DNA of 64,000 nucleotides from Coriobacteriales bacterium. Lineage in GTDB: Bacteria; Actinomycetota; Coriobacteriia; Coriobacteriales; UBA8131. Positions 1 through 64,000 of this stretch are shown one piece after another. The stretch covers positions 1 through 64,000 of the forward strand of contig JAITDU010000048.1 of NCBI GenBank assembly GCA_031282405.1. The letters are read 5' to 3'. The notes under the pieces are model-generated. The model was not told the origin of the DNA. It saw only the letters and a program-made list of their open reading frames with translations, and ran no database searches. Position 1 is the stretch's first letter; every line of letters starts with the position of its first letter. The translations under genes and the position numbers were made by a program.

Positions 1-108
1 CCGCTGGCTTGTGTGGTTCGCGAGCGGCAACGGCGTAGTCGTGCTTTGGGGTGTGAAGTTGAGCAGCTACAAAGCCAGAGCGAGCGTTTAGGCTAGAGCC
101 AGCGTGAG

Positions 109-258
109 CGTTTAAGCGATAGCTTAAGCCAGCGCTAGACGGTGATGCCCCCCCCCCACGGCGTAATGTGTGACTACATTTCTTCCCTCTCCAATCTTAG
201 TTGTAGTGCTTCCAACAGACCCTCAGTACTCCGAGCAGGACTAATCATACCACAACCC
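109..258. repeat. direct repeat copy A of pilin-upstream region
   Basis: About 150 bp matching 1981-2136 with scattered substitutions and a small length difference beside the C tract. Shared blocks include TTTAAGCGA, GCTTAAGCCAGCGCTAG, GACGGTGATG before the C run, ACGGCGTAAT after it, and TTCTTCCCTCTCCAATCTTA. On the minus strand a promoter-like pair (TTGATA at 269-274, TATGAT at 244-249, 19-nt spacer) lies at its distal end. Confidence 0.85.
148..157. repeat. homopolymer tract of 10 C (G on minus strand)
   Basis: A run of ten C, matched by eleven C at 2027-2037 in the second copy. Tracts of this kind commonly change length by slipped-strand mispairing. Confidence 0.9.
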
Positions 259-339
259 TACGTGTACGTATCAAGTGGCCAATTTGTCCAGCTGCCCGAG
301 CAATTTCCTGCAATTTCCTGACACGAGTTTATATTTTTG

Positions 340-368
340 TTGACAATTGTGACACAATTAGGTACACT
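340..368 (+). promoter_or_regulatory. sigma-70 type promoter of the toxin-antitoxin operon
   Basis: TTGACA at 340-345 and TACACT at 363-368 are separated by exactly 17 nt. This places transcription start about 13-15 nt before the antitoxin ATG at 389, an unusually short leader that still contains GGAGG at 376-380. Confidence 0.8.
345..359. promoter_or_regulatory. palindromic operator inside the TA promoter
   Basis: A perfect dyad, AATTGTG-A-CACAATT, overlaps the end of the -35 box and fills most of the spacer. Phd/YefM antitoxins are known to repress their own operon by binding palindromes at the promoter. The position fits that use, but binding by this protein is inference. Confidence 0.65.
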
Positions 369-388
369 AATGCTCGGAGGTGACCGGC

Positions 389-670
389 ATGGACTTTTTT
401 ACCGTACGGGATTTGCGAACTTCTCCCAAAGTCGTGTGGAACACACTAAAGGAGAAGCGCGAAGCCATCATTACAAACAATGGAAAACCGTCAGCAATAC
501 TACTCCCTATCGGCGATTCTGATTTTGATGACGTACTCGCTACCATACGACAGGTAAACGCAAGGCGGGCGGTCGCCCGCATGCAACGGGCCTCGCTTGA
601 AGCAGATCTTGACACCCTGTCACTTGACGAGATTAACTCAGAAATATCCGCCATGCGAGCAGGCAAATGA
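389..670 (+). CDS. antitoxin, Phd/YefM family
   Basis: This 93-residue protein fits the Phd/YefM antitoxin family. An N-terminal DNA-binding fold (residues 1-50) carries the family pattern of a short strand, a helix and then NNGKPSAILLP at 30-40. A helical C-terminal tail probably wraps the toxin. The start is ATG 389, because GGAGG lies 8 nt upstream; an in-frame GTG at 380 overlaps that site. The gene sits 16 nt before the PIN toxin, the usual antitoxin-first order, and is preceded by a promoter containing a perfect palindrome, which suggests autoregulation. Family assignment rests on pattern and context. Confidence 0.85.
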   Translation: MDFFTVRDLRTSPKVVWNTLKEKREAIITNNGKPSAILLPIGDSDFDDVLATIRQVNARRAVARMQRASLEADLDTLSLDEINSEISAMRAGK

Positions 671-686
671 CATGCAGGGTCCTGTG

Positions 687-1070
687 ATGAGAAGAGTCGT
701 CATTGATACTAACGTACTCGTCTCGGCCCTGCTCAATCCCGATGGAACTCCCGCCCGCGTCCTTTCCCTGTTCCTTAATGGCAAAGTCGAGGCGTGCTAT
801 GACTCTCGGATTCTACACGAGTACAAAGAGGTACTTGCGCGCCCCAAGTTCCCGTTTGAGCAAGTCGATATTGACGCACTCGTGAATACGTTTGAGAGAG
901 ACGGCTTTGTGATTGCTCCTGAGCATACCGACCATACATTCTCTGACGATGCTGACAGAAAGTTTTACGAAGTTGCCACGACGGCAGAGGCAGTGCTGAT
1001 AACCGGAAACAAAAAGCATTTTCCCAGCGAGGCGCGCGTGCTTTCTCCGCTGGAGTTTTTGAGTGGGTAA
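687..1070 (+). CDS. PIN-domain toxin (putative ribonuclease)
   Basis: This 127-residue protein belongs to the PIN-domain toxin group, metal-dependent RNases that cleave RNA when not bound by the antitoxin. It opens with VVIDTNVLVSALL, giving the first active-site Asp (D7). Further acidic residues are E45 and the DDAD cluster near 87-90, followed by the buried strand EAVLITGNKKHF. ATG 687 is preferred over the in-frame ATG 672 because AGGG lies about 7 nt upstream. It is cotranscribed with the Phd-type antitoxin. Targets cannot be predicted from the sequence. All expected acidic positions appear present, so the toxin is probably intact. Confidence 0.85.
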   Translation: MRRVVIDTNVLVSALLNPDGTPARVLSLFLNGKVEACYDSRILHEYKEVLARPKFPFEQVDIDALVNTFERDGFVIAPEHTDHTFSDDADRKFYEVATTAEAVLITGNKKHFPSEARVLSPLEFLSG

Positions 1071-1118
1071 GACTGTAACAGTGAGATGGTGTACCGTAGA
1101 GTCCTTAGTGCATTCAGT

Positions 1119-1759
1119 TTAGAGCACAAGATGATAGACCTCGTAGCCGGCATTTGCATCATAGGCGATGTCACCACTCTCGATGGCAGCACCATAATCG
1201 TTTGCCGTCGCCACTTCATCAAAACGGGTCAGTTTGTAACTAACGCCAATGAGTGGCTTGCCAGCATCATAAATGCCTTCGGGGCAAAAGGCCAAGTAAA
1301 ACGCGTCGGCAGTGGCGGCTGTGGCATCAGAACCTAGAGGAGCAATATAGTCAATCATCCAGAAGGGATCGTCACCGGTAGTCGGCACCGCGTACTCCTC
1401 GCCGATCAGACGGGCGGCTTCTCTATAGAGTTTGAAGCCATCGGAATAAGCATAGGAAGACAAATCTAAATTCATGATTTGGGAGTGCTTGAGAGAAGAA
1501 AAGTCATCGTCTCCTTGCGCAAAATATAGGGCAGCATCATTGCCGGCAAAATCCCCCCGGGCCCAGGCTTCATCAATGACGGTTTTCACGGCTATGTTTA
1601 TATCACGCGCCTGCATCTCCCACTGTTTATCCTCCGCTTTGCTTATATAGCCCGTAAGCGCCGGGATAGCAATAGCGGCAAGTATGCCGAGAATAACGAT
1701 GACGACGATAAGTTCAACGAGCGTAAAACCTTTGCGGGTTTGTGTTTCACTTTTTGCAT
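1119..1759 (-). CDS. type IV pilin-like protein with apparent frameshift in the leader
   Basis: The protein has the class III signal of type IV pilins and pseudopilins: RKGFTLVEL followed by a 20-residue hydrophobic helix, then a soluble domain of about 165 residues ending in YHLVL. A short leader starting at ATG 1759 with AGGG 7 nt upstream would read MQKVKHKP, a typical basic prepilin leader. It is one base out of frame with GFTLVEL. Adding one base in the GGG at 1736-1738 (CCC on the coding strand) restores MQKVKHKPRKGFTLVEL exactly. The GFTLVEL frame is otherwise open upstream to 2039 with no plausible ribosome site. Either this is a point inactivation, a sequencing error, or a slippage-dependent gene. 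No prepilin peptidase or pilus ATPase gene is in the window. Confidence 0.7.
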
Positions 1760-1765
1760 AAGCAA

Positions 1766-1890
1766 CCCTGCTTTGTGCAGGCGAGCAGATTGGCTTGAAA
1801 GAGCTGTTTACTCGAAACGAGCGTATAGGCCATACGTGAGTGAGAGCAAACGGCGCTTGAAAGTCAAGATGCCGCTTGCACAAAGCAGGG
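1766..1890. repeat. 14-bp perfect inverted repeat upstream of the pilin gene
   Basis: CCCTGCTTTGTGCA at 1766-1779 is inverted at 1877-1890, with 97 nt between the arms. In the pilin transcript it would form a large stem-loop ending just before the AGGG ribosome site, so it could sequester initiation. It could also be the ends of a small mobile remnant; no target-site duplication is evident. Confidence 0.7.
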
Positions 1891-1980
1891 CGCAAAAAAA
1901 CCGCCTGTTCAGAGTGAACAGCGGCGGCAACGTGATTGAACTTCGAATTGTGAGGATGGGGCGCTATAGAGCAAGCACAA

Positions 1981-2136
1981 GCATTTAAGCGAGAGCTTAA
2001 GCCAGCGCTAGTACGAGACGGTGATGCCCCCCCCCCCACGGCGTAATTTGTAACTTCATTTCTTCCCTCTCCAATCTTAGTTTTCGTGCTTCCAACAGAC
2101 TCTCCGTACTTCTAACGAAGCTTAATGGTACCACAG
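1981..2136. repeat. direct repeat copy B of pilin-upstream region
   Basis: Second copy of the region at 109-258, located 220-380 nt upstream of the pilin leader. It contains eleven C at 2027-2037. On the minus strand GAGAGGG sits 5 nt before ATG 2059, and that short ORF runs through the G tract and stops after about 20 codons. A tract of 9 or 12 G would put it in the frame that is open to the pilin domain. Confidence 0.85.
2027..2037. repeat. homopolymer tract of 11 C (G on minus strand)
   Basis: Eleven C, one more than in the otherwise similar copy at 148-157. A minus-strand GTG at 2039 abuts the run and, with eleven G, is in frame with the pilin domain. In copy A, with ten G, the equivalent GTG is not. 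Confidence 0.9.
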
Positions 2137-2226
2137 ATTCGTGCTTGTATACGTCAACGTGTCAGATTGGTTAGTGCAGGCACGTATGCCACGGCCTTTA
2201 GCCGAGGCGCCTGGATTGCCACACTC

Positions 2227-2242
2227 CCCTGAGAGCTCAGGG
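2227..2242 (-). terminator. possible terminator hairpin after aspS
   Basis: CCCTGAG and CTCAGGG form a 7-bp stem about 18 nt past the aspS stop. No T run follows on the minus strand, so it is only a weak candidate. The rest of the 2137-2259 gap shows nothing recognisable. Confidence 0.35.
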
Positions 2243-2259
2243 TGACGGAGTAGCACATT

Positions 2260-4185
2260 CTAGCTCAGGCGCAACCCCAGTGCTTTAAGCTGTTTGGCCT
2301 CTACGGTCTCGGGCGCGCCCGTGAGCAGATCCGTACCACTGGATGTCTTGGGAAAGGCAATGGCATCCCGTATCGAATCGAATCCACCCAATAGCATTAT
2401 CAGGCGGTCCAGGCCGAGTGCAATACCGCCGTGCGGAGGCGCGCCGAATCTTAAGGCATCGAGCAAGAAGCCAAACTGCTCGGTAGCCTCTTCCTCGCTA
2501 AAGCCCATGGCCTTAAATACCCGCATTTGCAGATCGCGATCATGGATACGCAACGTACCGCCCCCTAATTCGTATCCATCCATGATCAAGTCATAGGAAT
2601 AGCTGCCGCAGGCAGCAGGATCGCTCTCCAGCTTGGCAACGTCCTCATCCTTGATACGCGTGAACGGGTGATGGTTGGCCACAAAACGCTTGGCTTCAGC
2701 GTCGTACTTGAACATCGGAAAGTCAACTACCCAACACAGGCGATGGCCCGTGCGCTCAAGGCCCAGCACATCCGCCAGGTAGAGGCGCACCGCGCCGAGC
2801 ACATCGCTTACCACGTCGAAGCTGTCTGCCGCAAACACCACAAGGTCGCCGGGCTCAACGGCAAGTGCGGCCTTAACCGCAGCCAACACTTCAGGACCCA
2901 GGAATTTGATTATCGGAGACTTTTCCGTACCGTCCCTCCCAAAGGCTATCCAGGCCATGCCCTTAGCGCCATGCTCCATGGCTACAGAAGCTATTCTGTC
3001 GATCTCGCCGCGCGATAGCTCCCCCGCTGTTTTGACATTAATGGCCTTGACCACTCCCCCCTCTGCCACTGCCTGACTGAACACTTTGAATCCACAGTCG
3101 GCCACCAGGGCAGAGATATCCTCAAGCTCAAGGCCAAAGCGCAGGTCGGGTCGGTCGGTACCAAAGCGCGAAAGAGACTCTGCGTATGATATCCGTGGCA
3201 GCGGAAATTCGACCCCCGGCTGTATCCCGGTCATAACCTGATCAGGCACACAAGACGCATTCTCGTTGACACCAACGCCAGCATCAAGGCCGGCCTGCTT
3301 AACCCGAGCGACCTCCCCGCCAACGCCAACGTCGACACCAGTCTGCTCAGTCTGTTCGGCCTTTAGACCGATGGCGGCCAGTACCTCAACCAGGATGTCT
3401 TCAGTCATACCCAAAACATCTGCTTCGTTAACAAAGCTCATTTCGAGGTCAACCTGCGTGAACTCCGGTTGACGGTCAGCGCGCAAATCCTCGTCTCTGA
3501 AGCACCGGGCTATCTGATAATAGCGCTCAATGCCACCTACCATGAGAAGTTGCTTGAAAAGCTGAGGCGACTGCGGCAGAGCATAAAACCGGCCATTGCC
3601 CAGCCGGGTCGGCACGAGGTAGTCGCGAGCACCCTCGGGGGTAGAGCGGCCCAGTACGGGTGTCTCAATCTCGATGAAGCCACGCTTGTTAAAAGCGCCG
3701 TGGAGGGCAGCAGTAACGTCGGAACGCAGTTTGAGGGCAGCCATGACCTCCGGGCGGCGAATATCGAGGTAGCGCCAGCGCAGACGCAAGGCCTCATCGG
3801 TCTCAATTCCGTCCTCGATAGGAAACGGCGGCGTCTCAGAGCTATTAAGAACGGTGCAATCGCTGAGCAAAACCTCTACAGCACCCGTGGGCATATCCGG
3901 ATTGGCTGTGCCCTCTGGCCGCTCACGCACACGGCCGCTTACAGCAATCACCCATTCGGGACGCATCTTCTCGCCTAAAGAAAACACCGTATTAGAGCAA
4001 TATTCAGGGTCAAACACACACTGCGTCGTACCCGCGCGATCGCGCAAATCCACAAATATCAGTCCCCCATGATCCCGACGATGGGCCACCCATCCGGTCA
4101 ACACGACCGCACGGCCAACATCCGGTGCCCGCAGTTGCCCACAGGTATGGCTGTGCATGCTGTGCTTGTTAAGAGAGTCGCTCAT
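2260..4185 (-). CDS. aspS: aspartate--tRNA ligase, probably non-discriminating
   Basis: Class II synthetase that charges tRNA-Asp. The anticodon-binding OB domain comes first (GWVAHRRDHGGLIFVDLRD), then motif 2 (CFRDEDLRADRQPEFTQ, about 218-234), the bacterial GAD insert and motif 3 (GIALGLDRLIMLL). His39 in RRDHGG matches the position that is Leu in E. coli AspRS and His in the Pseudomonas non-discriminating enzyme, so it may also form Asp-tRNA-Asn for a GatCAB route (inference). Length is 641 residues against about 590 usual. The excess is a Gly/Val/Asp-rich repeat at about 255-306, before PLPRISYAE. The ATG overlaps the hisS stop by 4 nt, so the pair is translationally coupled. Confidence 0.97.
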   Translation of the reverse strand: MSDSLNKHSMHSHTCGQLRAPDVGRAVVLTGWVAHRRDHGGLIFVDLRDRAGTTQCVFDPEYCSNTVFSLGEKMRPEWVIAVSGRVRERPEGTANPDMPTGAVEVLLSDCTVLNSSETPPFPIEDGIETDEALRLRWRYLDIRRPEVMAALKLRSDVTAALHGAFNKRGFIEIETPVLGRSTPEGARDYLVPTRLGNGRFYALPQSPQLFKQLLMVGGIERYYQIARCFRDEDLRADRQPEFTQVDLEMSFVNEADVLGMTEDILVEVLAAIGLKAEQTEQTGVDVGVGGEVARVKQAGLDAGVGVNENASCVPDQVMTGIQPGVEFPLPRISYAESLSRFGTDRPDLRFGLELEDISALVADCGFKVFSQAVAEGGVVKAINVKTAGELSRGEIDRIASVAMEHGAKGMAWIAFGRDGTEKSPIIKFLGPEVLAAVKAALAVEPGDLVVFAADSFDVVSDVLGAVRLYLADVLGLERTGHRLCWVVDFPMFKYDAEAKRFVANHHPFTRIKDEDVAKLESDPAACGSYSYDLIMDGYELGGGTLRIHDRDLQMRVFKAMGFSEEEATEQFGFLLDALRFGAPPHGGIALGLDRLIMLLGGFDSIRDAIAFPKTSSGTDLLTGAPETVEAKQLKALGLRLS

Positions 4186-5540
4186 TGGCTGGTATCCTTA
4201 CTGTGTTCATGCGATACGGATGATAGGGGCGAGGTTGGTGATAAGAGTCTCGTGACAAGAGCGTCAAAGGTCAAAAGCTCCTCGCTGTGTGCCGTCATCG
4301 ACCGCAGCTTGAAATGTCCCTGTGCCAACTCATCGGGGCCGATGATGAGAGCATAACGAGCAGCAGCCTTATCGGCCACCTTGAGCTGCGATTTGAGAGA
4401 GCGTCCTTGATGATCCATGTCCGCACTGATGCCGGCTTGCCTGAGCCGCGCAACAATCGTAAAGGCGCTATGTTGACACTCGGCGCTTACAGTTACCACA
4501 AAGACATCCGGGCCTCGTGGGTCCTCCTCCACAATCCCGAGGGCTTCTTGTACGAGCTTAACCCGTTCCAAACCCACCGCAAAACCCAAACCGGGGGTTG
4601 GTTTGCCGCCAAACTCTTCGAGGAGCTTGTCATAGCGCCCGCCACCTCCGATAGCGTTTTGGGCACCCAGGCCGGCGTCAACCTGGACTTCAAACACGGT
4701 CCTTGTATAGTAATCTAAACCACGGACCAGCCGAGGATCTTCAACAAAGTCAATATTTGCTAATTTTAATAGCAATTTAACAGTCTCATAATGTTCTCTG
4801 CAAGGGCCGCAGAGCACGTTGGTTATGAGCGGCGCCTGGGACATCACCTGCTGGCATTCGGGACTCTTACAGTCAAAAGCCCTGAGCGGGTTACTATCCG
4901 CCCGCCGTAGACATTCCGGGCAGAGCGCGTCGCTGTGTGCAAGAATGAATTCGCGCACCTGCTCGCGATAGGCCGGCCTACAGGCGTCGTCTCCCATCGA
5001 GTTAAGCTTGAGTGTCAGAGCCGCATGCGGTATGCCCAGTGCATCGAAGTAGTCCATGAGCATTATCACGACCTCGGCATCTACCGTAGGCTCAACAGCA
5101 CCCAGACACTCCACACCTATCTGATGAAACTGCCTAAAACGGCCCTTTTGCGGCCGTTCATGGCGAAACATCGGGCCAAAGTACCAGAGCTTGGCAGCCG
5201 GCGAGCCTGGGGGTACAAGGTTATGTTGAACGACCGCTCGAGCCACGCCGGCCGTACCCTCCGGACGCAGTGCCAAACGCTGCTCTGGTTTAAGCGGTCT
5301 GCTCTCGGCCAGTCTTAGGGTGGCATCGGCCGAGAACACGTTATACATTTCCTTACCGACGACATCGGTAGCCTGACCAATACCTCGGGCAAAAACCTCG
5401 ATATTCTCAAAACAGGGAGTCTCGATCAGCTTGTACGCATACCGCTCAAACACCTCGGCGGCTGTCCGGACAAGTCTGTCCAAGGTGTAAGCTTCGCCAA
5501 ACAGCAGATCACTCGCCCCTCGAGGGTTTTGCAGACTCAT
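4182..5540 (-). CDS. hisS: histidine--tRNA ligase
   Basis: Class II synthetase that attaches histidine to tRNA-His. At 452 residues it has the normal architecture. Motif 2 is FRHERPQKGRFRQFHQIGVE, the histidine-binding signature is VRGLDYYTRTVFEV, and the C-terminal anticodon domain begins near PDVFVVTVSAE. The N terminus (NPRGASDLLFGEA) matches the family start. It is first in a two-gene unit with aspS, an order common in actinobacteria and Firmicutes. No T-box-like leader was recognised in the upstream gap. The product has no obvious insertion, unlike the neighbouring AspRS. Confidence 0.97.
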   Translation of the reverse strand: MSLQNPRGASDLLFGEAYTLDRLVRTAAEVFERYAYKLIETPCFENIEVFARGIGQATDVVGKEMYNVFSADATLRLAESRPLKPEQRLALRPEGTAGVARAVVQHNLVPPGSPAAKLWYFGPMFRHERPQKGRFRQFHQIGVECLGAVEPTVDAEVVIMLMDYFDALGIPHAALTLKLNSMGDDACRPAYREQVREFILAHSDALCPECLRRADSNPLRAFDCKSPECQQVMSQAPLITNVLCGPCREHYETVKLLLKLANIDFVEDPRLVRGLDYYTRTVFEVQVDAGLGAQNAIGGGGRYDKLLEEFGGKPTPGLGFAVGLERVKLVQEALGIVEEDPRGPDVFVVTVSAECQHSAFTIVARLRQAGISADMDHQGRSLKSQLKVADKAAARYALIIGPDELAQGHFKLRSMTAHSEELLTFDALVTRLLSPTSPLSSVSHEHSKDTSQ

Positions 5541-5948
5541 GCTTGTTTCCTCACGGTTGTCTTCCCTTTGTTTATCCTACGACCTTGTCACTGCGACACG
5601 GCTGGCCGTTCCACAGCGGCTTTGTGGTCAAACCTACAGCCATACGCAGTCGTACCACTCGCACCGTATTTAGACACAACGCATTGCCGGGTACAGCACT
5701 TGCATAGGGTTGAAGCGGTATATTGTGCATCCACATATCCCTATTGTACCGCATGGTACCGCCAAAGGGAGCGCGCCAACCACATATCGAACCTACCAAT
5801 CCGAGATGTGCCCTACCCTAACGTGTTCTTTTGTTTTATAATCTGCTTAGTATTACTAAATTAAATTGTGTGAGGTGGCACCCTAGGCAGATTAAAGGAC
5901 TACGGGCGTATTGTGCCCAACCATCCAGGACGGACACAGGAGAATACT
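5541..5948. other. intergenic region between divergent hisS and FIST gene
   Basis: 408 nt without a gene. On the minus strand TACAAT (5743-5748) could be a -10 for hisS, giving a leader of about 200 nt, but no good -35 is in place. On the plus strand TATAAT (5837-5842) may serve the FIST gene. I see no riboswitch or T-box signature. Confidence 0.4.
5837..5842 (+). promoter_or_regulatory. possible -10 box of the FIST-kinase operon
   Basis: A consensus TATAAT lies 106 nt before ATG 5949. The -35 region at optimal spacing (TACCCT) is poor, so the site may be weak or activator dependent. Confidence 0.4.
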
Positions 5949-7109
5949 ATGGGAATCGATATCCGCACGGCTCGGACGACGATCGTTGATGAAGTCGATG
6001 AAGCAGTCGATGAGCTGATCCGGGAATTGGAGCTGAACACACTTAAAGCGCAAAGTGTTGCCATACTGTATTGCCATTATGACTACGTGGACAGTGGTAT
6101 CATCGAGGCACTACACCAGCGTCTGGGATTTGATGTGGTCGGTATGACATCTACCTCTAACGGTACCGAGCAGAACTACGACATGTATGGACTCAGTGTC
6201 GCCGTACTCACCAGCGATGACGTTGGATTCGCGGCTGCTATGACCGAGAGCCTCACAACCGATACCTATAAATCCGCTATAACGGCCACCTACGAACGGG
6301 CGCGCGACCGCATAACAAAAGACCCGGCCTTGTGCTTTACCTTTTTGTCTTATATAGAAGCCATCACCGGTGCCGAGATGCTGCGTGTCTTCGACCTGGC
6401 CTGCAAAGGCGCTCCATGTTGGGGTTCCAGCTCCTCAGGTGTCGACTTGTTTTTTACCCATTGTTACACTATCTATAACGACCGCATTGTCCAAGACGGC
6501 TTTGTAATGCTGCTATTGGATGGTGATGTCAAGCCGCAGTTCATCATTGAGGCCATCCCCGACGAATTAATATCAGAAGTACGCGGCGTGGTCACAAAAA
6601 GCGCCGACTACCACCTCGCCGAGATCGACGGCAGGCCGGCTGTTGAGTTCCTCAACTCCTTTGGACTCAACGCTACCAAAGACAACCTGCCCGCAACATC
6701 GCCTTTGATGGTGTACTATAAACGAGCCGTTGAGCCAGTCGCACTGGGCGTTTACACCGTGTTCGACGACGGCTCGCTCCTTGTGGCTGCCAACATCGAG
6801 GAAGGTGCCACGCTGGCTATTGGCAGTATCACAACCGAGGGGATACTACAAACGGCCAAAAAGTGTATGGAACGCGTCAGAGCCGTCCCGAACAAGCAAG
6901 GTGTCCTCATTCTGCCCTGCTGCTCACGCTTTTTTATGCTGTCTCCGAATATGCACGCCGAGCAAGAACTGATTCGTGAGGAATTGGACGAAAAAAAAGC
7001 ACCGGCACTGATAGGCTACTCGGGTGGCGAGATATGTCCGGTGCAAGACGAAAGCGGAAACCTGGTCAATCGCTTTCATAACTACACGATAACCGCATGT
7101 GTGCTGTAA
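5949..7109 (+). CDS. FIST-domain sensory protein
   Basis: A 386-residue soluble protein matching the FIST N (about 40-230) plus FIST C (about 240-370) layout. These modules are thought to bind small ligands such as amino acids and often feed signals to histidine kinases or chemotaxis proteins. Visible FIST-like features are the early [20 protein letters not shown] strand-helix unit, [11 protein letters not shown], and the C-terminal [13 protein letters not shown] 5949 is preceded by AGGAG at 7 nt; the longer reading from GTG 5913 lacks a ribosome site. The stop overlaps the next gene by 13 nt, so the sensor and kinase are probably made together. Several cysteines (PCCSRFF) could be redox or metal sensitive; this is speculation. 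Confidence 0.8.
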
Positions 7110-9328
7110 AGGATACGGCAGCCGCCCAAAAGACCGCTGTAGACTACCAGCTTAAGGCACAAGAGCTGGAGCGGGAATTAAAGGCTGCCCAAAAAGCTGA
7201 GCGTAAAGCAACGCGCGAAGTCAAACGACTTAAGCAGGCCGTAGCCAACGAACGCACTATCGCCATCCAGCGACTCAACGAGAAGGCCGTTTCGACCCAT
7301 CTGCAAAAGGAACGCGACCGCTATCTCAGGCTCGTGTTGGCCAATACTCCATCAATAATATTATTCCTGGATAAAAATCAAAGGGTCGTATTCTGTACTG
7401 ACTTTTTCTTGGAGAAGGCGGGTTATCGAGATTTCAAAGAAGTCAGCGGCCGACTCTACGATGATGTCTTAACCCGGCTCATCCAAAAACAAGATCTCAA
7501 CGCCTTACAGGAAAAAGCTGTCGAAACGATTCGATCGCACGAATCGATCGATCAAATCCTACACAGTCGGCCAACGCGAGAAAGAACCATAGAACAATAC
7601 AGCGCAACACTCACGCCGATGTATTCAGACGAGGAGCATGGCCTCGATTTCCTTTTGGTATTAAACAACATCACCGCAATTGAGCAGGCCCGCGAACAAG
7701 CCGAAATGGCCTCGCAGGCTAAGGGCGATTTTCTCTCCAATATGAGTCATGAGATTCGCACCCCGATAAACGCTATTGTTGGCATGACAACAATAGGCAA
7801 ACGGGCGACGACTACAGAGCGTAAAGACTATGCCTTAAATCGAATAGAAAACGCCTCTCATCATCTTTTGGGCATCATCAATGACATCTTAGACATGTCG
7901 AAGATTGAGGCCAACAAAATGGAGCTATCGTTGGTAGAGTTCAATTTCGATGGCATGATACAGCGCGTCATCAATGTCATCAACTTCAAGATCGAGGAAA
8001 AACGCCAGCATCTATCGGTGTACATTGACCCGACGATCCCTCACACGCTGTATGGCGATGACCAACGCCTGGCTCAGGTAATCACAAACCTGCTGGGCAA
8101 CGCCAATAAATTCACACCCGAAGGCGGCTACATAACCCTGAGTGCAAATGCGCAGGAATTGAGCGAGGATACCTGTCAGATCAAGATCTCGGTCACCGAT
8201 TCTGGCATAGGCATTGCGTCCGAACAACAAAAACACCTGTTCAGTTCCTTCAGTCAAGCCGATGCCAGTACCTCGCGTAAATTCGGTGGCACAGGTCTGG
8301 GCCTGGCCATCTCCAAGAGTATCGTCGAGATGATGGGCGGCAGCATCTGGGTCGACTCCGAGATTGGTAAGGGCTCTTCTTTCAGTTTCGTTGTCAACCT
8401 CATGCCCCGCGATACCGTGATGTCAACACGCCTGCGGGAGGGTGTCAACTGGAACAATCTGCGTATCCTGGCAGTGGACGATGATCGGGATATTCTGGAT
8501 TATTTTAGAGAAGTTGCCAAAGCCTTCGAGATCACTATTGATGTAGCCCTCGGCGCCACAGAGGCTCTGAACATGATCGATGAAAACGATAGTTACGACA
8601 TCTACTTCGTGGATTTCAAGATGCCTGACATGAATGGAATCGAGTTGTCCAAAAAAATCAAATCCCGTGTCGGCGAGCGCAACGTAATCATCATGATAAC
8701 CGCTGCCGATTGGTCAGACATCGAACACGATGCCAAAGAAGCAGGAGTGGAGCATCATATCCAAAAACCATTGTTCCCTTCGTCGCTGGTCGACAGCATC
8801 AATGCCTGCATTGGCGCCAGTCCGATTATCGAGAACACGACAGAGACCCTGGAGGACGACGAGGCGCGCGACTATTCTAGCTTCAAGATATTGCTGGCAG
8901 AAGATGTGGAGGTCAACCGCGAGATCGTCACCGCTCTCTTAGAACCCACTAACCTGGTGATCGACATCGCCGAGAACGGCAAACGCGCCGTGGAGATATT
9001 CAGCGAAAATCCCTATAAGTATGATGTCATCTTTATGGATGTACAGATGCCAGAAATGGACGGCCTTGAAGCCACCCGTCAGATCAGAGCGATGGATATA
9101 TCAGCGGCCAAGAGCATCCCGATCGTCGCTATGACTGCCAATGTCTTTAGAGAGGACATCGAGCGCTGTATAGCGGCCGGCATGGACGACCACGTGGGCA
9201 AACCTATAAATCTGCCCGATGTTTTAGCAAAGTTGGACGAGTATCTGCCGGTGATGCACCGGGCCTCGCTCAGCGATACCGTCCTTCATGTGAAACAAGA
9301 AGCAAAGACAGTCGCGGAGCGCCGCTGA
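7097..9328 (+). CDS. hybrid sensor histidine kinase with two receiver domains
   Basis: This 743-residue cytoplasmic kinase has no membrane segment. A basic coiled coil (about 10-75) is followed by a PAS-like domain (about 80-195), then HisKA with the phosphorylated His218 in [10 protein letters not shown], a HATPase ([26 protein letters not shown]), and two receiver domains with Asp506 ([10 protein letters not shown]) and Asp648 ([10 protein letters not shown]). A phosphorelay through His218 and the receivers is expected, but no Hpt domain or output regulator is nearby. It starts inside the FIST gene, so the FIST protein probably supplies the sensed signal. The second receiver is the more canonical. 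Confidence 0.93.
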
Positions 9329-9355
9329 GGAGCGCGTCAATCCAGCTCGAAGTGT

Positions 9356-9790
9356 TTAATTCTCCCGCTGTATTCCGCCAGCAAAAACTGTTTTGCCGTC
9401 CAGGATATCCGAAAACGTCATCGAGCCAAGGTAGTCCTTGAGTAGCTGTGAGGCACCACCCCAGATCTCATGGAATTCGCAGCAACCATCACGCGGACAC
9501 CAGCCGGGTTCAGACAGGCAAATCGCCACTGAAACCGGACCTTGGAACACCTCAATGAACTCCAACAGCGTCAGTGTTTTTGGGTCAACCGCTAAGATCA
9601 TACCACCCCGGGCTCCGCGCACGGTCTTGACCATACCATGCTTGGTAAGCTCATGCTGGATGCTGCGGGCAAACGAATACGGCACATCCTGCATCTGAGC
9701 GGCCTCTTTTACCGACAAAGGGCGGCCTGCATTTTTCAAAAGTGCCGCCATCAACCTGATCGCGTAGTCGGTTCTTCGACTAATCTCCAA
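9356..9790 (-). CDS. Rrf2-family transcriptional regulator, probably Fe-S
   Basis: 144 residues from TTG 9790, giving LEISRRTDYAIRLMAAL at the N terminus, the usual Rrf2 winged-helix opening. RGARGGMIL forms the wing. Cysteines 91, 98, 103 and 104 lie where IscR/NsrR-type proteins hold an Fe-S cluster, so it may sense iron-sulfur status, NO or redox. TTG 9790 has AGGGAG about 6 nt upstream and fits the family length. The alternative GTG 9844 overlaps the upstream stop (GTGA) and adds 18 residues. It is cotranscribed with the degenerate AAA+ gene. Confidence 0.87.
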   Translation of the reverse strand: MEISRRTDYAIRLMAALLKNAGRPLSVKEAAQMQDVPYSFARSIQHELTKHGMVKTVRGARGGMILAVDPKTLTLLEFIEVFQGPVSVAICLSEPGWCPRDGCCEFHEIWGGASQLLKDYLGSMTFSDILDGKTVFAGGIQREN

Positions 9791-9840
9791 TTTTTCTCCC
9801 TGATTATCAAGGCAATCGACACCGGGCCAGAGACGGCCCG

Positions 9841-11508
9841 TCACTGTCGTGCCACCTGCGAGTCGTCCTCCCCCTCACCTTGGTCCAATTCCATAATCAA
9901 CTGATTAGGATCCAGACCACCCGCAAAGATATCCTCTTCGAGCTTTATGGCAAAGCGTTCAACAAGGTAGTCCTCAATATGCTTATACGTTGTGCTTTCG
10001 CGGTCAATGAAGTCCAACAACTGCTTAAGCACATCTTCAAGCGTGACCATTTGATGGCGTTGGTGCTTGAGCGATTCGCTATAAGCATACTCGACAGCTC
10101 GGCGACAAGATAAGATCAACTCATAACGCGACAGCGTACCACTCAATGAGGCCAAAAGTGACAGGTCCAAATCGTGGAATGAGGGGTGGTCTTGGGAGAA
10201 ACGTCTGAGCACATCAATACGCTCGCCCTGATTGGGTAAATCGATGCCGATCTCGCGCACAGGTCCAATCAGACCGTCCAATTCCTCTCCGAGAATCAAC
10301 GGCTCTGTCTCAACCGAATTGGCGGAGGTCGCTATGACAAACACTCCACCCCTGGCCTCAAGGGCGCCAAGATAGCTCAATATCTCGCCTTTTAACGAGC
10401 GCCAACCTCCGCCCGAATGCCGCTCGCAACCCAAAGGGGGCCGAGGATGATGACCAAAGCCGGTGCTACCGTCGCTGGTCTTGAAACCCATAGGGCCATG
10501 GCCGTTGCTCAAGGCCTGCTCTTCTCCCCAGAACAGGTTTTGAAGAATGTCGATGTTTTGAATAACCAGTGTGCAGGGATTGGGTAGCTCGGGTATCCGT
10601 GGTGGGCCAAAGACCGCGCGTCTTACGGGGGCCATGACCTTGATGGTACCATCGCCGTTGTCGTTGATATCCACGATCATCATCACGACCGGCCAGCCGA
10701 TCTCTGTTGCTGTAGCCTGGGCAAAAACGCCGTTATCCTCGCGCGACGGGCCAGAGAACAGGAAATTCTGGCTGAGCACCGGTCCGACGATGCCATGAAA
10801 CGACTCGGCTTGTTCAATAAAACTGCGCGTGGCCTTATCGTTGGGGTCAACAATACCGAACTCGCGCATCTTGGTCTTAGCGATATCAAAACCGGCCAGT
10901 TGACCATAGCGAATCTCAAAGTGAGCATCATCAGTGTCCTGCTCCAAACCGGGTTGGGCGGGTTTGGACGCTTCTTGGAGATTAGCTCCCGGCGCACCGG
11001 CCATAAGTTTGGAAGATAGTTCGTTGAGATCTATTGCCCCGCCAGGCAACGAGTTATGGCCGATGATACCGGCGGCAATGCCCTCCAAGTCCACACCGGC
11101 CTCTCTTAGTTCGTTGGTCAAAGACAAAGCCATATCCTCGATATCGGCCTTATCCAGACCAAGCCCGGCCAACTGCTCAATGGCCAATCCCTGGAGCTGT
11201 CCCATGGCCTCCTTGGTCTGTTCAGTGGAGTTATAGGGGATAAGATCGTTGAATATGGCCTCGGCTGTAGAGCGGTCACCCTGCTCGCAGGCCAACATCC
11301 ACGCCTGCCTAAGCCCGGTAAGAACGCGCTCATTAGGGGCACTCCCCTGCTCAACAGAAGCTTCAAAGGCCGCACAGTACAGGTGAATGGCCAAACGCTT
11401 ATTGCCGTCTTTATGAGCATTCACGGCTGAATCGAGGAGGAAGCCAGCCCGGCTGCTACCAAAAGCACCCCGCTGGTTGTTGCTATCTGATATATCCGGT
11501 ATATCCAT
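9841..11508 (-). CDS. degenerate AAA+-like protein of unknown function
   Basis: 555 residues. The N-terminal 110 residues look like helical repeats (AIHLYCAAFEASVEQG). Residues from about 195 follow the layout of an FtsH-like AAA+ module, but the ATP site is ruined: FSGPSREDNGVFAQA stands where a GPxGxGK(T/S) loop belongs, and TLVIQNIDIL replaces Walker B. The later VFVIATSAN and DLPNQGERIDVLRRF resemble sensor-1 and the post-sensor region, and a helical lid follows. It may be a non-hydrolysing scaffold. ATG 11508 has AGGA 7 nt upstream, and a strong promoter lies just ahead. It precedes an Rrf2 regulator. I do not recognise a named family. Confidence 0.7.
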   Translation of the reverse strand: MDIPDISDSNNQRGAFGSSRAGFLLDSAVNAHKDGNKRLAIHLYCAAFEASVEQGSAPNERVLTGLRQAWMLACEQGDRSTAEAIFNDLIPYNSTEQTKEAMGQLQGLAIEQLAGLGLDKADIEDMALSLTNELREAGVDLEGIAAGIIGHNSLPGGAIDLNELSSKLMAGAPGANLQEASKPAQPGLEQDTDDAHFEIRYGQLAGFDIAKTKMREFGIVDPNDKATRSFIEQAESFHGIVGPVLSQNFLFSGPSREDNGVFAQATATEIGWPVVMMIVDINDNGDGTIKVMAPVRRAVFGPPRIPELPNPCTLVIQNIDILQNLFWGEEQALSNGHGPMGFKTSDGSTGFGHHPRPPLGCERHSGGGWRSLKGEILSYLGALEARGGVFVIATSANSVETEPLILGEELDGLIGPVREIGIDLPNQGERIDVLRRFSQDHPSFHDLDLSLLASLSGTLSRYELILSCRRAVEYAYSESLKHQRHQMVTLEDVLKQLLDFIDRESTTYKHIEDYLVERFAIKLEEDIFAGGLDPNQLIMELDQGEGEDDSQVARQ

Positions 11509-11548
11509 GAAACCGTCCTTGTCAGCCGTCCTTGTCGGCAATCATCAC

Positions 11549-11578
11549 TATATATACAGGTTATACCACAACTGTCAA
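11549..11578 (-). promoter_or_regulatory. promoter of the AAA-like/Rrf2 operon
   Basis: On the minus strand TTGACA (11573-11578) is followed after 16 or 18 nt by TATATA (within 11549-11556), about 40 nt before ATG 11508. This is one of the best consensus promoters in the window. Confidence 0.75.
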
Positions 11579-11754
11579 GCATACGTCTCATATGTTACGG
11601 GAACATCATCCTTTAGTAACGTGCGCGTAGGTGGATGTTACGCAAATTTAACCTATTCAAGCGCCAGGCGCATAGACGCGTTATTGACATCAATGCTGTT
11701 GAGAAAGATCATATCCCCGTACCGGTCCCACGAGTGGATACCTGCGAATGGACG

Positions 11755-12543
11755 CTATGTGAATTTAACAAAACACAGTACCACAAAGCCGGAAACCACA
11801 ACCGTAGTTGCCGCACTCATTATTTTTTTGGGCAGCCGGTTTAAGCACTTCTCGCTCCACGGATAGATGACCCACGTATAAAACGTGGCCAGAGCCCCCA
11901 GCGCAAGGTCGTTGACGAGCCAAGCCTGGCCAAAAACATTCAATGGCAGGTTAGAATTATCCCAAAGGGGATAAACGCCAGAGGAATCCGGTCGATTGAG
12001 CAGAAGCCCCATCACAAGTTCCATGAGCAGACTCAGCAGGGTAGCGGCCGCAAAGCAAAGCGCGACGGCAGCCGACTGGCTCTTAACGAATCTGCTGAGC
12101 AGATCCTTGAAAGGTACCAGAATATACGCGTTGACCACAACACCGATGCCATATATTAAAAATGGGTAGAGCCAGTCGTCCCACACCAATGATTCAGGAT
12201 CATATACATCAAAGAAAATACGCATAAATGTGGAATAGATAATCTCGAGCCAATGTCCCAGGAGCGAGAATACGCAGAAATATATGGCCAGATTGCGCCA
12301 AGACGGTCGACGCAAAGGATACAGTCGTCCAGAGTCGGGCTTATCGTCATTGGGTTGTTGTGGGGCAGATTGGCCAGAAAGGAGTTGTCCGGAGTCGGGC
12401 TTGAGGTCATAGGGTTGTTTCGCCCTAGATTGGCTGAGATCAGGCTGCCTTGACGCAGGCTGCTCCGGTTGTTTGAACGTAGCCTCGTCGGGCCGTCTTG
12501 ACTCAGGCTGCCCAGAATCAGGTTGTGGAGGTTTAGCATACAT
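11755..12543 (-). CDS. CmpB-type (putative ABC-transporter type IV) membrane protein
   Basis: 262 residues. A hydrophilic Pro/Gln/Ser-rich N terminus of about 75 residues is followed by five to six membrane helices matching the CmpB family: AIYFCVFSLLGHWLEIIYST, WLYPFLIYGIG, LMELVMGLLLNR and PLWDNSNLPLNVFGQ. These proteins are annotated as transporter permeases by similarity, and their substrate is unknown. The tail region contains two 60-nt DNA repeats (12327-12386 and 12387-12446). The ATG is 3 nt beyond the stop of a homologous gene, so translation is coupled. The two genes look like a tandem duplication that diverged. Confidence 0.82.
   Translation of the reverse strand: MYAKPPQPDSGQPESRRPDEATFKQPEQPASRQPDLSQSRAKQPYDLKPDSGQLLSGQSAPQQPNDDKPDSGRLYPLRRPSWRNLAIYFCVFSLLGHWLEIIYSTFMRIFFDVYDPESLVWDDWLYPFLIYGIGVVVNAYILVPFKDLLSRFVKSQSAAVALCFAAATLLSLLMELVMGLLLNRPDSSGVYPLWDNSNLPLNVFGQAWLVNDLALGALATFYTWVIYPWSEKCLNRLPKKIMSAATTVVVSGFVVLCFVKFT
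12327..12446. repeat. two 60-nt tandem repeats within the CmpB gene N terminus
   Basis: Two adjacent 60-nt units, each beginning GTCC(A/G)GAGTCGGGCTT, encode 20-residue repeats of KPDSGxL followed by Gln/Ser/Pro-rich sequence. They lie before the first membrane helix. Confidence 0.8.
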
Positions 12544-12546
12544 AGA

Positions 12547-13680
12547 TCAGCCCGTATCCACCGAAGGGACACTCGCAGGTACCAAAGAAGCGCTCGCAGA
12601 CGCCGCAGAAATGCTCGTGTCTGCCGAAGACGTGTTCACATTCGTTGAAGAAACGTCCACAATCAACAGCTTGACACAATACAGAGCCATCAGTACGGAG
12701 AACAACAATACGATGATGATGAATGCCACTTGCATTACATCAGGGGAGAAGCGTGCCAAAAACCGCTCCAGTAACGGATAGAATACCCACACCATGAGCG
12801 TGGCAACCAGACCAAAAGCGATAGCGTTTTGCAGGCAGATCTGACCCATGAAGTTGAAGGCCATAGTGCGATAGTCCCACAGCGGCAAATTACCTGCAGC
12901 GTCAGGCTGATTGAGGATGAGCCCCATTACAAGCTCGATCAACGTGCAAGCCAAAGCGTTAGCCGCAAAGCTGAGCAGTAGGGTGACAGCCCGTATATGG
13001 ACCTTGGATTGAATAAAACTCTTGATCGGATACAACAACAGGATACACGTAACAGCGCCAATGCCATAAACAACAAAGGGATAGAGCCAGTCGCTCCAGA
13101 TCTGCGAGGAGGGGTCATAGGTGCCCGGCAGGATGCCAAAGCGAATCAACGTGCAGTACAAGGCCTCCAGCCAGTGGCCGACTATCGAGAACACACAGAA
13201 ATATATAATCAGGTTACGCCAGAAATCCCAGGTACGAAGCCGGCGAAGCCACTGGCGCTCAGTCGGCTGCGCTCTATCAAAGGTAACATTGAATGGTTGC
13301 GTGAGCTGCGCCTTGACGCGACGCGAAAGTAGAAAATAGACGGCTGCCGCTATCCTGATCCAAACAAAAAGGCCTAAGAAATATTTCCAGTCCGGCTCAC
13401 CCGCATTGATAGAATAGCCTACGAAACTGGTGCCGAGAACAAGCACAGTCATGACGAGGACGACGTATTTGGTCACTCGTTTGCGCTGAACAATAAGCCA
13501 GAACAGTATGCCATAGCCGATAACCTCAGAAAAATCGACGTAATCCTCAAAATCAAACTGGTAGCTGGCTTTGACGAAAAGCACCAAAGACAGGATGTTT
13601 ACAGTAATTATCAGCCCATAGTAAACCTGCCAAAAACGCAGCCAGCCCAGTTTCTTAGGATTGTCAAACGTCTTGGCCAT
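12547..13680 (-). CDS. CmpB-type membrane protein with extra N-terminal helices
   Basis: 377 residues. Four additional membrane helices precede a CmpB domain (about 155-330) homologous to the next gene: IIYFCVFSIVGHWLEALYCT, WLYPFVVYGIGA, LIELVMGLILNQPDAAGNLPLWD. The C-terminal 35 residues are Ser/Val/Ala-rich. ATG 13680 was chosen because the longer frame overlaps citrate synthase. It starts 19 nt after that gene's stop, so the three genes likely form one transcript. A permease role is family inference; a link to citrate or other carboxylates is possible but unproven. Confidence 0.82.
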   Translation of the reverse strand: MAKTFDNPKKLGWLRFWQVYYGLIITVNILSLVLFVKASYQFDFEDYVDFSEVIGYGILFWLIVQRKRVTKYVVLVMTVLVLGTSFVGYSINAGEPDWKYFLGLFVWIRIAAAVYFLLSRRVKAQLTQPFNVTFDRAQPTERQWLRRLRTWDFWRNLIIYFCVFSIVGHWLEALYCTLIRFGILPGTYDPSSQIWSDWLYPFVVYGIGAVTCILLLYPIKSFIQSKVHIRAVTLLLSFAANALACTLIELVMGLILNQPDAAGNLPLWDYRTMAFNFMGQICLQNAIAFGLVATLMVWVFYPLLERFLARFSPDVMQVAFIIIVLLFSVLMALYCVKLLIVDVSSTNVNTSSADTSISAASASASLVPASVPSVDTG

Positions 13681-13699
13681 ATCCAGTGTCCGCTTGTGC

Positions 13700-15061
13700 C
13701 TAGCTTTCCGGGTTATCCAGCGGAGGGAGAAGTGCCGTGCTGTCCACACCCGCTGTCGACTTGTACGCCGGACGGATAATACGCTTACCCGAGACGCTCT
13801 CTTCAAAGCGGTGCGCTGCCCAACCAACCATGCGAGCGCTGGCAAACAGCGGCGTAAACAGATCCTCAGGGATGCCCAGCATGGAATAAACAAAACCGGA
13901 GTACATATCGACATTGGCGCACAGCGCCTTACGAGAGCCTTTCTCGCGGGCAAACACTTCCGGAGCAAGCTGCTCTATGAGCGTAAGGAGCTTAAATTCC
14001 GCCTCAAAATCCGTCCCCTGTGCCAGCGCGTCTGCGGTACGTTTGCAAATCTGGGCACGAGGGTCGCTGAGCGTGTAAACGGCATGGCCCATGCCGTAAA
14101 TCAGGCCACTGTTATCAAAGGCTTCGCGGCGCACAATCCGAGCCAGATAATCGGCCACCTGACCCTCATCGGACCAATCGGCGACGTTTGACTTAATGTC
14201 ACGTTGCATCGACAGCACCTGATGGTTGGCACCACCGTGCCTGAGGCCTTTAAGCGAGCCCATGGCAGCCGCATAGGCACTGTAAGCATCGGTGTCAGCG
14301 GAAGTGAGTGTGCGTACGGTAAACGTGGAGTTGTTGCCGCCACCATGCTCGGCATGCAAGCAGAGCATGATGTCGAGCGTACGTGCCTCTGCGGCTGAGA
14401 ACTGACGGTTGGGACGCAACATCGACAAAATGGTCTCAGCCGTGGATTGCCCGGGCAAAAAACGATGCATAATCATCGAGCCGTTGTAGAAGCGTGCTTG
14501 CTTGGCATAGTAACCTAACACCATAATGCGTGGCACCCGCGAGATCAAAGACAGTGCGGTAGAGATCTCGTGTGCGGGACTGCGCGATTCAGCGTCTTCG
14601 TCAAAGGAGTAGAGCAGCAGGATTGAGCGAGCCAGAGTATTCATCAGGTCGACCGGCGCATCCTTCATGATCAACGAGGCAGTAAAGCCGTCGGGCAGTT
14701 CGCGTTCGGCATCCAGGTGTCTGATGAGCGTCGTGAGTTGCCGGCTGTCGGGTAACTCCCCTAAAAGCAGTAGATACGTTATCTCTTCAAAATTGAAACG
14801 CTTATCTGGATCGCTTTCTACCACAAGCGTATTCAAGTCATGGCCCCGGTATTCCAAACGACCTTCGTTGGGCTGCCTGACACCATCTTTGAGCGTGTAA
14901 CCATGTACATTTGCAATATTTGTCAACCCCGCCACAACCCCGGTGCCATCGGCATTACGCAGTCCGCGCTTAACTTCAAAGCGCTCATAGAACTCGGGCG
15001 CTATGGAATTGACCGTCTCAAAGCGCTCATAAAGTTCCAAATCCCTGTAATTATCTTGCAT
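13700..15061 (-). CDS. gltA: citrate synthase (citrate/methylcitrate synthase family)
   Basis: 453 residues. It condenses acetyl-CoA with oxaloacetate. Catalytic elements are visible: the first His in LCLHAEHGGGNNST, the second in YGMGHAVYTLSDPRAQ, the CoA-binding GSLKGLRHGGANHQV, and the Asp in CANVDMYSGFVY. ATG 15061 is selected because GGAG lies 6 nt upstream; an in-frame GTG at 15073 is also possible. In an anaerobe without an evident full TCA cycle it probably supplies glutamate synthesis. Two CmpB-type membrane genes follow closely, an unusual pairing. Confidence 0.95.
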   Translation of the reverse strand: MQDNYRDLELYERFETVNSIAPEFYERFEVKRGLRNADGTGVVAGLTNIANVHGYTLKDGVRQPNEGRLEYRGHDLNTLVVESDPDKRFNFEEITYLLLLGELPDSRQLTTLIRHLDAERELPDGFTASLIMKDAPVDLMNTLARSILLLYSFDEDAESRSPAHEISTALSLISRVPRIMVLGYYAKQARFYNGSMIMHRFLPGQSTAETILSMLRPNRQFSAAEARTLDIMLCLHAEHGGGNNSTFTVRTLTSADTDAYSAYAAAMGSLKGLRHGGANHQVLSMQRDIKSNVADWSDEGQVADYLARIVRREAFDNSGLIYGMGHAVYTLSDPRAQICKRTADALAQGTDFEAEFKLLTLIEQLAPEVFAREKGSRKALCANVDMYSGFVYSMLGIPEDLFTPLFASARMVGWAAHRFEESVSGKRIIRPAYKSTAGVDSTALLPPLDNPES

Positions 15062-15295
15062 TAGCTGCTCCACTCAGGCTTTCTGCGGTTTTCGTGATTC
15101 TAGCGTAGCATTTTAAGTGCGAGCGGTTTTGCCTGACCTTGCGCTAAATGTTCATTATCTCATAAAAGCATTCGTAAGAAGAAATACCATTCGATCTTAT
15201 GAGGAAAACTGTATTCGCATTTGGCTTTGACGCTTCTCACTTCTGCTGCCGGCAGGTTTTACTTCCGCAATCATAGCGTATCAAAAAAGCGGTAT

Positions 15296-16189
15296 TCAGT
15301 CAATGAATACAGGCGCATCTGCCAGCAGTGCCACCATAGAGCGGATGTTAAGATCAAAGGCGATCTCAGGCTGGATCACCCGTGCCTCGTCAGTATAGAA
15401 CAGCCGTTTGAGTTTCCCTGTCAACTGCTGCTGACTCTGGCCATTTTGGCTGCCTTGGCGTATGAGTTGTGCCGCCCTGACGGCATCGCGACGGGCATGA
15501 GTCAAGAAGCGCTTTGCCTTCTCCCCTTCTATGACCTGGCGGTGGTTCAGCAGTATCCGTTGAGGTGCCAGACGGATGGCCAGGTCTATAGCCGCAAGAC
15601 TGCTTTCGTAATCCACCATAAATGCCGGCATCACCAGATCGTCGGTAAGATACACACCCAGAGTCTCGCAGGCACACAACATATGCTCATCGGCGCACCA
15701 AAGCATGGCACTACAGCGGGTATGGCCGGGGGCCTCATATACCTCAAAAGCCAGGTCGCCCAGCACGAGACGGTCGCCGGTATGAACAACTCGGTCCACA
15801 TTGAGCAGCTCCAGTTTATCCCCGTCATCAAAGTCAATGCCTCGCTCGGTGGCCACTTGCGAATTGAGCTGTTTGATCGCCCTGATCGCTCCCGGGCGTG
15901 CAAAGACGCTTTGCGTATAGGCCGTGGCGATGATCTGAACATGCGGCCAGCGCTGTTTGCACCACACACTGCCCGAGGCATGATCGTAATGGGAGTGTGT
16001 AAGAAACAGATAATCCAGGTTACGGGTGCCCACCACCTGCTCGATGTTGGCTATAAGCGCAAGCGCCGAAAAAGCAAAGCCGCTGTCGATAAGCAACGTA
16101 CCCTCTGGGGAAACGAGCAGGTAGGCCTCGCCACCGGGCGCGCCGCCAACTTCGTAGAGGGAAAAGCTATCCGAGGTAAATATCTGCAT
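15296..16189 (-). CDS. metallo-beta-lactamase fold hydrolase
   Basis: 297 residues. The zinc-binding motif HSHYDHASG is at about 85-93, and further ligands are probably in EAPGHTRCSAMLWC and ILLNHRQVIEG. This is the glyoxalase II-like/MBL fold, whose members hydrolyse thioesters, lactones or phosphodiesters. The N terminus (MQIFTSDSFSLYEVGGAPGGEAYLLV) is typical. It stands alone on the minus strand, about 220 nt after the gltA promoter region. The substrate cannot be assigned. Confidence 0.88.
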   Translation of the reverse strand: MQIFTSDSFSLYEVGGAPGGEAYLLVSPEGTLLIDSGFAFSALALIANIEQVVGTRNLDYLFLTHSHYDHASGSVWCKQRWPHVQIIATAYTQSVFARPGAIRAIKQLNSQVATERGIDFDDGDKLELLNVDRVVHTGDRLVLGDLAFEVYEAPGHTRCSAMLWCADEHMLCACETLGVYLTDDLVMPAFMVDYESSLAAIDLAIRLAPQRILLNHRQVIEGEKAKRFLTHARRDAVRAAQLIRQGSQNGQSQQQLTGKLKRLFYTDEARVIQPEIAFDLNIRSMVALLADAPVFID

Positions 16190-16325
16190 AGTCGACTTTC
16201 TAAAGAACGATTTTACGCTTTAACATGTGATTGGACTGGCATCAAATGAGTAGGCCGAGGGGATGTATGCAGCATCACCGGATGGGCAAAACGTCAGGCA
16301 TGCAAGGCACCAAAGCGGCAAAACA

Positions 16326-16835
16326 TCAGATGAGCAAGTCAAAGACGGGCACCCGCTCTGCATGAAACGGCGAGGGCTTGGCATCGTCGGCAGGATAACC
16401 CACCGGAAGCACCGCCACCGGCAGCAGGCCGTCCGCTAGTCCAAGTAGTTCGCTGGCCTTTACCGCATCGAAGTACATCACCCAGACCGAGGCCAAACCG
16501 ATGTCTGCGGCCTGCAACATCAGGTGGGTCGTAACAATGCTGGAATCCACGACGCCGCTGTCCACACCATCAAACGGACGCTTCCAGGCAGTCTGTTTGT
16601 CAAAAGAGACAACAAAGACCAAAGGAGCGCCAAAGCGGCAGGGTGTGAACTCATCCACTAAAGCCAGTTCCGCCTGGCTACTGAGCACCTTGATACGTTG
16701 CGGCTGATTGTTATGAGCTGTTGGAGCGACCCGAGCCGCCTCCAGCAAAACCGCGACCTTATCAGCATCAATTGCGTCTGGCTTGAAGCTGCGCGTGGAG
16801 TAACGCTCCTGGATCAGTGTGGCAAAGTCTTTCAT
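16326..16835 (-). CDS. nitroreductase-family flavoprotein
   Basis: 169 residues. MKDFATLIQERYSTRSF at the N terminus and APTAHNNQPQ are the FMN-binding signatures of the nitroreductase family. AADIGLASVWVMYF and the closing LPVGYP complete the fold. Such enzymes use NAD(P)H to reduce nitro groups, quinones or flavins, usually as dimers. ATG 16835 has GGAGGAAGG 6 nt upstream, so the longer frame from 16871 is rejected. The true substrate is unknown. Confidence 0.9.
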   Translation of the reverse strand: MKDFATLIQERYSTRSFKPDAIDADKVAVLLEAARVAPTAHNNQPQRIKVLSSQAELALVDEFTPCRFGAPLVFVVSFDKQTAWKRPFDGVDSGVVDSSIVTTHLMLQAADIGLASVWVMYFDAVKASELLGLADGLLPVAVLPVGYPADDAKPSPFHAERVPVFDLLI

Positions 16836-16858
16836 ACAACACCTTCCTCCCATTATGT

Positions 16859-16900
16859 TGTCTTGAACCAACGCCTTTTTGGTGCGGGTGAAAGGACTTG
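16859..16900. repeat. 42-bp direct repeat: duplicated 3' end of tRNA-Leu (distal copy)
   Basis: Identical to 17022-17063, which spans the last 21 nt of the tRNA-Leu gene (CCA, acceptor strand and half the T arm) and 21 nt of its downstream flank. Such duplicated tRNA ends are typical of past site-specific integration. Confidence 0.85.
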
Positions 16901-17017
16901 CGCGTATTGCTGTGTCGCTTCGCGTCTTGCAATCCGCAGGCTGTCGTTCGCTTGCGCTCGCTTCGCCGCAAACAGTCCGCTGGACTGTTTGCCCTTCGCA
17001 GGTTCAAGTCCTCTCAC
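16888..17017. repeat. 130-bp element with inverted ends derived from a tRNA T arm
   Basis: GTGAAAGGACTTG (16888-16900) is repeated inverted with one mismatch as CAAGTCCTCTCAC (17005-17017). Between them are further GC-rich inverted stretches and a perfect hairpin at 16968-16992. It is non-coding and may be a small mobile element or remnant beside the tRNA gene. Confidence 0.6.
16968..16992. repeat. perfect 11-bp hairpin
   Basis: GCAAACAGTCC-GCT-GGACTGTTTGC forms an 11-bp stem with a 3-nt loop. It lies about 50 nt past the tRNA-Leu 3' end on the minus strand and could stop tRNA transcription, although no T run follows. Confidence 0.75.
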
Positions 17018-17042
17018 ACTATGTCTTGAACCAACGCCTTTT

Positions 17043-17130
17043 TGGTGCGGGTGAAAGGACTTGAACCTTCATGAGGGTAAACCTCACATGGACCTGAACC
17101 ATGCGCGTCTGCCAATTCCGCCACACCCGC
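17043..17130 (-). tRNA. tRNA-Leu (anticodon CAG), CCA encoded
   Basis: An 88-nt class II tRNA. The acceptor stem GCGGGTG pairs with CACCCGC, followed by A and an encoded CCA. The anticodon arm is CATGG-TTCAGGT-CCATG with anticodon CAG. A variable arm and the T arm GGTTCAAGTCC follow. The promoter region is shared with the divergent amidohydrolase gene at 17193. The 3' end is duplicated at 16859-16900. Confidence 0.95.
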
Positions 17131-17192
17131 ACGCGCGGCAGAGTCCTATGGTACCATATTGGTTTCATGCAACCAAGGAAGGACAATGGGAC

Positions 17193-18032
17193 ATGCAGCA
17201 GCCAAGCAGCCAAACGGGCATTCAGTCAAGCACTGTGCGAGTTGATATCCACAGTCATATCTATCCGGAAAAAATCGCAGCCAAGGCGGTGGAAAGTGTC
17301 GGGCGCTTTTATGGCATCGAAATGTCTGCCGATGGCAGTTCCGCGGCACTGCGCGCATTGCAAGAGCAGGCCGGCATCGACTACTCGGTAGTGCATTCGG
17401 TGGCCCTCAAGCCTAACCAGGTACGCACGATCAACGATTTTATTGCCGAGACCTGCCAAAAATACCCCTCTTTTATCGGCTTTGCTACCATGCACCAGGA
17501 CTTTGAGGATATGGAAGCGGAGGTGGAGCGCGTCATTGCGCTGGGCCTGCATGGCTTTAAGCTACATCCCGACTCGCAGGGGGTGAATATCGACGATATA
17601 CGCCTGATGCGTTTCTACTCTCTGATCGAAGGGCGCCTACCCGTCATGTTGCACTGTGGCGATTATCGTTTCGACAACTCGCATCCCAAACGCACAAAGC
17701 GGGTCTTGCGGGAATTCCCCGGGCTCGTGGCCAACTGCGCCCACTTTGGCGGCTGGTCGCTCTATGACCTCGCCGTAGAGTATCTTGAGGATGAAAACTG
17801 CTTCATGGACATCTCCAGCGCCTCGGTCTATCTGGGGCCACGGCGCACGACCGAGTTGATCCGACACTATGGCGCCGAGCGCATCATGTTTGGCTCAGAC
17901 TTTCCGATGTGGAATCCGGTCCGCGAACTGGAGCGCTTTATGCTCAACGATCTGTCAGCCCAAGAGCAAGAACAGGTACTCTGGCACTCGGCCGAGGACT
18001 ACCTGGGCATGGAACTCACAAAGCCATCCTGA
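17193..18032 (+). CDS. amidohydrolase-family metal-dependent hydrolase
   Basis: 279 residues of the amidohydrolase_2 TIM-barrel type. Metal-binding residues are visible in DIHSHIYP (HxH), MLHCGDYR, ANCAHFGGW and the late Asp in FGSDFPMWNP. Members act as decarboxylases or hydrolases on cyclic or aromatic acids; the substrate is not predictable here. ATG 17193 is used because the longer frame from 17061 runs through tRNA-Leu. AGGAAGGA lies about 10 nt upstream. A run of 13 G begins 27 nt after the stop. Confidence 0.87.
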   Translation: MQQPSSQTGIQSSTVRVDIHSHIYPEKIAAKAVESVGRFYGIEMSADGSSAALRALQEQAGIDYSVVHSVALKPNQVRTINDFIAETCQKYPSFIGFATMHQDFEDMEAEVERVIALGLHGFKLHPDSQGVNIDDIRLMRFYSLIEGRLPVMLHCGDYRFDNSHPKRTKRVLREFPGLVANCAHFGGWSLYDLAVEYLEDENCFMDISSASVYLGPRRTTELIRHYGAERIMFGSDFPMWNPVRELERFMLNDLSAQEQEQVLWHSAEDYLGMELTKPS

Positions 18033-18049
18033 ACTACAGAGCGCGGGAC

Positions 18050-18071
18050 AAAAAAAAAGGGGGGGGGGGGG
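18050..18071. repeat. A9-G13 homopolymer junction between convergent genes
   Basis: Nine A (18050-18058) are followed by thirteen G (18059-18071). It lies between the stops of the amidohydrolase and the DUF1461 gene, outside any supported coding region. Its length makes it a likely hypermutable site and a possible assembly problem. Confidence 0.9.
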
Positions 18072-18126
18072 TAACGAGACATGAATGACCGCCTCCTTTC
18101 TGTCTTGACCATCCCCGTTATATGTT

Positions 18127-18810
18127 TTATGTCTTTTGTGAGACACTGGCTTGCGAGCGGCGGCGGATAAGCAGTCCGACCAGAATACATAGCGCGCACA
18201 GTATGACCAAAAAGACGAGCCAGACTATAGCGCAGCCGAGCCAAAACGCCTCGGGCAAGGCTCTTATCAGTAGCGAATCAGCAGGAAATACCCAACTATC
18301 GGCAACAAAGAACAAGCTGTGCAAAAACGCGAAGAAACCCGCGAAGTCAATAAGCACAGCCAGGCCGAGCAACAGCGCCACCGTCAAAGGAGCAAGGCCG
18401 GCTATAAGCAGGGGCAGGGCTATCGAGCGCAGGCCGTAGCGCCTTATCGATATTGTCAGTGTGCCAATTACCAGTAAGCTGGCGATAAGGGCAGCCAGCT
18501 CCAGTCCGATGAACACAGTTCGTACATCCAACAGATGCGCTACAGCATCGGGCGTAAGAGCGTTGCGATAATCACGACCGACAGGCACGGCAGCCTGGTC
18601 GTTACCCAACGAGAAATCTCGCACCGCATCGGCTATACCCACGAGATAGTCATGTTCCAGCGTACTGCCAGTCGTATTGACAAAAGCCTCGGCGAGATAA
18701 TGCGTCACCGGTGGTGTCAAAGTCAGCATCAGCGGAACTAAGAGACAAAACGCCAGCAATGAGACTGTCGTCAGGACACGCACGACGACGCGCACGGAGA
18801 CGCGGCTCAA
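18127..18810 (-). CDS. DUF1461/TIGR01906-type integral membrane protein
   Basis: 227 residues with about five membrane helices (near 10-30, 100-120, 130-155, 155-170, 190-215) and an extracellular loop after helix 1. The segment FLHSLFFVADSWVFPADSLL followed by LPEAFW matches the family signature. The function is unknown. Its ATG overlaps the truA stop by 4 nt, so it is the second gene of that unit. Two plus-strand genes upstream converge on it across the 13-G tract. Confidence 0.82.
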   Translation of the reverse strand: MSRVSVRVVVRVLTTVSLLAFCLLVPLMLTLTPPVTHYLAEAFVNTTGSTLEHDYLVGIADAVRDFSLGNDQAAVPVGRDYRNALTPDAVAHLLDVRTVFIGLELAALIASLLVIGTLTISIRRYGLRSIALPLLIAGLAPLTVALLLGLAVLIDFAGFFAFLHSLFFVADSWVFPADSLLIRALPEAFWLGCAIVWLVFLVILCALCILVGLLIRRRSQASVSQKT

Positions 18811-19727
18811 TAGCTAACCTGCCACAATGTCAGACCATGCGCCGGAGCAGTTTCACCTGCCGCTCGCCTGTCGCAAGCCGACAACACCTCGCTTATCCAC
18901 GAAGACTCTCGCTCGCCCCGCGCCACCTCCACAAGCGAACCGACCATAACCCTGACCATCGAGTGTAAAAAAGCACTCCCAAACACCTGGATCATCAGGC
19001 ACTGCTCCCCCAGATGCTGGGCGCCAAACACATGAACCTTAAAAACGGTACGAACCGTAGAGATATCCTGAGCGGACTTCGTTACACAAAACGAACGGAA
19101 ATCACGCTCACCTTCAAACAGTTTGGCCGCGGCCTTCAGTGCGCTGATGTTCAAGGGGCGGTTTATCGGCAGCCACCAGGCATAGGGCGCCATGAATACG
19201 GGTGGCGTTGGGCTGGGATAAAGACGGTAGCGGTATTCCCGGGATTGGGCCGAGAAACGAGCAGAAAAGTCCGCTTCGCGCAACTCGAATCGCCGCACCG
19301 AGATCTGGTCGGAGACAAGAGCATTTAACGAGGTCAACAACTTGTCGGGGTTTTGGGGTATCTCGGCCGCATCCACACCAAAGGAGACCACCTGACCAAG
19401 AGCATGAACCCCAGCATCGGTACGGCCCGCGCCTTGGGTAACGACCTGTCGACGAAAGACCGTTGCCAAGGCTTTTTCCAGTTCGCCCTGGATAGTAGGA
19501 AGCCCCTGCTGACGGGCAAAACCATGAAAACTCTTACCGTTGTAAGAAACGGTAAGGGCAACTACGGCTGCAGGCAACTGCTCGCAATCTACAGACGCAC
19601 TGTCGCCGACAGAGAGTTGCTCGCTGTCTGGAACAGCATGTTTAATCGGCATAATCTGTTCACTCAGTAAAGCAGCGTTACCAGCCGGTTGCTTGAGCGT
19701 CATCCTTTGTTCACTGGCCGTCATCAT
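18807..19727 (-). CDS. truA: tRNA pseudouridine synthase A
   Basis: TruA modifies U38-U40 in the tRNA anticodon arm. The catalytic Asp is in GAGRTDAGVHALGQVV. The core begins at VALTVSYNGKSFHGFARQQG, and the C-terminal AFLHSMVRVMVGSL motif is present. The 306-residue reading carries about 55 extra N-terminal residues before the core, rich in Ser, Glu and Ala and unlike other TruA proteins. A true start farther in (for example near MPIKHAV) is possible, since the ribosome site at 19727 is weak. Coupled to the DUF1461 gene by ATGA overlap. Confidence 0.93.
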   Translation of the reverse strand: MMTASEQRMTLKQPAGNAALLSEQIMPIKHAVPDSEQLSVGDSASVDCEQLPAAVVALTVSYNGKSFHGFARQQGLPTIQGELEKALATVFRRQVVTQGAGRTDAGVHALGQVVSFGVDAAEIPQNPDKLLTSLNALVSDQISVRRFELREADFSARFSAQSREYRYRLYPSPTPPVFMAPYAWWLPINRPLNISALKAAAKLFEGERDFRSFCVTKSAQDISTVRTVFKVHVFGAQHLGEQCLMIQVFGSAFLHSMVRVMVGSLVEVARGERESSWISEVLSACDRRAAGETAPAHGLTLWQVSY

Positions 19728-19839
19728 ATCTCAACATCGATTATTCATAATGAGAGCCGCGTAAAGGCATTTCTCCACCTTGACGCACCATAGCAAAAGC
19801 TGTGGAAAGACGTGTACGAGCGTCGCACTCCCTCCTTGT

Positions 19840-19881
19840 CCAAGTGGTCCGGTGCCTCCAACCGGGCCATTTGGCTTTTTT
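19840..19881 (+). terminator. intrinsic terminator on the plus strand with no assigned gene
   Basis: Arms 19840-19853 (CCAAGTGGTCCGGT) and 19861-19874 (ACCGGGCCATTTGG) pair along their length with G-U wobbles. A 7-nt loop separates them, and CTTTTTT follows. The T run is on the plus strand, yet both flanking genes are on the minus strand. It may end an unannotated plus-strand RNA from within 19740-19840 or limit antisense transcription. Confidence 0.65.
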
Positions 19882-19919
19882 GAACAGATGCACAAAGAGT
19901 AATCCGAGAGGTTCAATGC

Positions 19920-20363
19920 TCAGGCTTTCGCAGTGTCTGGCGCAGCCTTATGCTTATCCTCCCACTTTTCCATGAAAGCTAACCAGGCATCCAGAGTCTG
20001 ATTGCTGATGGCATGCTCCATCTTGCAGGCCTCCTCTGCCGCCCGCTCGCCCTCAACATCCAAAACATCGGTTAAAAACCGCGATAATACTTCGTGGCGA
20101 GCCTGGACTCCCCGAGCATAATCCAGGCCCAGACTGGTCAGGTTGATATCGCCATAGTGGGGCTGTTCCACGAATCCGGCTGCTTTCAGCGTAACCAGGG
20201 CCTTGTTCACACTGGCCTTCGAAACTTCTAATTTAGTTGCCAGATCGACTGAGCGTACCGGCTGATACTCGCCGCCAAGCTGATAGATCGCCTCCAGATA
20301 GTCTTCGCTGGAAGCCGACAGCTTGCCTTCGTCGGACTTATCACATGTTACCCTGGTATTCAT
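19920..20363 (-). CDS. DtxR/MntR-family metal-dependent regulator
   Basis: 147 residues. An N-terminal winged helix (SASSEDYLEAIYQLGGE, then KLEVSKASVNKALVTLKAAG) is followed by a dimerisation/metal domain with CKMEHAIS, matching the Cys-x-x-Glu-His metal site of IdeR/DtxR. The C-terminal SH3-like domain of full-length IdeR is absent, as in MntR-size members. Expected role: Fe(II)- or Mn(II)-dependent repression of metal uptake genes, none of which is adjacent. ATG 20363 follows GAAGGGAA; a TTG at 20390 is the alternative. Confidence 0.88.
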   Translation of the reverse strand: MNTRVTCDKSDEGKLSASSEDYLEAIYQLGGEYQPVRSVDLATKLEVSKASVNKALVTLKAAGFVEQPHYGDINLTSLGLDYARGVQARHEVLSRFLTDVLDVEGERAAEEACKMEHAISNQTLDAWLAFMEKWEDKHKAAPDTAKA

Positions 20364-20454
20364 GGCCGTGTTCCCTTCAATGGTCTTCAAGCGGCGTTAA
20401 TTATAACCTATGTCGACCCTTCTCCATCATCAATTGTCTACCATTCGTTATTCG

Positions 20455-22086
20455 TTACTCGCTATCCAATTGCATGTTATCGACCAACTCCATCAACTCT
20501 TGTTGAGAATGTACATTGAGTTTTTTGTAGATACGCCAGGTGTGGGTGTTGACCGTGCCTTCAGCGATGAACAGTCTCTGAGCAATATAGGCCGCATTAC
20601 GACCCTTGGCAAGCAGATAGAATACGTCAATCTCACGATTGGAGAGCAGGTAGGTATTAGCGGTCTTTTCGCAACGGCGCAGGAAGCGACCACGGTTATC
20701 GCCGGTGTTGTCCTGGTCTGAGGAGCCTGCAACATCGGTAGTGCCATGGTCTTCGATGATTGCCATTTCCATGATCGCCTTAGAGCGCGGCATCAAAAAG
20801 TAACCCAAGAGCAGGCTGATAATCATCAGCGTAGTGACAAAGCCCACGCCAGAGGCGACGATTCGGTCGGCCTGCAGTGCCTCAACGAGACCAATACCAA
20901 CAAGCATCCCCAGCATCATAAAGCCCATACCGGTGCCGGTCACAAGAATGGGCGATATCCGATAGCGGTGCGACATCTCGCAAAATTCCACCCAGACCAT
21001 AAACAAAAAGAGGATGAAGCAGATAAAAACGATCATTGTCAACGGTAGGGCCTCGCTGAGCACGCTGGTAAAGAAAAGCAGTATTGAGACCAGCGGGATG
21101 ACAAAACGGTAGAAGGAGTCGTATTCATCGGTACGATTGACGCTGAGCAACAAAATGACCAACAAAAGGGCAATAAGGCTTGCAGCCAACAAGGTGATTG
21201 TCGCCAGACCATCCTCAATGTTGCGGTTGATGTTGTAGAGCAGCGAAAAACACCAGCAGGTCAAAGGGCCAAAAGCTATGCCAAACAGAAGTGACGGCCC
21301 GCCCATTCTCACAATGAAGAAAGGTCGTCGTACACGCAGACGATGAAACGTCGGTATCTCCAAAAGGCCGGGAGCGGCAACGCGGGTACCCGTGGCGTCG
21401 TACTCGAAGCGCTGGGGGCTCATCAAGGCTTGAAGGCCGTGGAGCGCAAAAAGCAGGAGGGCTATTTGAAACAGCGGTAGGAAACTCAGAATGACTACAC
21501 TGATGTCTCCTGGCACAAACTGTTTAAGTAGTCCAAAAGCCAGAAATGCCAGCGTCTGACCAAAAATAGCGTTGAGTACGATAGAAGGGGTCTCCTGACG
21601 CCGGAACACCTCGCTCCAAATCAAAACAAAGAAACCGGCCGTAGCCCCTAAGATCAGATAACTGAACAGGGTGAGTGGGTAGATGTCGAGCCGCAAAGAC
21701 TGAAACAGCACAACCGTACCAAAGGCCATCATGACGGCAGCACAGATCTGTACCGAACGCATACGAATAAAATAGGTAATGGAGCGGCCGAGAACGGCCA
21801 TACAAGTAGCTATAGCCAAAAAAACGATTGTCGGCAGAGGGTTTAAGGTATTGCTGATAATCAAAAGCGGCGTGTACAACGAATCAATGATAGGAAACGA
21901 AGCAAAAATGATGGCGTAGACCCAGACCCACAAAAGGCAGCTCCCAAAGACCATGGGCGGCGAGAGCATACGGATATACGTCGGGATATTACGAATGTTG
22001 ATATACGGAGATGCACTGGCATCCAAGGCGGAAGGGCGCTCAATATCGCCTGGAGCTATGACGGTATCTTTAGTTTCCGTTGCCAC
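20455..22086 (-). CDS. LuxR-type regulator with about 12 membrane helices
   Basis: 543 residues. About 12 hydrophobic helices (roughly residues 40-440) precede a C-terminal LuxR HTH: LSNREIDVFYLLAKGRNAAY, then FIAEGTVNTHTWRIYKKLNV. This membrane-bound regulator type is strongly expanded in Eggerthellaceae, where members lie next to and control molybdoenzyme operons. GTG 22086 was chosen because GAGGAG lies 5 nt upstream. It is probably the switch for the adjacent molybdopterin locus, sensing the substrate through its membrane part (inference). No receiver domain is present. Confidence 0.9.
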   Translation of the reverse strand: MATETKDTVIAPGDIERPSALDASASPYINIRNIPTYIRMLSPPMVFGSCLLWVWVYAIIFASFPIIDSLYTPLLIISNTLNPLPTIVFLAIATCMAVLGRSITYFIRMRSVQICAAVMMAFGTVVLFQSLRLDIYPLTLFSYLILGATAGFFVLIWSEVFRRQETPSIVLNAIFGQTLAFLAFGLLKQFVPGDISVVILSFLPLFQIALLLFALHGLQALMSPQRFEYDATGTRVAAPGLLEIPTFHRLRVRRPFFIVRMGGPSLLFGIAFGPLTCWCFSLLYNINRNIEDGLATITLLAASLIALLLVILLLSVNRTDEYDSFYRFVIPLVSILLFFTSVLSEALPLTMIVFICFILFLFMVWVEFCEMSHRYRISPILVTGTGMGFMMLGMLVGIGLVEALQADRIVASGVGFVTTLMIISLLLGYFLMPRSKAIMEMAIIEDHGTTDVAGSSDQDNTGDNRGRFLRRCEKTANTYLLSNREIDVFYLLAKGRNAAYIAQRLFIAEGTVNTHTWRIYKKLNVHSQQELMELVDNMQLDSE

Positions 22087-22304
22087 ATGAACTCCTCGTA
22101 CCGGCTGCATGAGACAACCCGCCCTGTGCCGGTGTTTTCCAGGGCAAGCAACTACAGGCACCTACACTGAGTCATTCTCTTTTCTTGTACAGACTATCAC
22201 ATCTGGGCACAGCACTACAATGAGGCGCCCGGTGTTCTTCGAAATCTATAGTCAACGGATCAGTATGCGTTTCATGTACCCAATACCCATCAGGAGATCA
22301 GCCA

Positions 22305-22976
22305 TCAGCGTATTCGCAAACCAGATACGACCGAGCCCGCGACACCGTCATCGCCAACATCGCTGACCAAGCTATTAGCTTTCTCAAGCATGGTGACTGC
22401 ATCGTCATAAGTCTCGCTGAAGAACCGGCGCCCCGCATTAGCATCATAATAATAGGGTTTGTATTCGTCGAGTACCTTGAAGAGACTGTTATTTTCCAGG
22501 GCCCGACGCGTAGTCTTAATGTAGTTTTGGTCATAGCCGGAAGCATCCAGCAAGCCTTTAAGAAGAGTGGGGAGCTTATCATAGTCAGTATACTTATGTA
22601 TATAGGCACTGACGGCAGCGTCCTTTGCCAAATCAAACTCGTCAAACTTGGCTTGGAGATTGACAAAGCTCGGTATAAAGTCCAGCCTGTCATCCGGAAA
22701 TCCAGCATAATAATAAGCTAACATAAATTGCTCTATGCTGTTATAGATGGTATAAAAGAAAGGTATGAGAGAGCGGGCATCAGATGTACCCTCCGGAGGG
22801 GCACCATGAGCCTCGACATAATCCTTATAGCGTCCCTCATTCATCATATCGTCAAGGCTGCCTGTGGTAAGCGCATGATATTTGTCTATGAGGTTTTTAA
22901 CCAAGAGTAGATATTTGCCCGAAGATATCCAGGCAGTTTTAGCTAAAAGATACGTAAATTCGTCGGCCTGAGCCAT
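22305..22976 (-). CDS. unrecognised helical protein of the molybdoenzyme locus
   Basis: 223 residues, predicted soluble and mostly helical, rich in Tyr, Phe, Asp and Lys, with no signal peptide and no cysteine. Aromatic runs such as PFFYTIYNSIEQFMLAYYYAG and YKPYYYDANAGRRFF stand out. ATG 22976 has GGAGGA 6 nt upstream, so the longer frame, which overlaps the transporter remnant, is rejected. It lies between the regulator and carrier genes. A TorD-like molybdoenzyme chaperone or a HEPN-like helical bundle are possibilities, but I see no diagnostic motif for either. Confidence 0.72.
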   Translation of the reverse strand: MAQADEFTYLLAKTAWISSGKYLLLVKNLIDKYHALTTGSLDDMMNEGRYKDYVEAHGAPPEGTSDARSLIPFFYTIYNSIEQFMLAYYYAGFPDDRLDFIPSFVNLQAKFDEFDLAKDAAVSAYIHKYTDYDKLPTLLKGLLDASGYDQNYIKTTRRALENNSLFKVLDEYKPYYYDANAGRRFFSETYDDAVTMLEKANSLVSDVGDDGVAGSVVSGLRIR

Positions 22977-23040
22977 GCCTATCCTCCTTAATTGTTCAGC
23001 ATAACTTAAGTTGGTTTTTTGCCGGTCGTCAACCGAGCTT

Positions 23041-23117
23041 TTATTCCAGCTCCTTGGCAATAGTGACAAGATCAGCCTTATACACCTTGCCAAAGGCTAC
23101 GGTCACCACCAGAGCCG
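23041..23117 (-). pseudogene. 3' remnant of a second OFA-family transporter gene
   Basis: Directly after the stop of the intact carrier gene a different frame reads VAFGKVYKADLVTIAKELE and then stops. The intact gene ends FGKVYKNDLTTIAKELE. The remnant is thus the last ~20 codons of a deleted or fused tandem paralogue, best explained by unequal recombination between two transporter genes. Confidence 0.85.
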
Positions 23118-24386
23118 TTATTCCAATTCCTTGGCTATGGTGGTCAGATCGTTTTTGTAGACCTTACCAAATACAAATGAGACAAGGAAGGCCACGACCG
23201 CTAAACCGGCCAATAAACCATAGATGATCGGCCCATTTGCCGCTGCCGGCGAACCCAACACTGCCACAATGACGATATTGATAACGGCGGCAGAAGCAAT
23301 GTTGCAGTTGGCAATGCCGAGGTTTTTAGCAAAGCCGGCCGCTCCATAACGTTGGCGAGCATAAGCCGAGGCCATAACCGGCACCGCACTGTAGGGAAAC
23401 GCCACCAAAATAGCCGCAACCACGTATAAAAAGCCAATGCTAAGCGCCAAAGCAGCCGCCAGGCAAATCATCGTGCCAATAGCAAACGCCGCAGCTATCA
23501 GCATGACAGGCAAAAGGCCCGCTTTATCAAATATGGAGCCGTTGATAATCCGGCCAATGCCATTCATCGTCGAGACCAAGCCCACCAGCAAAGCGGCAAA
23601 ACCGGCATCAAAGCCTAGCAGTGTGGCCCCCTGACCGGCAGTGCCAATCAGGGTAAGGCCGCAGGCTATAACGATGGTTGCCCATACGGAATACAGCCAA
23701 AACACCCTTGTCGTAAGAATGCCTTGTTGTTGAGTGGAGCTTTGCTTTGTGGTGGCAGCCGCCCCGCTCAAACCCAACTTTTGGGCAATATCTTTAGGGG
23801 CAGGCTTGACGGTAAACGCCAGGACAACCATGATGATAAAGGCCACGATGGCGATGATGATGAACACCGCAGTCCAATCCATAATGCCGAACATAGCGTT
23901 GGCCACAGAGCCAAAAACCAATGACGAGATACCAAAGCCCATCATCTGCACACCGGAGCAAAAACCAATGCGGTCGGGAAACCAGGGGTTGACGAGCGAG
24001 ATGATGGCATTGTAGGCAATGCCGCAGCCTGAACCGGCAAAAATACCATAGAATATAAACAGCGCCCACACACCCATGCCGGCACCATAGGCAGTCAGGA
24101 CAAAGCCGACCGCCATCAAGATGGCAGCTACGATAATGGTGAGTTTGGCAGAGGTTTTTTTGATGAGCTGTGCACCGCCCAAGGCCGAGAGGCAAAACGC
24201 AAACATCGAAACCTGGAACACTTGGGGCAACAAAGGTTTATAAGACTCATAGTTTGCGCCTATGGGAGCGGCAAATATCGACCAGGCGTAAATCAAACCC
24301 AGTACCAACAGCGTAATGGTGGCAAATACGAGATAGAATATCCTCTTGCCCTTGATTTGACTAACGCTCAATTCCGTTGGACTCAT
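23118..24386 (-). CDS. MFS transporter, oxalate/formate antiporter (OFA) type
   Basis: 422 residues with 12 membrane helices. The OFA family is suggested by the opening LGLIYAWSIFAAPIGANY, the Gly-rich GIFAGSGCGIAYNAIISLVNPWFPDR and the second-half STMNGIGRIINGSIFDK. Such carriers exchange or import small carboxylates. It has no partner enzyme for oxalate here, so within the molybdoenzyme locus it more likely moves a substrate or product acid. A short remnant of a paralogue follows its stop. The start at 24386 is the only good one. Confidence 0.9.
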   Translation of the reverse strand: MSPTELSVSQIKGKRIFYLVFATITLLVLGLIYAWSIFAAPIGANYESYKPLLPQVFQVSMFAFCLSALGGAQLIKKTSAKLTIIVAAILMAVGFVLTAYGAGMGVWALFIFYGIFAGSGCGIAYNAIISLVNPWFPDRIGFCSGVQMMGFGISSLVFGSVANAMFGIMDWTAVFIIIAIVAFIIMVVLAFTVKPAPKDIAQKLGLSGAAATTKQSSTQQQGILTTRVFWLYSVWATIVIACGLTLIGTAGQGATLLGFDAGFAALLVGLVSTMNGIGRIINGSIFDKAGLLPVMLIAAAFAIGTMICLAAALALSIGFLYVVAAILVAFPYSAVPVMASAYARQRYGAAGFAKNLGIANCNIASAAVINIVIVAVLGSPAAANGPIIYGLLAGLAVVAFLVSFVFGKVYKNDLTTIAKELE

Positions 24387-24440
24387 TTGGCCTCCTCATA
24401 GCCTCGCTTCTGCAGCTTCAGATATTACACTTCACTATCT

Positions 24441-24626
24441 TTATCTGGTACCGGGACGTACTCGCTTAACGGTAGTAGGGTCAAGCAGCGCGCCACATTT
24501 TTTACACTCTGTCGCGCTGGGGCTATTAAAGGTATTGCAGTGCCTGCAAAACCCTCGGGGAACTATCTTGGATTGAAACCCGCCCTGACAGCGCCCACAG
24601 CCAGAACAACCATAACCACAAGACAT
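24441..24626 (-). CDS. small zinc-ribbon protein
   Basis: 61 residues from ATG 24626, which has AAGGAG 7 nt upstream. The N terminus is Cys/Gly-rich (MSCGYGCSGCGRCQGG), and the C-terminal half holds a zinc-ribbon/rubredoxin-like knuckle, CRHCNTFNSPSATECKKCG. It probably binds one or two metal ions. No enzymatic signature is visible. It lies 54 nt upstream of the OFA carrier and may be expressed with it. Confidence 0.75.
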   Translation of the reverse strand: MSCGYGCSGCGRCQGGFQSKIVPRGFCRHCNTFNSPSATECKKCGALLDPTTVKRVRPGTR

Positions 24627-24749
24627 TGCATAACTCCTTCGTTTTCTACTCAAAGCGAGGGCTCACACGACTGTAACAGACGTATGAGCCCTGTACATAT
24701 CCCACTGGGGACATCAGCTTTGGGCTACCCACAAGCCCCAAGGAGCCAA

Positions 24750-25064
24750 TCAGGCACCGGGAGGCTTAGGAGCTCCGGGAGCACCTGGAGGCTTGGGAGC
24801 ACCAGGGGCACCAGGGGGCTTAGGAGCGCCGGGAGCACCTGGAGGCTTGGGAGCACCAGGGGCACCTGGAGGAGCCGGGGCACCAGGGGCGCCTCCGCCC
24901 ATAGCACCAGCTATCTTAGCCTTGTACTCCTCTTCGTACTTGCTTAAATCGGCTTTACAAAACGGGCATTTCTTCATGACAACGCCGCCGATTACCGCAA
25001 GTTTCTTACCACACTCTGGACATTCTGGATCGGGCAAGTCCACGCCCGCTGGCCTAAAACACAT
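24750..25064 (-). CDS. zinc-ribbon protein with Gly-Pro-Ala repeat tail
   Basis: 104 residues. The first 50 contain two Cys pairs, ECPECGKK and KKCPFCKADL, forming a zinc-ribbon. The rest is a collagen-like low-complexity tail of GAPGAPKPPGAP units, encoded by repeated DNA of about 27 nt per unit (24757-24890). ATG 25064 has GGGAG 5 nt upstream and a TGCTATAAT promoter 40 nt upstream. The tail may be a flexible linker or interaction surface. The function is unknown; it sits in the molybdoenzyme locus. Confidence 0.75.
   Translation of the reverse strand: MCFRPAGVDLPDPECPECGKKLAVIGGVVMKKCPFCKADLSKYEEEYKAKIAGAMGGGAPGAPAPPGAPGAPKPPGAPGAPKPPGAPGAPKPPGAPGAPKPPGA
24757..24890. repeat. in-frame GC-rich tandem repeats encoding the GAPGAPKPP tail
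   Basis: About five degenerate units of roughly 27 nt, combining GGAGCACC(A/T)GG and GGCTTRGGAGC blocks. Long identical stretches make copy number likely to vary between strains. Confidence 0.85.
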
Positions 25065-25103
25065 ACGTTCTCCCAACTAGGTTTACCTACTACTTACGCT
25101 CCT

Positions 25104-25109
25104 ATTATA
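25104..25109 (-). promoter_or_regulatory. extended -10 promoter of the zinc-ribbon gene
   Basis: On the minus strand TGCTATAAT gives a consensus -10 with the TGn extension, 40 nt before ATG 25064. No good -35 is present, as usual for extended -10 promoters. Confidence 0.6.
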
Positions 25110-25207
25110 GCACGACTTTCTGTTGGCCTATAGCCTAATCGGCAAACAGTCACTCAAGACACCCAGTTGTCTCTTTTTACGAATCAACCGGGGGGATCAA
25201 AGCCCGC

Positions 25208-25513
25208 TTAAGAGAGACCCGTGCCCTTGATGGCCTTTTCGTTCTTGGCTTTATCGCCCACCATCGCAGCTCCCTTGATAATCTCGCTTTCAGCCTCGTT
25301 ACCGCTGAGCCGAGTGGTCTGATAACCACGCATCGGCTTGATGTTGAATGCTTTCTTCGGTGGTACATAAAACACGCCGATCTTGCCCAGGCCGGATTTG
25401 TCTGTGCCAAGTGTGGCATAGACATCCTCCGGTGTCTTACCAGCCGCAAGCTGTTCATTGAGCCAAGTCTGCTGCTCTTCAGTGCTCAAATCAACAAATT
25501 CATCAAAAGTCAT
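25208..25513 (-). CDS. small protein with HTH-like N terminus
   Basis: 101 residues from ATG 25513 (GGAGGG about 8 nt upstream). The stretch WLNEQLAAGKTPEDVYATLG followed by TDKSGLGKIGVFYVPPKKAF has the spacing of short HTH proteins found in Firmicutes and actinobacteria. The C terminus is Lys/Gly/Ala-rich and looks unstructured. It follows the ferredoxin-like subunit by 123 nt on the same strand, so it may be a local regulator or an accessory protein. The family is not firmly recognised. Confidence 0.65.
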   Translation of the reverse strand: MTFDEFVDLSTEEQQTWLNEQLAAGKTPEDVYATLGTDKSGLGKIGVFYVPPKKAFNIKPMRGYQTTRLSGNEAESEIIKGAAMVGDKAKNEKAIKGTGLS

Positions 25514-25636
25514 AGCAGTACCCTCCTTCAAAATCCTAGTCGCGTCCATTGCCACGGGCCTAAACAGGCAATGTGTCAGCGGCAACGAACCTTGGTGGAT
25601 GGCCCCGCCTTGAGCGGGGCCATCGTCAAAATCCTG

Positions 25637-25990
25637 TTACGGCCTGATGATGCTTACTTTATGGCCAATCTCCTGAGCGCGCTTGGCAAGCTCATCGATG
25701 GGTCCATACTCAATGCAAAACGCCAGACAGTGATGCACGCACGACGGCTTCTTGCCAGCATCCAGACGGTCTGCGCACAAATCGCACAACGCCGTAGGAA
25801 CGGGAATATAATCCCAGTCCCAAGCATCCGGGTCATCCTCATCCAGATGATAGGGGCCTTTCTCCAAAACCACGATACCGGGCTTTTTGGCCAGGTCTGT
25901 CTTGAGGTGGTATTTGCAAGCCACCTCGCAGGTGTGGCAGTTGGAGCAGTACTTATAGTCAAACAAAAGACCATAGTTCTCGTATGCCAT
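25637..25990 (-). CDS. two-cluster ferredoxin-like electron-transfer subunit
   Basis: 117 residues. CSNCHTCEVACKYH supplies one [4Fe-4S] motif. CDLC, then SCVHHC with a further Cys (LAFC), supplies the second set. It resembles a shortened DmsB/NrfC-type subunit, which normally has four clusters and about 200 residues. It starts 29 nt after the molybdopterin enzyme with GGAGG upstream, so the two almost certainly form a complex. It carries no Tat or Sec signal, so the complex is cytoplasmic, and no membrane anchor of the DmsC type is encoded. Confidence 0.9.
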   Translation of the reverse strand: MAYENYGLLFDYKYCSNCHTCEVACKYHLKTDLAKKPGIVVLEKGPYHLDEDDPDAWDWDYIPVPTALCDLCADRLDAGKKPSCVHHCLAFCIEYGPIDELAKRAQEIGHKVSIIRP

Positions 25991-26019
25991 TTCATAACCT
26001 CCTTCTCAGGCGACTTGTC

Positions 26020-28521
26020 CTAGTACTGGACTTCCAAAGAAAGTCCACTCGGCGCGGGAATTACGCCATCCGCAACATAGGTCGGCTTGTTCTTCTGAGT
26101 TTCCAGGGCTGCGGCGACACCCGGTCTGTGCGTGCTGTGGTAGTCGAGTACACGCGCCGGATCGACACCTTCGTCGGCAACCAGTTCATCCAGATCCTTA
26201 ATGATGTCGTAGCTCTTCTTAACTTTCAAGCCATGCAGATCATCGACCTTCTTGATGGAACAGAACACGCTCTTCATCGGAGCGCCAAAGCCAAGACGAC
26301 CAATGTCAAAGTGCGGTACCAGGTTGTTAATATTGGACTTCCAAACGCCAAACAGGTTGGGCTCTTCACCGTCCTGCTCCGGATACCACCAGCCATGACG
26401 TGTGTGTACCACGCGCGGGTCGATGGTAACGACCAAGGTGGCTTTCTGACGTGCCCGACCAAACGGATTCTCGACCTCTACCCAGTCGCCCTCTTGGATG
26501 CCATAGGCGGCAGCCGTGTCGGGATGGATCTCGATGTCGGGATACTCGCGGAAGTGGCGCAGGTTCGGGAACATGCGATGCTCGGAGTGGAACGTATTGT
26601 ACTCACGAGCACCCGTGCACATCATAAGCGGATACTTGTCGGCCAACTCGGGATGGCTCACCGGGCTCCAACGTGGCTCCTCAAAGTAGGGCAGCGGATC
26701 CTCGCCCCACGCATCGAAGAGCGTGGAGTACAGCTCCACAAGACCGGTAACTGTATTAAAGCCGGGTTCGCCGTCGAAACGCAGCAGGCCCTTCTCATAC
26801 TTACGATACGTGAAACCGGGCTGATACAGACCAATGCGGCGCAACTCGTCAAAGTCAAAGCCTAACTCCGGCTCAGTCTGCTTGGAGAAGAAATCCGGCA
26901 CAAACTTATCGCGCGTATCGCCCTCAAAGACGTTCCAAGTCGAGGTGCCATCAGGGCCGGCGTTGTTCAGACGCTTGCCAAACTCGATGCAAATCTCGAC
27001 ATCGGACTTTGTCTCGCCGACGCGCAGCGCCTCATTCATTGCACCCAAAAAGACTGTGTTGCGGCCATAGTGGGTGATGACAATAGCGTCATGCTCGCAG
27101 ACGGTAGGCAGCGGCAAAAAGACATCGCCACAGGCCATGGCCGTGGGGGTCATGACGAGATCCTGGACCACAACGAACTCAGCCTTGAGGAAGGCATCAT
27201 GCCAACGGATCGGAGCTGCCGAGCAGGTCGGAGCCAAGAGGTTTGAGCTGTTGAACCACAGCATCTTGATCTCGTAGGGCTCACCGGTCTCCAGCACGTC
27301 GAGTGTGTAGTCCGGATGGGTTGTGGCCATAGCGTTAGACAGTGCCGGATACTCAGAGGAACCCAGGCGCTTGTCCCACAGATCGGGGGCCAGGTCCTTA
27401 CGGGTTTCCATACGCCACTTACCCAAAAGCGATGAGGGCGGGCCAACGCACAGACCACCGGGGATATCGATATTGCCGGTTATCGCCTGAAGGGCGATGG
27501 TGATGTGGCCGACCTGCGTGCCATTGGGGCTTTGGTCGACAGCCAGACCCCAAGCGATGGAGACAGGCTTCTCGGCCATGGCACGTGCGACTTTCTTGAT
27601 TTGCTCAACGGGGGCCCACGTTACCTCGGAGACGAGCTCCGGTGTGTACTGCAGGACGCGCTCCTTGAACTCGTCCCAGCCAAAGCACCATTTATCGATC
27701 CACTCCTGATCCTGGAGATTCTCGGTAACAATGACATTGGCGATGCCCAGACCGATGGCAGCGTCGGTGCCCGGCTTGATCTGCAGGTTCATGTTGCCTT
27801 CGCGCGCGCCGAGCCACGTAATACGCGGATCAATCATGATAATCTTGGAACCCAATTTCATCATATCGATAAGCGCGTGGCCAAACAGGCCGTCGCCGTT
27901 GGAGGCCAAGGGCATCTTGCCCCAGCAGACAACGTACTTGGGCAGTTCAAACTCGGGGTTGTCATAGCGATCCTCAAAGTAGCCGGCAAAGTCGATCTCG
28001 GGATAACCGGCACCGAGGATATAGTCGGTTATGGAGCACCGCGGTCCATAACAGGACCAACCGGACTGCGCATAACACACATTGGGGGTCTGCAGGGTCG
28101 AAAACGCCAGCGGGTAATAGTAGATGCACGCCTCGCGGCCCGTACCACCAAATACCAGAATCGACTCGGCACCATAGGTCTCCTTGAAATAGTTGACCTT
28201 ACCGCAGACCAGATCAAAAGTCTCGTCCCAGCTGATGCGTTCCCATTTGTCCTTGCCTCTGTCACTGGGATCACGCTTCATCGGATAGACGATACGCGAA
28301 GGGGAGTGCACTATCTCGGGGAAGTCCAACGCACGGATGCACAGGCGCCCCTGTGTAATAGCGTGTTCCTCGTCGCCTTCGACGTCAATCAACTTGCCGT
28401 CTTTGACCGTCAGCCACATACCACAGCCAACGGGGTGGTCGCCCGGGGGTGACCAGCAGGTGGTGCGAACACTGACGGAACCGTCAGGGTTCTCTTTCTT
28501 CCACTCTCTACTCATTGCCAT
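26020..28521 (-). CDS. molybdopterin (DMSO reductase family) oxidoreductase, catalytic subunit
   Basis: 833 residues binding a bis-MGD cofactor. The N terminus has C22, C33 and C61 (CWSPPGDHPVGCG, then GRLCIRA) of an Fe-S motif, with Asp at 28 where I expect another Cys. The probable Mo ligand region is SGWSCYGPRCS (about 143-153). The C-terminal dinucleotide domain starts at MMCTGAREYNTFHSEHR. No Tat signal is present, so it acts in the cytoplasm. Size and layout resemble the transhydroxylase/acetylene hydratase/catechol dehydroxylase branch more than respiratory reductases; that placement is inference. Neighbours are a ferredoxin subunit, a LuxR membrane regulator and two MFS carriers. ATG 28521 follows AAGGAGG. 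Confidence 0.92.
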   Translation of the reverse strand: MAMSREWKKENPDGSVSVRTTCWSPPGDHPVGCGMWLTVKDGKLIDVEGDEEHAITQGRLCIRALDFPEIVHSPSRIVYPMKRDPSDRGKDKWERISWDETFDLVCGKVNYFKETYGAESILVFGGTGREACIYYYPLAFSTLQTPNVCYAQSGWSCYGPRCSITDYILGAGYPEIDFAGYFEDRYDNPEFELPKYVVCWGKMPLASNGDGLFGHALIDMMKLGSKIIMIDPRITWLGAREGNMNLQIKPGTDAAIGLGIANVIVTENLQDQEWIDKWCFGWDEFKERVLQYTPELVSEVTWAPVEQIKKVARAMAEKPVSIAWGLAVDQSPNGTQVGHITIALQAITGNIDIPGGLCVGPPSSLLGKWRMETRKDLAPDLWDKRLGSSEYPALSNAMATTHPDYTLDVLETGEPYEIKMLWFNSSNLLAPTCSAAPIRWHDAFLKAEFVVVQDLVMTPTAMACGDVFLPLPTVCEHDAIVITHYGRNTVFLGAMNEALRVGETKSDVEICIEFGKRLNNAGPDGTSTWNVFEGDTRDKFVPDFFSKQTEPELGFDFDELRRIGLYQPGFTYRKYEKGLLRFDGEPGFNTVTGLVELYSTLFDAWGEDPLPYFEEPRWSPVSHPELADKYPLMMCTGAREYNTFHSEHRMFPNLRHFREYPDIEIHPDTAAAYGIQEGDWVEVENPFGRARQKATLVVTIDPRVVHTRHGWWYPEQDGEEPNLFGVWKSNINNLVPHFDIGRLGFGAPMKSVFCSIKKVDDLHGLKVKKSYDIIKDLDELVADEGVDPARVLDYHSTHRPGVAAALETQKNKPTYVADGVIPAPSGLSLEVQY

Positions 28522-28743
28522 AATGTTCCTCCTTCTAGGACTCTTCTGGACAATTACCTACCACTCTATTTCCTGGGTTCGTTGAGGCTAGCGCGCGCCT
28601 CGCCGAACACCTGAAATACCTTTTCCTTCCTCTCCAACTGCTCCAGCCTGAGAGGGGCGCATTACCAAACGGCACTGCGCTACGTTGGCTCACTCACCTG
28701 GACGAATCTTCTACAGGCTCCATAGACGAATCCATTTGTCTTG

Positions 28744-28781
28744 GGACAGCACCTGCCGAGCGAAGCAGACAGGTGCTGTCC
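28744..28781 (-). terminator. strong 12-bp hairpin after the small membrane protein gene
   Basis: GGACAGCACCTG and CAGGTGCTGTCC form a perfect 12-bp stem with a 14-nt loop, 33 nt past the stop of the small membrane gene. No T run follows. It may end or attenuate transcription from the MFS gene, leaving the molybdoenzyme with its own promoter. The remainder of 28522-28743 shows no further feature. Confidence 0.6.
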
Positions 28782-28813
28782 ACTTTATGCGTGTGAGCCG
28801 ATCGGTCTCAATC

Positions 28814-29023
28814 TTACTTCTTGTTGCCCTTGGCAATTTCTGCGCCGGCAAAAATAAAGAAGTGGATGAAGGGCAGAATCAAAGCCGCCGACATCATCGG
28901 CAAAGCATAAGGCTGCCGCGAAAAACCGGGAATAGCAATAGGACAAATAATGCAGGCGATCAACATGTAAGCCAAGATGAGCATCATCACCCAAAAAGCC
29001 ACATCATTCTCTTTCTTTTCCAT
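28814..29023 (-). CDS. small two-helix membrane protein
   Basis: 69 residues with two hydrophobic helices (about 8-30 and 42-62) and a charged start MEKKEND. ATG 29023 has GGAGGG about 5 nt upstream and lies 9 nt after the stop of the MFS carrier, so it is cotranscribed and may be a carrier accessory subunit, as in other symporters with small partners. No named family recognised. The C terminus is basic (AKGNKK), suggesting both ends are cytoplasmic. Confidence 0.72.
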   Translation of the reverse strand: MEKKENDVAFWVMMLILAYMLIACIICPIAIPGFSRQPYALPMMSAALILPFIHFFIFAGAEIAKGNKK

Positions 29024-29032
29024 GATCCCTCC

Positions 29033-30583
29033 TTAATCCGCTATAACTTCGGTCACGAGTGTATCAAGGTCCTTAGCGGCAGTCTCGCGACGCAGGAAGA
29101 CGAACGTGCAAAGCAGACCGATGGCCGCAGGAGCCAAAAGCAGGAACATGATCTGGTTCCAGTTGCCTGCAAAGACCGGCGTGATAGCACTAAAGACAAT
29201 AGGTGCCGCGGCACCGCCAAAGCGAGCAAAGGCCTGACACCAAGAAACCCCGGTATTGCGTACCTGGGTCGGATAGCTTTCTGGCATCAACGGCTGAACT
29301 CCCGTGATAGCGAAGTTCATCGCGAAACCGATGAAGAAGAACAGGAACATACTGTAAGCGAAAGCACCCGGACCGACGGTCAGCGCAAATATGATAACCG
29401 CAACCATCAAGAACAGCCAGGAGAAGATAAGTATCCTCTTCCTGCCGAACTTATCGGAAAGGAAGCCTACCGTGACGTTGGAGCATATAGCGGCAACGTT
29501 GTTAAAGGTCTGCATAGCCGAGGCATCAGCGGGAGTATAGCCAAAGCCCGTCATCATCGGCACCATCCAGGGGTTGAGGCCATAGACGAATACCTGACCG
29601 ATGAAGTACATGGTCCAGATAGCAGCTGTAGCCACAATGAATTTTTTGCTGAACAGAATCCTGGGGTTAGCACTGGGGACCTTGGGCGGAACGATCAGAT
29701 TTGCCGTGACCAGGTTGGCATCAACAGGCCGACCAGCGGACTTGGTCAACTCGGTAAGACGCTGGACAGCTTGATCCAGCCTGCCAGAGTTGGCATACCA
29801 GTGCGGGGTCTCTTTCATGAAGAGAGCCAGCAATATGCCATAGAGCACCGGCAATACACCGATCAGATAGGCCAGGCGCCAGTTCTGAGTCAGATTAGTC
29901 AGGGTCTCGCCCGATGAGCCGGTCAGATCATAGTTAGCGATCATCTCCGGAGAGGCAAACGGAATCGCTATCGGGTCGGGAATACCATTAAGGGTAGTAA
30001 CCACCAGACCGGCGACAACCCAGCCGCCGACCATAAAGGCCATACCAAACGTAACGAACACACCGCGATTCTTGGACGGAATGGTCTCCGAGAAGCAGGT
30101 GGTGACCACCGGAATACAAGAACCAACGCCCAAGCCAGCGATAACGCGCGTAACCGCATAAAACGCGAAATCCGTGGCATAGGCCTGTGGCAGCGTAAAA
30201 GCGCCGTAGAAGATGATGGCCAAGACGAGCATCTTCTTGCGACCGATACGATCAGATATGATACCACCGAGAGCGCCACCGATAACCATACCCAAAAGAC
30301 TCCAGGATGAAATCGAGCTACCCAGAGCCTGAAGCGCGGCGGCCGGCTTACCGGTTTGCGCGTTGAGGGCAACATCGACTATAGAATAATCGGCGCCACC
30401 ACCCAATAAAGAAAAATGTTGCAGCGTGTTGGCTACGCTCGATGTCGTCTGGCTGGCGACCATGAAGTCGTAGCCATCGAAAATCATCGCGAAGCCCAGG
30501 AAAAAGAACATGATCCACGTGAACTTGTTAATGCCGAGTCGGTCAATAACATCAGAAACGGTGAACTTTTGACCTTCAGACAT
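29033..30583 (-). CDS. MFS transporter, aromatic acid:H+ symporter-like
   Basis: 516 residues with 12 helices. The first helix contains FLGFAMIFDGYDFMVAS, with the Asp pattern of the aromatic acid:H+ symporter (AAHS) and related organic-acid symporters. GGALGGIISDRIGRKKMLV is the canonical loop 2-3 motif, and FLSDKFGRKRILIF the loop 8-9 copy. ATG 30583 directly follows GGAGGAGAG. Expected substrate is an aromatic or other organic acid, which fits supply of the neighbouring molybdoenzyme. The long N-terminal ORF extension to 30760 is not supported. Confidence 0.88.
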   Translation of the reverse strand: MSEGQKFTVSDVIDRLGINKFTWIMFFFLGFAMIFDGYDFMVASQTTSSVANTLQHFSLLGGGADYSIVDVALNAQTGKPAAALQALGSSISSWSLLGMVIGGALGGIISDRIGRKKMLVLAIIFYGAFTLPQAYATDFAFYAVTRVIAGLGVGSCIPVVTTCFSETIPSKNRGVFVTFGMAFMVGGWVVAGLVVTTLNGIPDPIAIPFASPEMIANYDLTGSSGETLTNLTQNWRLAYLIGVLPVLYGILLALFMKETPHWYANSGRLDQAVQRLTELTKSAGRPVDANLVTANLIVPPKVPSANPRILFSKKFIVATAAIWTMYFIGQVFVYGLNPWMVPMMTGFGYTPADASAMQTFNNVAAICSNVTVGFLSDKFGRKRILIFSWLFLMVAVIIFALTVGPGAFAYSMFLFFFIGFAMNFAITGVQPLMPESYPTQVRNTGVSWCQAFARFGGAAAPIVFSAITPVFAGNWNQIMFLLLAPAAIGLLCTFVFLRRETAAKDLDTLVTEVIAD

Positions 30584-30988
30584 CTCTCCTCCAATCTTTC
30601 GAACGACAAATAGGGGTCTTGCATCCGAAAAAACCTGCGTCATCCTGCTCATCAGGGCATGGACCGCGCTATCCAACCCGAGTGAGCCTTCTCCATCAGG
30701 CGCAGGGTAGAGCCTCTCCTCACCTCCCTGTATATCGAATAATTGAATACCATTACTCAAGCACGGAAAAGAGTACGCTGTACCAGAGGATGACTTGTCA
30801 TAATGTCATTATTATTGACCTCATACTCCCTCATAAGCATAAACATAATCTGGCTTCTTCCTGGTCACAAAAAGGGCTGTTTGAAAGGGAACACCAGAGT
30901 GTGAGATTTTGTCTGGGATTTTGTTAGCCAAGTCTACCTTTTTACCGCGTCAACCGCTGGTAAAGGCACGATTTGCTGGAACGGTCGT
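30584..30988. other. intergenic region between steA and the MFS gene
   Basis: 405 nt without a gene, AT-richer than its surroundings. ATGACTTGTCAT (30790-30801) is a short dyad, and TGTCAT is repeated just after it, so a regulator may bind here. On the minus strand TTGAGT followed after 18 nt by GATATA is a weak promoter candidate. The steA 3' side shows no clear terminator. Confidence 0.4.
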
Positions 30989-32113
30989 TTAGAGCCCCAG
31001 ATTGGCTCGGATATTCAACCACAGCAGATTGAAGGAGTCCCTGAGCGGCGCTGAGAGCGCAAAGATCGTGATGACCACAAGAGCAGCCGTGAGGGCCACA
31101 ATGATGACCTGCCAATACGACGGAGCTGCGCGATAGAGCTTGCTCACTCCTTTGGCGTCCACGAGTTTCGTGCCTATCTTCAAGCGCACAAGAAATGACG
31201 AGGCCATGCCGCTGCGCCCCTTATCCAGATACTCTATAAGATTCGAATGAGTGCCCAAAGCCACTATCAGTTCAGCTTTTTTCTCCCATGCTAAAAGCAA
31301 TGCCAGATCCTCGCTGGTCGAGGACAGTGGCCAGGTCACTGCCGAGAGTCCCAGCGATTCCAGGCGCGTGAGCGAGGGGCAGGTGCCGTCCTCATAGGCG
31401 TGACAGATGAGTTCGGCACCGCTGAGCAGAGCAGCGTCGCTTACCGAATCCATGTCGCCAATGATGATCTCGGGCACAAAGCCAGCCTCGATAATCGCGT
31501 CCGCGCCACCGTCAACACCAATCATTACAGGCTTGACCTCGCGGATATAGGGCCGCAGTGCTTGCAAGTCGCGCTGATACTCATAACCACGCACGACGAC
31601 CAGAGCCTGACGGCCGCGAATCGGAGTTTGAATATCCGGCACCCAAAGGTCATAGATGAGAGACACCGACTGTCGGTTAAGGTAGGCAACCGTATTTTGA
31701 ACAAACTGTTCCATCTCGCCTTCCATCGTCAGCTCGGCGGCCGTGATAAGTTGGGCGACCTGCGGGGCATCTAACACCGTACCGCGAGCTATGGTCTTAC
31801 CATCACAGCTGATCGTGCCATCGTCGTCAAGTTGGATCTCATCGCCATCCTGGATATTCGCAAACACCGCCTCGCCGACATCATCAATAAGAGGGATGTC
31901 GGCTTGTACCACTATGGTGGGGCCAACGTTGGGATAACGGCCGCTGATAGAAGTGCTCGCGTTGATGACGGCTTTAACCCGTGCGGCAACAAGGGAATCG
32001 GCCGAGATTCGATCGATGTCGACATGGTCGATAATCGCGATATTTTCCGGGCCCAGTCGTTTAACCAAGTCCTTAGTCTTTTTGCCCTTAAGGGCGATAC
32101 CGGATAGCGTCAT
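30989..32113 (-). CDS. steA: SteA-like protein (thiamin pyrophosphokinase-like domain)
   Basis: 374 residues. The N-terminal half matches the SteA family of actinobacteria; the middle resembles a thiamin pyrophosphokinase catalytic domain (VMIGVDGGADAIIEAG, IIGDMDSVSDAAL). One C-terminal membrane helix lies at about 333-355. In Corynebacterium, SteA with SteB takes part in cell separation at the septum. The typical partner steB is not present directly after it. The ATG overlaps the recN stop by 4 nt, matching the conserved nadK-recN-steA order. Confidence 0.87.
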   Translation of the reverse strand: MTLSGIALKGKKTKDLVKRLGPENIAIIDHVDIDRISADSLVAARVKAVINASTSISGRYPNVGPTIVVQADIPLIDDVGEAVFANIQDGDEIQLDDDGTISCDGKTIARGTVLDAPQVAQLITAAELTMEGEMEQFVQNTVAYLNRQSVSLIYDLWVPDIQTPIRGRQALVVVRGYEYQRDLQALRPYIREVKPVMIGVDGGADAIIEAGFVPEIIIGDMDSVSDAALLSGAELICHAYEDGTCPSLTRLESLGLSAVTWPLSSTSEDLALLLAWEKKAELIVALGTHSNLIEYLDKGRSGMASSFLVRLKIGTKLVDAKGVSKLYRAAPSYWQVIIVALTAALVVITIFALSAPLRDSFNLLWLNIRANLGL

Positions 32114-33921
32114 GAGCGCTCACCCGCAAAGATCGTAGCTCTTTGCGCATCGTCTAAAAGGCGTTGAGCATGTTCCATGGCCACGTCATCTGTCGAGCCG
32201 GAAAGCATCCGGGCCAGCTCGCGCACTCTGTCCTTTCCCTCAACACGGTTGATGCTCGTCGTAAGTCCGGTCTTTGTCTCTGCGCGGCTGACGACGAAGT
32301 GATCGGTGGCAACAGCGGCGATTTGAGCCAGGTGTGTAATGACGATGACCTGATTGTGTTGGGCCAGAGCCTGCAGGTGAGTAGCCACAGTGATAGCAGT
32401 CTGGCCACCGATACCAGCGTCGATCTCGTCGAACACCAGAGTCGTGTCAGATTCGTCTTTTTGCTGCATGCTCTTCAGGGCCAGCATGACCCGAGACAAC
32501 TCCCCACCTGAGGCAATTTTGGCCAGCGGGCGAAAATCAGACGTGGGATCCGGTTGATAGAGCAATTCAAAGGATTGCGGTCCTTGCAGTGTCCAGGCAT
32601 CGATGTCTAAATCAGTTACCGAGAAGCGAAACGCGGCTTTAGGCATGGCCAGGTGAGCTACTGTAGCGGACAGCTGTGTGGTAAAGTCGTCTGCCAGGGC
32701 CGCGCGCGCATGCGTAAGCGTTGCAGCCGCGCTTTCAAGATCGGCCCTGCGGGTCGCCAGGTCGTCGGTAGCCAGACGCAGTTGCTCGTCGCTGTTGTTC
32801 GCGTTCTCTAAGAGCTGTTGAGCGTTTTGCCTGCGCTGTAGCACCTGCTCCAAGCCCGGCCCAAAGCGACGGCTCAGGCCCTCAAGCTGTGCCAATCGGT
32901 CCATGGTGGCCTGAAGGGCGTCAGGATCGAACTCCACCGTTTCGTGGTAGGCGCGCAGGTCGTGAGTTAACTCGTCAGTGTCGGCCACTATCCCATCAAG
33001 CTGCCCGGCCAGGTCATCTAACGCGGAATCAACACCACGCAGAGCCCAAAGCTGAGTAGCGGCAGCAGACAGAGTATCGCGAGCCATGCCGTCGCCGTGG
33101 AGCATGTCGAGAGCCAGCTGGCTCACACGCGACAACTCTTCTCCATTTTGTAACACCGGGAGCGCGTCTTGGAGAGCTTGATACTCGCCGAGCTGCGGGT
33201 CGATTCTGTCTATCTCCTTGACGGTAAAAGCGGCTTGTTCTACCTCGACAGATATACGGGCAGCGGCAGTCTGCATATCCTGGAGGCTACGCGCAGCTTG
33301 TCCATAGGCCTGATAGCATTTCTCGTAAGCATCCCGGGCCTTGGTCAGCTGCAATCCACCAAAGTCGTCCAGAGCGGTCAGTTGATTGGCGGTGGCAAGC
33401 AGAGATTGGTGCTCATGTTGTCCATAGAGGTCAATGAGTGGCCCGATACTTCGAGACAGAGTCTTTAGCGTAACGAGATCATCATTGAGATAGGACCGGG
33501 AGCGACCGTCGGTAGCGATGCGGCGCAGGGCCAGATACTCCTGGGTCGGCGCGGCATCAGAGAGGGCATTGTTGTCGTCGAAACCGGTAGAGGTAGGAGC
33601 AGTGTCGGTGTCAGAGGCGGCAGGCGCGGTCTTGTCACTACCGATAGCCGTCGCAGAAGCGACGGGAGCGGTATCAGCGTCGGTAGTCGCAACAAAGACG
33701 CGGGGAGCTCTAGCCGTGAACAGCGCTTCGATACGTGCCTCTTGAGCCCCACTGCGCACAAGACTGCTATCGGCGCGTTCGCCGACGAGCAGCTTTAGCG
33801 AGTTTAACAAAGCGGTCTTGCCGGCACCCGTCTCGCCTGTAAGCACGGTAAGCCCTGGCGAGAATTCCAAGGTGGCCGCGTCTATGAGCGTCAGGTCCTT
33901 GACGCGCAACTCAAGTAGCAT
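32110..33921 (-). CDS. recN: DNA repair protein RecN
   Basis: 603 residues. This SMC-like ATPase acts in double-strand break repair. Walker A is GETGAGKTALLNSL near residue 30, long coiled coils fill the middle, and the ABC signature SGGELSRVMLAL and Walker B LVFDEIDAGIGG are intact. Between about 65 and 120 is an Ala/Thr/Asp/Ser-rich stretch (DADTAPVASATAIGSDKTAP) not found in usual RecN, encoded by degenerate repeats at about 33545-33720. ATG 33921 overlaps the nadK end by 11 nt. Confidence 0.95.
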   Translation of the reverse strand: MLLELRVKDLTLIDAATLEFSPGLTVLTGETGAGKTALLNSLKLLVGERADSSLVRSGAQEARIEALFTARAPRVFVATTDADTAPVASATAIGSDKTAPAASDTDTAPTSTGFDDNNALSDAAPTQEYLALRRIATDGRSRSYLNDDLVTLKTLSRSIGPLIDLYGQHEHQSLLATANQLTALDDFGGLQLTKARDAYEKCYQAYGQAARSLQDMQTAAARISVEVEQAAFTVKEIDRIDPQLGEYQALQDALPVLQNGEELSRVSQLALDMLHGDGMARDTLSAAATQLWALRGVDSALDDLAGQLDGIVADTDELTHDLRAYHETVEFDPDALQATMDRLAQLEGLSRRFGPGLEQVLQRRQNAQQLLENANNSDEQLRLATDDLATRRADLESAAATLTHARAALADDFTTQLSATVAHLAMPKAAFRFSVTDLDIDAWTLQGPQSFELLYQPDPTSDFRPLAKIASGGELSRVMLALKSMQQKDESDTTLVFDEIDAGIGGQTAITVATHLQALAQHNQVIVITHLAQIAAVATDHFVVSRAETKTGLTTSINRVEGKDRVRELARMLSGSTDDVAMEHAQRLLDDAQRATIFAGERS

Positions 33922-34786
33922 CGCCACCACCCGACAAGGAGCGGGCAATCTTTACATAGAAGTCCGGTGCATCAAAGCTCAGCAGCACCAATTCATTGGC
34001 AGCCTTGCCCACTTCAACAGAGTGGATTTCTTTGTCAGCATCCTTTGAACTGAGCGGCTGTCCGTCAATGTTGATAACAGCGCGTTGACCTGGGCGCGGT
34101 CGGGGGGCCAGCTCGATGACATCTTCGGGTGCCGAGACAAACGTGGCCACACCCAGGCTATGGGCAGAAATCGGCACAACGCACAGACCCTCATGGCCGG
34201 GGGTGAGCAGAGGGCCTCCCGCTGAGAGGGCATAGGCGGTAGAGCCGGTGGCCGTGGCCACAATTACGCCGTCGGCCCGAAGTTGCGGCAGGGTGTTGCC
34301 GTTGATGGCCAGATCGATGTTGATGTCCCTGCCCATATTGGAACGTCCGAGCACAATCTCGTTTAAAGCCTGATAGACAGCCGTACTCTCGTCGGCAAAG
34401 CGGATGGTAGCTTCAAGCATCACACGACGATCCTCTGCGAGCGTGCCCGCCAGAAAGGCTTGCAGAGCCGCTTGCAAAGACTGTGGTCGCGCGCCGGTCA
34501 AAAAACCCAGACTGCCAAAATTTACGCCGAGCAACGGCAGCGTGGCACGAGTCGCTATCCGCGTGGCTTTAAGGACTGTGCCGTCGCCACCCAGGGCACA
34601 GATCAACCCAAAGTCGCCACTTTCAACCCGCGTGGATACCTCGCGAAGCGCCAAAGAACCGATAAGCAGTTCGTCGGCATCAACAAGTTCCGAAGCGATG
34701 CCAATGAGCCGCAGCCACTCGCCCGCCTCCTCAGCTGCTTGCACCGCTGTGGCATTGATCGTCGGAGCTACAAAGAGGACCTGCAT
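33911..34786 (-). CDS. nadK: NAD kinase
   Basis: 291 residues. It phosphorylates NAD to NADP. The signature GGDGTVLKA is at about 66-74, and the second conserved block VNFGSLGFLTG, the NE-rich ALNEIVLGR and DGVIVATATGSTAYALSAGGP are all present. The start overlaps the tlyA end by 19 nt and the stop overlaps recN, so it is translationally coupled on both sides. No unusual insert was seen. Confidence 0.96.
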   Translation of the reverse strand: MQVLFVAPTINATAVQAAEEAGEWLRLIGIASELVDADELLIGSLALREVSTRVESGDFGLICALGGDGTVLKATRIATRATLPLLGVNFGSLGFLTGARPQSLQAALQAFLAGTLAEDRRVMLEATIRFADESTAVYQALNEIVLGRSNMGRDINIDLAINGNTLPQLRADGVIVATATGSTAYALSAGGPLLTPGHEGLCVVPISAHSLGVATFVSAPEDVIELAPRPRPGQRAVINIDGQPLSSKDADKEIHSVEVGKAANELVLLSFDAPDFYVKIARSLSGGGDAT

Positions 34787-35619
34787 GATGACTCCATTCC
34801 TCTTTGTTGAGCGGCTGCAACTGCACTGTCGACATCAATATCGGCGACCGAACCACCACGCCTCAACCATAAAAAGAACTCGCTATTGCCCTTATGTCCG
34901 GCAAGGTCGGATGCTCGAAGCGCCTGAGGCAGCAGACCGCTTGTGCCCAGACTGTCTAACACGAGTTGTATGGCCTGGCGCTGCAACGCAGCGTCGGTAA
35001 CGATACCGTTACCGACACAGGAGCTTGGCAGTTCGAATTGTGGTTTAATCAGAATGATGACATCGCCACGAACGCGGACAAGCGTCGAAAACAGCGGCAA
35101 ATGAACGCGCACTGTGGTAAAGCTGAGGTCGGCAACCACGAGGTCAAACGGCGCGCCTATCTGCTCAGGCACTATCTGGGATATGTTCGTACGTTCATAC
35201 AACGAAACCCGCGGATCACAGCGCAGTTTCCAATCAAATTGTCCATAGCCGACATCCACAGCCGTAACGCCGGCGGCACCGCTTTGCAGCAGACAGTCAC
35301 AAAAACCGCCACTGGAGGTGCCGACATCGAGGCATCTCCTCCCCCGGATATTCAATCCAAAGGCCACAAGCGCTCCCTGGAGCTTGGTGCCGCCACGAGA
35401 GACGAAACGCCGATCGGCTTTGATAGAGATAGAGCCCGGCGAAGCAAGCCGCGTACCAGCCTGTGTTATCACGGTGCCATCAACGCTGATGAGACCGGCC
35501 AGGCAGGCCCGTTCAGCACAGGCACGGTCAGGATAGTACCCCTCATCCACCAGCCTTTCGTCCAGTCTGGCCGGCAGTGCCAAGGTGGCAGGTTTGCTCC
35601 GATGAGCTCGCTCAGGCAT
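34768..35619 (-). CDS. tlyA: TlyA-family RNA 2'-O-methyltransferase
   Basis: 283 residues. An N-terminal S4 RNA-binding domain (RLDERLVDEGYYPDRACAER) is joined to an FtsJ/RrmJ-like methyltransferase with CLDVGTSSGGFCDCLLQ for SAM binding and KPQFEL near the end. In mycobacteria TlyA methylates 16S and 23S rRNA and determines capreomycin sensitivity. Its position between dxs and nadK is the conserved actinobacterial order. The last 25 residues are Asp/Ala/Gln-rich and variable. Confidence 0.93.
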   Translation of the reverse strand: MPERAHRSKPATLALPARLDERLVDEGYYPDRACAERACLAGLISVDGTVITQAGTRLASPGSISIKADRRFVSRGGTKLQGALVAFGLNIRGRRCLDVGTSSGGFCDCLLQSGAAGVTAVDVGYGQFDWKLRCDPRVSLYERTNISQIVPEQIGAPFDLVVADLSFTTVRVHLPLFSTLVRVRGDVIILIKPQFELPSSCVGNGIVTDAALQRQAIQLVLDSLGTSGLLPQALRASDLAGHKGNSEFFLWLRRGGSVADIDVDSAVAAAQQRGMESSCRSSL

Positions 35620-37495
35620 TGAGAGCCTCTACGATTTGCTCGGTGACGGCAGCAGGCGTAAGTCCCAGCGACTCAAACAGGCGCTCGATGCAGCCGTGGC
35701 CGCAAAATTCGTCGGGCACTCCGAGGGTGAGAACTACCGGGCGCTCAGCAACACCGGACAGGGTTTCGAGCACCGCTGAACCAAAGCCGCCGCTCGTCGT
35801 GCCATCCTCCAGCGTGACAATCAACCGGGTTGCGGTCGCTGCTCTGACCGCATCCTCGTCGATGGGTTTGACCCAAATCATGTCGTAAACACTGGCCTCA
35901 ATGCCCTGCGCAGCCAGCAGCGTGGCGCATTCTGCGGCCAGTGGTATCATCTTTCCCAGTGCCAACAGGGCAACATCGGCACCGCTGCGCAGTAAATTTG
36001 CTATTCCAAATGGCAATATTTGAGGCACGTAGTCGTCGGGCACCGCGCCATCGGGTGTAGCGCCACGAGGATAGCGAATAGCCACCGGGCCGTCATTCAT
36101 TGATAGAGCGGTGTGAAGCGCATCTGAAAGCATGCGGGCATCAGATGGAGCGATGATGCGCATGGCAGGCAGCGCGCGAAGATAGACCAGGTCCAACAGG
36201 CCGTGGTGAGTCGAGCCATCCTCGCCTACAAGGCCACTGCGGTCCAAACAGAACACCACGTGTAACCGTTGGAGGGCCACATCGACTGCCAGTTGGTCAA
36301 AGGCCCGTTGCAAAAACGCGGAGTAGATGACGACAACCGGTTTTTTGCCGGCCAGCGCCAAACCAGCGGCCATGGCCACGGCATGCTCCTCGGCAATGCC
36401 AACGTCGATAAAACGCTCAGAAAAGCAAGCTGCAAAGCCGTCCAGGCCGGTGCCTGTGGGCATAGCCGCAGTCAGTGCCACAATGGCGTCGTCGCGTTCA
36501 GCCTCATCGAGCAGGCTAGAGCCAAACGCCTGAGTAAAGGTAGGCGCTAAGCCGTTCTTTGGGTCCAGCTCTCCGGTTTTTGGGTCATAGCTGCTCACGC
36601 CATGGAACAATTCGGGCTTTTTTTCAGCCGGCTCAAAACCTCGACCTTTCTGAGTAACCGTATGTACGATAATCGGCCCCCTATAGCCTTTAGCCGCCGA
36701 GAAAGCATCCAGGACATCAAAAATATTGTGGCCATCAATAGGACCGATATACTTGATGCCCATATCCTCAAAGAACATGCCTGGGACAACCAGTTTCTTA
36801 AATGAGCTTTTGGCCGCCTCGCCGGCGTTAACGAGAACCCGCCCGGCTTTGCCGATGCGTTCAAGACTGCCTTCAAGCGTATCGCGCGTAACGGTATAGG
36901 GTCTGCTCATGCGCAGTTTGCCCAGGTAAAGCGACAGCGCCCCCACACTCTTGGAGATACTCATCTCGTTATCGTTGAGAACAATCGTGATGTTATATTG
37001 ATCGTGCCCTATCTGATTGAGCGCCTCAAAGGCCAGACCGCCAGACAAGGATGCGTCGCCTATGAGCGCAACTACCTCGTTGGTATCCCCATTAAGGGCA
37101 TACGCCTTAGCCAGACCGCAGGCAATCGAGAGGGAGTCCGAAGCATGACCGGAGTCGTGGGCATCGTATATCGACTCTTCACGTTTAGGAAAACCACTGA
37201 TGCCGCCAAATTTTCTGAGCGTATCAAAAGCAGCGTTACGGCCCGTAATTAATTTATGGGCGTAACCCTGGTGTCCCACGTCGAATACCAGCCTGTCATA
37301 GGAGAAGTCAAAAACGCTATGCAAAGCCAGAATTATCTCCACCGCTCCCAATGACGAAGCCAGATGCCCGCCGTTTTTCGAGGTGACATCCACCAGTCGC
37401 TGGCGAATCTCTGCGGCCAGACGCCTTACGTCTTCCGGCGACAGCGACCTGAGGTCATCAGGCCGCTCAATATTCTCAAGAACAGAGTGCATCAT
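35612..37495 (-). CDS. dxs: 1-deoxy-D-xylulose-5-phosphate synthase
   Basis: 627 residues. This TPP enzyme makes DXP from pyruvate and glyceraldehyde 3-phosphate, the first step of the MEP isoprenoid pathway. The thiamine motif GDASLSGGLAFEALN, the His in FDVGHQGYAHKLITGR and the acid-base Glu in GIAEEHAVAMAAG are visible. The ATG overlaps the xseB stop (ATGA). Length and motifs are normal. It is cotranscribed with tlyA, nadK, recN and steA. Confidence 0.97.
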   Translation of the reverse strand: MMHSVLENIERPDDLRSLSPEDVRRLAAEIRQRLVDVTSKNGGHLASSLGAVEIILALHSVFDFSYDRLVFDVGHQGYAHKLITGRNAAFDTLRKFGGISGFPKREESIYDAHDSGHASDSLSIACGLAKAYALNGDTNEVVALIGDASLSGGLAFEALNQIGHDQYNITIVLNDNEMSISKSVGALSLYLGKLRMSRPYTVTRDTLEGSLERIGKAGRVLVNAGEAAKSSFKKLVVPGMFFEDMGIKYIGPIDGHNIFDVLDAFSAAKGYRGPIIVHTVTQKGRGFEPAEKKPELFHGVSSYDPKTGELDPKNGLAPTFTQAFGSSLLDEAERDDAIVALTAAMPTGTGLDGFAACFSERFIDVGIAEEHAVAMAAGLALAGKKPVVVIYSAFLQRAFDQLAVDVALQRLHVVFCLDRSGLVGEDGSTHHGLLDLVYLRALPAMRIIAPSDARMLSDALHTALSMNDGPVAIRYPRGATPDGAVPDDYVPQILPFGIANLLRSGADVALLALGKMIPLAAECATLLAAQGIEASVYDMIWVKPIDEDAVRAATATRLIVTLEDGTTSGGFGSAVLETLSGVAERPVVLTLGVPDEFCGHGCIERLFESLGLTPAAVTEQIVEALNA

Positions 37496-37731
37496 TCCTG
37501 TGGCGGCTTTTGCGCGCTCTCCAAGCTGATATCGGGGTGGTCGTCTAATGTAGCCATCTCCTCGCTCGTAAAGCCACCCTGCTCCAGTCTCTCAATACAC
37601 CTGCCTCCGATGCGCAGAGCCTCGTCATAGAGGTCCAGGCTCTTTTCCAAAGGAACATCCTTGGAGCGCACTTGAATAACGATCTCCTCCAGTTGCTCTT
37701 TGAGGTGTCCGTATATATTCTGTTCGTCCAT
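37492..37731 (-). CDS. xseB: exodeoxyribonuclease VII small subunit
   Basis: 79 residues. It has the XseB helical pair, FTSEEMATLDD at the tail end and VPLEKSLDLYDEALRIGGRC in the core, the conserved signature of the small subunit that supports XseA in single-strand DNA degradation. It starts where nusB stops (stop codon at 37732) and overlaps dxs. No xseA is adjacent, although the two are usually neighbours, so the large subunit must be elsewhere or absent. Confidence 0.92.
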   Translation of the reverse strand: MDEQNIYGHLKEQLEEIVIQVRSKDVPLEKSLDLYDEALRIGGRCIERLEQGGFTSEEMATLDDHPDISLESAQKPPQE

Positions 37732-38307
37732 CTATCTGTTCTCCTTACTCAGGCTTTCAGCTTCACATTCTTTATCGTTACAGACTATCGTTACAGACAC
37801 AGGGTCCGACATAGGAGCAGGCACAAGGTCAGACGCAAGAGTCGATGCGGAGTCTGGTACAAGAACCGACACAGGGTCAGACGCAAGAGCAGCAGCCAGT
37901 GTCCGGGCGATACTGCCGAGCACGCCGTTGATGAAGCGCGGTGAATCATCCTCGCCGCCGAATATCCGCGCCAGCTCCACAGCTTCGTTAACCGATACAC
38001 TGATAGGCACCTCGTCGATATAAAGCATTTCGTGGGTGGCTAATCTGAGGATACATCGATCGACGAGCGCAATCCTGTCGATGGACCAGTTGGCAGAAGC
38101 CGAGGCGATCAGGGCGTCGATCTCGGCGCTGCGCTCGGGTAAAGTCGTGACCAGCCGAGCTGTGAACTGACAAGGTATGCCCAACTCATCAATGAACTCG
38201 CCGTCTGCAAGTACCTGAGCCGGGCCGGTACCGGTCAGCTCAGCCTGGTAGAGTATCTGCAGGGCTTTGCGCCGAGCAATCGTGCGATCATGGTGGACAC
38301 CGCTCAT
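37732..38307 (-). CDS. nusB: transcription antitermination factor NusB
   Basis: 191 residues. The NusB fold covers about 5-135: RRKALQILYQAELTG, then RIALVDRCILRLATHEML and NEAVELARIFGGEDDSPRFINGVL. NusB binds boxA RNA with NusE to assist rRNA transcription. The last ~55 residues are an added Ser/Asp/Val/Pro tail with imperfect repeats (DPVSVLVPDSASTLASDLVP), encoded by repeats at about 37790-37905. The gene lies in its usual position, after efp and the carboxylase genes. Confidence 0.94.
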   Translation of the reverse strand: MSGVHHDRTIARRKALQILYQAELTGTGPAQVLADGEFIDELGIPCQFTARLVTTLPERSAEIDALIASASANWSIDRIALVDRCILRLATHEMLYIDEVPISVSVNEAVELARIFGGEDDSPRFINGVLGSIARTLAAALASDPVSVLVPDSASTLASDLVPAPMSDPVSVTIVCNDKECEAESLSKENR

Positions 38308-38320
38308 CTTTGATGACCTG

Positions 38321-38674
38321 TCAAGCCTTAAATACGATACCGTCTATCGTAACGTCTACACAGGCAACTTCGATACCCACCTGAGAGAGCAGAGCATCGT
38401 AGACGGCTGCGCGGATCTGGTCGGCAACCTCTTGAAGATGATAGCCGTAGCAGATCTGCACATGAGCCTGCACTTTGATCTCGCCGTCCTCTTCCAAGAC
38501 CAGCACGCCATGGACGGCATGTTTCCTGGACAGAGCGCCAAGAGCCCCCGGCTGGCTCTTGCCACCCACCGAGGCCACACCCTCGACTTCCATAATAGCC
38601 AGGGCAATGATTGTCTCGACAACGCCGGGGGCGATGATCACCTCTTGTCTGTCTGTCTCACTGTGAACACTCAT
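38321..38674 (-). CDS. Asp23/Gls24-family protein
   Basis: 117 residues. The family features are the early VIIAPGVVETIIALAIMEVEGVASVGG and the alternating EIKVQAHVQICYGYHLQEVADQIRAAVYDAL. Gls24-type proteins act in envelope stress or are organised at the membrane by partner proteins. A location between efp/accC and nusB is conserved in Firmicutes and many actinobacteria. The ATG here overlaps the accC stop by 4 nt. No membrane segment. Confidence 0.9.
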   Translation of the reverse strand: MSVHSETDRQEVIIAPGVVETIIALAIMEVEGVASVGGKSQPGALGALSRKHAVHGVLVLEEDGEIKVQAHVQICYGYHLQEVADQIRAAVYDALLSQVGIEVACVDVTIDGIVFKA

Positions 38675-40011
38675 AGATACCTCTCTAAAAAGTCGGTATG
38701 GACATCTCCTTTGATAAAGTCCTCAATGCCAAGCAACCTCTCGTGAAAGCCGATAGTGGTCTTGATGCCTTCGATCTTAAACTCGTTGAGGGCACGGCGA
38801 CCCCGGGCCAAAGCCTCTGTGCGGTCCTTTCCCCACACTATCAGTTTGGCAATCAAGGAGTCGTAGTTCGGGGGCACACTATAGCCGGCGTAGATATGAC
38901 TGTCTACCCTGACCCCCGGACCACCCGGCAGCCTGAGCTCGGTAATCCGGCCAGGCGAGGGCAAAAAGTCCCTGGTGGGATCCTCCGCATTAATACGAAA
39001 TTCGATGGCATGGCCACACGGTTCGACAGGTACCCTGTCAAGGAAGCTGATGCGCTCGCCGGCGGCAATCCGGAGCTGTTCTTTGATAATATCGGTACGG
39101 GTAATCTCCTCGGTAACCGGATGCTCGACCTGAACACGGGTGTTCATTTCCATGAAATAGAAATCGCCCGCATCATCTAACAAAAATTCAACCGTCCCAG
39201 CATTAACATAGCCTACCTCGCGCACAGCTTTGAGGGCAGTCTCGCCCATCTGGGTACGCAGCTCAGGCGAAAGTGCCGGCGAGGGAGCCTCTTCCAGTAA
39301 CTTTTGATGCCTGCGCTGTACCGAACAGTCGCGCTCACAGAGATGTACAGCGTTGCCATGGCTGTCGGCCAGCACCTGTATCTCAATATGACGGGGGCTC
39401 TTGAGCAGCTTTTCAAGGTACACCTGCCCATTGCCAAAGGCCGCCAGAGCCTCAGCGCTTGCCGAGCTAAAGGCCACCTCCAACTCTCCCGGACCGGCGA
39501 CCGCGCGCATACCGCGACCGCCACCGCCCGCGCTGGCTTTAATGAGCACCGGATAGCCCACAGCGTCAGCAAAACTCACCGCCTCATCCAGACTGGCCAC
39601 CGGCCCATCACTGCCGGGCACAGTCGGCACACCGATGCGTTGCATGGTACGCTTGGCCAGGCTTTTATCGCCCATAAGTTCGATAGAGTCGGGGCTGGGG
39701 CCAATCCACGTCAGATCGTGTGCGATAACCGCCCGAGCAAAGTCGGCATTCTCCGCCAAAAAACCATAACCGGGATGGATGGCGCAGACTCCACGTGAGG
39801 TGGCAGCAGAAATAACGTTGGCAAAGTCGAGATAAGACTGTGCCGCCGAGGCCGGCCCGATACGTACACGTTCGTCGGCTTCATGCACGGCCAACGTATC
39901 GGCATCGGCCGCAGAGTAGGCCTGGACACTGATGACGCCCAGTTCACGACAGGCGCGAACAATGCGCAGGGCCACTTCGCCGCGATTGGCTATGAGTACT
40001 TTAGCAAACAC
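38671..40011 (-). CDS. accC: biotin carboxylase subunit (AccC type)
   Basis: 446 residues. It uses ATP and bicarbonate to carboxylate biotin on a carrier protein. The biotin carboxylase N domain (LIANRGEVALRIVRACRELG), ATP-grasp loop (KASAGGGGRGMR) and catalytic EMNTRVQVEHPVTEEI are intact. It starts 2 nt after the stop of a fused carboxyltransferase/biotin carrier, so the two polypeptides likely form one carboxylase, chemically a split pyruvate carboxylase or an oxaloacetate decarboxylase-like system. A role in acetyl-CoA carboxylation is also possible if other subunits exist. Confidence 0.95.
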   Translation of the reverse strand: MFAKVLIANRGEVALRIVRACRELGVISVQAYSAADADTLAVHEADERVRIGPASAAQSYLDFANVISAATSRGVCAIHPGYGFLAENADFARAVIAHDLTWIGPSPDSIELMGDKSLAKRTMQRIGVPTVPGSDGPVASLDEAVSFADAVGYPVLIKASAGGGGRGMRAVAGPGELEVAFSSASAEALAAFGNGQVYLEKLLKSPRHIEIQVLADSHGNAVHLCERDCSVQRRHQKLLEEAPSPALSPELRTQMGETALKAVREVGYVNAGTVEFLLDDAGDFYFMEMNTRVQVEHPVTEEITRTDIIKEQLRIAAGERISFLDRVPVEPCGHAIEFRINAEDPTRDFLPSPGRITELRLPGGPGVRVDSHIYAGYSVPPNYDSLIAKLIVWGKDRTEALARGRRALNEFKIEGIKTTIGFHERLLGIEDFIKGDVHTDFLERYL

Positions 40012-40013
40012 CG

Positions 40014-41975
40014 TCAGGACTCCGGTGTAAGGTTTCCCACGGTATTAGCAATGGGTTCATCGGCAACAGGCTCAAGGTAGAACAACACCGTATCCCACTC
40101 TACGGGGCTGGCGTTTTCCACACAGACCTCGCGGATCGTGCCCATCTGCTCGGAGCTGATCTCGTTCATGAGTTTCATGGCTTCGACAATACAGAGCGTC
40201 TGGCCGGCCGTGACCTCCGTGCCCACCTCCACAAAAGGCGGTTTATCGGGAGCGGGGGCGGCATAGAAGGTGCCTACCATCGGCGATGTGACGGGCAGCC
40301 AGGTAAGCGGTCGGTCGGTGCCGTCAGCGTTGGGCGCGCCTTTGGGTGGCGGCGCGGTTTCTGTCGATGCCCCAATTGTGGCACTGGCCTTCTCTGCCGC
40401 AGCGCCTGTTTGAGCGGCGGGGTCGGTTGCAGGGCCGCTGAGCTTTGATGTGTCGAATTCTCCCAGCGTCGTGCCGGCAGCGCGCACAGTCACCTTCGAC
40501 CCGGCCTCCTCGACCGTGACCTCGCCTACACCGGTCTCTTCGACGATGCGGATAAGCTCGCGGATCTGGTTCATATCCACAGTTTCTACCTCCTTGGTGA
40601 TCGATGATTCTTCCTCCATCAACCACGGTGTTTTTTCAGAAGTACGGTGCTTGGAAAGATACGTGCGAGCCTCATTGGGAAACAGCGCCCACATCAGCAC
40701 ATCCTCTTCGGTTTTAGCTAACTCGCCGGCCTCTTTTGCCACTTCATCGTACGTGGTCGTCACAAGTGTGGAGGGTGCGGTGTCAACATCCAGCTGCTCT
40801 TGGCTTCCTAAGACTTTTTGCACAACCTCTTTGTCAAGCGGGCCTGGCGCACGACCATAATAGCCTGCTATGTAGTCTTTCATCTCAGTAGAGATTACGC
40901 TCCAACGCTTGCCCGTGAGCACGTTGAACACAGCCTGGGTACCGACGATCTGGCTCATCGGTGTGACCAAAGGCGGATAGCCAACCTCGGCGCGCACGCG
41001 CGGAATTTCCTCCATAACGTCGGGCAGACGCTCTGCGGCCTTTTGCACCTCCAGCTGGCTGATAAGATTGCTCATCATGCCACCGGGTACCTGGTGACTG
41101 TAAACCTGCATATGGATCAGTGAACTGACGCCGCGTTTGTAGTTGCCCCGCTGGCGCACACCCTCCCAGTACTCGCTGATTTCAAACAGCGTATCCAGAT
41201 CCAAGCCGGTATCATAGCCGCTTTCCTTGAGCGCCGCGACTATCATTTCTACGGCCGGCTGCGAATTGCCAAAAGCCAACGGAGCACTGGCCGTGTCAAC
41301 AATAGCCGCCCCGGCCTCGGCTGCCTTGATATAGTTAGCCGGTGCCATGCCACCCACATAGTGGCAGTGCACATGAATAGGAAGCCCGATATTCTCGCGT
41401 AAGGCCTTGACCATACGCTCAGTACGATACGGCGTGAGCATGCCCGCCATGTCCTTGATGCAAATGGAATCGGCACCTAATTCCTTGAGCTCAAGCGAAT
41501 ACTCGATATAGCTGTCTAAGGTATGCACGGGGCTCATCGTATAGGAGATGGCTCCTTCAAAATGGGCACCGGTCTCGGTTATGGCACGGGCGCAGTCCTT
41601 GATGTTGCGGATGTCATTTAAGGCATCAAACACCCTGAACACATCGATGCCGTTGCGGTGAGAGGCTTTGACAAAACGGTCGACTATCTCCTGGGAATAA
41701 TGGTGGTAACCAACCAGATTCTGGCCGCGCAGAAGCATCGACAAAGGCGTGTTCGGGCAATGTTTCTTGATAGCTCGCAGGCGCTCCCAGGGGTTCTCGT
41801 CCAAAAAGCGCAGACAGGTGTCAAACGTGGCACCTCCCCAGGACTCTATGGCCCAATAACCCACCTCATCCATCTTAGAGAGGATGGGCAGCATCTCGCC
41901 AATGCTCATACGCGTTGCCCACAGCGACTGATGGGCGTCGCGGATTGTAGTATCCATGATATGAAGTGTTCTCAT
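40014..41975 (-). CDS. fused carboxyltransferase and biotin carrier (PycB/OadA plus AccB-like)
   Basis: 653 residues. Residues 1-470 are the PycB/OadA carboxyltransferase: TTIRDAHQSLWATRM, FRVFDALNDIRN, IHVHCHYVGGMAPANY. From about 485 the sequence changes to an AccB-like biotin carrier: MNQIRELIRIVEETGVGEVT, a Pro/Ala/Thr linker, and the biotinylation motif VEAMKLMNEI near the end. The usual C terminus of PycB also holds a biotin domain, but here the preceding segment resembles the AccB N terminus. ATG 41975 follows AAGGAGG. Expected reaction: pyruvate to oxaloacetate or the reverse, with the adjacent AccC. Confidence 0.9.
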   Translation of the reverse strand: MRTLHIMDTTIRDAHQSLWATRMSIGEMLPILSKMDEVGYWAIESWGGATFDTCLRFLDENPWERLRAIKKHCPNTPLSMLLRGQNLVGYHHYSQEIVDRFVKASHRNGIDVFRVFDALNDIRNIKDCARAITETGAHFEGAISYTMSPVHTLDSYIEYSLELKELGADSICIKDMAGMLTPYRTERMVKALRENIGLPIHVHCHYVGGMAPANYIKAAEAGAAIVDTASAPLAFGNSQPAVEMIVAALKESGYDTGLDLDTLFEISEYWEGVRQRGNYKRGVSSLIHMQVYSHQVPGGMMSNLISQLEVQKAAERLPDVMEEIPRVRAEVGYPPLVTPMSQIVGTQAVFNVLTGKRWSVISTEMKDYIAGYYGRAPGPLDKEVVQKVLGSQEQLDVDTAPSTLVTTTYDEVAKEAGELAKTEEDVLMWALFPNEARTYLSKHRTSEKTPWLMEEESSITKEVETVDMNQIRELIRIVEETGVGEVTVEEAGSKVTVRAAGTTLGEFDTSKLSGPATDPAAQTGAAAEKASATIGASTETAPPPKGAPNADGTDRPLTWLPVTSPMVGTFYAAPAPDKPPFVEVGTEVTAGQTLCIVEAMKLMNEISSEQMGTIREVCVENASPVEWDTVLFYLEPVADEPIANTVGNLTPES

Positions 41976-42006
41976 AGCACCTCCTTTGGGTTTCAAACGC
42001 GTGTTT

Positions 42007-42567
42007 TCATACACGTGTGATGTAGCGGCCATCGCGCGTGTCAATGCGCACGACATCGCCGTTGTCCACGAACATCGGCACCTGTACAACCGCTCCGGTC
42101 TCTAACGTGGCCGCCTTCGTACTCCCTCCCACCGTATCGCCCTTAAAACCAGGCTCGGTATCAGTGACCTCAAGCTCCACGAACATGGGCGCTTCGACAC
42201 CGATAAGTTCCTCGCCAGCGTATTGCAACGTGGCGGTATCATTTTCCTTGAGCCAATGGGCAGCCTCGCCAACTGTCTTAGCGTTTAAAGCTATCTGTTC
42301 GTAGCTGCTGTTGTCCATAAAATGATAGTCTTCGCCGTCATGGTAGAGATACTGCATCGCCTTGGTCTCCATGCGTACCTCTTCAAACTTCTCGCCGCTG
42401 CGAAACGTCAGGTCGTTGACACGGCCCGTACGGATGTCGCGGACCTTGGTGCGCACAAAAGCGCCGCCCTTGCCCGGCTTGACATGCTGGAACTCGATGA
42501 TGACGTTGGGTTTGCCATCAATCAGGATAGCCTTGCCGTTTTTGAAGTCAGCAGTGGAGATAGCCAC
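42007..42567 (-). CDS. efp: elongation factor P
   Basis: 186 residues from GTG 42567 (VAISTADFKNGKAILIDGKP). EF-P helps ribosomes through polyproline stretches. The tip loop is KPGKGGAF with a Lys at the modified position. The GTG is firmly supported: AAAGGATG precedes it, and the alternative ATG at 42600 lies inside the promoter -10 box. EF-P heads the long run carboxylase-Asp23-nusB-xseB-dxs and onward. The window also encodes proline-rich proteins (24750 and 11755) that would need it. Confidence 0.96.
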   Translation of the reverse strand: MAISTADFKNGKAILIDGKPNVIIEFQHVKPGKGGAFVRTKVRDIRTGRVNDLTFRSGEKFEEVRMETKAMQYLYHDGEDYHFMDNSSYEQIALNAKTVGEAAHWLKENDTATLQYAGEELIGVEAPMFVELEVTDTEPGFKGDTVGGSTKAATLETGAVVQVPMFVDNGDVVRIDTRDGRYITRV

Positions 42568-42598
42568 GAAAACATCCTTTCTAGTGAAACGAACCTCC

Positions 42599-42627
42599 AT
42601 TATAGCAAGTCTGGTGCCGGGGGATAA
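42599..42627 (-). promoter_or_regulatory. promoter of the efp operon
   Basis: On the minus strand TTATCC (42622-42627) is followed after 17 nt by TATAAT (42599-42604) preceded by TGC, an extended -10. Transcription would begin near 42592, leaving a leader of about 25 nt before GTG 42567. Confidence 0.75.
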
Positions 42628-42997
42628 GCACTCAGCGGTAGCGGTTGCGTTACAGACTGCCTTCGCGGACGCTAAAAGCCCTTCTGCGGGAGAAGAATAC
42701 CGTGTTGTCACGGCGCCGCATTGGCCGCTGCGTTATGGCGAGCCGCCGCAGGCAAAGCACCAACATCATCGCTCGTGCAAACTCTCCTTTAGGGTTTAGT
42801 GCTACCCACGAACAGTCCTCGCTTACGCAGCACTGTCAAAGCCCTGTTGCTTCGCAAAATCGCCTTACGAACTTAAGCCAGCCAGAGTAGACAATCGGAC
42901 ATAATGGGGACTGTCCCCATTATGTCTTTTGAGTGACGGGGCTCTCCCTGTCCTGGCTGGATTACCACAGGCGGCATGCGTCGGAATGACTGTAGAC
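42628..42997. other. intergenic region between pepP and efp
   Basis: About 370 nt with no convincing gene. It contains the 29-nt palindrome at 42898-42926. The rest shows no coding bias or RNA signature that I recognise. It breaks the otherwise tight operon, and a new promoter for efp lies at its downstream edge. Confidence 0.5.
42898..42926. repeat. 29-nt perfect palindrome, REP-like
   Basis: GACATAATGGGGAC-T-GTCCCCATTATGTC has 14-bp arms and a 1-nt centre. It sits between pepP and efp on the minus strand, with TTTT just after it on the plus strand. Elements with a GGGGACNGTCCCC core resemble REP units mobilised by REP-associated transposases in other bacteria; this resemblance is from memory. 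It may also end pepP transcription. Confidence 0.8.
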
Positions 42998-44317
42998 TCA
43001 GATGATAATCAGCTCGCGAGGCGAGGTGGCAAAGCTGTCGTAGGAGCTGGGTGGAGTGGCAGCGCGCGCAGGCTGCGAGCGGCGGCCCTGTGCCTTGGCG
43101 ACCGGAGTGTCCCTGGCTACCGTGGCGGATTGATCCGTGTTCTCAGTGCTGAGTGGGGTGACAGGCTGGTCGTCAGGGAAGCTATAAGCGCATATCACGC
43201 CGCAATCCTCAATGCGTACACCACCACTGCCAGCCAGATAGACACCCGGCTCCACCGTAACGACGTTACCGGGTTCAAGCACGTCTTTGCTGTTGGGGGC
43301 AAGCGAGGGAGACTCGTGAACTTCGATGCCCACCCCGTGTCCCAATGAGTGCGAGAAATGCTCGGCGTGTCCTCTTTGGGCCAAACACTGCAGGGCGATG
43401 TCATGGGCTTTGGCACCCGCAAGGCCACTGCGCAAGGCCGCCTTAGCCTGGTTGTGCGCCTCAAGAACGGCGGCATACACGTCCTTTTGCTGAGACGTAG
43501 GCTGACCAATTACCAGGGTGCGGGTCATATCGGCACAGTAATCCTGAGAGCGGGCGCCAAAGTCCACTACGACGAAATCACCCTGCCTGAGCCGGCGTTG
43601 TCCCGGGCGGGCATGCGGCAGGGCGGAGTTGGGTCCCGAGGCCACTATCGGTGGGAAGGCCACCTCTTCGGCCCCCAGTTCGCCCAGGTTGAAGCGCAGT
43701 TTGTTAGCCACTTCTAACTCACTTATCCCCGGCTTTATCCATTCCAGTAGACGCATGAAGGCCCTGTCCGTGATACGCTGGGCCTTGCGCAGCAAATCCA
43801 GTTCCTCTTTGTCTTTGACCGCTCGCAAGGTGGCCATAAGGCTCCTGGTGTTGCTCAGGCGAGCCGTGCTCTTGGCCAACGTGCGGCTGAGGCCGCGATA
43901 CGCGCTCAGGGTGATAGTGGGCTCGTAGCCCATTTTAAACCTCGCGGCACCCTGGACGGATAACCCCTCCAGGTAGTTAAACAAGAATTCGGCATGCGAT
44001 ACGCGCGTGGCATCCACCTGCCACGAAGTGCCAGCGGCGCGGGCGCGCATGGACTCGACATAGCGGCTGTCAGTGTGCACCAGGCAGTCCTGAGCGGTGA
44101 CAAGCACCAGATGCGCCGGCTCGTCGTCAAAGACCTGTCGCCAACCTGTAAGCCAGCGCTGATTGGCCACAGCAAGGCTGATAAAACCGTCCAGACCACG
44201 CTCAACCAGCCGGGCACGCAGGCGGGAGAGCCTGGCTTTTGAGAAGGCGCTTTTCTCCCCGGCGGCCCTGGCTTTTGAGACGGCGCTTTTCTCCCCGGCG
44301 ATTGTAGGATGTTCCAT
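42998..44317 (-). CDS. pepP: M24-family Xaa-Pro aminopeptidase
   Basis: 439 residues. The creatinase-like N domain is followed by the M24 catalytic domain, whose metal ligands sit in VVVDFGARSQDYCADMTRT, HSLGHGVGIEVHE and VTVEPGVYLAG plus GVRIEDCG. It removes N-terminal residues before proline. The N terminus has a perfect 12-residue duplication (EKSAVSKARAAG, EKSAFSKARLSR), and the C terminus adds about 50 Ser/Ala/Pro-rich residues after PVTPLS. The aroQ-pepP-efp order is the classical one. Confidence 0.93.
   Translation of the reverse strand: MEHPTIAGEKSAVSKARAAGEKSAFSKARLSRLRARLVERGLDGFISLAVANQRWLTGWRQVFDDEPAHLVLVTAQDCLVHTDSRYVESMRARAAGTSWQVDATRVSHAEFLFNYLEGLSVQGAARFKMGYEPTITLSAYRGLSRTLAKSTARLSNTRSLMATLRAVKDKEELDLLRKAQRITDRAFMRLLEWIKPGISELEVANKLRFNLGELGAEEVAFPPIVASGPNSALPHARPGQRRLRQGDFVVVDFGARSQDYCADMTRTLVIGQPTSQQKDVYAAVLEAHNQAKAALRSGLAGAKAHDIALQCLAQRGHAEHFSHSLGHGVGIEVHESPSLAPNSKDVLEPGNVVTVEPGVYLAGSGGVRIEDCGVICAYSFPDDQPVTPLSTENTDQSATVARDTPVAKAQGRRSQPARAATPPSSYDSFATSPRELIII
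44231..44302. repeat. 36-nt tandem duplication in the pepP N terminus
   Basis: Two 36-nt units with only a few differences, CCTGGCTTTTGAGAAGGCGC at 44231 and CCTGGCTTTTGAGACGGCGC at 44267, encode the repeated 12-residue segment. Confidence 0.88.
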
Positions 44318-44331
44318 CCGCGCGTATCTCC

Positions 44332-44787
44332 TTACGTGGTGTTCTTTTTAATGTGCTCAACCAAAAAATTCAGCGCCTTCATATAGGAGGATACACCTTC
44401 GCCCATGAACTGGGCAATGCAGGCTTCGGCTATGAGCGAGTGGCGGCGGTATTCCTCGCGACGGGTAATGTCAGTAAGGTGTACTTCGACCACCGGGATC
44501 GGAACGGCGGCCACGGCGTCGCGCAAGGCCAGCGAGTAGGCGGCGTGTGCGGCGGGATTGTAGACGATGCCATCGTAGCTGCGCTGGGCCTTTTGGATGA
44601 AGTCGATTATTTGACCTTCGTGGTTCGTTTGAAAGAAATACAATTCGACCTCAGGCAAGCTCTCGGCGGCAAAGCCGGCCAGCGTCTTTTCCAACTCTGA
44701 GAGGGTCGTGGTACCATAGAGTTCCGGTTCCCTCGTACCGAGCAGATTGAGATTAGGCCCGTTGATGACCATTATTCGCATAGACAC
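44332..44787 (-). CDS. aroQ: 3-dehydroquinate dehydratase, type II
   Basis: 151 residues. Third step of the shikimate pathway. The start VSMRIMVINGPNLNLLGTRE, the catalytic Tyr in PELYGTTTL and His in YNPAAHAAYSLALRDA, and EVHLTDITRREEYRRHS are diagnostic. GTG 44787 is favoured because AGGAG lies 7 nt upstream; ATG 44781 would have a 13-nt spacing. It is separated from the other aro genes by a plus-strand MFS gene. pepP follows after 14 nt. Confidence 0.95.
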   Translation of the reverse strand: MSMRIMVINGPNLNLLGTREPELYGTTTLSELEKTLAGFAAESLPEVELYFFQTNHEGQIIDFIQKAQRSYDGIVYNPAAHAAYSLALRDAVAAVPIPVVEVHLTDITRREEYRRHSLIAEACIAQFMGEGVSSYMKALNFLVEHIKKNTT

Positions 44788-44994
44788 AGATACACTCCTT
44801 TGGGGCTGTACGGGCTTCAGAGGCCGGCAGGTGCTGGGCTGTTTGGGCCGTGGCACTCACAACTGGTGTCCGACATTGGTGGAACTCACCGCACGCTGGG
44901 GCTGCTTGGGCCGTGGGGTTCGCCGCACGCGGAGTTGCCACAAACCTGTACATGGCTCCCGCTTTTTGGCTTTTGGTTAGGATAGCTTAAATCC

Positions 44995-46359
44995 ATGAGT
45001 CTCCCAAGCCGTAATCCCCCAAAGGCCGACCGTACCGCTGAGCTTAACACCGAGCCGCCGAGTGAGCTGCCGGACAGCCTACGGGCCGACCCACAGACCA
45101 ACTCTCAAATTGAACCACAAACTGACTTCAAGCCCACGACAGCGCCCGACTCAAAGGCAGAGACTACACTTTGGAGCCGCGGGTTTGTGCTACTCTGCCT
45201 GCTGAACTTCTTGAACTTTGCCGGCATGTGGATGCTCCCGGCCATGCTGCCGGTCCATATCCTCAGATTGGGTGCCGAGTCCTGGATGCTCGGTTGGATC
45301 ATGGGGCTTACGGCTATCGCCACAATCATCACGCGACCGTTGGCGGGTTTTGCCGTAGACCGCTTTGGGCGTCGTGGCGTGTTCACGGTGGGAACGATCG
45401 GCATGATCGTGACCTGCCTGGGCTTTGCCGTGATGCCCGTCTTAGGCGCGGTGCTGGCCATCCGCTTCATCCAGGGTTTGGCCTGGGGCTTTACGAATAC
45501 CGCCTGTACGACAATAGCCGCAGACGCCATACCCAAACCACGCTACGGCGAGGGCATGGGCTATTTCACGCTGGCCTCCTCGCTGGCAATGATTATCTCG
45601 CCGGCCCTGTCACTCGGCGTGTTCTACGCTCTGGGCGGCGGTGTCTCGGCCCTCATCTGTGCGGCCTTCTTCTGCCTGTCTCTAGCCTGTAGCTGTTTTG
45701 TGAGCTATCGCCGTGTTGCCACACGTCCGCTGCGAGCCACAAAGACAGCTGGAGAGAAACGCACTGTGCAGACGCAAACCCGTGCAGCACTGCGTTTTAT
45801 CAGACATACGCTGCTGGAGCGCTCAGCGCTGGGTGCCGGTGTGTGCATGATGCTTACGGCCTCGTCATATGGCCTCGTACAGACGTTTTTGCCCGCCATG
45901 CTTGATGCCGGCAGACAGGAGTTCGTGGGCCCGTTCTTTATCGTAATGGCGGTCGTGGCCCTCATCGCCCGGCCGCTGTTTGGCCGGTGGGCCGATACAC
46001 GTAACTACTTTGAGCCGGCAGCCGCGGCTTTTATATGCATGGCGGTAAGCCTGATGCTGCTGGCACTACCCGCACACGTGGCCAGTTTGATGGGAGCGGC
46101 CGTCTTACAGGGCATAGGTTACAGCGCCGGGTTCTCGCTGTTCATGGCACTGGCCACACTGCACATCGATAAACCCTCGCGCCGCGGCGCGGCCATTGCC
46201 ACCGTGATGGTAGGTTTTGATATCGGTTCGGGGATAACCGCCGTGGGGCTCGGTGCGCTGTCCGCCTCTTTGGGCTTTGAGTTTATCTTTGGCCTTGGCG
46301 CACTCGTCGCCTTAGCCGGGCTGGCCCTCGTGCTGCTGCGGCGACGGTCGTTGTTTTAG
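44995..46359 (+). CDS. MFS transporter inserted within the aro cluster
   Basis: 454 residues with 12 helices after a hydrophilic N terminus of about 60 residues rich in Pro, Glu, Asp and Thr. The loop motif RPLAGFAVDRFGRRGVF is canonical, and the second half has ARPLFGRWADTRN. It resembles drug or metabolite exporters of the DHA1 type; the substrate is unknown. It is the only plus-strand gene between 18032 and 58354. It converges on aroB with 4 nt between stops and diverges from aroQ, so it splits the shikimate operon. Confidence 0.88.
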   Translation: MSLPSRNPPKADRTAELNTEPPSELPDSLRADPQTNSQIEPQTDFKPTTAPDSKAETTLWSRGFVLLCLLNFLNFAGMWMLPAMLPVHILRLGAESWMLGWIMGLTAIATIITRPLAGFAVDRFGRRGVFTVGTIGMIVTCLGFAVMPVLGAVLAIRFIQGLAWGFTNTACTTIAADAIPKPRYGEGMGYFTLASSLAMIISPALSLGVFYALGGGVSALICAAFFCLSLACSCFVSYRRVATRPLRATKTAGEKRTVQTQTRAALRFIRHTLLERSALGAGVCMMLTASSYGLVQTFLPAMLDAGRQEFVGPFFIVMAVVALIARPLFGRWADTRNYFEPAAAAFICMAVSLMLLALPAHVASLMGAAVLQGIGYSAGFSLFMALATLHIDKPSRRGAAIATVMVGFDIGSGITAVGLGALSASLGFEFIFGLGALVALAGLALVLLRRRSLF

Positions 46360-46363
46360 GCTT

Positions 46364-47638
46364 TCACTCCTGCAGTGCCTTAGTGTCAGCGGACATTTGT
46401 AAGAAGCGCGAAAGCGCACGGGTGAGTTCCGGTACCGTAAGGGTAAGCAGGCGGGGGCTGCCCGGCGCGTCTAACACTACGAGGCTTTGCTCGCTGCCAC
46501 GGTTCTTCTTGTCGTGGAGCATCGCTGCAACCAGGGCTTTTATAAACGCGTCATCAATCCTGATCTGAGGAGTGGCTTGGGCAGGGTCGTGCCCGCCAGC
46601 GGGTTCGCTGTCTGGCTTATGCTCAGCATCAGCTTCGTGACTTGGCTCAGCATCGGTCTTGCGGCTCGGCTCAGTATCGGTCTTGCGGCTCGCGTCGGCG
46701 GTCATCATCAAACTCGGCTCCAGACCAAGGCGAGAAAATAGATGGTCTTGGAGGGCGGCCAGGCCCTCGGGCGCACATTGGGCAGCAAAGCGCATGCCCT
46801 CCACGACCGCCTGCCCATGGCTGAGCGAACCGGACGGCAAAACCGCCTCCAAGGCGTGACCAAGGCTATGCCCGTAGTTTAGAATGAAGCGGTGTCCTTC
46901 GTCCAGTGGGTCGGTCTCAACCACGGCAAGCTTGAATTCAACAGCGCGGCGCACAGCCTCACGTAGGGCCTCGGGGCTGCGCCGGGCGACCAGCTCCTGG
47001 GCCTGAGCACACAGCCATTCCAAAAAGCTGCCACCTTTGAGCAGAGCAGCCTTGGCAACCTCGGCAACGCCGCTCATAAAGGCCGCCTTGGGCAAAGTCG
47101 ATAACAGCTCTGTGTCGGCAAGCACAAAAAGCGGTGCCTTATAGACCCCGATGAGGTTCTTATAATTGCTAAAATTTATAGCAGTTTTAGCACCAAGGGC
47201 CGCGTCGACCTGAGCCAGAAACGTCGTTGGCACCGTAACGCTGTCCAGACCTCGCATATAGGTGCCAGCTGCCAATCCCGCAACATCGCTCGTGCTCCCA
47301 CCACCAAAACTGATGATCACACTTGAGCGTTGTGTGCCAAGATCACTCAAGCGCTGCCATAACATCTCCAGCACCACTGCGGTCTTGGCCTCCTCGCCCG
47401 GGGGTATCACGATCACATCCGTCTTGAAGCCGTGCGTGTCCAGATTGGTTTGCAAGACAGGGCCGTGCAGGCCGAACACCGCCTCGTCACTGATAATGAC
47501 CGCATGTCGACCGGCGATACGCGTAGACATAAGCGCGCCCAGATCCCGAACGGCGCCCGGAGCCACGACCACTGAAGTGGCGGTGGGCGGTACGGCAAAC
47601 ACCGTATCGAAGCAATAGCCCGTCTCGTCGCCGCTCAT
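46364..47638 (-). CDS. aroB: 3-dehydroquinate synthase with repeat insertion
   Basis: 424 residues; second step of the shikimate pathway, NAD- and metal-dependent. Diagnostic blocks: PPGEEAKTAVVLEMLW, SFGGGSTSDVAGLAAGTYMRG, FLAQVDAALGAKTAINF, RFILNYGHSLGHALEAV and the metal His in GSLSHGQAVVEGM. Near residues 310-355 an Asp/Glu/Ser/Lys-rich insert with 8-residue repeats (KTDTEPSR, KTDAEPSH) breaks the helical domain; its DNA has 24-nt units. Usual AroB is about 360 residues. ATG 47638 overlaps the aroK stop (ATGA). Confidence 0.95.
   Translation of the reverse strand: MSGDETGYCFDTVFAVPPTATSVVVAPGAVRDLGALMSTRIAGRHAVIISDEAVFGLHGPVLQTNLDTHGFKTDVIVIPPGEEAKTAVVLEMLWQRLSDLGTQRSSVIISFGGGSTSDVAGLAAGTYMRGLDSVTVPTTFLAQVDAALGAKTAINFSNYKNLIGVYKAPLFVLADTELLSTLPKAAFMSGVAEVAKAALLKGGSFLEWLCAQAQELVARRSPEALREAVRRAVEFKLAVVETDPLDEGHRFILNYGHSLGHALEAVLPSGSLSHGQAVVEGMRFAAQCAPEGLAALQDHLFSRLGLEPSLMMTADASRKTDTEPSRKTDAEPSHEADAEHKPDSEPAGGHDPAQATPQIRIDDAFIKALVAAMLHDKKNRGSEQSLVVLDAPGSPRLLTLTVPELTRALSRFLQMSADTKALQE
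46618..46691. repeat. 24-nt tandem repeats inside aroB
   Basis: GGCTCAGCATCGGTCTTGCG is the core of unit 46644-46667 and is repeated almost exactly at 46668-46691, with a more diverged unit at 46618-46643. Each unit encodes 8 residues in frame. Confidence 0.88.
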
Positions 47639-48276
47639 GACAGCTCGCCTTGTGCCAGGACTGCGCAGATCTCGTCGACTACCCCGTCTTGATCCCGATG
47701 ATCGGTATCGACCGTATACGTGGCAAGCGCCGCATAAAAGCCTTCGCGCTGTGCCAGGAGCGTGGCAACGGCCCGTTCCAAAGCGGCAGGTGAACTGTCC
47801 GTCTGTTCGAGGGCACTTCTCAGCACCGGGCGGTTTTGGGGATGAGAAATCCGCCGCAACGCTTGCTGGGGCGAGACGGTAAGATAGATTACCGGGCCCA
47901 TCTGCACCAGCAAGGCGCGATTTTCCGCGCTGAGTATAATGCCGCCGCCGCATGACAATACCGAAGGCTCAGATACAGCCTGTTCGCACAAACACACATG
48001 CTCCTGCCGGCGGAAGTAGTCTTCTCCCCTCTTATCGAATATGGTGGGGATGCTCAAACCGGTCCGTTGTTGGACAAGATCGTCTGTATCGACACAGGGT
48101 AAATTCAAACGACGCGCGAGCAGGCGTGAGACGGTCGTTTTCCCCGAGCCCATAAAGCCTATGAGGATAATATGTCGCACAGAAGGCGCAGACGGCGAAA
48201 ACACGAAAGCAGACGCAAGTTGCGAAGATGCGGAAGCAGACATGAAGGGTGAAGATGCAGGACCGGCAGTGTGCAT
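47635..48276 (-). CDS. aroK: shikimate kinase
   Basis: The core matches shikimate kinase: IILIGFMGSGKTTVSRLLARRL (P-loop GFMGSGKTT), DTDDLVQQRTGLSI and the Arg lid QNRPVLR. About 33 Ser/Ala/Pro-rich residues precede the core in the 213-residue reading, with no clear ribosome site for any start. Translation could begin at ATG 48243 or a GTG just before RHIILIG. The gene is between aroC and aroB, the conserved order. Confidence 0.92.
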   Translation of the reverse strand: MHTAGPASSPFMSASASSQLASAFVFSPSAPSVRHIILIGFMGSGKTTVSRLLARRLNLPCVDTDDLVQQRTGLSIPTIFDKRGEDYFRRQEHVCLCEQAVSEPSVLSCGGGIILSAENRALLVQMGPVIYLTVSPQQALRRISHPQNRPVLRSALEQTDSSPAALERAVATLLAQREGFYAALATYTVDTDHRDQDGVVDEICAVLAQGELS

Positions 48277-48305
48277 GGCAGTGTATATGGCAGCGAGCCT
48301 GAGCG

Positions 48306-49646
48306 CTAGCCGCCGCTAGCGTTCAGAGAGCAGGTGGACAGAGCAGCCAGACGCTCACGGTAGTGCTCGCAGGCGGCTTGGGCATCGGCCACGGTGTCGC
48401 CGCCGAACTTCTTTTGACAGGCACTGGCTAATACGACCGCCGCCTCTGCCTCGGCCACAACGGCCACGGCCGGCACAACACAGACATCGCTGCGCCGCGT
48501 GGGCGCTGGGGTCGTTTGCCTACGCATAAGGTCCACGCTGGCAAGCGGACGCGCGAGCCCCGGGGGCGCCTTCGTAGCTACACGCACTACGAGTGGTTGG
48601 CCGTTCGTCATGCCGCCTTCCAGGCCACCGAGGTTGTTGCTGAGCCTGCCGGGCTGGATACACCCATCCTCGGGGACAAGGGCGATGACATCGTTGATCT
48701 GGCTGCCCCGATGATATGAGCCGTCAAAGCCCCGACCGAACTCCAGACCTTTGACGGTGGGTATCGAGGCTAACGTTGCTGCCAAAAGCGACGAAAGACG
48801 CTCGGGCCCACAGGTATAGCTGCCCAGGCCGGGCACAAGCCCTCGGACGACGAGCATGAATCGGCCACCGAGGGTATCACCGTCATGGGCGGCAGCGTCA
48901 ATAGCTGCCACAATTCGAGATGTGGTGTCCGCATCCGGGCAGCGAACAGGAGATGCCTCGATGTCGACACGTGTGAAAGGGGGTTTTGCTAAAACTCCCG
49001 CTGCCACACGCTCAGCAGGCATATCCACTGAACCGATGCCGGTGACAAAGGAGGAGACTTCAACGCCGAATTCGGCCAGATACGAGGCGGCAATGGCTCC
49101 GGCCACCACACGAGCAGCGGTCTCACGGCCGCTGGCACGCTCGGAGATGGCCCTGAGATCTGTCGCGCCGATCTTTTGCAGCGCGGCCATGTCGGCATGT
49201 CCGGGCCGAGGGATACAGTCGTCTTTGGTCGGAGATATGATGTGGCGGTCGTTAAAATGAGCACCGCTGGGTTGGTCATTATGAGAGGGAAAATCGTCAA
49301 CGCAGCAGTTGTTGGAATGAGCGTTGTTGGAAGGGGGGTCGCCGGCAACAGAATCGCCAGTGTGGCGGTCGTCGGGAGGAGAACCGTCGCCAGTGGCATA
49401 CGAACTATCGACATTGGCGATAAGCACCGCTAGAGGCGCGCCGGTGCTCTTGTCCCCTTGCACGCCGCTGAGGATCTGGATTTCGTCGCGCTCAAAGGTC
49501 ATACGCTCTGAACGTCCATATCCCGAGCGTCGGCGCGCCAAAAAAGCATTGATGATGCCGGTGGTGACACTCACACCTGCGGGCACGTCGGTAACGACAG
49601 TGACCAGGAAAGATCCGTGTGATTCGCCGGCAGTGGTAAAATGCAT
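48306..49646 (-). CDS. aroC: chorismate synthase with Asp/Ser/Asn-rich insertion
   Basis: 446 residues against about 360-390 usual; FMNH2-dependent last step to chorismate. The start MHFTTAGESHGSFLVTVVTDVP, RRRSGYGRSERM, RASGRETAARVVAGAIA and GLEGGMTNGQPLVVRVA are diagnostic. At about 80-150, between IANVDSSYATGD and the conserved RPGHADMAALQK, lies an insert rich in Asp, Ser, Asn, Pro and His, encoded by degenerate repeats at about 49240-49410. The active-site His and Arg motifs are intact, so the enzyme should be functional. Confidence 0.95.
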   Translation of the reverse strand: MHFTTAGESHGSFLVTVVTDVPAGVSVTTGIINAFLARRRSGYGRSERMTFERDEIQILSGVQGDKSTGAPLAVLIANVDSSYATGDGSPPDDRHTGDSVAGDPPSNNAHSNNCCVDDFPSHNDQPSGAHFNDRHIISPTKDDCIPRPGHADMAALQKIGATDLRAISERASGRETAARVVAGAIAASYLAEFGVEVSSFVTGIGSVDMPAERVAAGVLAKPPFTRVDIEASPVRCPDADTTSRIVAAIDAAAHDGDTLGGRFMLVVRGLVPGLGSYTCGPERLSSLLAATLASIPTVKGLEFGRGFDGSYHRGSQINDVIALVPEDGCIQPGRLSNNLGGLEGGMTNGQPLVVRVATKAPPGLARPLASVDLMRRQTTPAPTRRSDVCVVPAVAVVAEAEAAVVLASACQKKFGGDTVADAQAACEHYRERLAALSTCSLNASGG

Positions 49647-49651
49647 CGGGA

Positions 49652-50626
49652 TTACTCAGCCATGAGTTCTCGGCGCTGCAACTCGGCGCGCGCGGCTCTT
49701 TGCATGATATCCGCGACCCTTGCGTGCTGTGGCTTTGGATCGATGCTGACGGCATCAGCCCAGATACCAAAGCTGAGCGCGGCCTGCTCTACAAGCGTAC
49801 CCAGGCCGTCGGCTGCTGCTGCTGCGGCTTGGCGAGCAGACGTGAGTAACGCTGTCGGTCCGCGTCCGTAGACGAGGTCGATAACCGTATGGTCAGGCTT
49901 GAGATCGTCGGATGACAGCAGCGCAGAGTCGTCGGGCTCCATGCCTACAGGCGTGGCGTTGACGACCAGCTGTGCCTGGCGCAGCATATGGCTCAACTCC
50001 ATGGTATCGGCATAACTGAGACCCGCGATGGTAGTTGAGAATCCTTGCTCAGCACAATAATTGCTTAATAGATTAGCAAATTCGTCGGCACGCAGGCGAC
50101 TGCGGCTCACAATCCGGATGTCCGCCGCTTTGGCTTTGGCCAAAGCCAAACAGATGGCTGCACTCGCAGAACCGCTTCCCAGGATAAGTACCCGGATGTC
50201 TTTGGGGTCAAGTCCGCGATGCCGGATTAAACTGGCTACAAATCCTGCGCCATCGACACTATGACCGCTGAGCAGAGCGGGAGCTTTTGTGCCGCGTGGC
50301 CCGTCCTTCTCACCCGGTACAACACTCACCAGATTCACAGCCTGGATGACGGCGGCATCGCCCTGGAGGGTGCCACCGGCTTTGAGCAGTGCCTGAGCGG
50401 CGGCTTTTTTATAGGGCATCGTGATGTTGACACCAATGAAGCCGTCATCGGTCTGGAGTTGGGCTATCTGCCGGTCAAAAGCCTCGTGGTCAGCAGCCGA
50501 ATAGAGCTCGTAGTGCCAATCCAGCTCGTAATACTCATAGACAGCTCGGAACATGACAGGCGAGAGTGAGTGCTCAATAGGAAAGCCGATCAAGCCGGTC
50601 TTATTCGCGGTAGATGATGCGTCCAT
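49652..50626 (-). CDS. aroE: shikimate dehydrogenase
   Basis: 324 residues. It reduces 3-dehydroshikimate with NADPH. GLIGFPIEHSLSPVMF binds shikimate, the catalytic Lys is in NITMPYKKAAAQAL, the Asp in SGHSVDGAGFVASL, and the nucleotide loop is LILGSGSASAAICLAL. The last ~40 residues (ARVADIMQRAARAEL) are a non-standard extension. ATG 50626 has AAAGGAG about 6 nt upstream; the longer frame to 50668 is not needed. It is 5 nt ahead of aroC. Confidence 0.95.
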   Translation of the reverse strand: MDASSTANKTGLIGFPIEHSLSPVMFRAVYEYYELDWHYELYSAADHEAFDRQIAQLQTDDGFIGVNITMPYKKAAAQALLKAGGTLQGDAAVIQAVNLVSVVPGEKDGPRGTKAPALLSGHSVDGAGFVASLIRHRGLDPKDIRVLILGSGSASAAICLALAKAKAADIRIVSRSRLRADEFANLLSNYCAEQGFSTTIAGLSYADTMELSHMLRQAQLVVNATPVGMEPDDSALLSSDDLKPDHTVIDLVYGRGPTALLTSARQAAAAAADGLGTLVEQAALSFGIWADAVSIDPKPQHARVADIMQRAARAELQRRELMAE

Positions 50627-50664
50627 CGGTGCTCCTTTGTGCTTAGGGGCGTTCGTTTTGCCTC

Positions 50665-51165
50665 TCAATCTGAGGGCTCTCGCCTCAGACGTCTTTCGAT
50701 GCGTCTGAAGAGCTTAGTGTACCAGAGGTCAACAGCGGAGCGCGGCTGTACCAAAACGGTGGCCATACCGAGGATGCGTGCGCCCAGTATGTCGGTGAAC
50801 AGTTGATCGCCGATGATGACAGCATCGCGCCGGCGGACACCTGTCTTGCCCAGGGCACGAAGGATGGCAAACGGCATCGGTTTCATTGCCTTATAGACTA
50901 TCGGCAGTCCCAGATCTTCAGCGTGAGTCAAAACACTTTTGTGCCAGTTGTTAGAGAGTAAACAGCAGGGCATGCCGCTGGCCTTGAGGCGTTCGATCCA
51001 AGCCGTCACTGCCGCAGGCATCTGGCCCGTTGAGCGGGGAATCAAGGTGTTATCAACATCGAGGAGCACCGCCCTGAAGCCCCGGGCGTACAACTCAGAA
51101 ACCGAGATGTCCTCCACACACTCATATTCCAGATCAGGGCGAAACAGGGCCATACGCATATCCAT
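50665..51165 (-). CDS. YqeG-family HAD-IIIA phosphatase
   Basis: 166 residues. HAD motif I is LLDVDNTLIPR, motif II LLSNNWHKSV and the late motif IIGDQLFTDILGARILGM. YqeG-type phosphatases commonly neighbour aroE in Gram-positive genomes; their physiological substrate is unknown. The reading starts at ATG 51165 (MDMRMALFRPDLEYECVEDIS). Confidence 0.92.
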   Translation of the reverse strand: MDMRMALFRPDLEYECVEDISVSELYARGFRAVLLDVDNTLIPRSTGQMPAAVTAWIERLKASGMPCCLLSNNWHKSVLTHAEDLGLPIVYKAMKPMPFAILRALGKTGVRRRDAVIIGDQLFTDILGARILGMATVLVQPRSAVDLWYTKLFRRIERRLRREPSD

Positions 51166-51244
51166 ACTTCTGTTCTCAATTGAGGAGCCTACACAAGATC
51201 GACCAATTCGACATCAGCAACATTTTGACCGGGGAGAAAAGCCG

Positions 51245-51289
51245 GACTGTTTGATACCTGACTGTTTGGTGCCTAACTGTTCGCTATCA
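51245..51289. repeat. three 15-nt degenerate tandem repeats between yqeG and mltG
   Basis: GACTGTTTGATACCT, GACTGTTTGGTGCCT and AACTGTTCGCTATCA follow each other in the 140-nt gap after mltG. Noncoding, but of the same short-unit kind as the in-gene repeats. Confidence 0.75.
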
Positions 51290-51306
51290 GGCCATTCAGC
51301 GCTCGA

Positions 51307-52503
51307 CTATTCGATGCCAAAGACCTCCCTATAGACTTGCTTGGCCGCCTCAAACTCTTCGCTCGTAGCGCAAAAGGTATGGAAGCCCTCCTTACTCGTG
51401 AGTACGTAATACAGGTAGTCGGTGTCCGCCGGGTGCGCCGCGGCCTGGATGGATTCGATGCGCGGCGAGCAAATCGGCCCGGCTGGAAGCGTATCGACCC
51501 GGTAGGTGTTATAAGGGCTGTTAACCTCCAAATCGACATTGAGCAGGGGGTGACCATCGTAAGACGGGCCCAATGCGTAAACGACCGAAGCGTCTATCTG
51601 CAGGCGCATGCCCAAATTAAGCCGATTGTAGATGACCGAGGCGACAAGTTCACGCTCCTTGTTGGCGGCGGTCTCTTTTTCTATGAGCGAGGCAACCGTC
51701 ACAACATCGAAGAGCGAAAGGCCATTCGCAGAAGCTAAACTGAGGTCTAAATTGCTTATTTCTTTAGCAAATTGATCAAGCAGTGTGCGAATGACGTAAT
51801 CGGCGTCGGCATCCTTAGGGATATTATACGTTTTGGGATAGAGGAAGCCCTCCAGCGAGTTGTCGTAGATTCCCTGCAAAAACGTGTAGTCTGCAACGTA
51901 TGTATCGGCTGCGCGCGCCAAGGCAAGGAAGTCAGCGGCTTTGATACCGCAGGAATTCTCGACTACTGTGGCGGTCTGCTCAAGCGTAAGGCCCTCGGCG
52001 ACAGTGAGCTTGCTGCCCGTGGAAGGTGGCCCTTGCACCAGCATGTTAATCAACGTCGTAGTGTCCATGAGCGTGACCAGGTGGTAGTCGCCAGGCTTCA
52101 AAGAAGAGTCAGCATGCTGGTTTTGGACATCTTGGAGAAAGGCGTGTTCGTCGCTGATAACATCGTGTTTTTTGAGGATAGTGGCTATCTGGGTGGTATT
52201 GGCCCCCTCAGGAATGCTCACACCCACGCTAACGCCGGCTTCTACAGGCGTTGTCTCAAAAAATGTGTGGTAAACAAAAACTCCACCACAGACAAAGACA
52301 ACCACAACTACAACGATGGGGATCAGGACAAGCAGTGTTTTGCGCCGGGAATGCCTGAGCCTGGGCTGTGAACTGCCCTCGCCGCGGTCGCCCGCAGCTT
52401 TGGCGATATCCTTATAGTCGCCCTCTCGGGCGCCTTCATGAGTAGTTGCAACACGAACACTGGGGCGAGAAGGGCGCGCGTGTTTGCCACGGTATGTTGA
52501 CAT
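51307..52503 (-). CDS. mltG: endolytic murein transglycosylase MltG
   Basis: 398 residues. A basic cytoplasmic tail of about 55 residues and one membrane helix (near 57-80, LLVLIPIVVVVVVFVCGGVFV) are followed by the LysM-like and YceG domains. The catalytic Glu is in VASLIEKETAANKERELVASV; NLGMRLQIDASVVYALG and SPYNTYRVDTLPAGPICSPR are family signatures. It cuts nascent glycan strands at the outer membrane face. It starts 5 nt after ruvX in the conserved alaS-ruvX-mltG-aroE order. Confidence 0.95.
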   Translation of the reverse strand: MSTYRGKHARPSRPSVRVATTHEGAREGDYKDIAKAAGDRGEGSSQPRLRHSRRKTLLVLIPIVVVVVVFVCGGVFVYHTFFETTPVEAGVSVGVSIPEGANTTQIATILKKHDVISDEHAFLQDVQNQHADSSLKPGDYHLVTLMDTTTLINMLVQGPPSTGSKLTVAEGLTLEQTATVVENSCGIKAADFLALARAADTYVADYTFLQGIYDNSLEGFLYPKTYNIPKDADADYVIRTLLDQFAKEISNLDLSLASANGLSLFDVVTVASLIEKETAANKERELVASVIYNRLNLGMRLQIDASVVYALGPSYDGHPLLNVDLEVNSPYNTYRVDTLPAGPICSPRIESIQAAAHPADTDYLYYVLTSKEGFHTFCATSEEFEAAKQVYREVFGIE

Positions 52504-52508
52504 CAGGG

Positions 52509-52949
52509 CTATCCTTTACTTCCTTCGTCTAACGACCTATCTGGCTGACTGTCCAACCATGTCTGCAGAATCAGGCTGGCGGCTATTCTATCAGTTTTAC
52601 CCCGTATGTCGCGTTCACGGTAACCTGTCTGTTTAAGAATCAGCTTGGCTTCGGCACTGGAAAGCCGCTCGTCGACAAATTGCAGCGGTAACTTATAAGT
52701 GTCGGAGATGCGCTGGGCCACATCGCGTACCCGAACAGCCTGGGCACGCTCGCTGCCATCCAACGACAGTGGCAGACCACAGACCAAAAGTTCCACGTCG
52801 TATTCCTCAAGTAACGACCAAAACGACCGAGATGCGGCCAGGATGTCATTCGTAGGTAACATATTCAGGGGTAAAGCGACTGTGCGCGCGGGATCACTCA
52901 CGGCGATGCCGGTACGCTTATGGCCTATGTCCAGCGCCAATACGCTCAA
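52509..52949 (-). CDS. ruvX: RuvX/YqgF Holliday junction resolvase-like nuclease
   Basis: 146 residues with an RNase H-like fold: LALDIGHKRTGIAVSDPA supplies the first active-site Asp, LLVCGLPLSLDGSERAQA the middle Glu/Asp region, and FVDERLSSAEAK the last. YqgF proteins are implicated in 16S rRNA 5' processing and possibly junction resolution. It follows alaS by 34 nt and precedes mltG. Confidence 0.93.
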   Translation of the reverse strand: MSVLALDIGHKRTGIAVSDPARTVALPLNMLPTNDILAASRSFWSLLEEYDVELLVCGLPLSLDGSERAQAVRVRDVAQRISDTYKLPLQFVDERLSSAEAKLILKQTGYRERDIRGKTDRIAASLILQTWLDSQPDRSLDEGSKG

Positions 52950-52983
52950 TTCGACTACTTTGCTGTGCCTGTTACCCGTACGC

Positions 52984-55842
52984 TCAAGACTGCTTTGACT
53001 TTGCGGCTAACTTCTCGGCACCGGCGGCCTCACATCTTGTATGTTCTACGCCCAAAAGCTCTCGTGTCTTAGCCAGGGCAGCGTCCAACCCATCAGGATC
53101 TTTGCCACCTGCCTGGGCCATCTGTGGCTTACCGCCGCCGCTCCCCTGAATCAGAGTGGACACCTGAGCAATGAGCGCCCCCGCGTCAAAACCGTTTTGT
53201 ACGGCCTGTTTCGTGGCGGCGGCCAGGATAACCGGCTGGCCATCGGGCCTGAGACTGCCGATGACCACGGCCGAATTGGCCCCAAGGCCCTGTCTGAGGA
53301 TGTCTGCCGTCTCGCGTAGCTGACCTATCGTGTTTCCGTCCAGACGCACGACCACAAGTTGATAGCCCACATTCACAGCCTGGGCGAGCAATTCTGTAGC
53401 GCTGGAGGCAACCTGCGCCTGTCTGAGCGTGGCAAGCTCGGCTTCCAACTGCCGCTGCTGCGTCAAAACGCCCTCCAGTCTGTCGGCAAGCTCCAGTGGC
53501 GCAGCCTTGAGCAGTTCGGCAGCGCGACACAACTCACGTTCCCTGCGGTTAAGGTACTCCAGAGCATCGAAGGAGGTAACGGCCTCAATGCGACGCAGGC
53601 TGGAACCGATACTGGTCTCGCTGATGATTTTCATAAGCCCGACCTGGGCCGTATGGCTCACATGGGTGCCTCCACACAATTCACGAGAGTTAGACCCGGC
53701 TTCCAGCACGCGCACGCTGTCGCCGTACTTCTCTCCAAACAGTGCTGTTACCCCATCGTCTCGGGCAGCATCCAGTGTGGTCTCGTAGGAATTGACCGTA
53801 CTATCCTCCATAATCAGAGTATTCACAAGTTGTTCGACTCCGTCGATCTGCTCAGAACTGAGTGGCTCAAAGTGTGTGAAATCAAAGCGCAGACGCTCCG
53901 GCAAGACGAGCGAGCCGGCCTGGCGGATATGCTCACCAAGAATCTGTTGCAGAGCGTAGTGCAGCAGGTGAGTAGCCGTATGATTACGTTCGATACGTTC
54001 GCGACGCAGGGTGTCTATCGAGGCGCAGACAACGTCGCCCACACGCAAGGTACCATCGATATGGCCAATGTGCGCGTGAATACCCGAGAATACTTTGGTG
54101 TCAGCGACTTCAAACGTGCCTTCGTCGGCACCGGCGACCGAGGTGCTATTCTCATCGACAGCGAGCAGGGCATGGGCATCACCTGCAGCATCACCTGCAG
54201 TATCACGTACAGCATCACGTGTGACATCATCAAAATCACCGTTACCGCTGTGTACTCTGATAGTGCCCCGGTCGCCCACCTGACCGCCCTTCTCGGCATA
54301 AAATGGCGTTCGGTCCAAGACTACCTCGGCGGCCTGGCCGTCGCTTATCTGCAGCACCTGTTCGCCGTCTACTACGATAGCCACTACCTCGGCCGTGGCC
54401 GACTGATGCGCGTAGCCCACAAAGGAAGTAGGGCCTTGGTCCTGAGCTATTTGCTCATAGATCAACCCCTCCTGGCTCCAGGCATCGCCCTCGGCATGCT
54501 GTCGGGCACGGTCGCGCTGCTGTTGCATATGTTTATCAAAAGCCTGCGTATCAACTTCAACACCGTGCTCGCCGGCAATCTCGATAGTTAAATCAATGGG
54601 AAAACCAAAGCGGTCGTGCAACTCAAAGGCCACCGCACCGCTCAGTTGGCTTACGGGCCCTGCGCCCTTCAAAGCGCTGGCCAGATGATTATCCAGATAA
54701 CTTTGTCCCGAGCGCAGTGTCGTTGCAAAACGCTCCTCTTCAGCATGGATGACACGCTCTATGAGCCGCTGATTCTCGACAATTTCTGGGTAGACAGAGC
54801 CGAGTTCGGCCACAACAGCGGCAACATAGGTGCCCAAAAACGGCGTCTCGATACCAAGCAACAGGCCGTGCCGAATGGCCCGGCGCAGCAGCCGACGCAG
54901 CACATAGCCTCTGCCCTCGTTGGATGGCAGGATGCCATCGCCGATGAGAAACGTCACAGCTCGGCTGTGGTCGGCAAGAATACGCAACGAGAGATCATGT
55001 GCGCATGTTTTTTCTCCCGCCGCCTCTTGTATGCCTTCGTCTGTAGCAAAGGTGCCTTGGTAGGCAGTGCCGCTCAGTTCCTCTCCTACTTTGATCAAAC
55101 CGCGCAGAATATCAGTATCGTAGTTGGATTGCACGCCCTGCACGAGGGCCGCCGTGCGCTCCAGGCCCAGCCCCGTATCAATGTTCTTCGTAGGAAGGTC
55201 CACGAGCGAGCCATCTTCCTGCATGTCATATTGGGTAAACACGCAGTTCCAAAACTCCAAAAAACGATCGCAGTCGCAGCCGGGCGCGCAGTCCGGTCTG
55301 CCGCAGCCATGCTCGGGGCCCTGGTCATAATACAGCTCGCTGCTCGGTCCACAGGGCCCGGTGTTGCCGGCCACCCAGAAGTTGTCCTCCTTGCCCAGTC
55401 GGGTGATACGATCGGCATCAACACCCAACTCGCGCCAGATAGCTGCAGTTTCGTCGTCGTCAAAGTAGACCGTAAAGTACAGCCGCTCGCGGTCAAATCC
55501 CAGCACTTCGATGGCAAACTCCAAAGCCCAGGCGCACATCTCCTGTTTGAAGTAGCCGCCAAAGGAGAAGTTTCCCAGCATTTCAAAAAAGCTCAGATGG
55601 CGACCCGTAGAACCGATAATATCAATATCGGTCGTACGAACACATTTTTGCACCGAGGTCGTGCCAATATAAGGGGCCTCAAGGCGGCGTTGTTGTAGAA
55701 AATAGGGTTTGAACTGCACCATGCCGGCGCTGGTCAAAAGCATTGAGGGATCGTCGGGGATAAGAGAGGACGACGGCACACGTTTCATGCCTTTAGCCTC
55801 AAAGAACGCGAGATATTTCTCTCGCAATTCCGCTGTTTTCAT
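52984..55842 (-). CDS. alaS: alanine--tRNA ligase with repeat insertion
   Basis: 952 residues against about 880 usual. The catalytic domain (KYLAFFEAKGMKRVPSSSLIP), tRNA recognition domain, editing domain zinc motif NHTATHLLHYAL with CGGTHVSH, and the C-Ala domain ending GGGGKP-type (GSGGGKPQMAQAGG) are intact. In the editing-domain linker before FEVADTKVFSG there is an insert of Asp-x-x-x units (DAVRDTAGDAAGDAHA) encoded by 12-nt repeats at 54176-54223. The stop-side neighbour is ruvX; its ATG side overlaps by 4 nt with the AI-2E permease stop. Confidence 0.96.
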   Translation of the reverse strand: MKTAELREKYLAFFEAKGMKRVPSSSLIPDDPSMLLTSAGMVQFKPYFLQQRRLEAPYIGTTSVQKCVRTTDIDIIGSTGRHLSFFEMLGNFSFGGYFKQEMCAWALEFAIEVLGFDRERLYFTVYFDDDETAAIWRELGVDADRITRLGKEDNFWVAGNTGPCGPSSELYYDQGPEHGCGRPDCAPGCDCDRFLEFWNCVFTQYDMQEDGSLVDLPTKNIDTGLGLERTAALVQGVQSNYDTDILRGLIKVGEELSGTAYQGTFATDEGIQEAAGEKTCAHDLSLRILADHSRAVTFLIGDGILPSNEGRGYVLRRLLRRAIRHGLLLGIETPFLGTYVAAVVAELGSVYPEIVENQRLIERVIHAEEERFATTLRSGQSYLDNHLASALKGAGPVSQLSGAVAFELHDRFGFPIDLTIEIAGEHGVEVDTQAFDKHMQQQRDRARQHAEGDAWSQEGLIYEQIAQDQGPTSFVGYAHQSATAEVVAIVVDGEQVLQISDGQAAEVVLDRTPFYAEKGGQVGDRGTIRVHSGNGDFDDVTRDAVRDTAGDAAGDAHALLAVDENSTSVAGADEGTFEVADTKVFSGIHAHIGHIDGTLRVGDVVCASIDTLRRERIERNHTATHLLHYALQQILGEHIRQAGSLVLPERLRFDFTHFEPLSSEQIDGVEQLVNTLIMEDSTVNSYETTLDAARDDGVTALFGEKYGDSVRVLEAGSNSRELCGGTHVSHTAQVGLMKIISETSIGSSLRRIEAVTSFDALEYLNRRERELCRAAELLKAAPLELADRLEGVLTQQRQLEAELATLRQAQVASSATELLAQAVNVGYQLVVVRLDGNTIGQLRETADILRQGLGANSAVVIGSLRPDGQPVILAAATKQAVQNGFDAGALIAQVSTLIQGSGGGKPQMAQAGGKDPDGLDAALAKTRELLGVEHTRCEAAGAEKLAAKSKQS
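54176..54223. repeat. four 12-nt tandem repeats inside alaS
   Basis: Units GCATCACCTGCA (54176 and 54188, identical), GTATCACGTACA and GCATCACGTGTG encode Asp-Ala-Ala-Gly-type quartets in frame. Confidence 0.9.
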
Positions 55843-57002
55843 TGCTTGGGCTCCTGCTCTAAAGCCGGGGGGTCAACGTCGTGTTTGGGCGGATGGCCCC
55901 GGAAAAGCGCGCCTTTTTCCGAGACCAACTGGCGGCCGGTACGCTTTTCAAAATAGTAGACAAAAATCGACTTAAGCGCACTGGCCAAAGGCACCGCGCA
56001 CAGCATACCAAAAATCCCGCCCAGGGTGGCGCCGATGAATATGGCTACGAGCATAATAGCAGGATGCAGCTCGACAGTACCCGACATCACGCGAGGATAG
56101 ATGAGATTGTCATTGGTCATCTGCGAGGCAATGGTCAGTCCGGCTGCCAAGATGCCCGTGAGTGGCGAGATAAACAGGCCAATCAGGCCGGCTAAAATCC
56201 AAGCCAGCGTAGGACCTATAACAGGTATGAACACCATCAGCCCGGTAAAAAACGCCATGATCACCGGATAAGGGATGCCGAGTATCGTGTAGCAAATACC
56301 GGCCAGAGTACCCGTGCACAGACAGGATACCACCATGCCGCGTAGATAGCCCCCCAACGCGCGAGAAAACGCGCCGGAGATGACCTTGGCATCCTGCTCG
56401 TATTTAGGGCCGACGATGATCATGATTTCTGCGCTGAAGCGCGGCAGATCCTTAAGGACCCAAAAGCCCACAATGGTGGATACACCGGCCACAACCAAAC
56501 CCGTCGTAACGCTGGAGGCCGTGAGTATCATGGCGCTGGCCGACATCGAGGCCGCGTTTGTCACCCATTTTGTGGCCTCGGACTCGATAGAGGAAAGCAG
56601 TTGTTGAATAGTGGAATCCTGGAAAAACGCGTTATACTGCGCAATGATGTCGTTCCAAAAATTATTTGCCTGTTCCAAATAGGTGGGAAGCGATTGCAAA
56701 AAGCCCGCGAATTGCTCGGTAATCACGGGGACAAACACCAAAAGTATCATCACAATTATGAGCAGGGCAAAGATGTACATGAGGCCCGAACCCAAAACCC
56801 GAGGGACCCGATGTCGTTCCAGCCAGGCCACAGGCGCGCGCAGTATGAACACCAAAAATGCCGAGAACAGCACAATGGAGATGGCGGTCCAGATTTGACC
56901 GATGGCATAGACAGCGGCGGCGATAAGCAACACAATACCGATGACCGTAAAGGTCAAATAGAATCGGCGCTTGAGTGTCGTAAGCGTGTCTTTAGTGGGC
57001 AC
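55839..57002 (-). CDS. AI-2E family (PerM/TqsA-like) membrane protein
   Basis: 387 residues with about eight membrane helices in the typical arrangement: paired N-terminal helices (YLTFTVIGIVLLIAAAVYAI, SIVLFSAFLVFIL), a central amphipathic region, and the conserved GIPYPVIMAFFTGLMVFIPVIGP block. Members include the TqsA autoinducer-2 exporter and Na+/H+ antiporters, so the substrate is open. The C-terminal ~40 residues are soluble. It lies between a DUF948-like gene and alaS, a common context. Confidence 0.9.
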   Translation of the reverse strand: MPTKDTLTTLKRRFYLTFTVIGIVLLIAAAVYAIGQIWTAISIVLFSAFLVFILRAPVAWLERHRVPRVLGSGLMYIFALLIIVMILLVFVPVITEQFAGFLQSLPTYLEQANNFWNDIIAQYNAFFQDSTIQQLLSSIESEATKWVTNAASMSASAMILTASSVTTGLVVAGVSTIVGFWVLKDLPRFSAEIMIIVGPKYEQDAKVISGAFSRALGGYLRGMVVSCLCTGTLAGICYTILGIPYPVIMAFFTGLMVFIPVIGPTLAWILAGLIGLFISPLTGILAAGLTIASQMTNDNLIYPRVMSGTVELHPAIMLVAIFIGATLGGIFGMLCAVPLASALKSIFVYYFEKRTGRQLVSEKGALFRGHPPKHDVDPPALEQEPKQ

Positions 57003-57063
57003 GTGCCTGCTCTTTATCTCGGGTCTTTCGTCTGGTCTGGTCTATGCGTGACGCGGGTTTTGG

Positions 57064-57939
57064 CTATGCAGAAGAATGGGGAGAACCCTCCTTCAAACCG
57101 TCTTCATCGGTGAAGAACAGATAAAAACCATCGGATTTCTCGTCCGTATGCACGGTTTGTCCGGCCTTGGCTTGGCCAGCGTCGACTTGGAACGTATCGT
57201 GAGGAACATCAGCTTGAGGAGTGCCGGCTCCAGCGTCTGTCTCCGATAACACCGAGTCGTCATCCGGTTCAAAATCGGGGGTATAGTCGACCTTGATGTC
57301 CACCGCCACAGCAGGTTGAGGAGAAGCCCCCTGCGCGGTAGACGGGCTTGGCGCAGGGATATCCGGTACAAGGGTAGCTACGTCCGGCGCAGGCGTTTGT
57401 TCGACTGCGCCCTGCGACGCAACAGTGCTTTTGTCTCCCACGGGCTTTGTTTCGTCATCTTGTTGGCCTTCGTGTTGATGCGCATCCTGCTCGGCACGAC
57501 GCACGACTTTTTCGGCGGCATGCTTTTGGTGGCTGGAGCCAAACAGATCACGCACCTTGTCGGTAGCCGCGTTCAACAGGTTGAGCGGAGCATCGGTTAT
57601 TCCCGCCACCTTGTCAAGGGCACCCGTAGCCGTGTCGGTCATGTCCGAGACATTGGCCAGAATGGTATCGGCACGCATGATCTCCAGATTGACGGCATCT
57701 ACTGTAAGCGATACGCGCTCCAAAAGCGGATCTACGCGCTGCACGGCCGGTTGGACCGATTGAAGTATCGGTTGGACATCGGTCATTATCTTATTCATGT
57801 TGTCGATAGTTGGACCAAGCTCATCGATTGTCTTATTGACCTTGCGTACGGTAGAAACAAAATGGAACACCAGGACAATGAGCGAGATCACAAAAATGGC
57901 AATGATCACGTAGAGTATCTGGAGTATCAGCTCAGACAT
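57064..57939 (-). CDS. DUF948-like membrane-anchored protein with acidic disordered tail
   Basis: 291 residues. One N-terminal helix (about 3-27) is followed by a coiled-coil region with repeated Val/Asp/Pro steps (ELGPTIDNMNKIMTDVQPIL), as in YoxC/DUF948 proteins. From about 130 the sequence becomes a Pro/Asp/Gln-rich disordered tail, ending DGFYLFFTDEDG. Function unknown, possibly cell-envelope or scaffold. The tail is another example of low-complexity growth in this genome. It is the first gene of the minus-strand alaS block and diverges from hppA. Confidence 0.8.
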   Translation of the reverse strand: MSELILQILYVIIAIFVISLIVLVFHFVSTVRKVNKTIDELGPTIDNMNKIMTDVQPILQSVQPAVQRVDPLLERVSLTVDAVNLEIMRADTILANVSDMTDTATGALDKVAGITDAPLNLLNAATDKVRDLFGSSHQKHAAEKVVRRAEQDAHQHEGQQDDETKPVGDKSTVASQGAVEQTPAPDVATLVPDIPAPSPSTAQGASPQPAVAVDIKVDYTPDFEPDDDSVLSETDAGAGTPQADVPHDTFQVDAGQAKAGQTVHTDEKSDGFYLFFTDEDGLKEGSPHSSA

Positions 57940-58353
57940 CGTCGCTTCCCTTCATAGATTTTTCTCGGAGCTATTTTCTCAAGGTTAGATAATAACAGAC
58001 ACAGGAGCGCGATAAAAGCCTCATGCACAAGTTTGCGCTGGTTTGTGCCGCTTTATGAGCTTTCAACGACGCGCTTTGAGTCTTGGGGAATGCAGAGATG
58101 ACGAAAAAATCCACCCGCCTACCCTATAAGATGGTACCTTAGCTGTGAATCGGACAAAATGCGCTGGAACAGTGGGCGCAGATAGTATAGAATACGCCAG
58201 GCCGTGCCCCCTTAGGGGCATTGTTTATCTGTGAGAAAAATGAGTTGGTACTGTGCGCGGCTATGCGCAACTCTATGAATGGTCCTGCGCAGCTTGGCGT
58301 GGTTTCATGCGTAGTTTTGAGTAGTGTGCGCAGTGAAGAGAGGAGAAGCCTGT
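57940..58353. other. divergent intergenic region ahead of hppA
   Basis: 414 nt without a supported gene. TGCCCC-CTTA-GGGGCA (58205-58220) followed by TTGTTTAT is a small hairpin in the hppA leader and a weak attenuator or terminator candidate. No riboswitch recognised. A TAGTATAGAAT segment near 58183 could contain a -10 but lacks a good -35. Confidence 0.4.
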
Positions 58354-60456
58354 ATGGCTGAATATTTGGCGTGGCTCGCGCCTCTTGCGTCGGTGGTAGG
58401 TCTGGCAGTGGCGGCCTATCTGGCTTTTTGGGTGCTGAAGCAAGATGGTGGCAACGAACGGATGCAGCACCTGTCTGCTCTGATCCAAAAGGGCGCTCAG
58501 GCATTTTTGTTTGCCGAATACCGATCGCTGATCATCTTTGCCGTTATCGTGGCGATTATTTTGGGTGTTGCCATCAGCCCACTGACCGCAGCGGCATTTT
58601 TGACCGGTGGCGTACTCAGCGTGATTGCCGGCTACATCGGCATGTATGTAGCCACCCGTGCCAATACGCGCACGACCCAGGCGGCAACGAGCGGCATTGC
58701 CAAAGCGCTCCGAGTGGCCTATCGTTCCGGTTTGACCATGGGCCTGGTTGTGGCCTCATTGGGGCTTTTGGGCTTGTCGCTTTGGGCCATTTTCTTTTTG
58801 ATATTCGCCCATCATCCGGAGCCGGAAATTGTTGATGGCTTCGTGATGGGCGCCTCCTCTATCGCATTATTTGCCCGTGTGGGCGGTGGTATCTACACCA
58901 AGGCGGCTGATGTCGGTGCCGATCTGGTGGGCAAGGTTGAGGCCGGCATCCCTGAGGATGATCCGCGCAACCCCGCAGTAATTGCCGATAACGTGGGAGA
59001 TAACGTGGGTGACGTGGCCGGCATGGGTGCCGACCTTTATGAATCGTACGCCGGAGCTATCCTGGCGCCGATGGTATTGGCTGTAGCGATGAAGGCCTCG
59101 GGCATCTTAAGTGGTAGCGATGCAATGATTGCCCTCGTGCTGCCGTTGGTACTCTCGGCTGGCGGTATCATCGCCAGCGTACTCGGGCTTTTGGCCGTTA
59201 ACACCAATGACTCTGCCAAGATCCACAAGGCGCTGGATCGAGGTACATTTCTGACCTCGGGTATTGTATTCGCAATCATCCTTATAGGAACTTTCCTCTG
59301 GCAAATGAACAGTTCGGCCGACCTGCCGGCGCTGTGGCTGTTTGCCTCGGCAGCTGCCGGTCTGGCCGCCGGCCTGGCCATTGGCAAGATAACTGAGTAT
59401 TACACCTCGTATCATTACAAGCCGGTCAAGAAAATCGCCCAGGCCTCCGAGAGCGGCACCGCTACAAATATCATTGAGGGCTTGGGCACCGGCATGCTCT
59501 CGACGGTACTGCCTACTATTGTGCTCGTGTTTGCGGTGATTATCGCCTATCTGGCAGGTATGCAGCTCGGCGGACCGGAGTTTGGCGTTTACGGTATTGG
59601 ACTGGCTGCGTTGGGCATGCTCTCGACAACCGCCACCACAGTAGGCGTGGATGCCTACGGCCCGGTGGCCGACAATGCCGGTGGCATTGCCGAGATGGCC
59701 GGCCTGCCGCCCGAGATTCGTGAGCGCACCGACCAGTTGGACAGTGTGGGCAATACCACGGCCGCCGTAGCCAAGGGCTTTGCTGTAAGTTCGGCCGCCC
59801 TGACCGCCCTGGCCCTGTTTGTGGCCTTCAAGACCAACCTGGATGCCGGACTGGCCCATGAACTCAAGCTGAATATTACCTTGGATAATCCTTTTGTTAT
59901 CGTTGGCGTGGTCATCGGCGCAATGATGCCGTTTTTCTTTGGCGCGATGACCATGGGTGCCGTGAGCCGCGCAGCCAATGCCATGATCATCGAGGTACGT
60001 CGTCAATTCCGCGAGATCACCGGGCTGATGGAAGGCAAGGCCGAGCCAGACACGGAAGCCTGCGTATCCATCTCCACGAAGGCCGCGTTGCATGAGATGA
60101 TGCTGCCGGGTATCCTGGCCGTCGTCATACCGGTTATCTTGGGTATTCTGGATGTAAATATCCTGGCCGGCTTTTTGATTGGTGTTCTGGCCTGTGGCTT
60201 TTTGATGAGTGTATATATGGCCAATACCGGCGGCGCCTGGGATAATGCCAAGAAGTTCATCGAGACAGGCTCTCATGGCGGCAAGGGTTCTGAGGCACAC
60301 AAGGCCGCCGTGGTCGGCGACACAGTAGGCGACCCTTTTAAAGATACTTCCGGCCCCTCAATCAACATCCTGATCAAGGTTGTGACTGTGGTGTCGCTGG
60401 TGTTCGTGCCTTTCTTCCTGTTCTTAAATGGCGGCCTTTTGCACGGGATGCTTTAG
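58354..60456 (+). CDS. hppA: membrane-bound pyrophosphatase, K+-dependent type
   Basis: 700 residues with about 16 membrane helices. It hydrolyses pyrophosphate and pumps H+ or Na+. The substrate site YTKAADVGADLVGKVEAGIP followed by EDDPRNPAVIADNVGDNVGD is intact. Ala470 in GNTTAAVAKGF marks the K+-dependent class, since K+-independent enzymes have Lys there. Whether Na+ or H+ is pumped cannot be told here. ATG 58354 has AGGAG 8 nt upstream; the frame from 58324 is rejected. This enzyme recovers energy from biosynthetic PPi in anaerobes. Confidence 0.95.
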   Translation: MAEYLAWLAPLASVVGLAVAAYLAFWVLKQDGGNERMQHLSALIQKGAQAFLFAEYRSLIIFAVIVAIILGVAISPLTAAAFLTGGVLSVIAGYIGMYVATRANTRTTQAATSGIAKALRVAYRSGLTMGLVVASLGLLGLSLWAIFFLIFAHHPEPEIVDGFVMGASSIALFARVGGGIYTKAADVGADLVGKVEAGIPEDDPRNPAVIADNVGDNVGDVAGMGADLYESYAGAILAPMVLAVAMKASGILSGSDAMIALVLPLVLSAGGIIASVLGLLAVNTNDSAKIHKALDRGTFLTSGIVFAIILIGTFLWQMNSSADLPALWLFASAAAGLAAGLAIGKITEYYTSYHYKPVKKIAQASESGTATNIIEGLGTGMLSTVLPTIVLVFAVIIAYLAGMQLGGPEFGVYGIGLAALGMLSTTATTVGVDAYGPVADNAGGIAEMAGLPPEIRERTDQLDSVGNTTAAVAKGFAVSSAALTALALFVAFKTNLDAGLAHELKLNITLDNPFVIVGVVIGAMMPFFFGAMTMGAVSRAANAMIIEVRRQFREITGLMEGKAEPDTEACVSISTKAALHEMMLPGILAVVIPVILGILDVNILAGFLIGVLACGFLMSVYMANTGGAWDNAKKFIETGSHGGKGSEAHKAAVVGDTVGDPFKDTSGPSINILIKVVTVVSLVFVPFFLFLNGGLLHGML

Positions 60457-60464
60457 AGAAGATT

Positions 60465-60549
60465 CAACGGCTGCAGCGGCTTTGGTCGTTGCAGCCGTTG
60501 CGGCTGCTTAAATCGTTGTGTCTGCTTAAATCGTTGTGTCTGCTTAAAT
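60465..60549. repeat. hairpin plus 18-nt tandem repeats after hppA
   Basis: CAACGGCTGCA (60465-60475) and TGCAGCCGTTG (60490-60500) form a perfect 11-bp stem just past the hppA stop and may terminate it. Immediately after, TGCTTAAATCGTTGTGTC is repeated at 60505-60522 and 60523-60540, with a partial third copy to 60549. Confidence 0.8.
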
Positions 60550-60553
60550 CACT

Positions 60554-60982
60554 TCAGTCGCTGTAGCCGCGCTCGCGCATCCGCTCGGGGTTGCGCCAGT
60601 GGGCCATGCCGGTCTTCATGTGGACACAACCCAATTTCTCATAAAACGACTCTTTGCCCACCGACGCGAAGAGGATGACGTTTTGTCCCTCCAGTTCATC
60701 GAAGATGGTCTGCGTGAGGTAACGTCCCAGCCCACGCCCCTGCAAGTTCGGTGCCACCGCCACGTCATAAAGGGCAGCCTCATAGGCACCGTCCGAAAGG
60801 GCGCGGCCACAGCCCACTAACGTGCCATCCTGATACGCAAACAACACGACATCGCTGCCTTCAAAAGCTCGCCTGCGCGTCTCGGCATTGAAATCGGCCA
60901 GATTGACTGAGCGCAAGAGCTCAGCCAGCTCCTCGTAATCAACTCCATCGGTACTATGAACGAACGTCAGCTCCTCAAACAT
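60554..60982 (-). CDS. GNAT-family N-acetyltransferase
   Basis: 142 residues. The acetyl-CoA loop is APNLQGRGLGRYLTQTIF (QxxGxG/A type), with the preceding strand AALYDVAVA and the closing FYEKLGCVHMKTGMAHW, as in small-molecule acetyltransferases of the YhhY/aminoglycoside-like group. Substrate unknown. It converges with hppA across the 18-nt repeats. Confidence 0.88.
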   Translation of the reverse strand: MFEELTFVHSTDGVDYEELAELLRSVNLADFNAETRRRAFEGSDVVLFAYQDGTLVGCGRALSDGAYEAALYDVAVAPNLQGRGLGRYLTQTIFDELEGQNVILFASVGKESFYEKLGCVHMKTGMAHWRNPERMRERGYSD

Positions 60983-61385
60983 GACAGCACTCCTTTCCTT
61001 ATGCCGGCCTCGTCTCTTACCAACCCTTCAGCTCGGCAGTCTCCATTGTAAAACATAGGGCTTTTGTGCGGTAGTGGCAAAGGAAAAATCGCGGCATACC
61101 CACAGTCTGAGACGGGCGCAGAGGCGGTGATACTTCTCTTGAGCGTACCAAGTGAGAGAAAGGTCGAATCGGATAAAATAATTTGTCGTAAAACAACACC
61201 AGGAACGAATACCAAAAAATACCCCAAGGGCCGACTAATCCAACAACTTGGTGGCGAGTTGGGTGAGCCGATGCCAAGACCGGTATAATGCATGAATGTG
61301 ATTTGACCAGTAACATTTAAGGCAGTCGGCGAATCCTCGTTCGATGCCTGTTTATTATCAGGGTTATATCTAAAGGACTATCTCA
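60983..61385. other. intergenic region ahead of the dehydratase activator
   Basis: About 400 nt with no supported gene. A plus-strand TATAAT at 61284-61289 is the best -10 for the following gene, with a poor TTGGGT -35 at a 19-nt spacing. Nothing else recognised. Confidence 0.45.
61284..61289 (+). promoter_or_regulatory. possible -10 box for the dehydratase activator gene
   Basis: Consensus TATAAT 96 nt before GTG 61386. The upstream -35 match is weak (TTGGGT). Confidence 0.4.
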
Positions 61386-64000
61386 GTGAATACAGAACCG
61401 TTGCTGTTGGGCATCGATGTTGGCTCGACTACTGTTAAGTGTGCCGTATTAGACAGGGAAAAGTCCCTGCAGTACGCCGACTATCAGCGTCATCATACCG
61501 ATATTCGGGCCACAATAGCCGCTATGCTTGATAAGGCGACCGAGCGCTTTGGCGACCAGGACTTCATAGTAGCGATTACCGGCTCAGGCGGACTTTTGCT
61601 GTCACAGTGGCTTGAGTTACCGTTTGTCCAGGAGGTCATCGCCTCTAAGGCAGCCGTCGAAGAGCTTATCCCCAGCTGCGATGTTGCTATAGAGCTGGGT
61701 GGTGAAGATGCCAAGATTATCTATTTTGATCATGGTATTGAGCAGCGAATGAACGGTACCTGCGCTGGCGGCACCGGTTCGTTCATCGATCAGATGGCCT
61801 CGTTGCTCCAAACCGATGCTGCCGGTCTGGACAGCCTGGCCGCCTCGGCAAACATCATCTATCCGATAGCCTCGCGCTGCGGCGTGTTTGCAAAAACCGA
61901 CGTACAACCGCTGCTCAATGAGGGGGCGCGCAAACAGGATATCGCCGCCTCGATATTTCAAAGTGTTGTGACCCAGACGATCGGCGGCTTGGCCTGCGGG
62001 CGGCCGATACGAGGCAATGTGGCCTTTTTGGGAGGACCCCTGCAATACCTCCCCGAGCTACGTAAACGCTTCGTTCTTACCTTGAACCTAGCGCCAGGGC
62101 AGATCATCACACCCGATAACGCGCATCTGTTTGTGGCTACCGGTGCCGCTTTGGCCCAGGCCCACGAAGTCCAACGAGCGACCCACGCCCAAATGGGCGC
62201 TCGTTCGGACAACACTGCTCCGAGCGAATCTTTATATCTAACGCTGCCGCAGATACGCTCTCGCCTTAGGAATCTGGGAGATGCCCAAGGCAGCGAAATC
62301 GCCCGTCTGGAACCGCTGTTTGTCGACGAGGAGGACTACCGGAGCTTTTTACAAAGACACAATGAGGCCACGGTTCCCACGGCCTCTATCGATGATTATC
62401 GCGGCAGGGCCTTTTTGGGTATTGATGCCGGTTCCACGACGTTTAAAATCGTACTCGTTGGTTCCAGCGGAGAATTACTATTACAATATTATACGAGTAA
62501 TCAAGGCGATGTTCTGGCCACCGCCCAAGTGGCTCTTGCCTGGCTTTACGAACAGTTGCCCAAAGATCCCATCACCGACGAGGCGCTCGTTACGATAGGC
62601 CACACAACGGTTACCGGTTATGGCGAGGGCCTTTTGCGAGAAGCTCTGCAATGCGACAGTGGCGAGATCGAGACCATCGCCCATCTACGCGGTGCTCAGG
62701 AACTCTTGAGCGACGTCGAGTTTATCTTGGATATTGGGGGGCAGGACATGAAATGCCTTCGTGTCCACAATGGGGTTATCGACCACATCATGCTCAACGA
62801 GGCCTGCAGCAGCGGTTGTGGTTCGTTCATCGAGAGCTTTGCGTTGTCGATGGGTATGAGTGTCAAGGAGTTCGCGGCCGGTGCCATCCAGGCAAAAAAC
62901 CCCGTAGATCTGGGCAGCCGGTGTACGGTATTCATGAACTCGCGCGTCAAACAGGCTCAAAAGGAAGGCTCAACCGTCGGCGACATCTCGGCCGGACTGT
63001 CGTATTCTGTGATAAAAAACGCACTGTTCAAGGTAATCAAGCTGCGTGACCCCAAAGATGTGGGTGATAAGGTCATTGTCCAGGGCGGAACGTTTCTAAA
63101 CGACGCCGTGCTGCGCGCCTTTGAGTTATTGAGCGGTAAGACGGCCGTACGCCCAAACATCGCCGGTACCATGGGGGCCTTCGGCGCGGCGCTGCTGGCC
63201 AAGGATCGCTATGAGGCGGCGGCTGACCTAAACGGCCCGGAGCTTCTTTCTCCCGATGTCTCTGAAAACACATCCCGTGCCAAGTCGCCCAGTGTATCTG
63301 CTTTACTCTCTGCCGCTGAGCTGCGCGCCTTAAAGGTTACCCACAAAACCACGCGTTGCAAGGCCTGTTCCAACGCGTGTTTGCTTACCGTAAGCAGCTT
63401 TGGCATAAACCCCGAGACCGGACGCTCACGACGCTTTATCACCGGCAATCGCTGCGAAAAAGGCGTGGGCTTAAAGCCCACCCAGGCCGACCTGCCCAAC
63501 ATCTTTGCATACAAATATCAGCGGCTCTTTGCCGGCAGCGCACAAAACCCCTACCACCCCTTGAGTCCCGAGGATGCCCACAGACCGACTGTGGGTTTGC
63601 CCCGCGTGCTGAATATGTATGAGAACTACCCGTTTTGGTTTACCCTGTTCAAACAGTTGGGCTTTGCCACCGTGCTCAGCAGCGAGACAAACAAAGATAC
63701 CTATGAGGCCGGGCTGGAATCTATGCCCTCTGAGAGCGTCTGTTATCCGGCCAAGCTGGCACACGGTCATATCATGGAATTGCTGCGACCTCAGACGGGG
63801 GTAGACCTTGTCTTTATGCCCTGTATCCGCCATGAGCGCCAAGAGGATCCCGGGGCACCTAATCACTTTAACTGTCCTATAGTCGTAAGTTATCCCGAGG
63901 TCATCAAGCTCAATGTAGACGAAATCGGCCAGCCCGATACAAAGGCGGTGTTCCTCAATCCGTTTTTGCCGTACGACAGCCGCGAGCTTTTGCCCAAGCG
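61386..64000 (+). CDS. large 2-hydroxyacyl-CoA dehydratase/benzoyl-CoA reductase activator, partial (right edge)
   Basis: At least 871 codons, open to the window edge. GTG 61386 has AAAGGA 8 nt upstream. Two ASKHA ATPase domains of the BcrAD/BadFG type follow: LLGIDVGSTTVKCAVLD near 7-23 with GGTGSFIDQMA, and FLGIDAGSTTFKIVLVG near 344-360 with SSGCGSFIESFA. From about 650 a DUF2229-like part begins with a Cys cluster (CKACSNACLLTV, NRCEKG). Related activators use ATP and an Fe-S cluster to inject an electron into radical dehydratases; this long class usually exceeds 1,400 residues. The acceptor enzyme is not in the window. Confidence 0.9.
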   Translation, partial: MNTEPLLLGIDVGSTTVKCAVLDREKSLQYADYQRHHTDIRATIAAMLDKATERFGDQDFIVAITGSGGLLLSQWLELPFVQEVIASKAAVEELIPSCDVAIELGGEDAKIIYFDHGIEQRMNGTCAGGTGSFIDQMASLLQTDAAGLDSLAASANIIYPIASRCGVFAKTDVQPLLNEGARKQDIAASIFQSVVTQTIGGLACGRPIRGNVAFLGGPLQYLPELRKRFVLTLNLAPGQIITPDNAHLFVATGAALAQAHEVQRATHAQMGARSDNTAPSESLYLTLPQIRSRLRNLGDAQGSEIARLEPLFVDEEDYRSFLQRHNEATVPTASIDDYRGRAFLGIDAGSTTFKIVLVGSSGELLLQYYTSNQGDVLATAQVALAWLYEQLPKDPITDEALVTIGHTTVTGYGEGLLREALQCDSGEIETIAHLRGAQELLSDVEFILDIGGQDMKCLRVHNGVIDHIMLNEACSSGCGSFIESFALSMGMSVKEFAAGAIQAKNPVDLGSRCTVFMNSRVKQAQKEGSTVGDISAGLSYSVIKNALFKVIKLRDPKDVGDKVIVQGGTFLNDAVLRAFELLSGKTAVRPNIAGTMGAFGAALLAKDRYEAAADLNGPELLSPDVSENTSRAKSPSVSALLSAAELRALKVTHKTTRCKACSNACLLTVSSFGINPETGRSRRFITGNRCEKGVGLKPTQADLPNIFAYKYQRLFAGSAQNPYHPLSPEDAHRPTVGLPRVLNMYENYPFWFTLFKQLGFATVLSSETNKDTYEAGLESMPSESVCYPAKLAHGHIMELLRPQTGVDLVFMPCIRHERQEDPGAPNHFNCPIVVSYPEVIKLNVDEIGQPDTKAVFLNPFLPYDSRELLPK

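Follow-up and report, generated by a model that had tools for sequence, protein, structure and literature searches.

Why do so many conserved genes of unrelated function at a single bacterial locus encode extra low-complexity protein segments? The window, i.e. the whole stretch of DNA analysed here, corresponds to the initial 64 kb of contig C1 in a Coriobacteriales metagenome-assembled genome (MAG; hereafter G000) of 2.0 Mb in 57 contigs, 88% complete and with a GC content of about 54%. This genome is part of a family, apparently of termite-gut bacteria, which is monophyletic in the AlaRS tree and includes 33 genomes from 19 genera, with one genome per species and GC contents of 45-67%; the nearest relative of G000 is a congener of a different species (G001). 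The sample codes Emb289, Lab288 and Nt197 designate the termites Embiratermes neotenicus, Labiotermes labralis and Neocapritermes taracua (PMC7024585), and the codes Roe, Gx, Rs, Im, Co, Cf and Jx, being of similar style, are presumably host codes as well.

The original prediction, made from the window alone, named eight genes with added low-complexity segments, and Pfam and NCBIfam matches together with the comparison of relatives recovered such segments in all eight, each on the reverse strand. The AspRS insert (3211..3360; residues 276-325 of CDS 2260-4185) lies directly ahead of the GAD domain, in a loop of 91 residues in the window genome, 65 in G001 and 63-89 in the sister genus g14, where an insert of roughly 21 residues is partly conserved; elsewhere in the family the loop has 42 residues in most genomes and 47 in G006. 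The RecN insert (33553..33717; residues 78-132 of CDS 32110-33948) occupies a site that is independently filled in G004, G012, G013, G027 and G032. In NusB, the Pfam domain stops at residue 135 of 191 and the C-terminal tail beyond it (37735..37902) is extra, with a 24/48-nt repeat (TRF 37796-37890). Residues 1-78 of the CmpB-like membrane protein form a low-complexity extension with a 60-nt repeat (12310..12543) that precedes the Pfam domain, which starts at residue 87. PepP has a 36-nt duplication at its N-terminus (44231..44317; TRF 44231-44300, 97% match), as well as an internal insert of about 46 residues near its C-terminus (43028..43186) that the original prediction had not listed; at the matching site, core position 384, G001 harbors a different insert of 42 residues. 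TRF, relatives and codon shuffles concur on the AroB insert (46535..46720), which adds 50 residues compared with relatives and includes a 24-nt x 3 array (46621-46692). In AroC, the insert (49209..49397) replaces the ordinary loop, giving a segment of 85 residues vs 43 in most relatives (+46), and the window genome is its sole carrier among 20 family AroC proteins. AlaRS contains a linker insert (54115..54255) with a 12-nt x 3.6 array (TRF 54176-54218) and a second insert (54997..55044; residues 267-282), with extra lengths of +42 and +15, respectively; at this second site, near core position 270, we found 14 residues in the window genome, 41 in G001 and 51 in G007. In AlphaFold2 models, pLDDT is about 30-38 across residues 81-140 of the window AroC and 26-32 across residues 281-321 of AspRS, with flanks of higher confidence; the segments in general occupy disordered loops, linkers and termini. 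Some core stretches of the AspRS model also have low pLDDT, which probably reflects a shallow alignment. In composition, inserts and arrays favour P, T, A and S, with few W, Y, F, I and L. We also noted an N-terminal extension of about 50 residues before the family domain of TruA (19572-19727), without significant DNA repeat. No AroC match was found in G001 (88% complete) or in several genomes of g14 and g15; this could be due to incompleteness or to a divergent form, the latter because a more distant type of AroC occurs in G018, G023, G028 and G029.

The DNA underlying these segments was examined for self-repeats with 200 codon shuffles for each window insert. The expectation of clear tandem units in multiples of three held for five of the eight genes, namely NusB (offset 48), CmpB (60), the N-terminus of PepP (36), AroB (24) and AlaRS (12), with p = 0.005 in each case and all significant offsets divisible by three; AroC was marginal (p = 0.025), and no repeat beyond the codon shuffles was found in AspRS (p = 0.11) or RecN (p = 0.94). 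At the scale of the family, 20 of the 50 inserts of at least 15 residues are DNA self-repeats beyond codon shuffles, all with an offset divisible by three, vs 3 of 124 core segments of the same length (p = 5e-10). Head-to-tail DNA units thus exceed chance, as expected from slippage-type tandem duplication. The other 30 inserts (60%) may be decayed repeats or may have another origin. Likewise, the self-repeat excess was not significant when the G000 inserts were pooled (median 6.5 vs a control mean of 5.7, p = 0.24), so that the repeat label does not extend to all inserts.

The key result comes from the comparison of arrays inside and outside genes, pooled over 16 family genomes with genes defined by a greedy ORF heuristic and not by a gene caller. 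Units are multiples of three in 165 of 181 coding arrays vs 41 of 102 non-coding ones (p = 4e-20), even though both classes have the same median unit of 24 nt and similar copy numbers. Non-coding arrays are distributed 41/34/27 over the residue classes, without any preference for a period of three. When G014 is excluded, in-frame arrays amount to 119/Mb in genes and 249/Mb outside (ratio 0.48), whereas out-of-frame arrays amount to 12/Mb in genes and 383/Mb outside (ratio 0.03). Since the unit lengths are the same and the non-coding arrays show no period of three, the bias towards multiples of three reflects filtering: duplications arise regardless of frame, and selection retains the in-frame products without any targeting mechanism. 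The predicted in-frame minisatellite growth is therefore genome-wide and recurrent, but the duplication is not intrinsically in-frame, frame-breaking arrays being purged from genes. Copies at least 97% identical occur in 31 of the 181 coding and 27 of the 102 non-coding arrays, which suggests that growth is active. Two window arrays exemplify the non-coding class: an 18-nt x 3.1 array outside called genes (60496..60550) and a 15-nt x 2.5 array between the YqeG and MltG genes (51245..51281). A third, 27/54-nt array (24753-24894) is without a clear gene; one of its forward frames, read by eye, is a collagen-like APGGLGAPGAP repeat.

Altogether, we consider it likely that the inserts result from frame-blind, slippage-type duplication, followed by in-frame retention and decay, under permissive repair and weak selection. 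Short tandem duplications, mostly with units of 12-60 nt in 2-4 copies, abound in both coding and non-coding DNA; those in frame are found in loops, linkers and termini that are disordered, and the same permissive sites are reused in different lineages. The arrays would arise through replication slippage or RecA-independent misalignment, enlarge by more slippage and later diverge by substitution, so that older inserts, such as those of AspRS and RecN in the window, would have stayed low in complexity while ceasing to be repetitive. Their accumulation would then be permitted by weak selection in gut lineages restricted to their hosts, perhaps together with an increased rate; the inserts themselves are, most probably, nearly neutral.

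TRF arrays (score >=50) number 186/Mb over 403 kb of the source genome; Markov-shuffled DNA contained none and codon-shuffled genes had 6/Mb, which bears out the genome-wide character of the process. At TRF >=70, the density of coding arrays reaches 70/Mb in the window genome, 60 in G001, 92 in G020 and 180 in G032, vs 12, 22, 21, 7 and 44/Mb in five outgroups from the order and 0 in a sixth, sampled over 23 kb; the corresponding figures for the matched AlaRS neighbourhood are 129/Mb in the family and 8/Mb in 42 loci of other bacteria. The absence of any excess over relatives, which would have contradicted the original prediction, is thus not observed at this threshold. The excess is graded, since at TRF >=50 the Eggerthellaceae and Atopobiaceae densities were not clearly lower than that of the family, and since G014 and G029 have low array densities despite belonging to it. 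Such similarity at lenient thresholds, as well as the enrichment of termite-derived members in two families, would be consistent with a duplication rate that is ordinary for the order, only selection being weaker in insect-gut lineages owing to a small effective population size. However, the density of non-coding arrays is also raised in several family members, hinting in small samples at a higher rate, and we regard this alternative as possible, though rather doubtful. Over 16 family genomes, insert load is weakly correlated with coding array density (rho 0.42, p = 0.10); that it would follow non-coding repeat density was not supported (rho -0.12).

Frame-blind duplication under weak selection would also be helped by the DNA repair background. 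Profile searches, in which the controls were detected, yielded no match over the cut-off for MutS1, MutL or NucS in any of the 33 family genomes; MutS1 is likewise missing from all 101 genomes of the order, where NucS gives partial, weak matches only. As MutS1 is lacking order-wide, repair loss alone cannot explain the excess in the family; judging from these gene contents, it would instead be the permissive background common to the order. The absence of xseA from the nusB-recN region of the window had brought up the loss of exonuclease VII as a cause, which was rejected: its large subunit (PF02601) exceeds the cut-off in G000 and in 28 of the 33 family genomes in all. It was undetected in both G031 and G032 (genus g19), the latter 91% complete and with a repeat density among the highest. 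In G000, this subunit (C54:11456-12457) has an open frame of 529 residues vs roughly 430-490 in most relatives, and is possibly a further expanded protein.

Across the family, unrelated low-complexity inserts are found at recurrent loops of AlaRS, RecN, AspRS and AroC. Parsimony on a three-protein tree requires a minimum of about 41 changes in these four proteins, which we estimate at about 36 when artificially split sites, above all in AspRS, are merged. AlaRS alone has about six recurrent sites where different genera hold unrelated peptides (e.g. STVNEVASTVNEVASTVNEAA in G002, PGADALAPALPGADAPAPALPGTDA in G031 and GAGDGKGAGDGKGPGDGKG in G004), and the same applies to RecN (DKQATHDEQLAHDEQLAHD in G002, TSAQPDPAGATSAQPDPAGATSAQP in G024); at the AlaRS linker site, the peptides differ between G001 (85 residues), G002 (52), G021 (36), G027, G029 and G032. 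AlaRS inserts of at least 15 residues are present in 15 of 24 family genomes vs 2 of 65 other bacteria, the latter distributed as 1/16 in the Eggerthellaceae set (L079, sample code Cf509, probably termite-derived), 0/8 in Atopobiaceae and 1/41 in other bacteria. When reciprocal best hits are aligned, the proteins of G000 exceed those of most outgroups by roughly 40-60 internal residues per 1000, vs about 10 in the reverse direction, and G001 has even more than G000; inserts of at least 8 residues occur in 17 of 47 conserved proteins of G000 vs 0 of 22 in G014 and 0 of 18 in L077. Presence and length thus vary between genomes, contrary to what fixation of the inserts throughout the family would imply; that essential genes tolerate them is supported. 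The reuse of some sites by many genera (AlaRS 270, 388, 487 and 523; RecN 93) and the partial conservation of the AspRS segment could also be read as signs of functional disordered segments under selection, for instance in condensates, tRNA handling or stability, all the more so as surveys have argued for both conservation and function in many prokaryotic low-complexity regions (LCRs) (PMC6821194, PMC12695832). Yet the sequences at shared sites are unrelated between genera, with lengths from 0 to 85 residues, and cross-lineage conservation at a site is limited to the AspRS segment, partly and within g14. Many enzymes of unrelated function are affected, and non-coding DNA displays the same repeats; such a functional explanation appears unlikely.

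Near-neutral duplication is also to be preferred over the in-frame entry of a dispersed mobile element. Mobile inserts of this kind are known as the Rickettsia palindromic elements (RPEs), which are likewise spread in frame over numerous, mutually unrelated genes in a host-associated bacterium (PMC10969869). However, RPEs constitute dispersed families of about 150 bp, whereas the inserts of the family are local and differ gene by gene: the tested window inserts have no dispersed homologous copies in 403 kb, apart from self-repeats and one 34-nt match of CmpB at 85%, and this origin is highly improbable. An artefact of assembly or binning is just as hard to credit, even though every titled genome of the family appears to be a MAG, since the arrays are mostly short, the reading frames remain open and the pattern is repeated over many genes in MAGs of several independent projects. 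As a separate observation, part (1533-1840) of a prepilin-like gene on the reverse strand (1119-2039) has matches of 85-91% at L144:1-308, L146:11892-12128 and L153:328-421, and of 81% at L148:1-160; its matches within G000 are mostly near contig ends, and dispersed prepilin cassettes probably break the assembly.

In Plasmodium and Dictyostelium, essential enzymes with a conserved core are swollen by fast-evolving disordered inserts. The proteins described here are similarly swollen, but in a bacterium and by units of 12-60 nt instead of homopolymer-like codon runs. The contingency SSRs of pathogens mostly switch expression, whereas growth here is in-frame and affects housekeeping enzymes. Slippage-driven tandem repeats, as in the meningococcal case (PMC4085013), are common to both. 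Coding tandem repeats and LCRs are already known in bacteria, and those of prokaryotes resemble the family inserts in being rich in G, A, P and S and in their suggested origin by slippage (PMC6821194, PMC12695832). These surveys, however, emphasize LCRs that are conserved between lineages or reside in core genes, while the family inserts are specific to lineages, lack homology at shared sites and are linked to duplication of DNA. Our search of the literature, mostly open-access and with few preprints, found no bacterial family with core enzymes repeatedly swollen by such inserts. Should life in the termite gut drive such growth in several lineages, these would be the bacterial counterpart of the proteomes of Plasmodium and Dictyostelium with their low-complexity swelling. 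The family also offers a natural experiment on the entry of new protein sequence into essential enzymes. It provides, in a single lineage, dozens of independent in-frame insertions at shared loops together with a non-coding control for mutational supply, making it possible to measure which protein positions tolerate growth and to weigh missing mismatch repair against weak selection.

This also opens the question of whether insect-gut life inflates proteins. Three Eggerthellaceae-clade MAG loci with termite-style codes (L079, L074 and L077), which are few and related, contain 15 arrays (TRF >=70) in 62 kb (240/Mb) vs 6 in 242 kb (25/Mb) for the 13 other loci of the Eggerthellaceae set. Conversely, UBA1419 and AS06, family genomes with names that give no hint of termites, have no AlaRS insert, and none of 22 UBA1419 proteins has inserts. 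Habitat may therefore influence repeat enrichment; that termite-gut life drives convergent in-frame repeat growth in the core proteins of several unrelated lineages lacking mismatch repair is a speculative extension, which we put forward only tentatively. Among the 42 non-Coriobacteria loci, two of the six strong arrays are in the Oscillospiraceae loci L119 and L122, with the termite codes Emb289 and Lab288.

Follow-up and report, generated by a model that had tools for sequence, protein, structure and literature searches.

The window analysed comprises 64,000 nucleotides, positions 1 to 64,000 of contig JAITDU010000048.1 from a Coriobacteriales bacterium (GCA_031282405.1), and all coordinates are window positions. 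The source genome is a metagenome-assembled genome (MAG) of 2.0 Mb and 88% completeness. Computational analysis established the gene content and its conservation, the strict linkage of U102 and H223 with the enzyme, where the enzyme stands phylogenetically and how its cysteine pattern has changed. Ten minus-strand genes, all open, were found from 20455 to 30583, where the original prediction had placed them, and open reading frames and profiles confirmed its grouping on one strand of a LuxR regulator, a molybdoenzyme, an Fe-S subunit, AAHS-like and OFA carriers and small proteins (Table 1).

Table 1. Genes and other features of the locus, listed in the direction of transcription
Feature	Position	Strand	Basis or remark
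AAHS-type MFS importer, 516 aa	29033..30583	-	Profile match; conserved beside the Mo enzyme
TM69, 69-aa protein with two hydrophobic segments	28814..29023	-	9 bp after the importer gene
Perfect 12-bp inverted repeat	28744..28781	-	Between the TM69 and Mo-enzyme genes; without a T run
Cytoplasmic bis-MGD (Mo/W) enzyme (MoE), 833 aa	26020..28521	-	Domain profiles
Small Fe-S subunit (FeS), 117 aa, nine Cys, two [4Fe-4S] expected	25637..25990	-	DmsB-like Cys arrangement
U102, HTH-like small protein, about 101 aa	25208..25513	-	AF2 model; linkage to the Mo enzyme
Zinc ribbon A (ZnA), MCFRPA...CPEC...CPFC, P/G-rich tail	24750..25064	-	Weak zinc-ribbon profile match
Zinc ribbon B (ZnB), 70 aa	24441..24653	-	Weak zinc-ribbon profile match
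OFA/monocarboxylate-type MFS carrier, 422 aa	23118..24386	-	Below-cut-off profile match
H223, 223-aa all-helical protein	22305..22976	-	AF2 model; good ribosome-binding site before the start at 22976
12-TM LuxR-type regulator, 548 aa	20455..22101	-	12 hydrophobic segments; C-terminal GerE domain

The 833-aa protein matched the profiles Molybdopterin (E=5e-24), Molydop_binding (3e-18) and Molybdop_Fe4S4 (2e-8), and neither a twin-arginine nor another obvious export signal was found at its N-terminus. The importer matched the AAHS model TIGR00895 at E=2e-56 and the second carrier was OFA/SfMCT-like at 1.5e-54, each below the cut-off of its model. Family searches with the 223-aa, 102-aa and 69-aa proteins gave zero matches. 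A tRNA was the sole match in an RNA-element search, and the inverted repeat was rejected as a regulatory element, not being conserved in relatives.

Conservation of the locus and its accessory genes

Orthologues of the window enzyme were found in the same family, nine at 83-96% identity and a tenth that is truncated where its contig stops (G014); the source genome itself encodes many paralogues, the nearest of them 50% identical. Across about eight genera of the family, represented mostly by incomplete MAGs, the order AAHS-TM69-MoE-FeS-U102-ZnA-ZnB-OFA-H223 was largely kept, the exceptions being contig ends and two genomes (G005 and G030) without part of the downstream block; among the neighbourhood gene calls, some unnamed clusters may still be artefacts. 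Flanking genes were in common only within a genus (truA, steA and recN in L048), so the block behaves as a unit, and because its order recurs in genera whose flanks otherwise differ, the grouping is not due to chance. An accidental assembly of functionally unrelated neighbours is refuted by this synteny for most of the genes and is extremely unlikely overall, given also that U102 is found as a single-copy gene beside the enzyme and H223 only together with the window-type enzyme. Those relatives that have names, for example Pc512_bin90 and Hm464_bin104, are Coriobacteriales MAGs. Further MAGs bearing the same prefixes derive from the termite Prorhinotermes canalifrons or take their name from Hodotermes (PMC11707648), which makes a termite gut the probable habitat, several relatives being termite-gut MAGs.

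In the AF2 model of U102, residues 1-60 were well predicted. The protein is single-copy in most genomes, its gene adjoins that of the Mo enzyme wherever a strong match was inspected, and relatives occur in Bacillota loci. Its identification as a DNA-binding HTH protein was not accepted: the secondary structure fits, and the fold matches were insignificant. H223 was predicted to be all-helical (AF2 pLDDT 90), and sequence and fold searches yielded no confident PDB relative. It was present in 10 of 101 genomes, exactly those with the window-type enzyme. A TorD/NarJ chaperone was considered for H223 and rejected, as there was no PF02613 match and the listed PDB fold matches included no TorD; the only PF02613 match of the genome lies on contig C30. 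A HEPN assignment of the family, based on a weak match of one member (E=0.14), was likewise set aside.

Zinc ribbons were counted using a DNA pattern covering the first six codons. The MCFRPA ribbon gave 30 copies in five genomes (reversed-pattern control, 0), 19 of which lay within 3 kb of a member of the Mo-enzyme superfamily. It is not specific to the clade, since 11/30 copies lay more than 3 kb from a P0001-type enzyme; one copy adjoins an Eldh homologue in Gordonibacter 28C, and the ribbon was also found in loci of Desulfosporosinus, Sporomusa, Desulfuromonas and Peptococcaceae. The combination of genes, which the original prediction did not recognise, is not unique to the locus: in several phyla, relatives of the enzyme have the MCFRPA ribbon and the HTH-like protein beside them.

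Position of the molybdoenzyme among known systems

The best solved relative of the window enzyme was acetylene hydratase (PDB 2e7z, E=8e-63), and sequence comparison places it within the acetylene hydratase/dehydroxylase branch. Known dehydroxylases were located in Gordonibacter genomes: Dodh by the published dodh qPCR primers (L195), (+)-Eldh1/2 as an adjacent pair with 74.4% mutual identity versus the published 74% (L191), and Eadh1/2 as a pair adjoining a PF04909 decarboxylase (L190), the Eldh and Eadh assignments being deduced from these marks. Placement by name omitted Cldh/Eddh, Gp Hcdh and Gs Vadh, so some Gordonibacter paralogue without an assignment may be one of these. Trees were built using FastTree (about 190 enzymes) and IQ-TREE (40 enzymes, cysteine region omitted). 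In both trees the window enzyme was apart from Dodh, (+)-Eldh1/2 and Eadh1/2 (IQ-TREE SH-aLRT 99); the placement that the original prediction had suggested thus joined it to none of the located dehydroxylases, and did not put it in a known, unrelated reductase group. It grouped with cluster-free, E-type and Gordonibacter D-type enzymes, 18 sampled rows in all (Table 2; support 82, internal order not resolved). Bacillota and Desulfuromonas enzymes with 61-63% identity were just outside this group in the IQ-TREE tree and inside the enclosing clade in the FastTree tree.

The published layout of Gordonibacter-type dehydroxylase loci, with a cytoplasmic bis-MGD enzyme, a small Fe-S subunit, MFS carriers and a 12-TM LuxR regulator (PMC7028382, PMC11887054, PMC9734109), is matched by the locus, and the earlier comparison with catechol dehydroxylase loci holds in this respect: in both, the bis-MGD subunit has no twin-arginine signal, a small Fe-S subunit with ferredoxin-type cysteines (nine in the window subunit) is adjacent, and MFS carriers and a LuxR gene are co-located. 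The window enzyme shares 37-42% identity with Dodh, Eldh and Eadh but has a different N-terminal Cys pattern and belongs to a separate, so far uncharacterised clade that extends to Bacillota and Desulfuromonas. Neither U102, H223 nor the accessory set as a whole was seen beside the located Dodh, Eldh and Eadh. The locus differs from that of the Eggerthella-type catechol dehydroxylase in having neither a TAT signal nor a membrane-anchor gene. The window regulator resembles DadR, HcdR and CadR of Eggerthella lenta in the 12 hydrophobic segments, the C-terminal GerE domain and the gene position beside a Mo enzyme. LuxR homologues adjoin most of the orthologous loci, and their side and orientation vary between these loci, a point of difference from DadR, HcdR and CadR.

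Acetylene hydratase has been reported as the closest characterised non-dehydroxylase relative of the Gordonibacter-type dehydroxylases. The window enzyme shares with it a probable Cys metal ligand (C157), and the alignment of the two starts at C33, downstream of the catalytic Asp13 region, which does not align. Acetylene hydratase is a single-subunit hydratase, unlike which the window enzyme sits in a transport operon. Pyrogallol-phloroglucinol transhydroxylase (PDB 4v4c) gave a weak match (260 residues, E=1e-9), much poorer than that of acetylene hydratase. It acts on an aromatic ring and, like the window enzyme, is cytoplasmic, contains bis-MGD and pairs with an Fe-S protein, but the window enzyme retains three N-terminal Cys in addition to its probable Cys ligand.

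Cysteine series and importer lineages

Table 2. Residues of the catalytic subunit at the putative N-terminal Fe-S site
Enzyme group	Residues
Most relatives, including Dodh, Eldh and Eadh	C28, C33, C61, C64
Window type	C22, D28, C33, C61, A64 (in the window enzyme also H29)
D-type (Gordonibacter)	C21, D28, C33, C61, C64
E-type	E28, W33; C61 and C64 absent
Cluster-free subclade	N21, T22, S28, Y33, N61, N64

Outside the D- and E-type groups, almost every cluster-bearing relative has C28 and C64, positions that are D and A in the window enzyme. The E-type enzymes, in which the catalytic-subunit site is absent, retain a 9-Cys partner. The cluster-free subclade comprises 20 enzymes, for example from the mammal and bird gut bacteria Gordonibacter, Paraeggerthella, Adlercreutzia and Slackia, and in 20/20 of its loci the partner small subunit has lost eight of the nine Cys; such loss was seen in 0/21 of the other members, E-type included, all 21 of which keep eight or nine. 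Culturable carriers of the cluster-free version include Gordonibacter pamelaeae, with its locus at 3.41 Mb, and Paraeggerthella hongkongensis. Across the sampled clade, C157 and the WSPPGxHPVG motif are unchanged even where the clusters are lost, so the cluster-free members look like working enzymes. No description of this subclade was found in the literature among open-licence papers. Because the absence of the canonical Fe-S motif from catalytic subunits of the Gordonibacter type has been noted before in a review (PMC11574389), cysteine loss in the catalytic subunit alone is less new; the newness lies in the accompanying loss from the partner subunit.

Window-type loci and cluster-free loci alike have AAHS homologues of 51-82% identity next to the Mo enzyme, and TM69 is kept beside them in both. 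In a cluster-free locus of the window's own family (L058), the importer forms one group (100/99) with those of the window, L048, L052 and L055, at 77-79% identity, and the importers beside the window-type enzymes of L050 and L051 are nearer, at 66-69%, to those of the cluster-free loci L060 and L063. This intermixing of importer lineages suggests that window-type and cluster-free enzymes handle related substrates; either the reaction is redox-neutral and can do without an Fe-S relay, or the two enzyme types treat the same compound differently.

If redox-neutral, the clade would take an imported acid, aromatic or unsaturated, and isomerise it, hydrate or dehydrate it, or transfer hydroxyl groups between aromatic rings; its Fe-S clusters would be dispensable, and loss would have been stepwise, from rearranged ligands (window) through loss of the catalytic-subunit site (E-type) to two Cys-poor subunits (cluster-free). 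The paired loss in 20/20 versus 0/21 loci, the residues invariant through that loss and the intermixed importers are consistent with such a course, as is the redox-neutral chemistry of the closest solved relative, acetylene hydratase. In pyrogallol transhydroxylase the catalytic subunit is without the site and the Fe-S partner has clusters, as in the E-type enzymes, but this is the weak relative described above. The window-type small subunits, however, keep nine Cys in each of the 9/9 that could be aligned, so electron transfer seems still to be selected there, and because DorA, TorA and BisC are cluster-free members of the family and yet catalyse reductions, cluster loss is no proof of redox neutrality. 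We regard redox-neutral chemistry as somewhat unlikely, but as a rival to be taken seriously in view of the cluster-free relatives and the shared importer. That the locus represents a previously unrecognised Mo/W class, acting redox-neutrally on imported aromatic acids with a conserved zinc-ribbon/HTH set and an Fe-S relay in the course of being dismantled, its ligands rearranged in the window version and gone from both subunits in human- and animal-gut relatives, is unlikely.

A further reading makes the enzyme a respiratory reductase or oxidase of a compound that is not aromatic, either a carboxylic acid (unsaturated or hydroxylated) or an N- or S-oxide; it was weighed since the second carrier resembles lactate and oxalate-formate carriers, the loci of E-type relatives contain a DASS-type anion symporter, and relatives of the Mo enzyme are present in acetogens and sulfate reducers. 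It is quite unlikely, given that AAHS-type importers stand beside the enzyme in the window family and also in several Eggerthellaceae, Sporomusa and Desulfosporosinus, and that the closest Coriobacteriia enzymes of known function use catechols.

Proposed function and meaning

The reading tentatively preferred, at a probability of about 0.45, is substrate-induced reductive dehydroxylation of an imported phenolic acid. The 12-TM LuxR protein would sense the substrate and switch the operon on, by analogy with DadR, HcdR and CadR, and the AAHS importer with TM69 would, judging from its family, take up a phenolic or aromatic acid. The Mo enzyme would then remove an oxygen substituent using electrons supplied via the two-cluster Fe-S subunit, and the OFA-type carrier would export or exchange the product. 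U102 and both zinc ribbons may be enzyme-linked accessories, perhaps for assembly or regulation, and H223 an accessory specific to the window version of the enzyme.

The match in layout and regulator, membership of the branch, the retained nine-Cys partner and the termite-gut relatives, with their lignocellulose setting, argue for reduction; the position outside the dehydroxylase group, the Fe-S-free relatives with intermixed importers, D28/A64 and the below-cut-off transporter matches argue against it. Reduction is favoured for the window version because its nine-Cys partner is intact, and it cannot be taken for granted because near relatives include complexes without any Fe-S ligands. The aromatic reduction originally predicted is accordingly left as plausible: the likeness of setting to the dehydroxylases stood, and the enzyme itself lies outside their group.

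Dehydroxylases of this superfamily affect the processing of polyphenols and drugs by gut bacteria, and the majority are uncharacterised. U102 and the MCFRPA zinc ribbon are likely accessory factors of Mo enzymes in Coriobacteriia and Bacillota. The clade forms a natural series of intact, rearranged, half-lost and fully lost Fe-S sites for probing the need for an electron relay, and Gordonibacter, Paraeggerthella and Adlercreutzia, which can be cultured, are among the genera that have members of it.

Iron-sulfur sites of the molybdenum enzymes

In the cluster-free subclade (loci L057, L058, L060-L063, L080-L092, L119, L179 and L203), the Fe-S cysteines had been lost from the catalytic subunit and the partner "ferredoxin" alike (20/20). 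On their downstream side, cluster-free Eggerthellaceae loci often had genes for an LRR and a VWA-like protein, along with one for a MoxR-like AAA/methyltransferase fusion. In Gordonibacter pamelaeae (locus L178, 3.370-3.384 Mb), an AAHS-type importer gene was flanked by two tandem molybdenum enzyme genes, whose products differed at position 28, with C28 in one and D28 in the other.

Repeats in the window

The 3' part of the tRNA-Leu gene was present as an exact direct repeat accompanied by an inverted copy, a set that looks like an integration scar.

Features and their positions
Feature	Position	Remarks
tRNA-Leu	window 17043-17130	
42-bp direct repeat	window 16859-16900 and 17022-17063	
18-nt inverted copy	window 17000-17017	
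Amidohydrolase-like ORF	window 17061-18032	adjoins tRNA-Leu scar; assigned by eye only
Perfect 12-bp inverted repeat	window 28744-28781	between TM69 (69-aa protein) and molybdenum enzyme genes; without T run
LRR/VWA-like/MoxR-like AAA/methyltransferase fusion block	L082:12609-18780	also L063, L080, L087, L089, L090, L119

Codon use at MCFRPA zinc-ribbon starts

The MCFRPA zinc-ribbon starts were searched using a pattern that also permitted CGN arginine codons, and AGA or AGG was found in 30/30 (genomes G101, G102, G103, G050 and G000), even though Gordonibacter DNA is GC-rich. This exclusive use possibly reflects an mRNA constraint close to the start.
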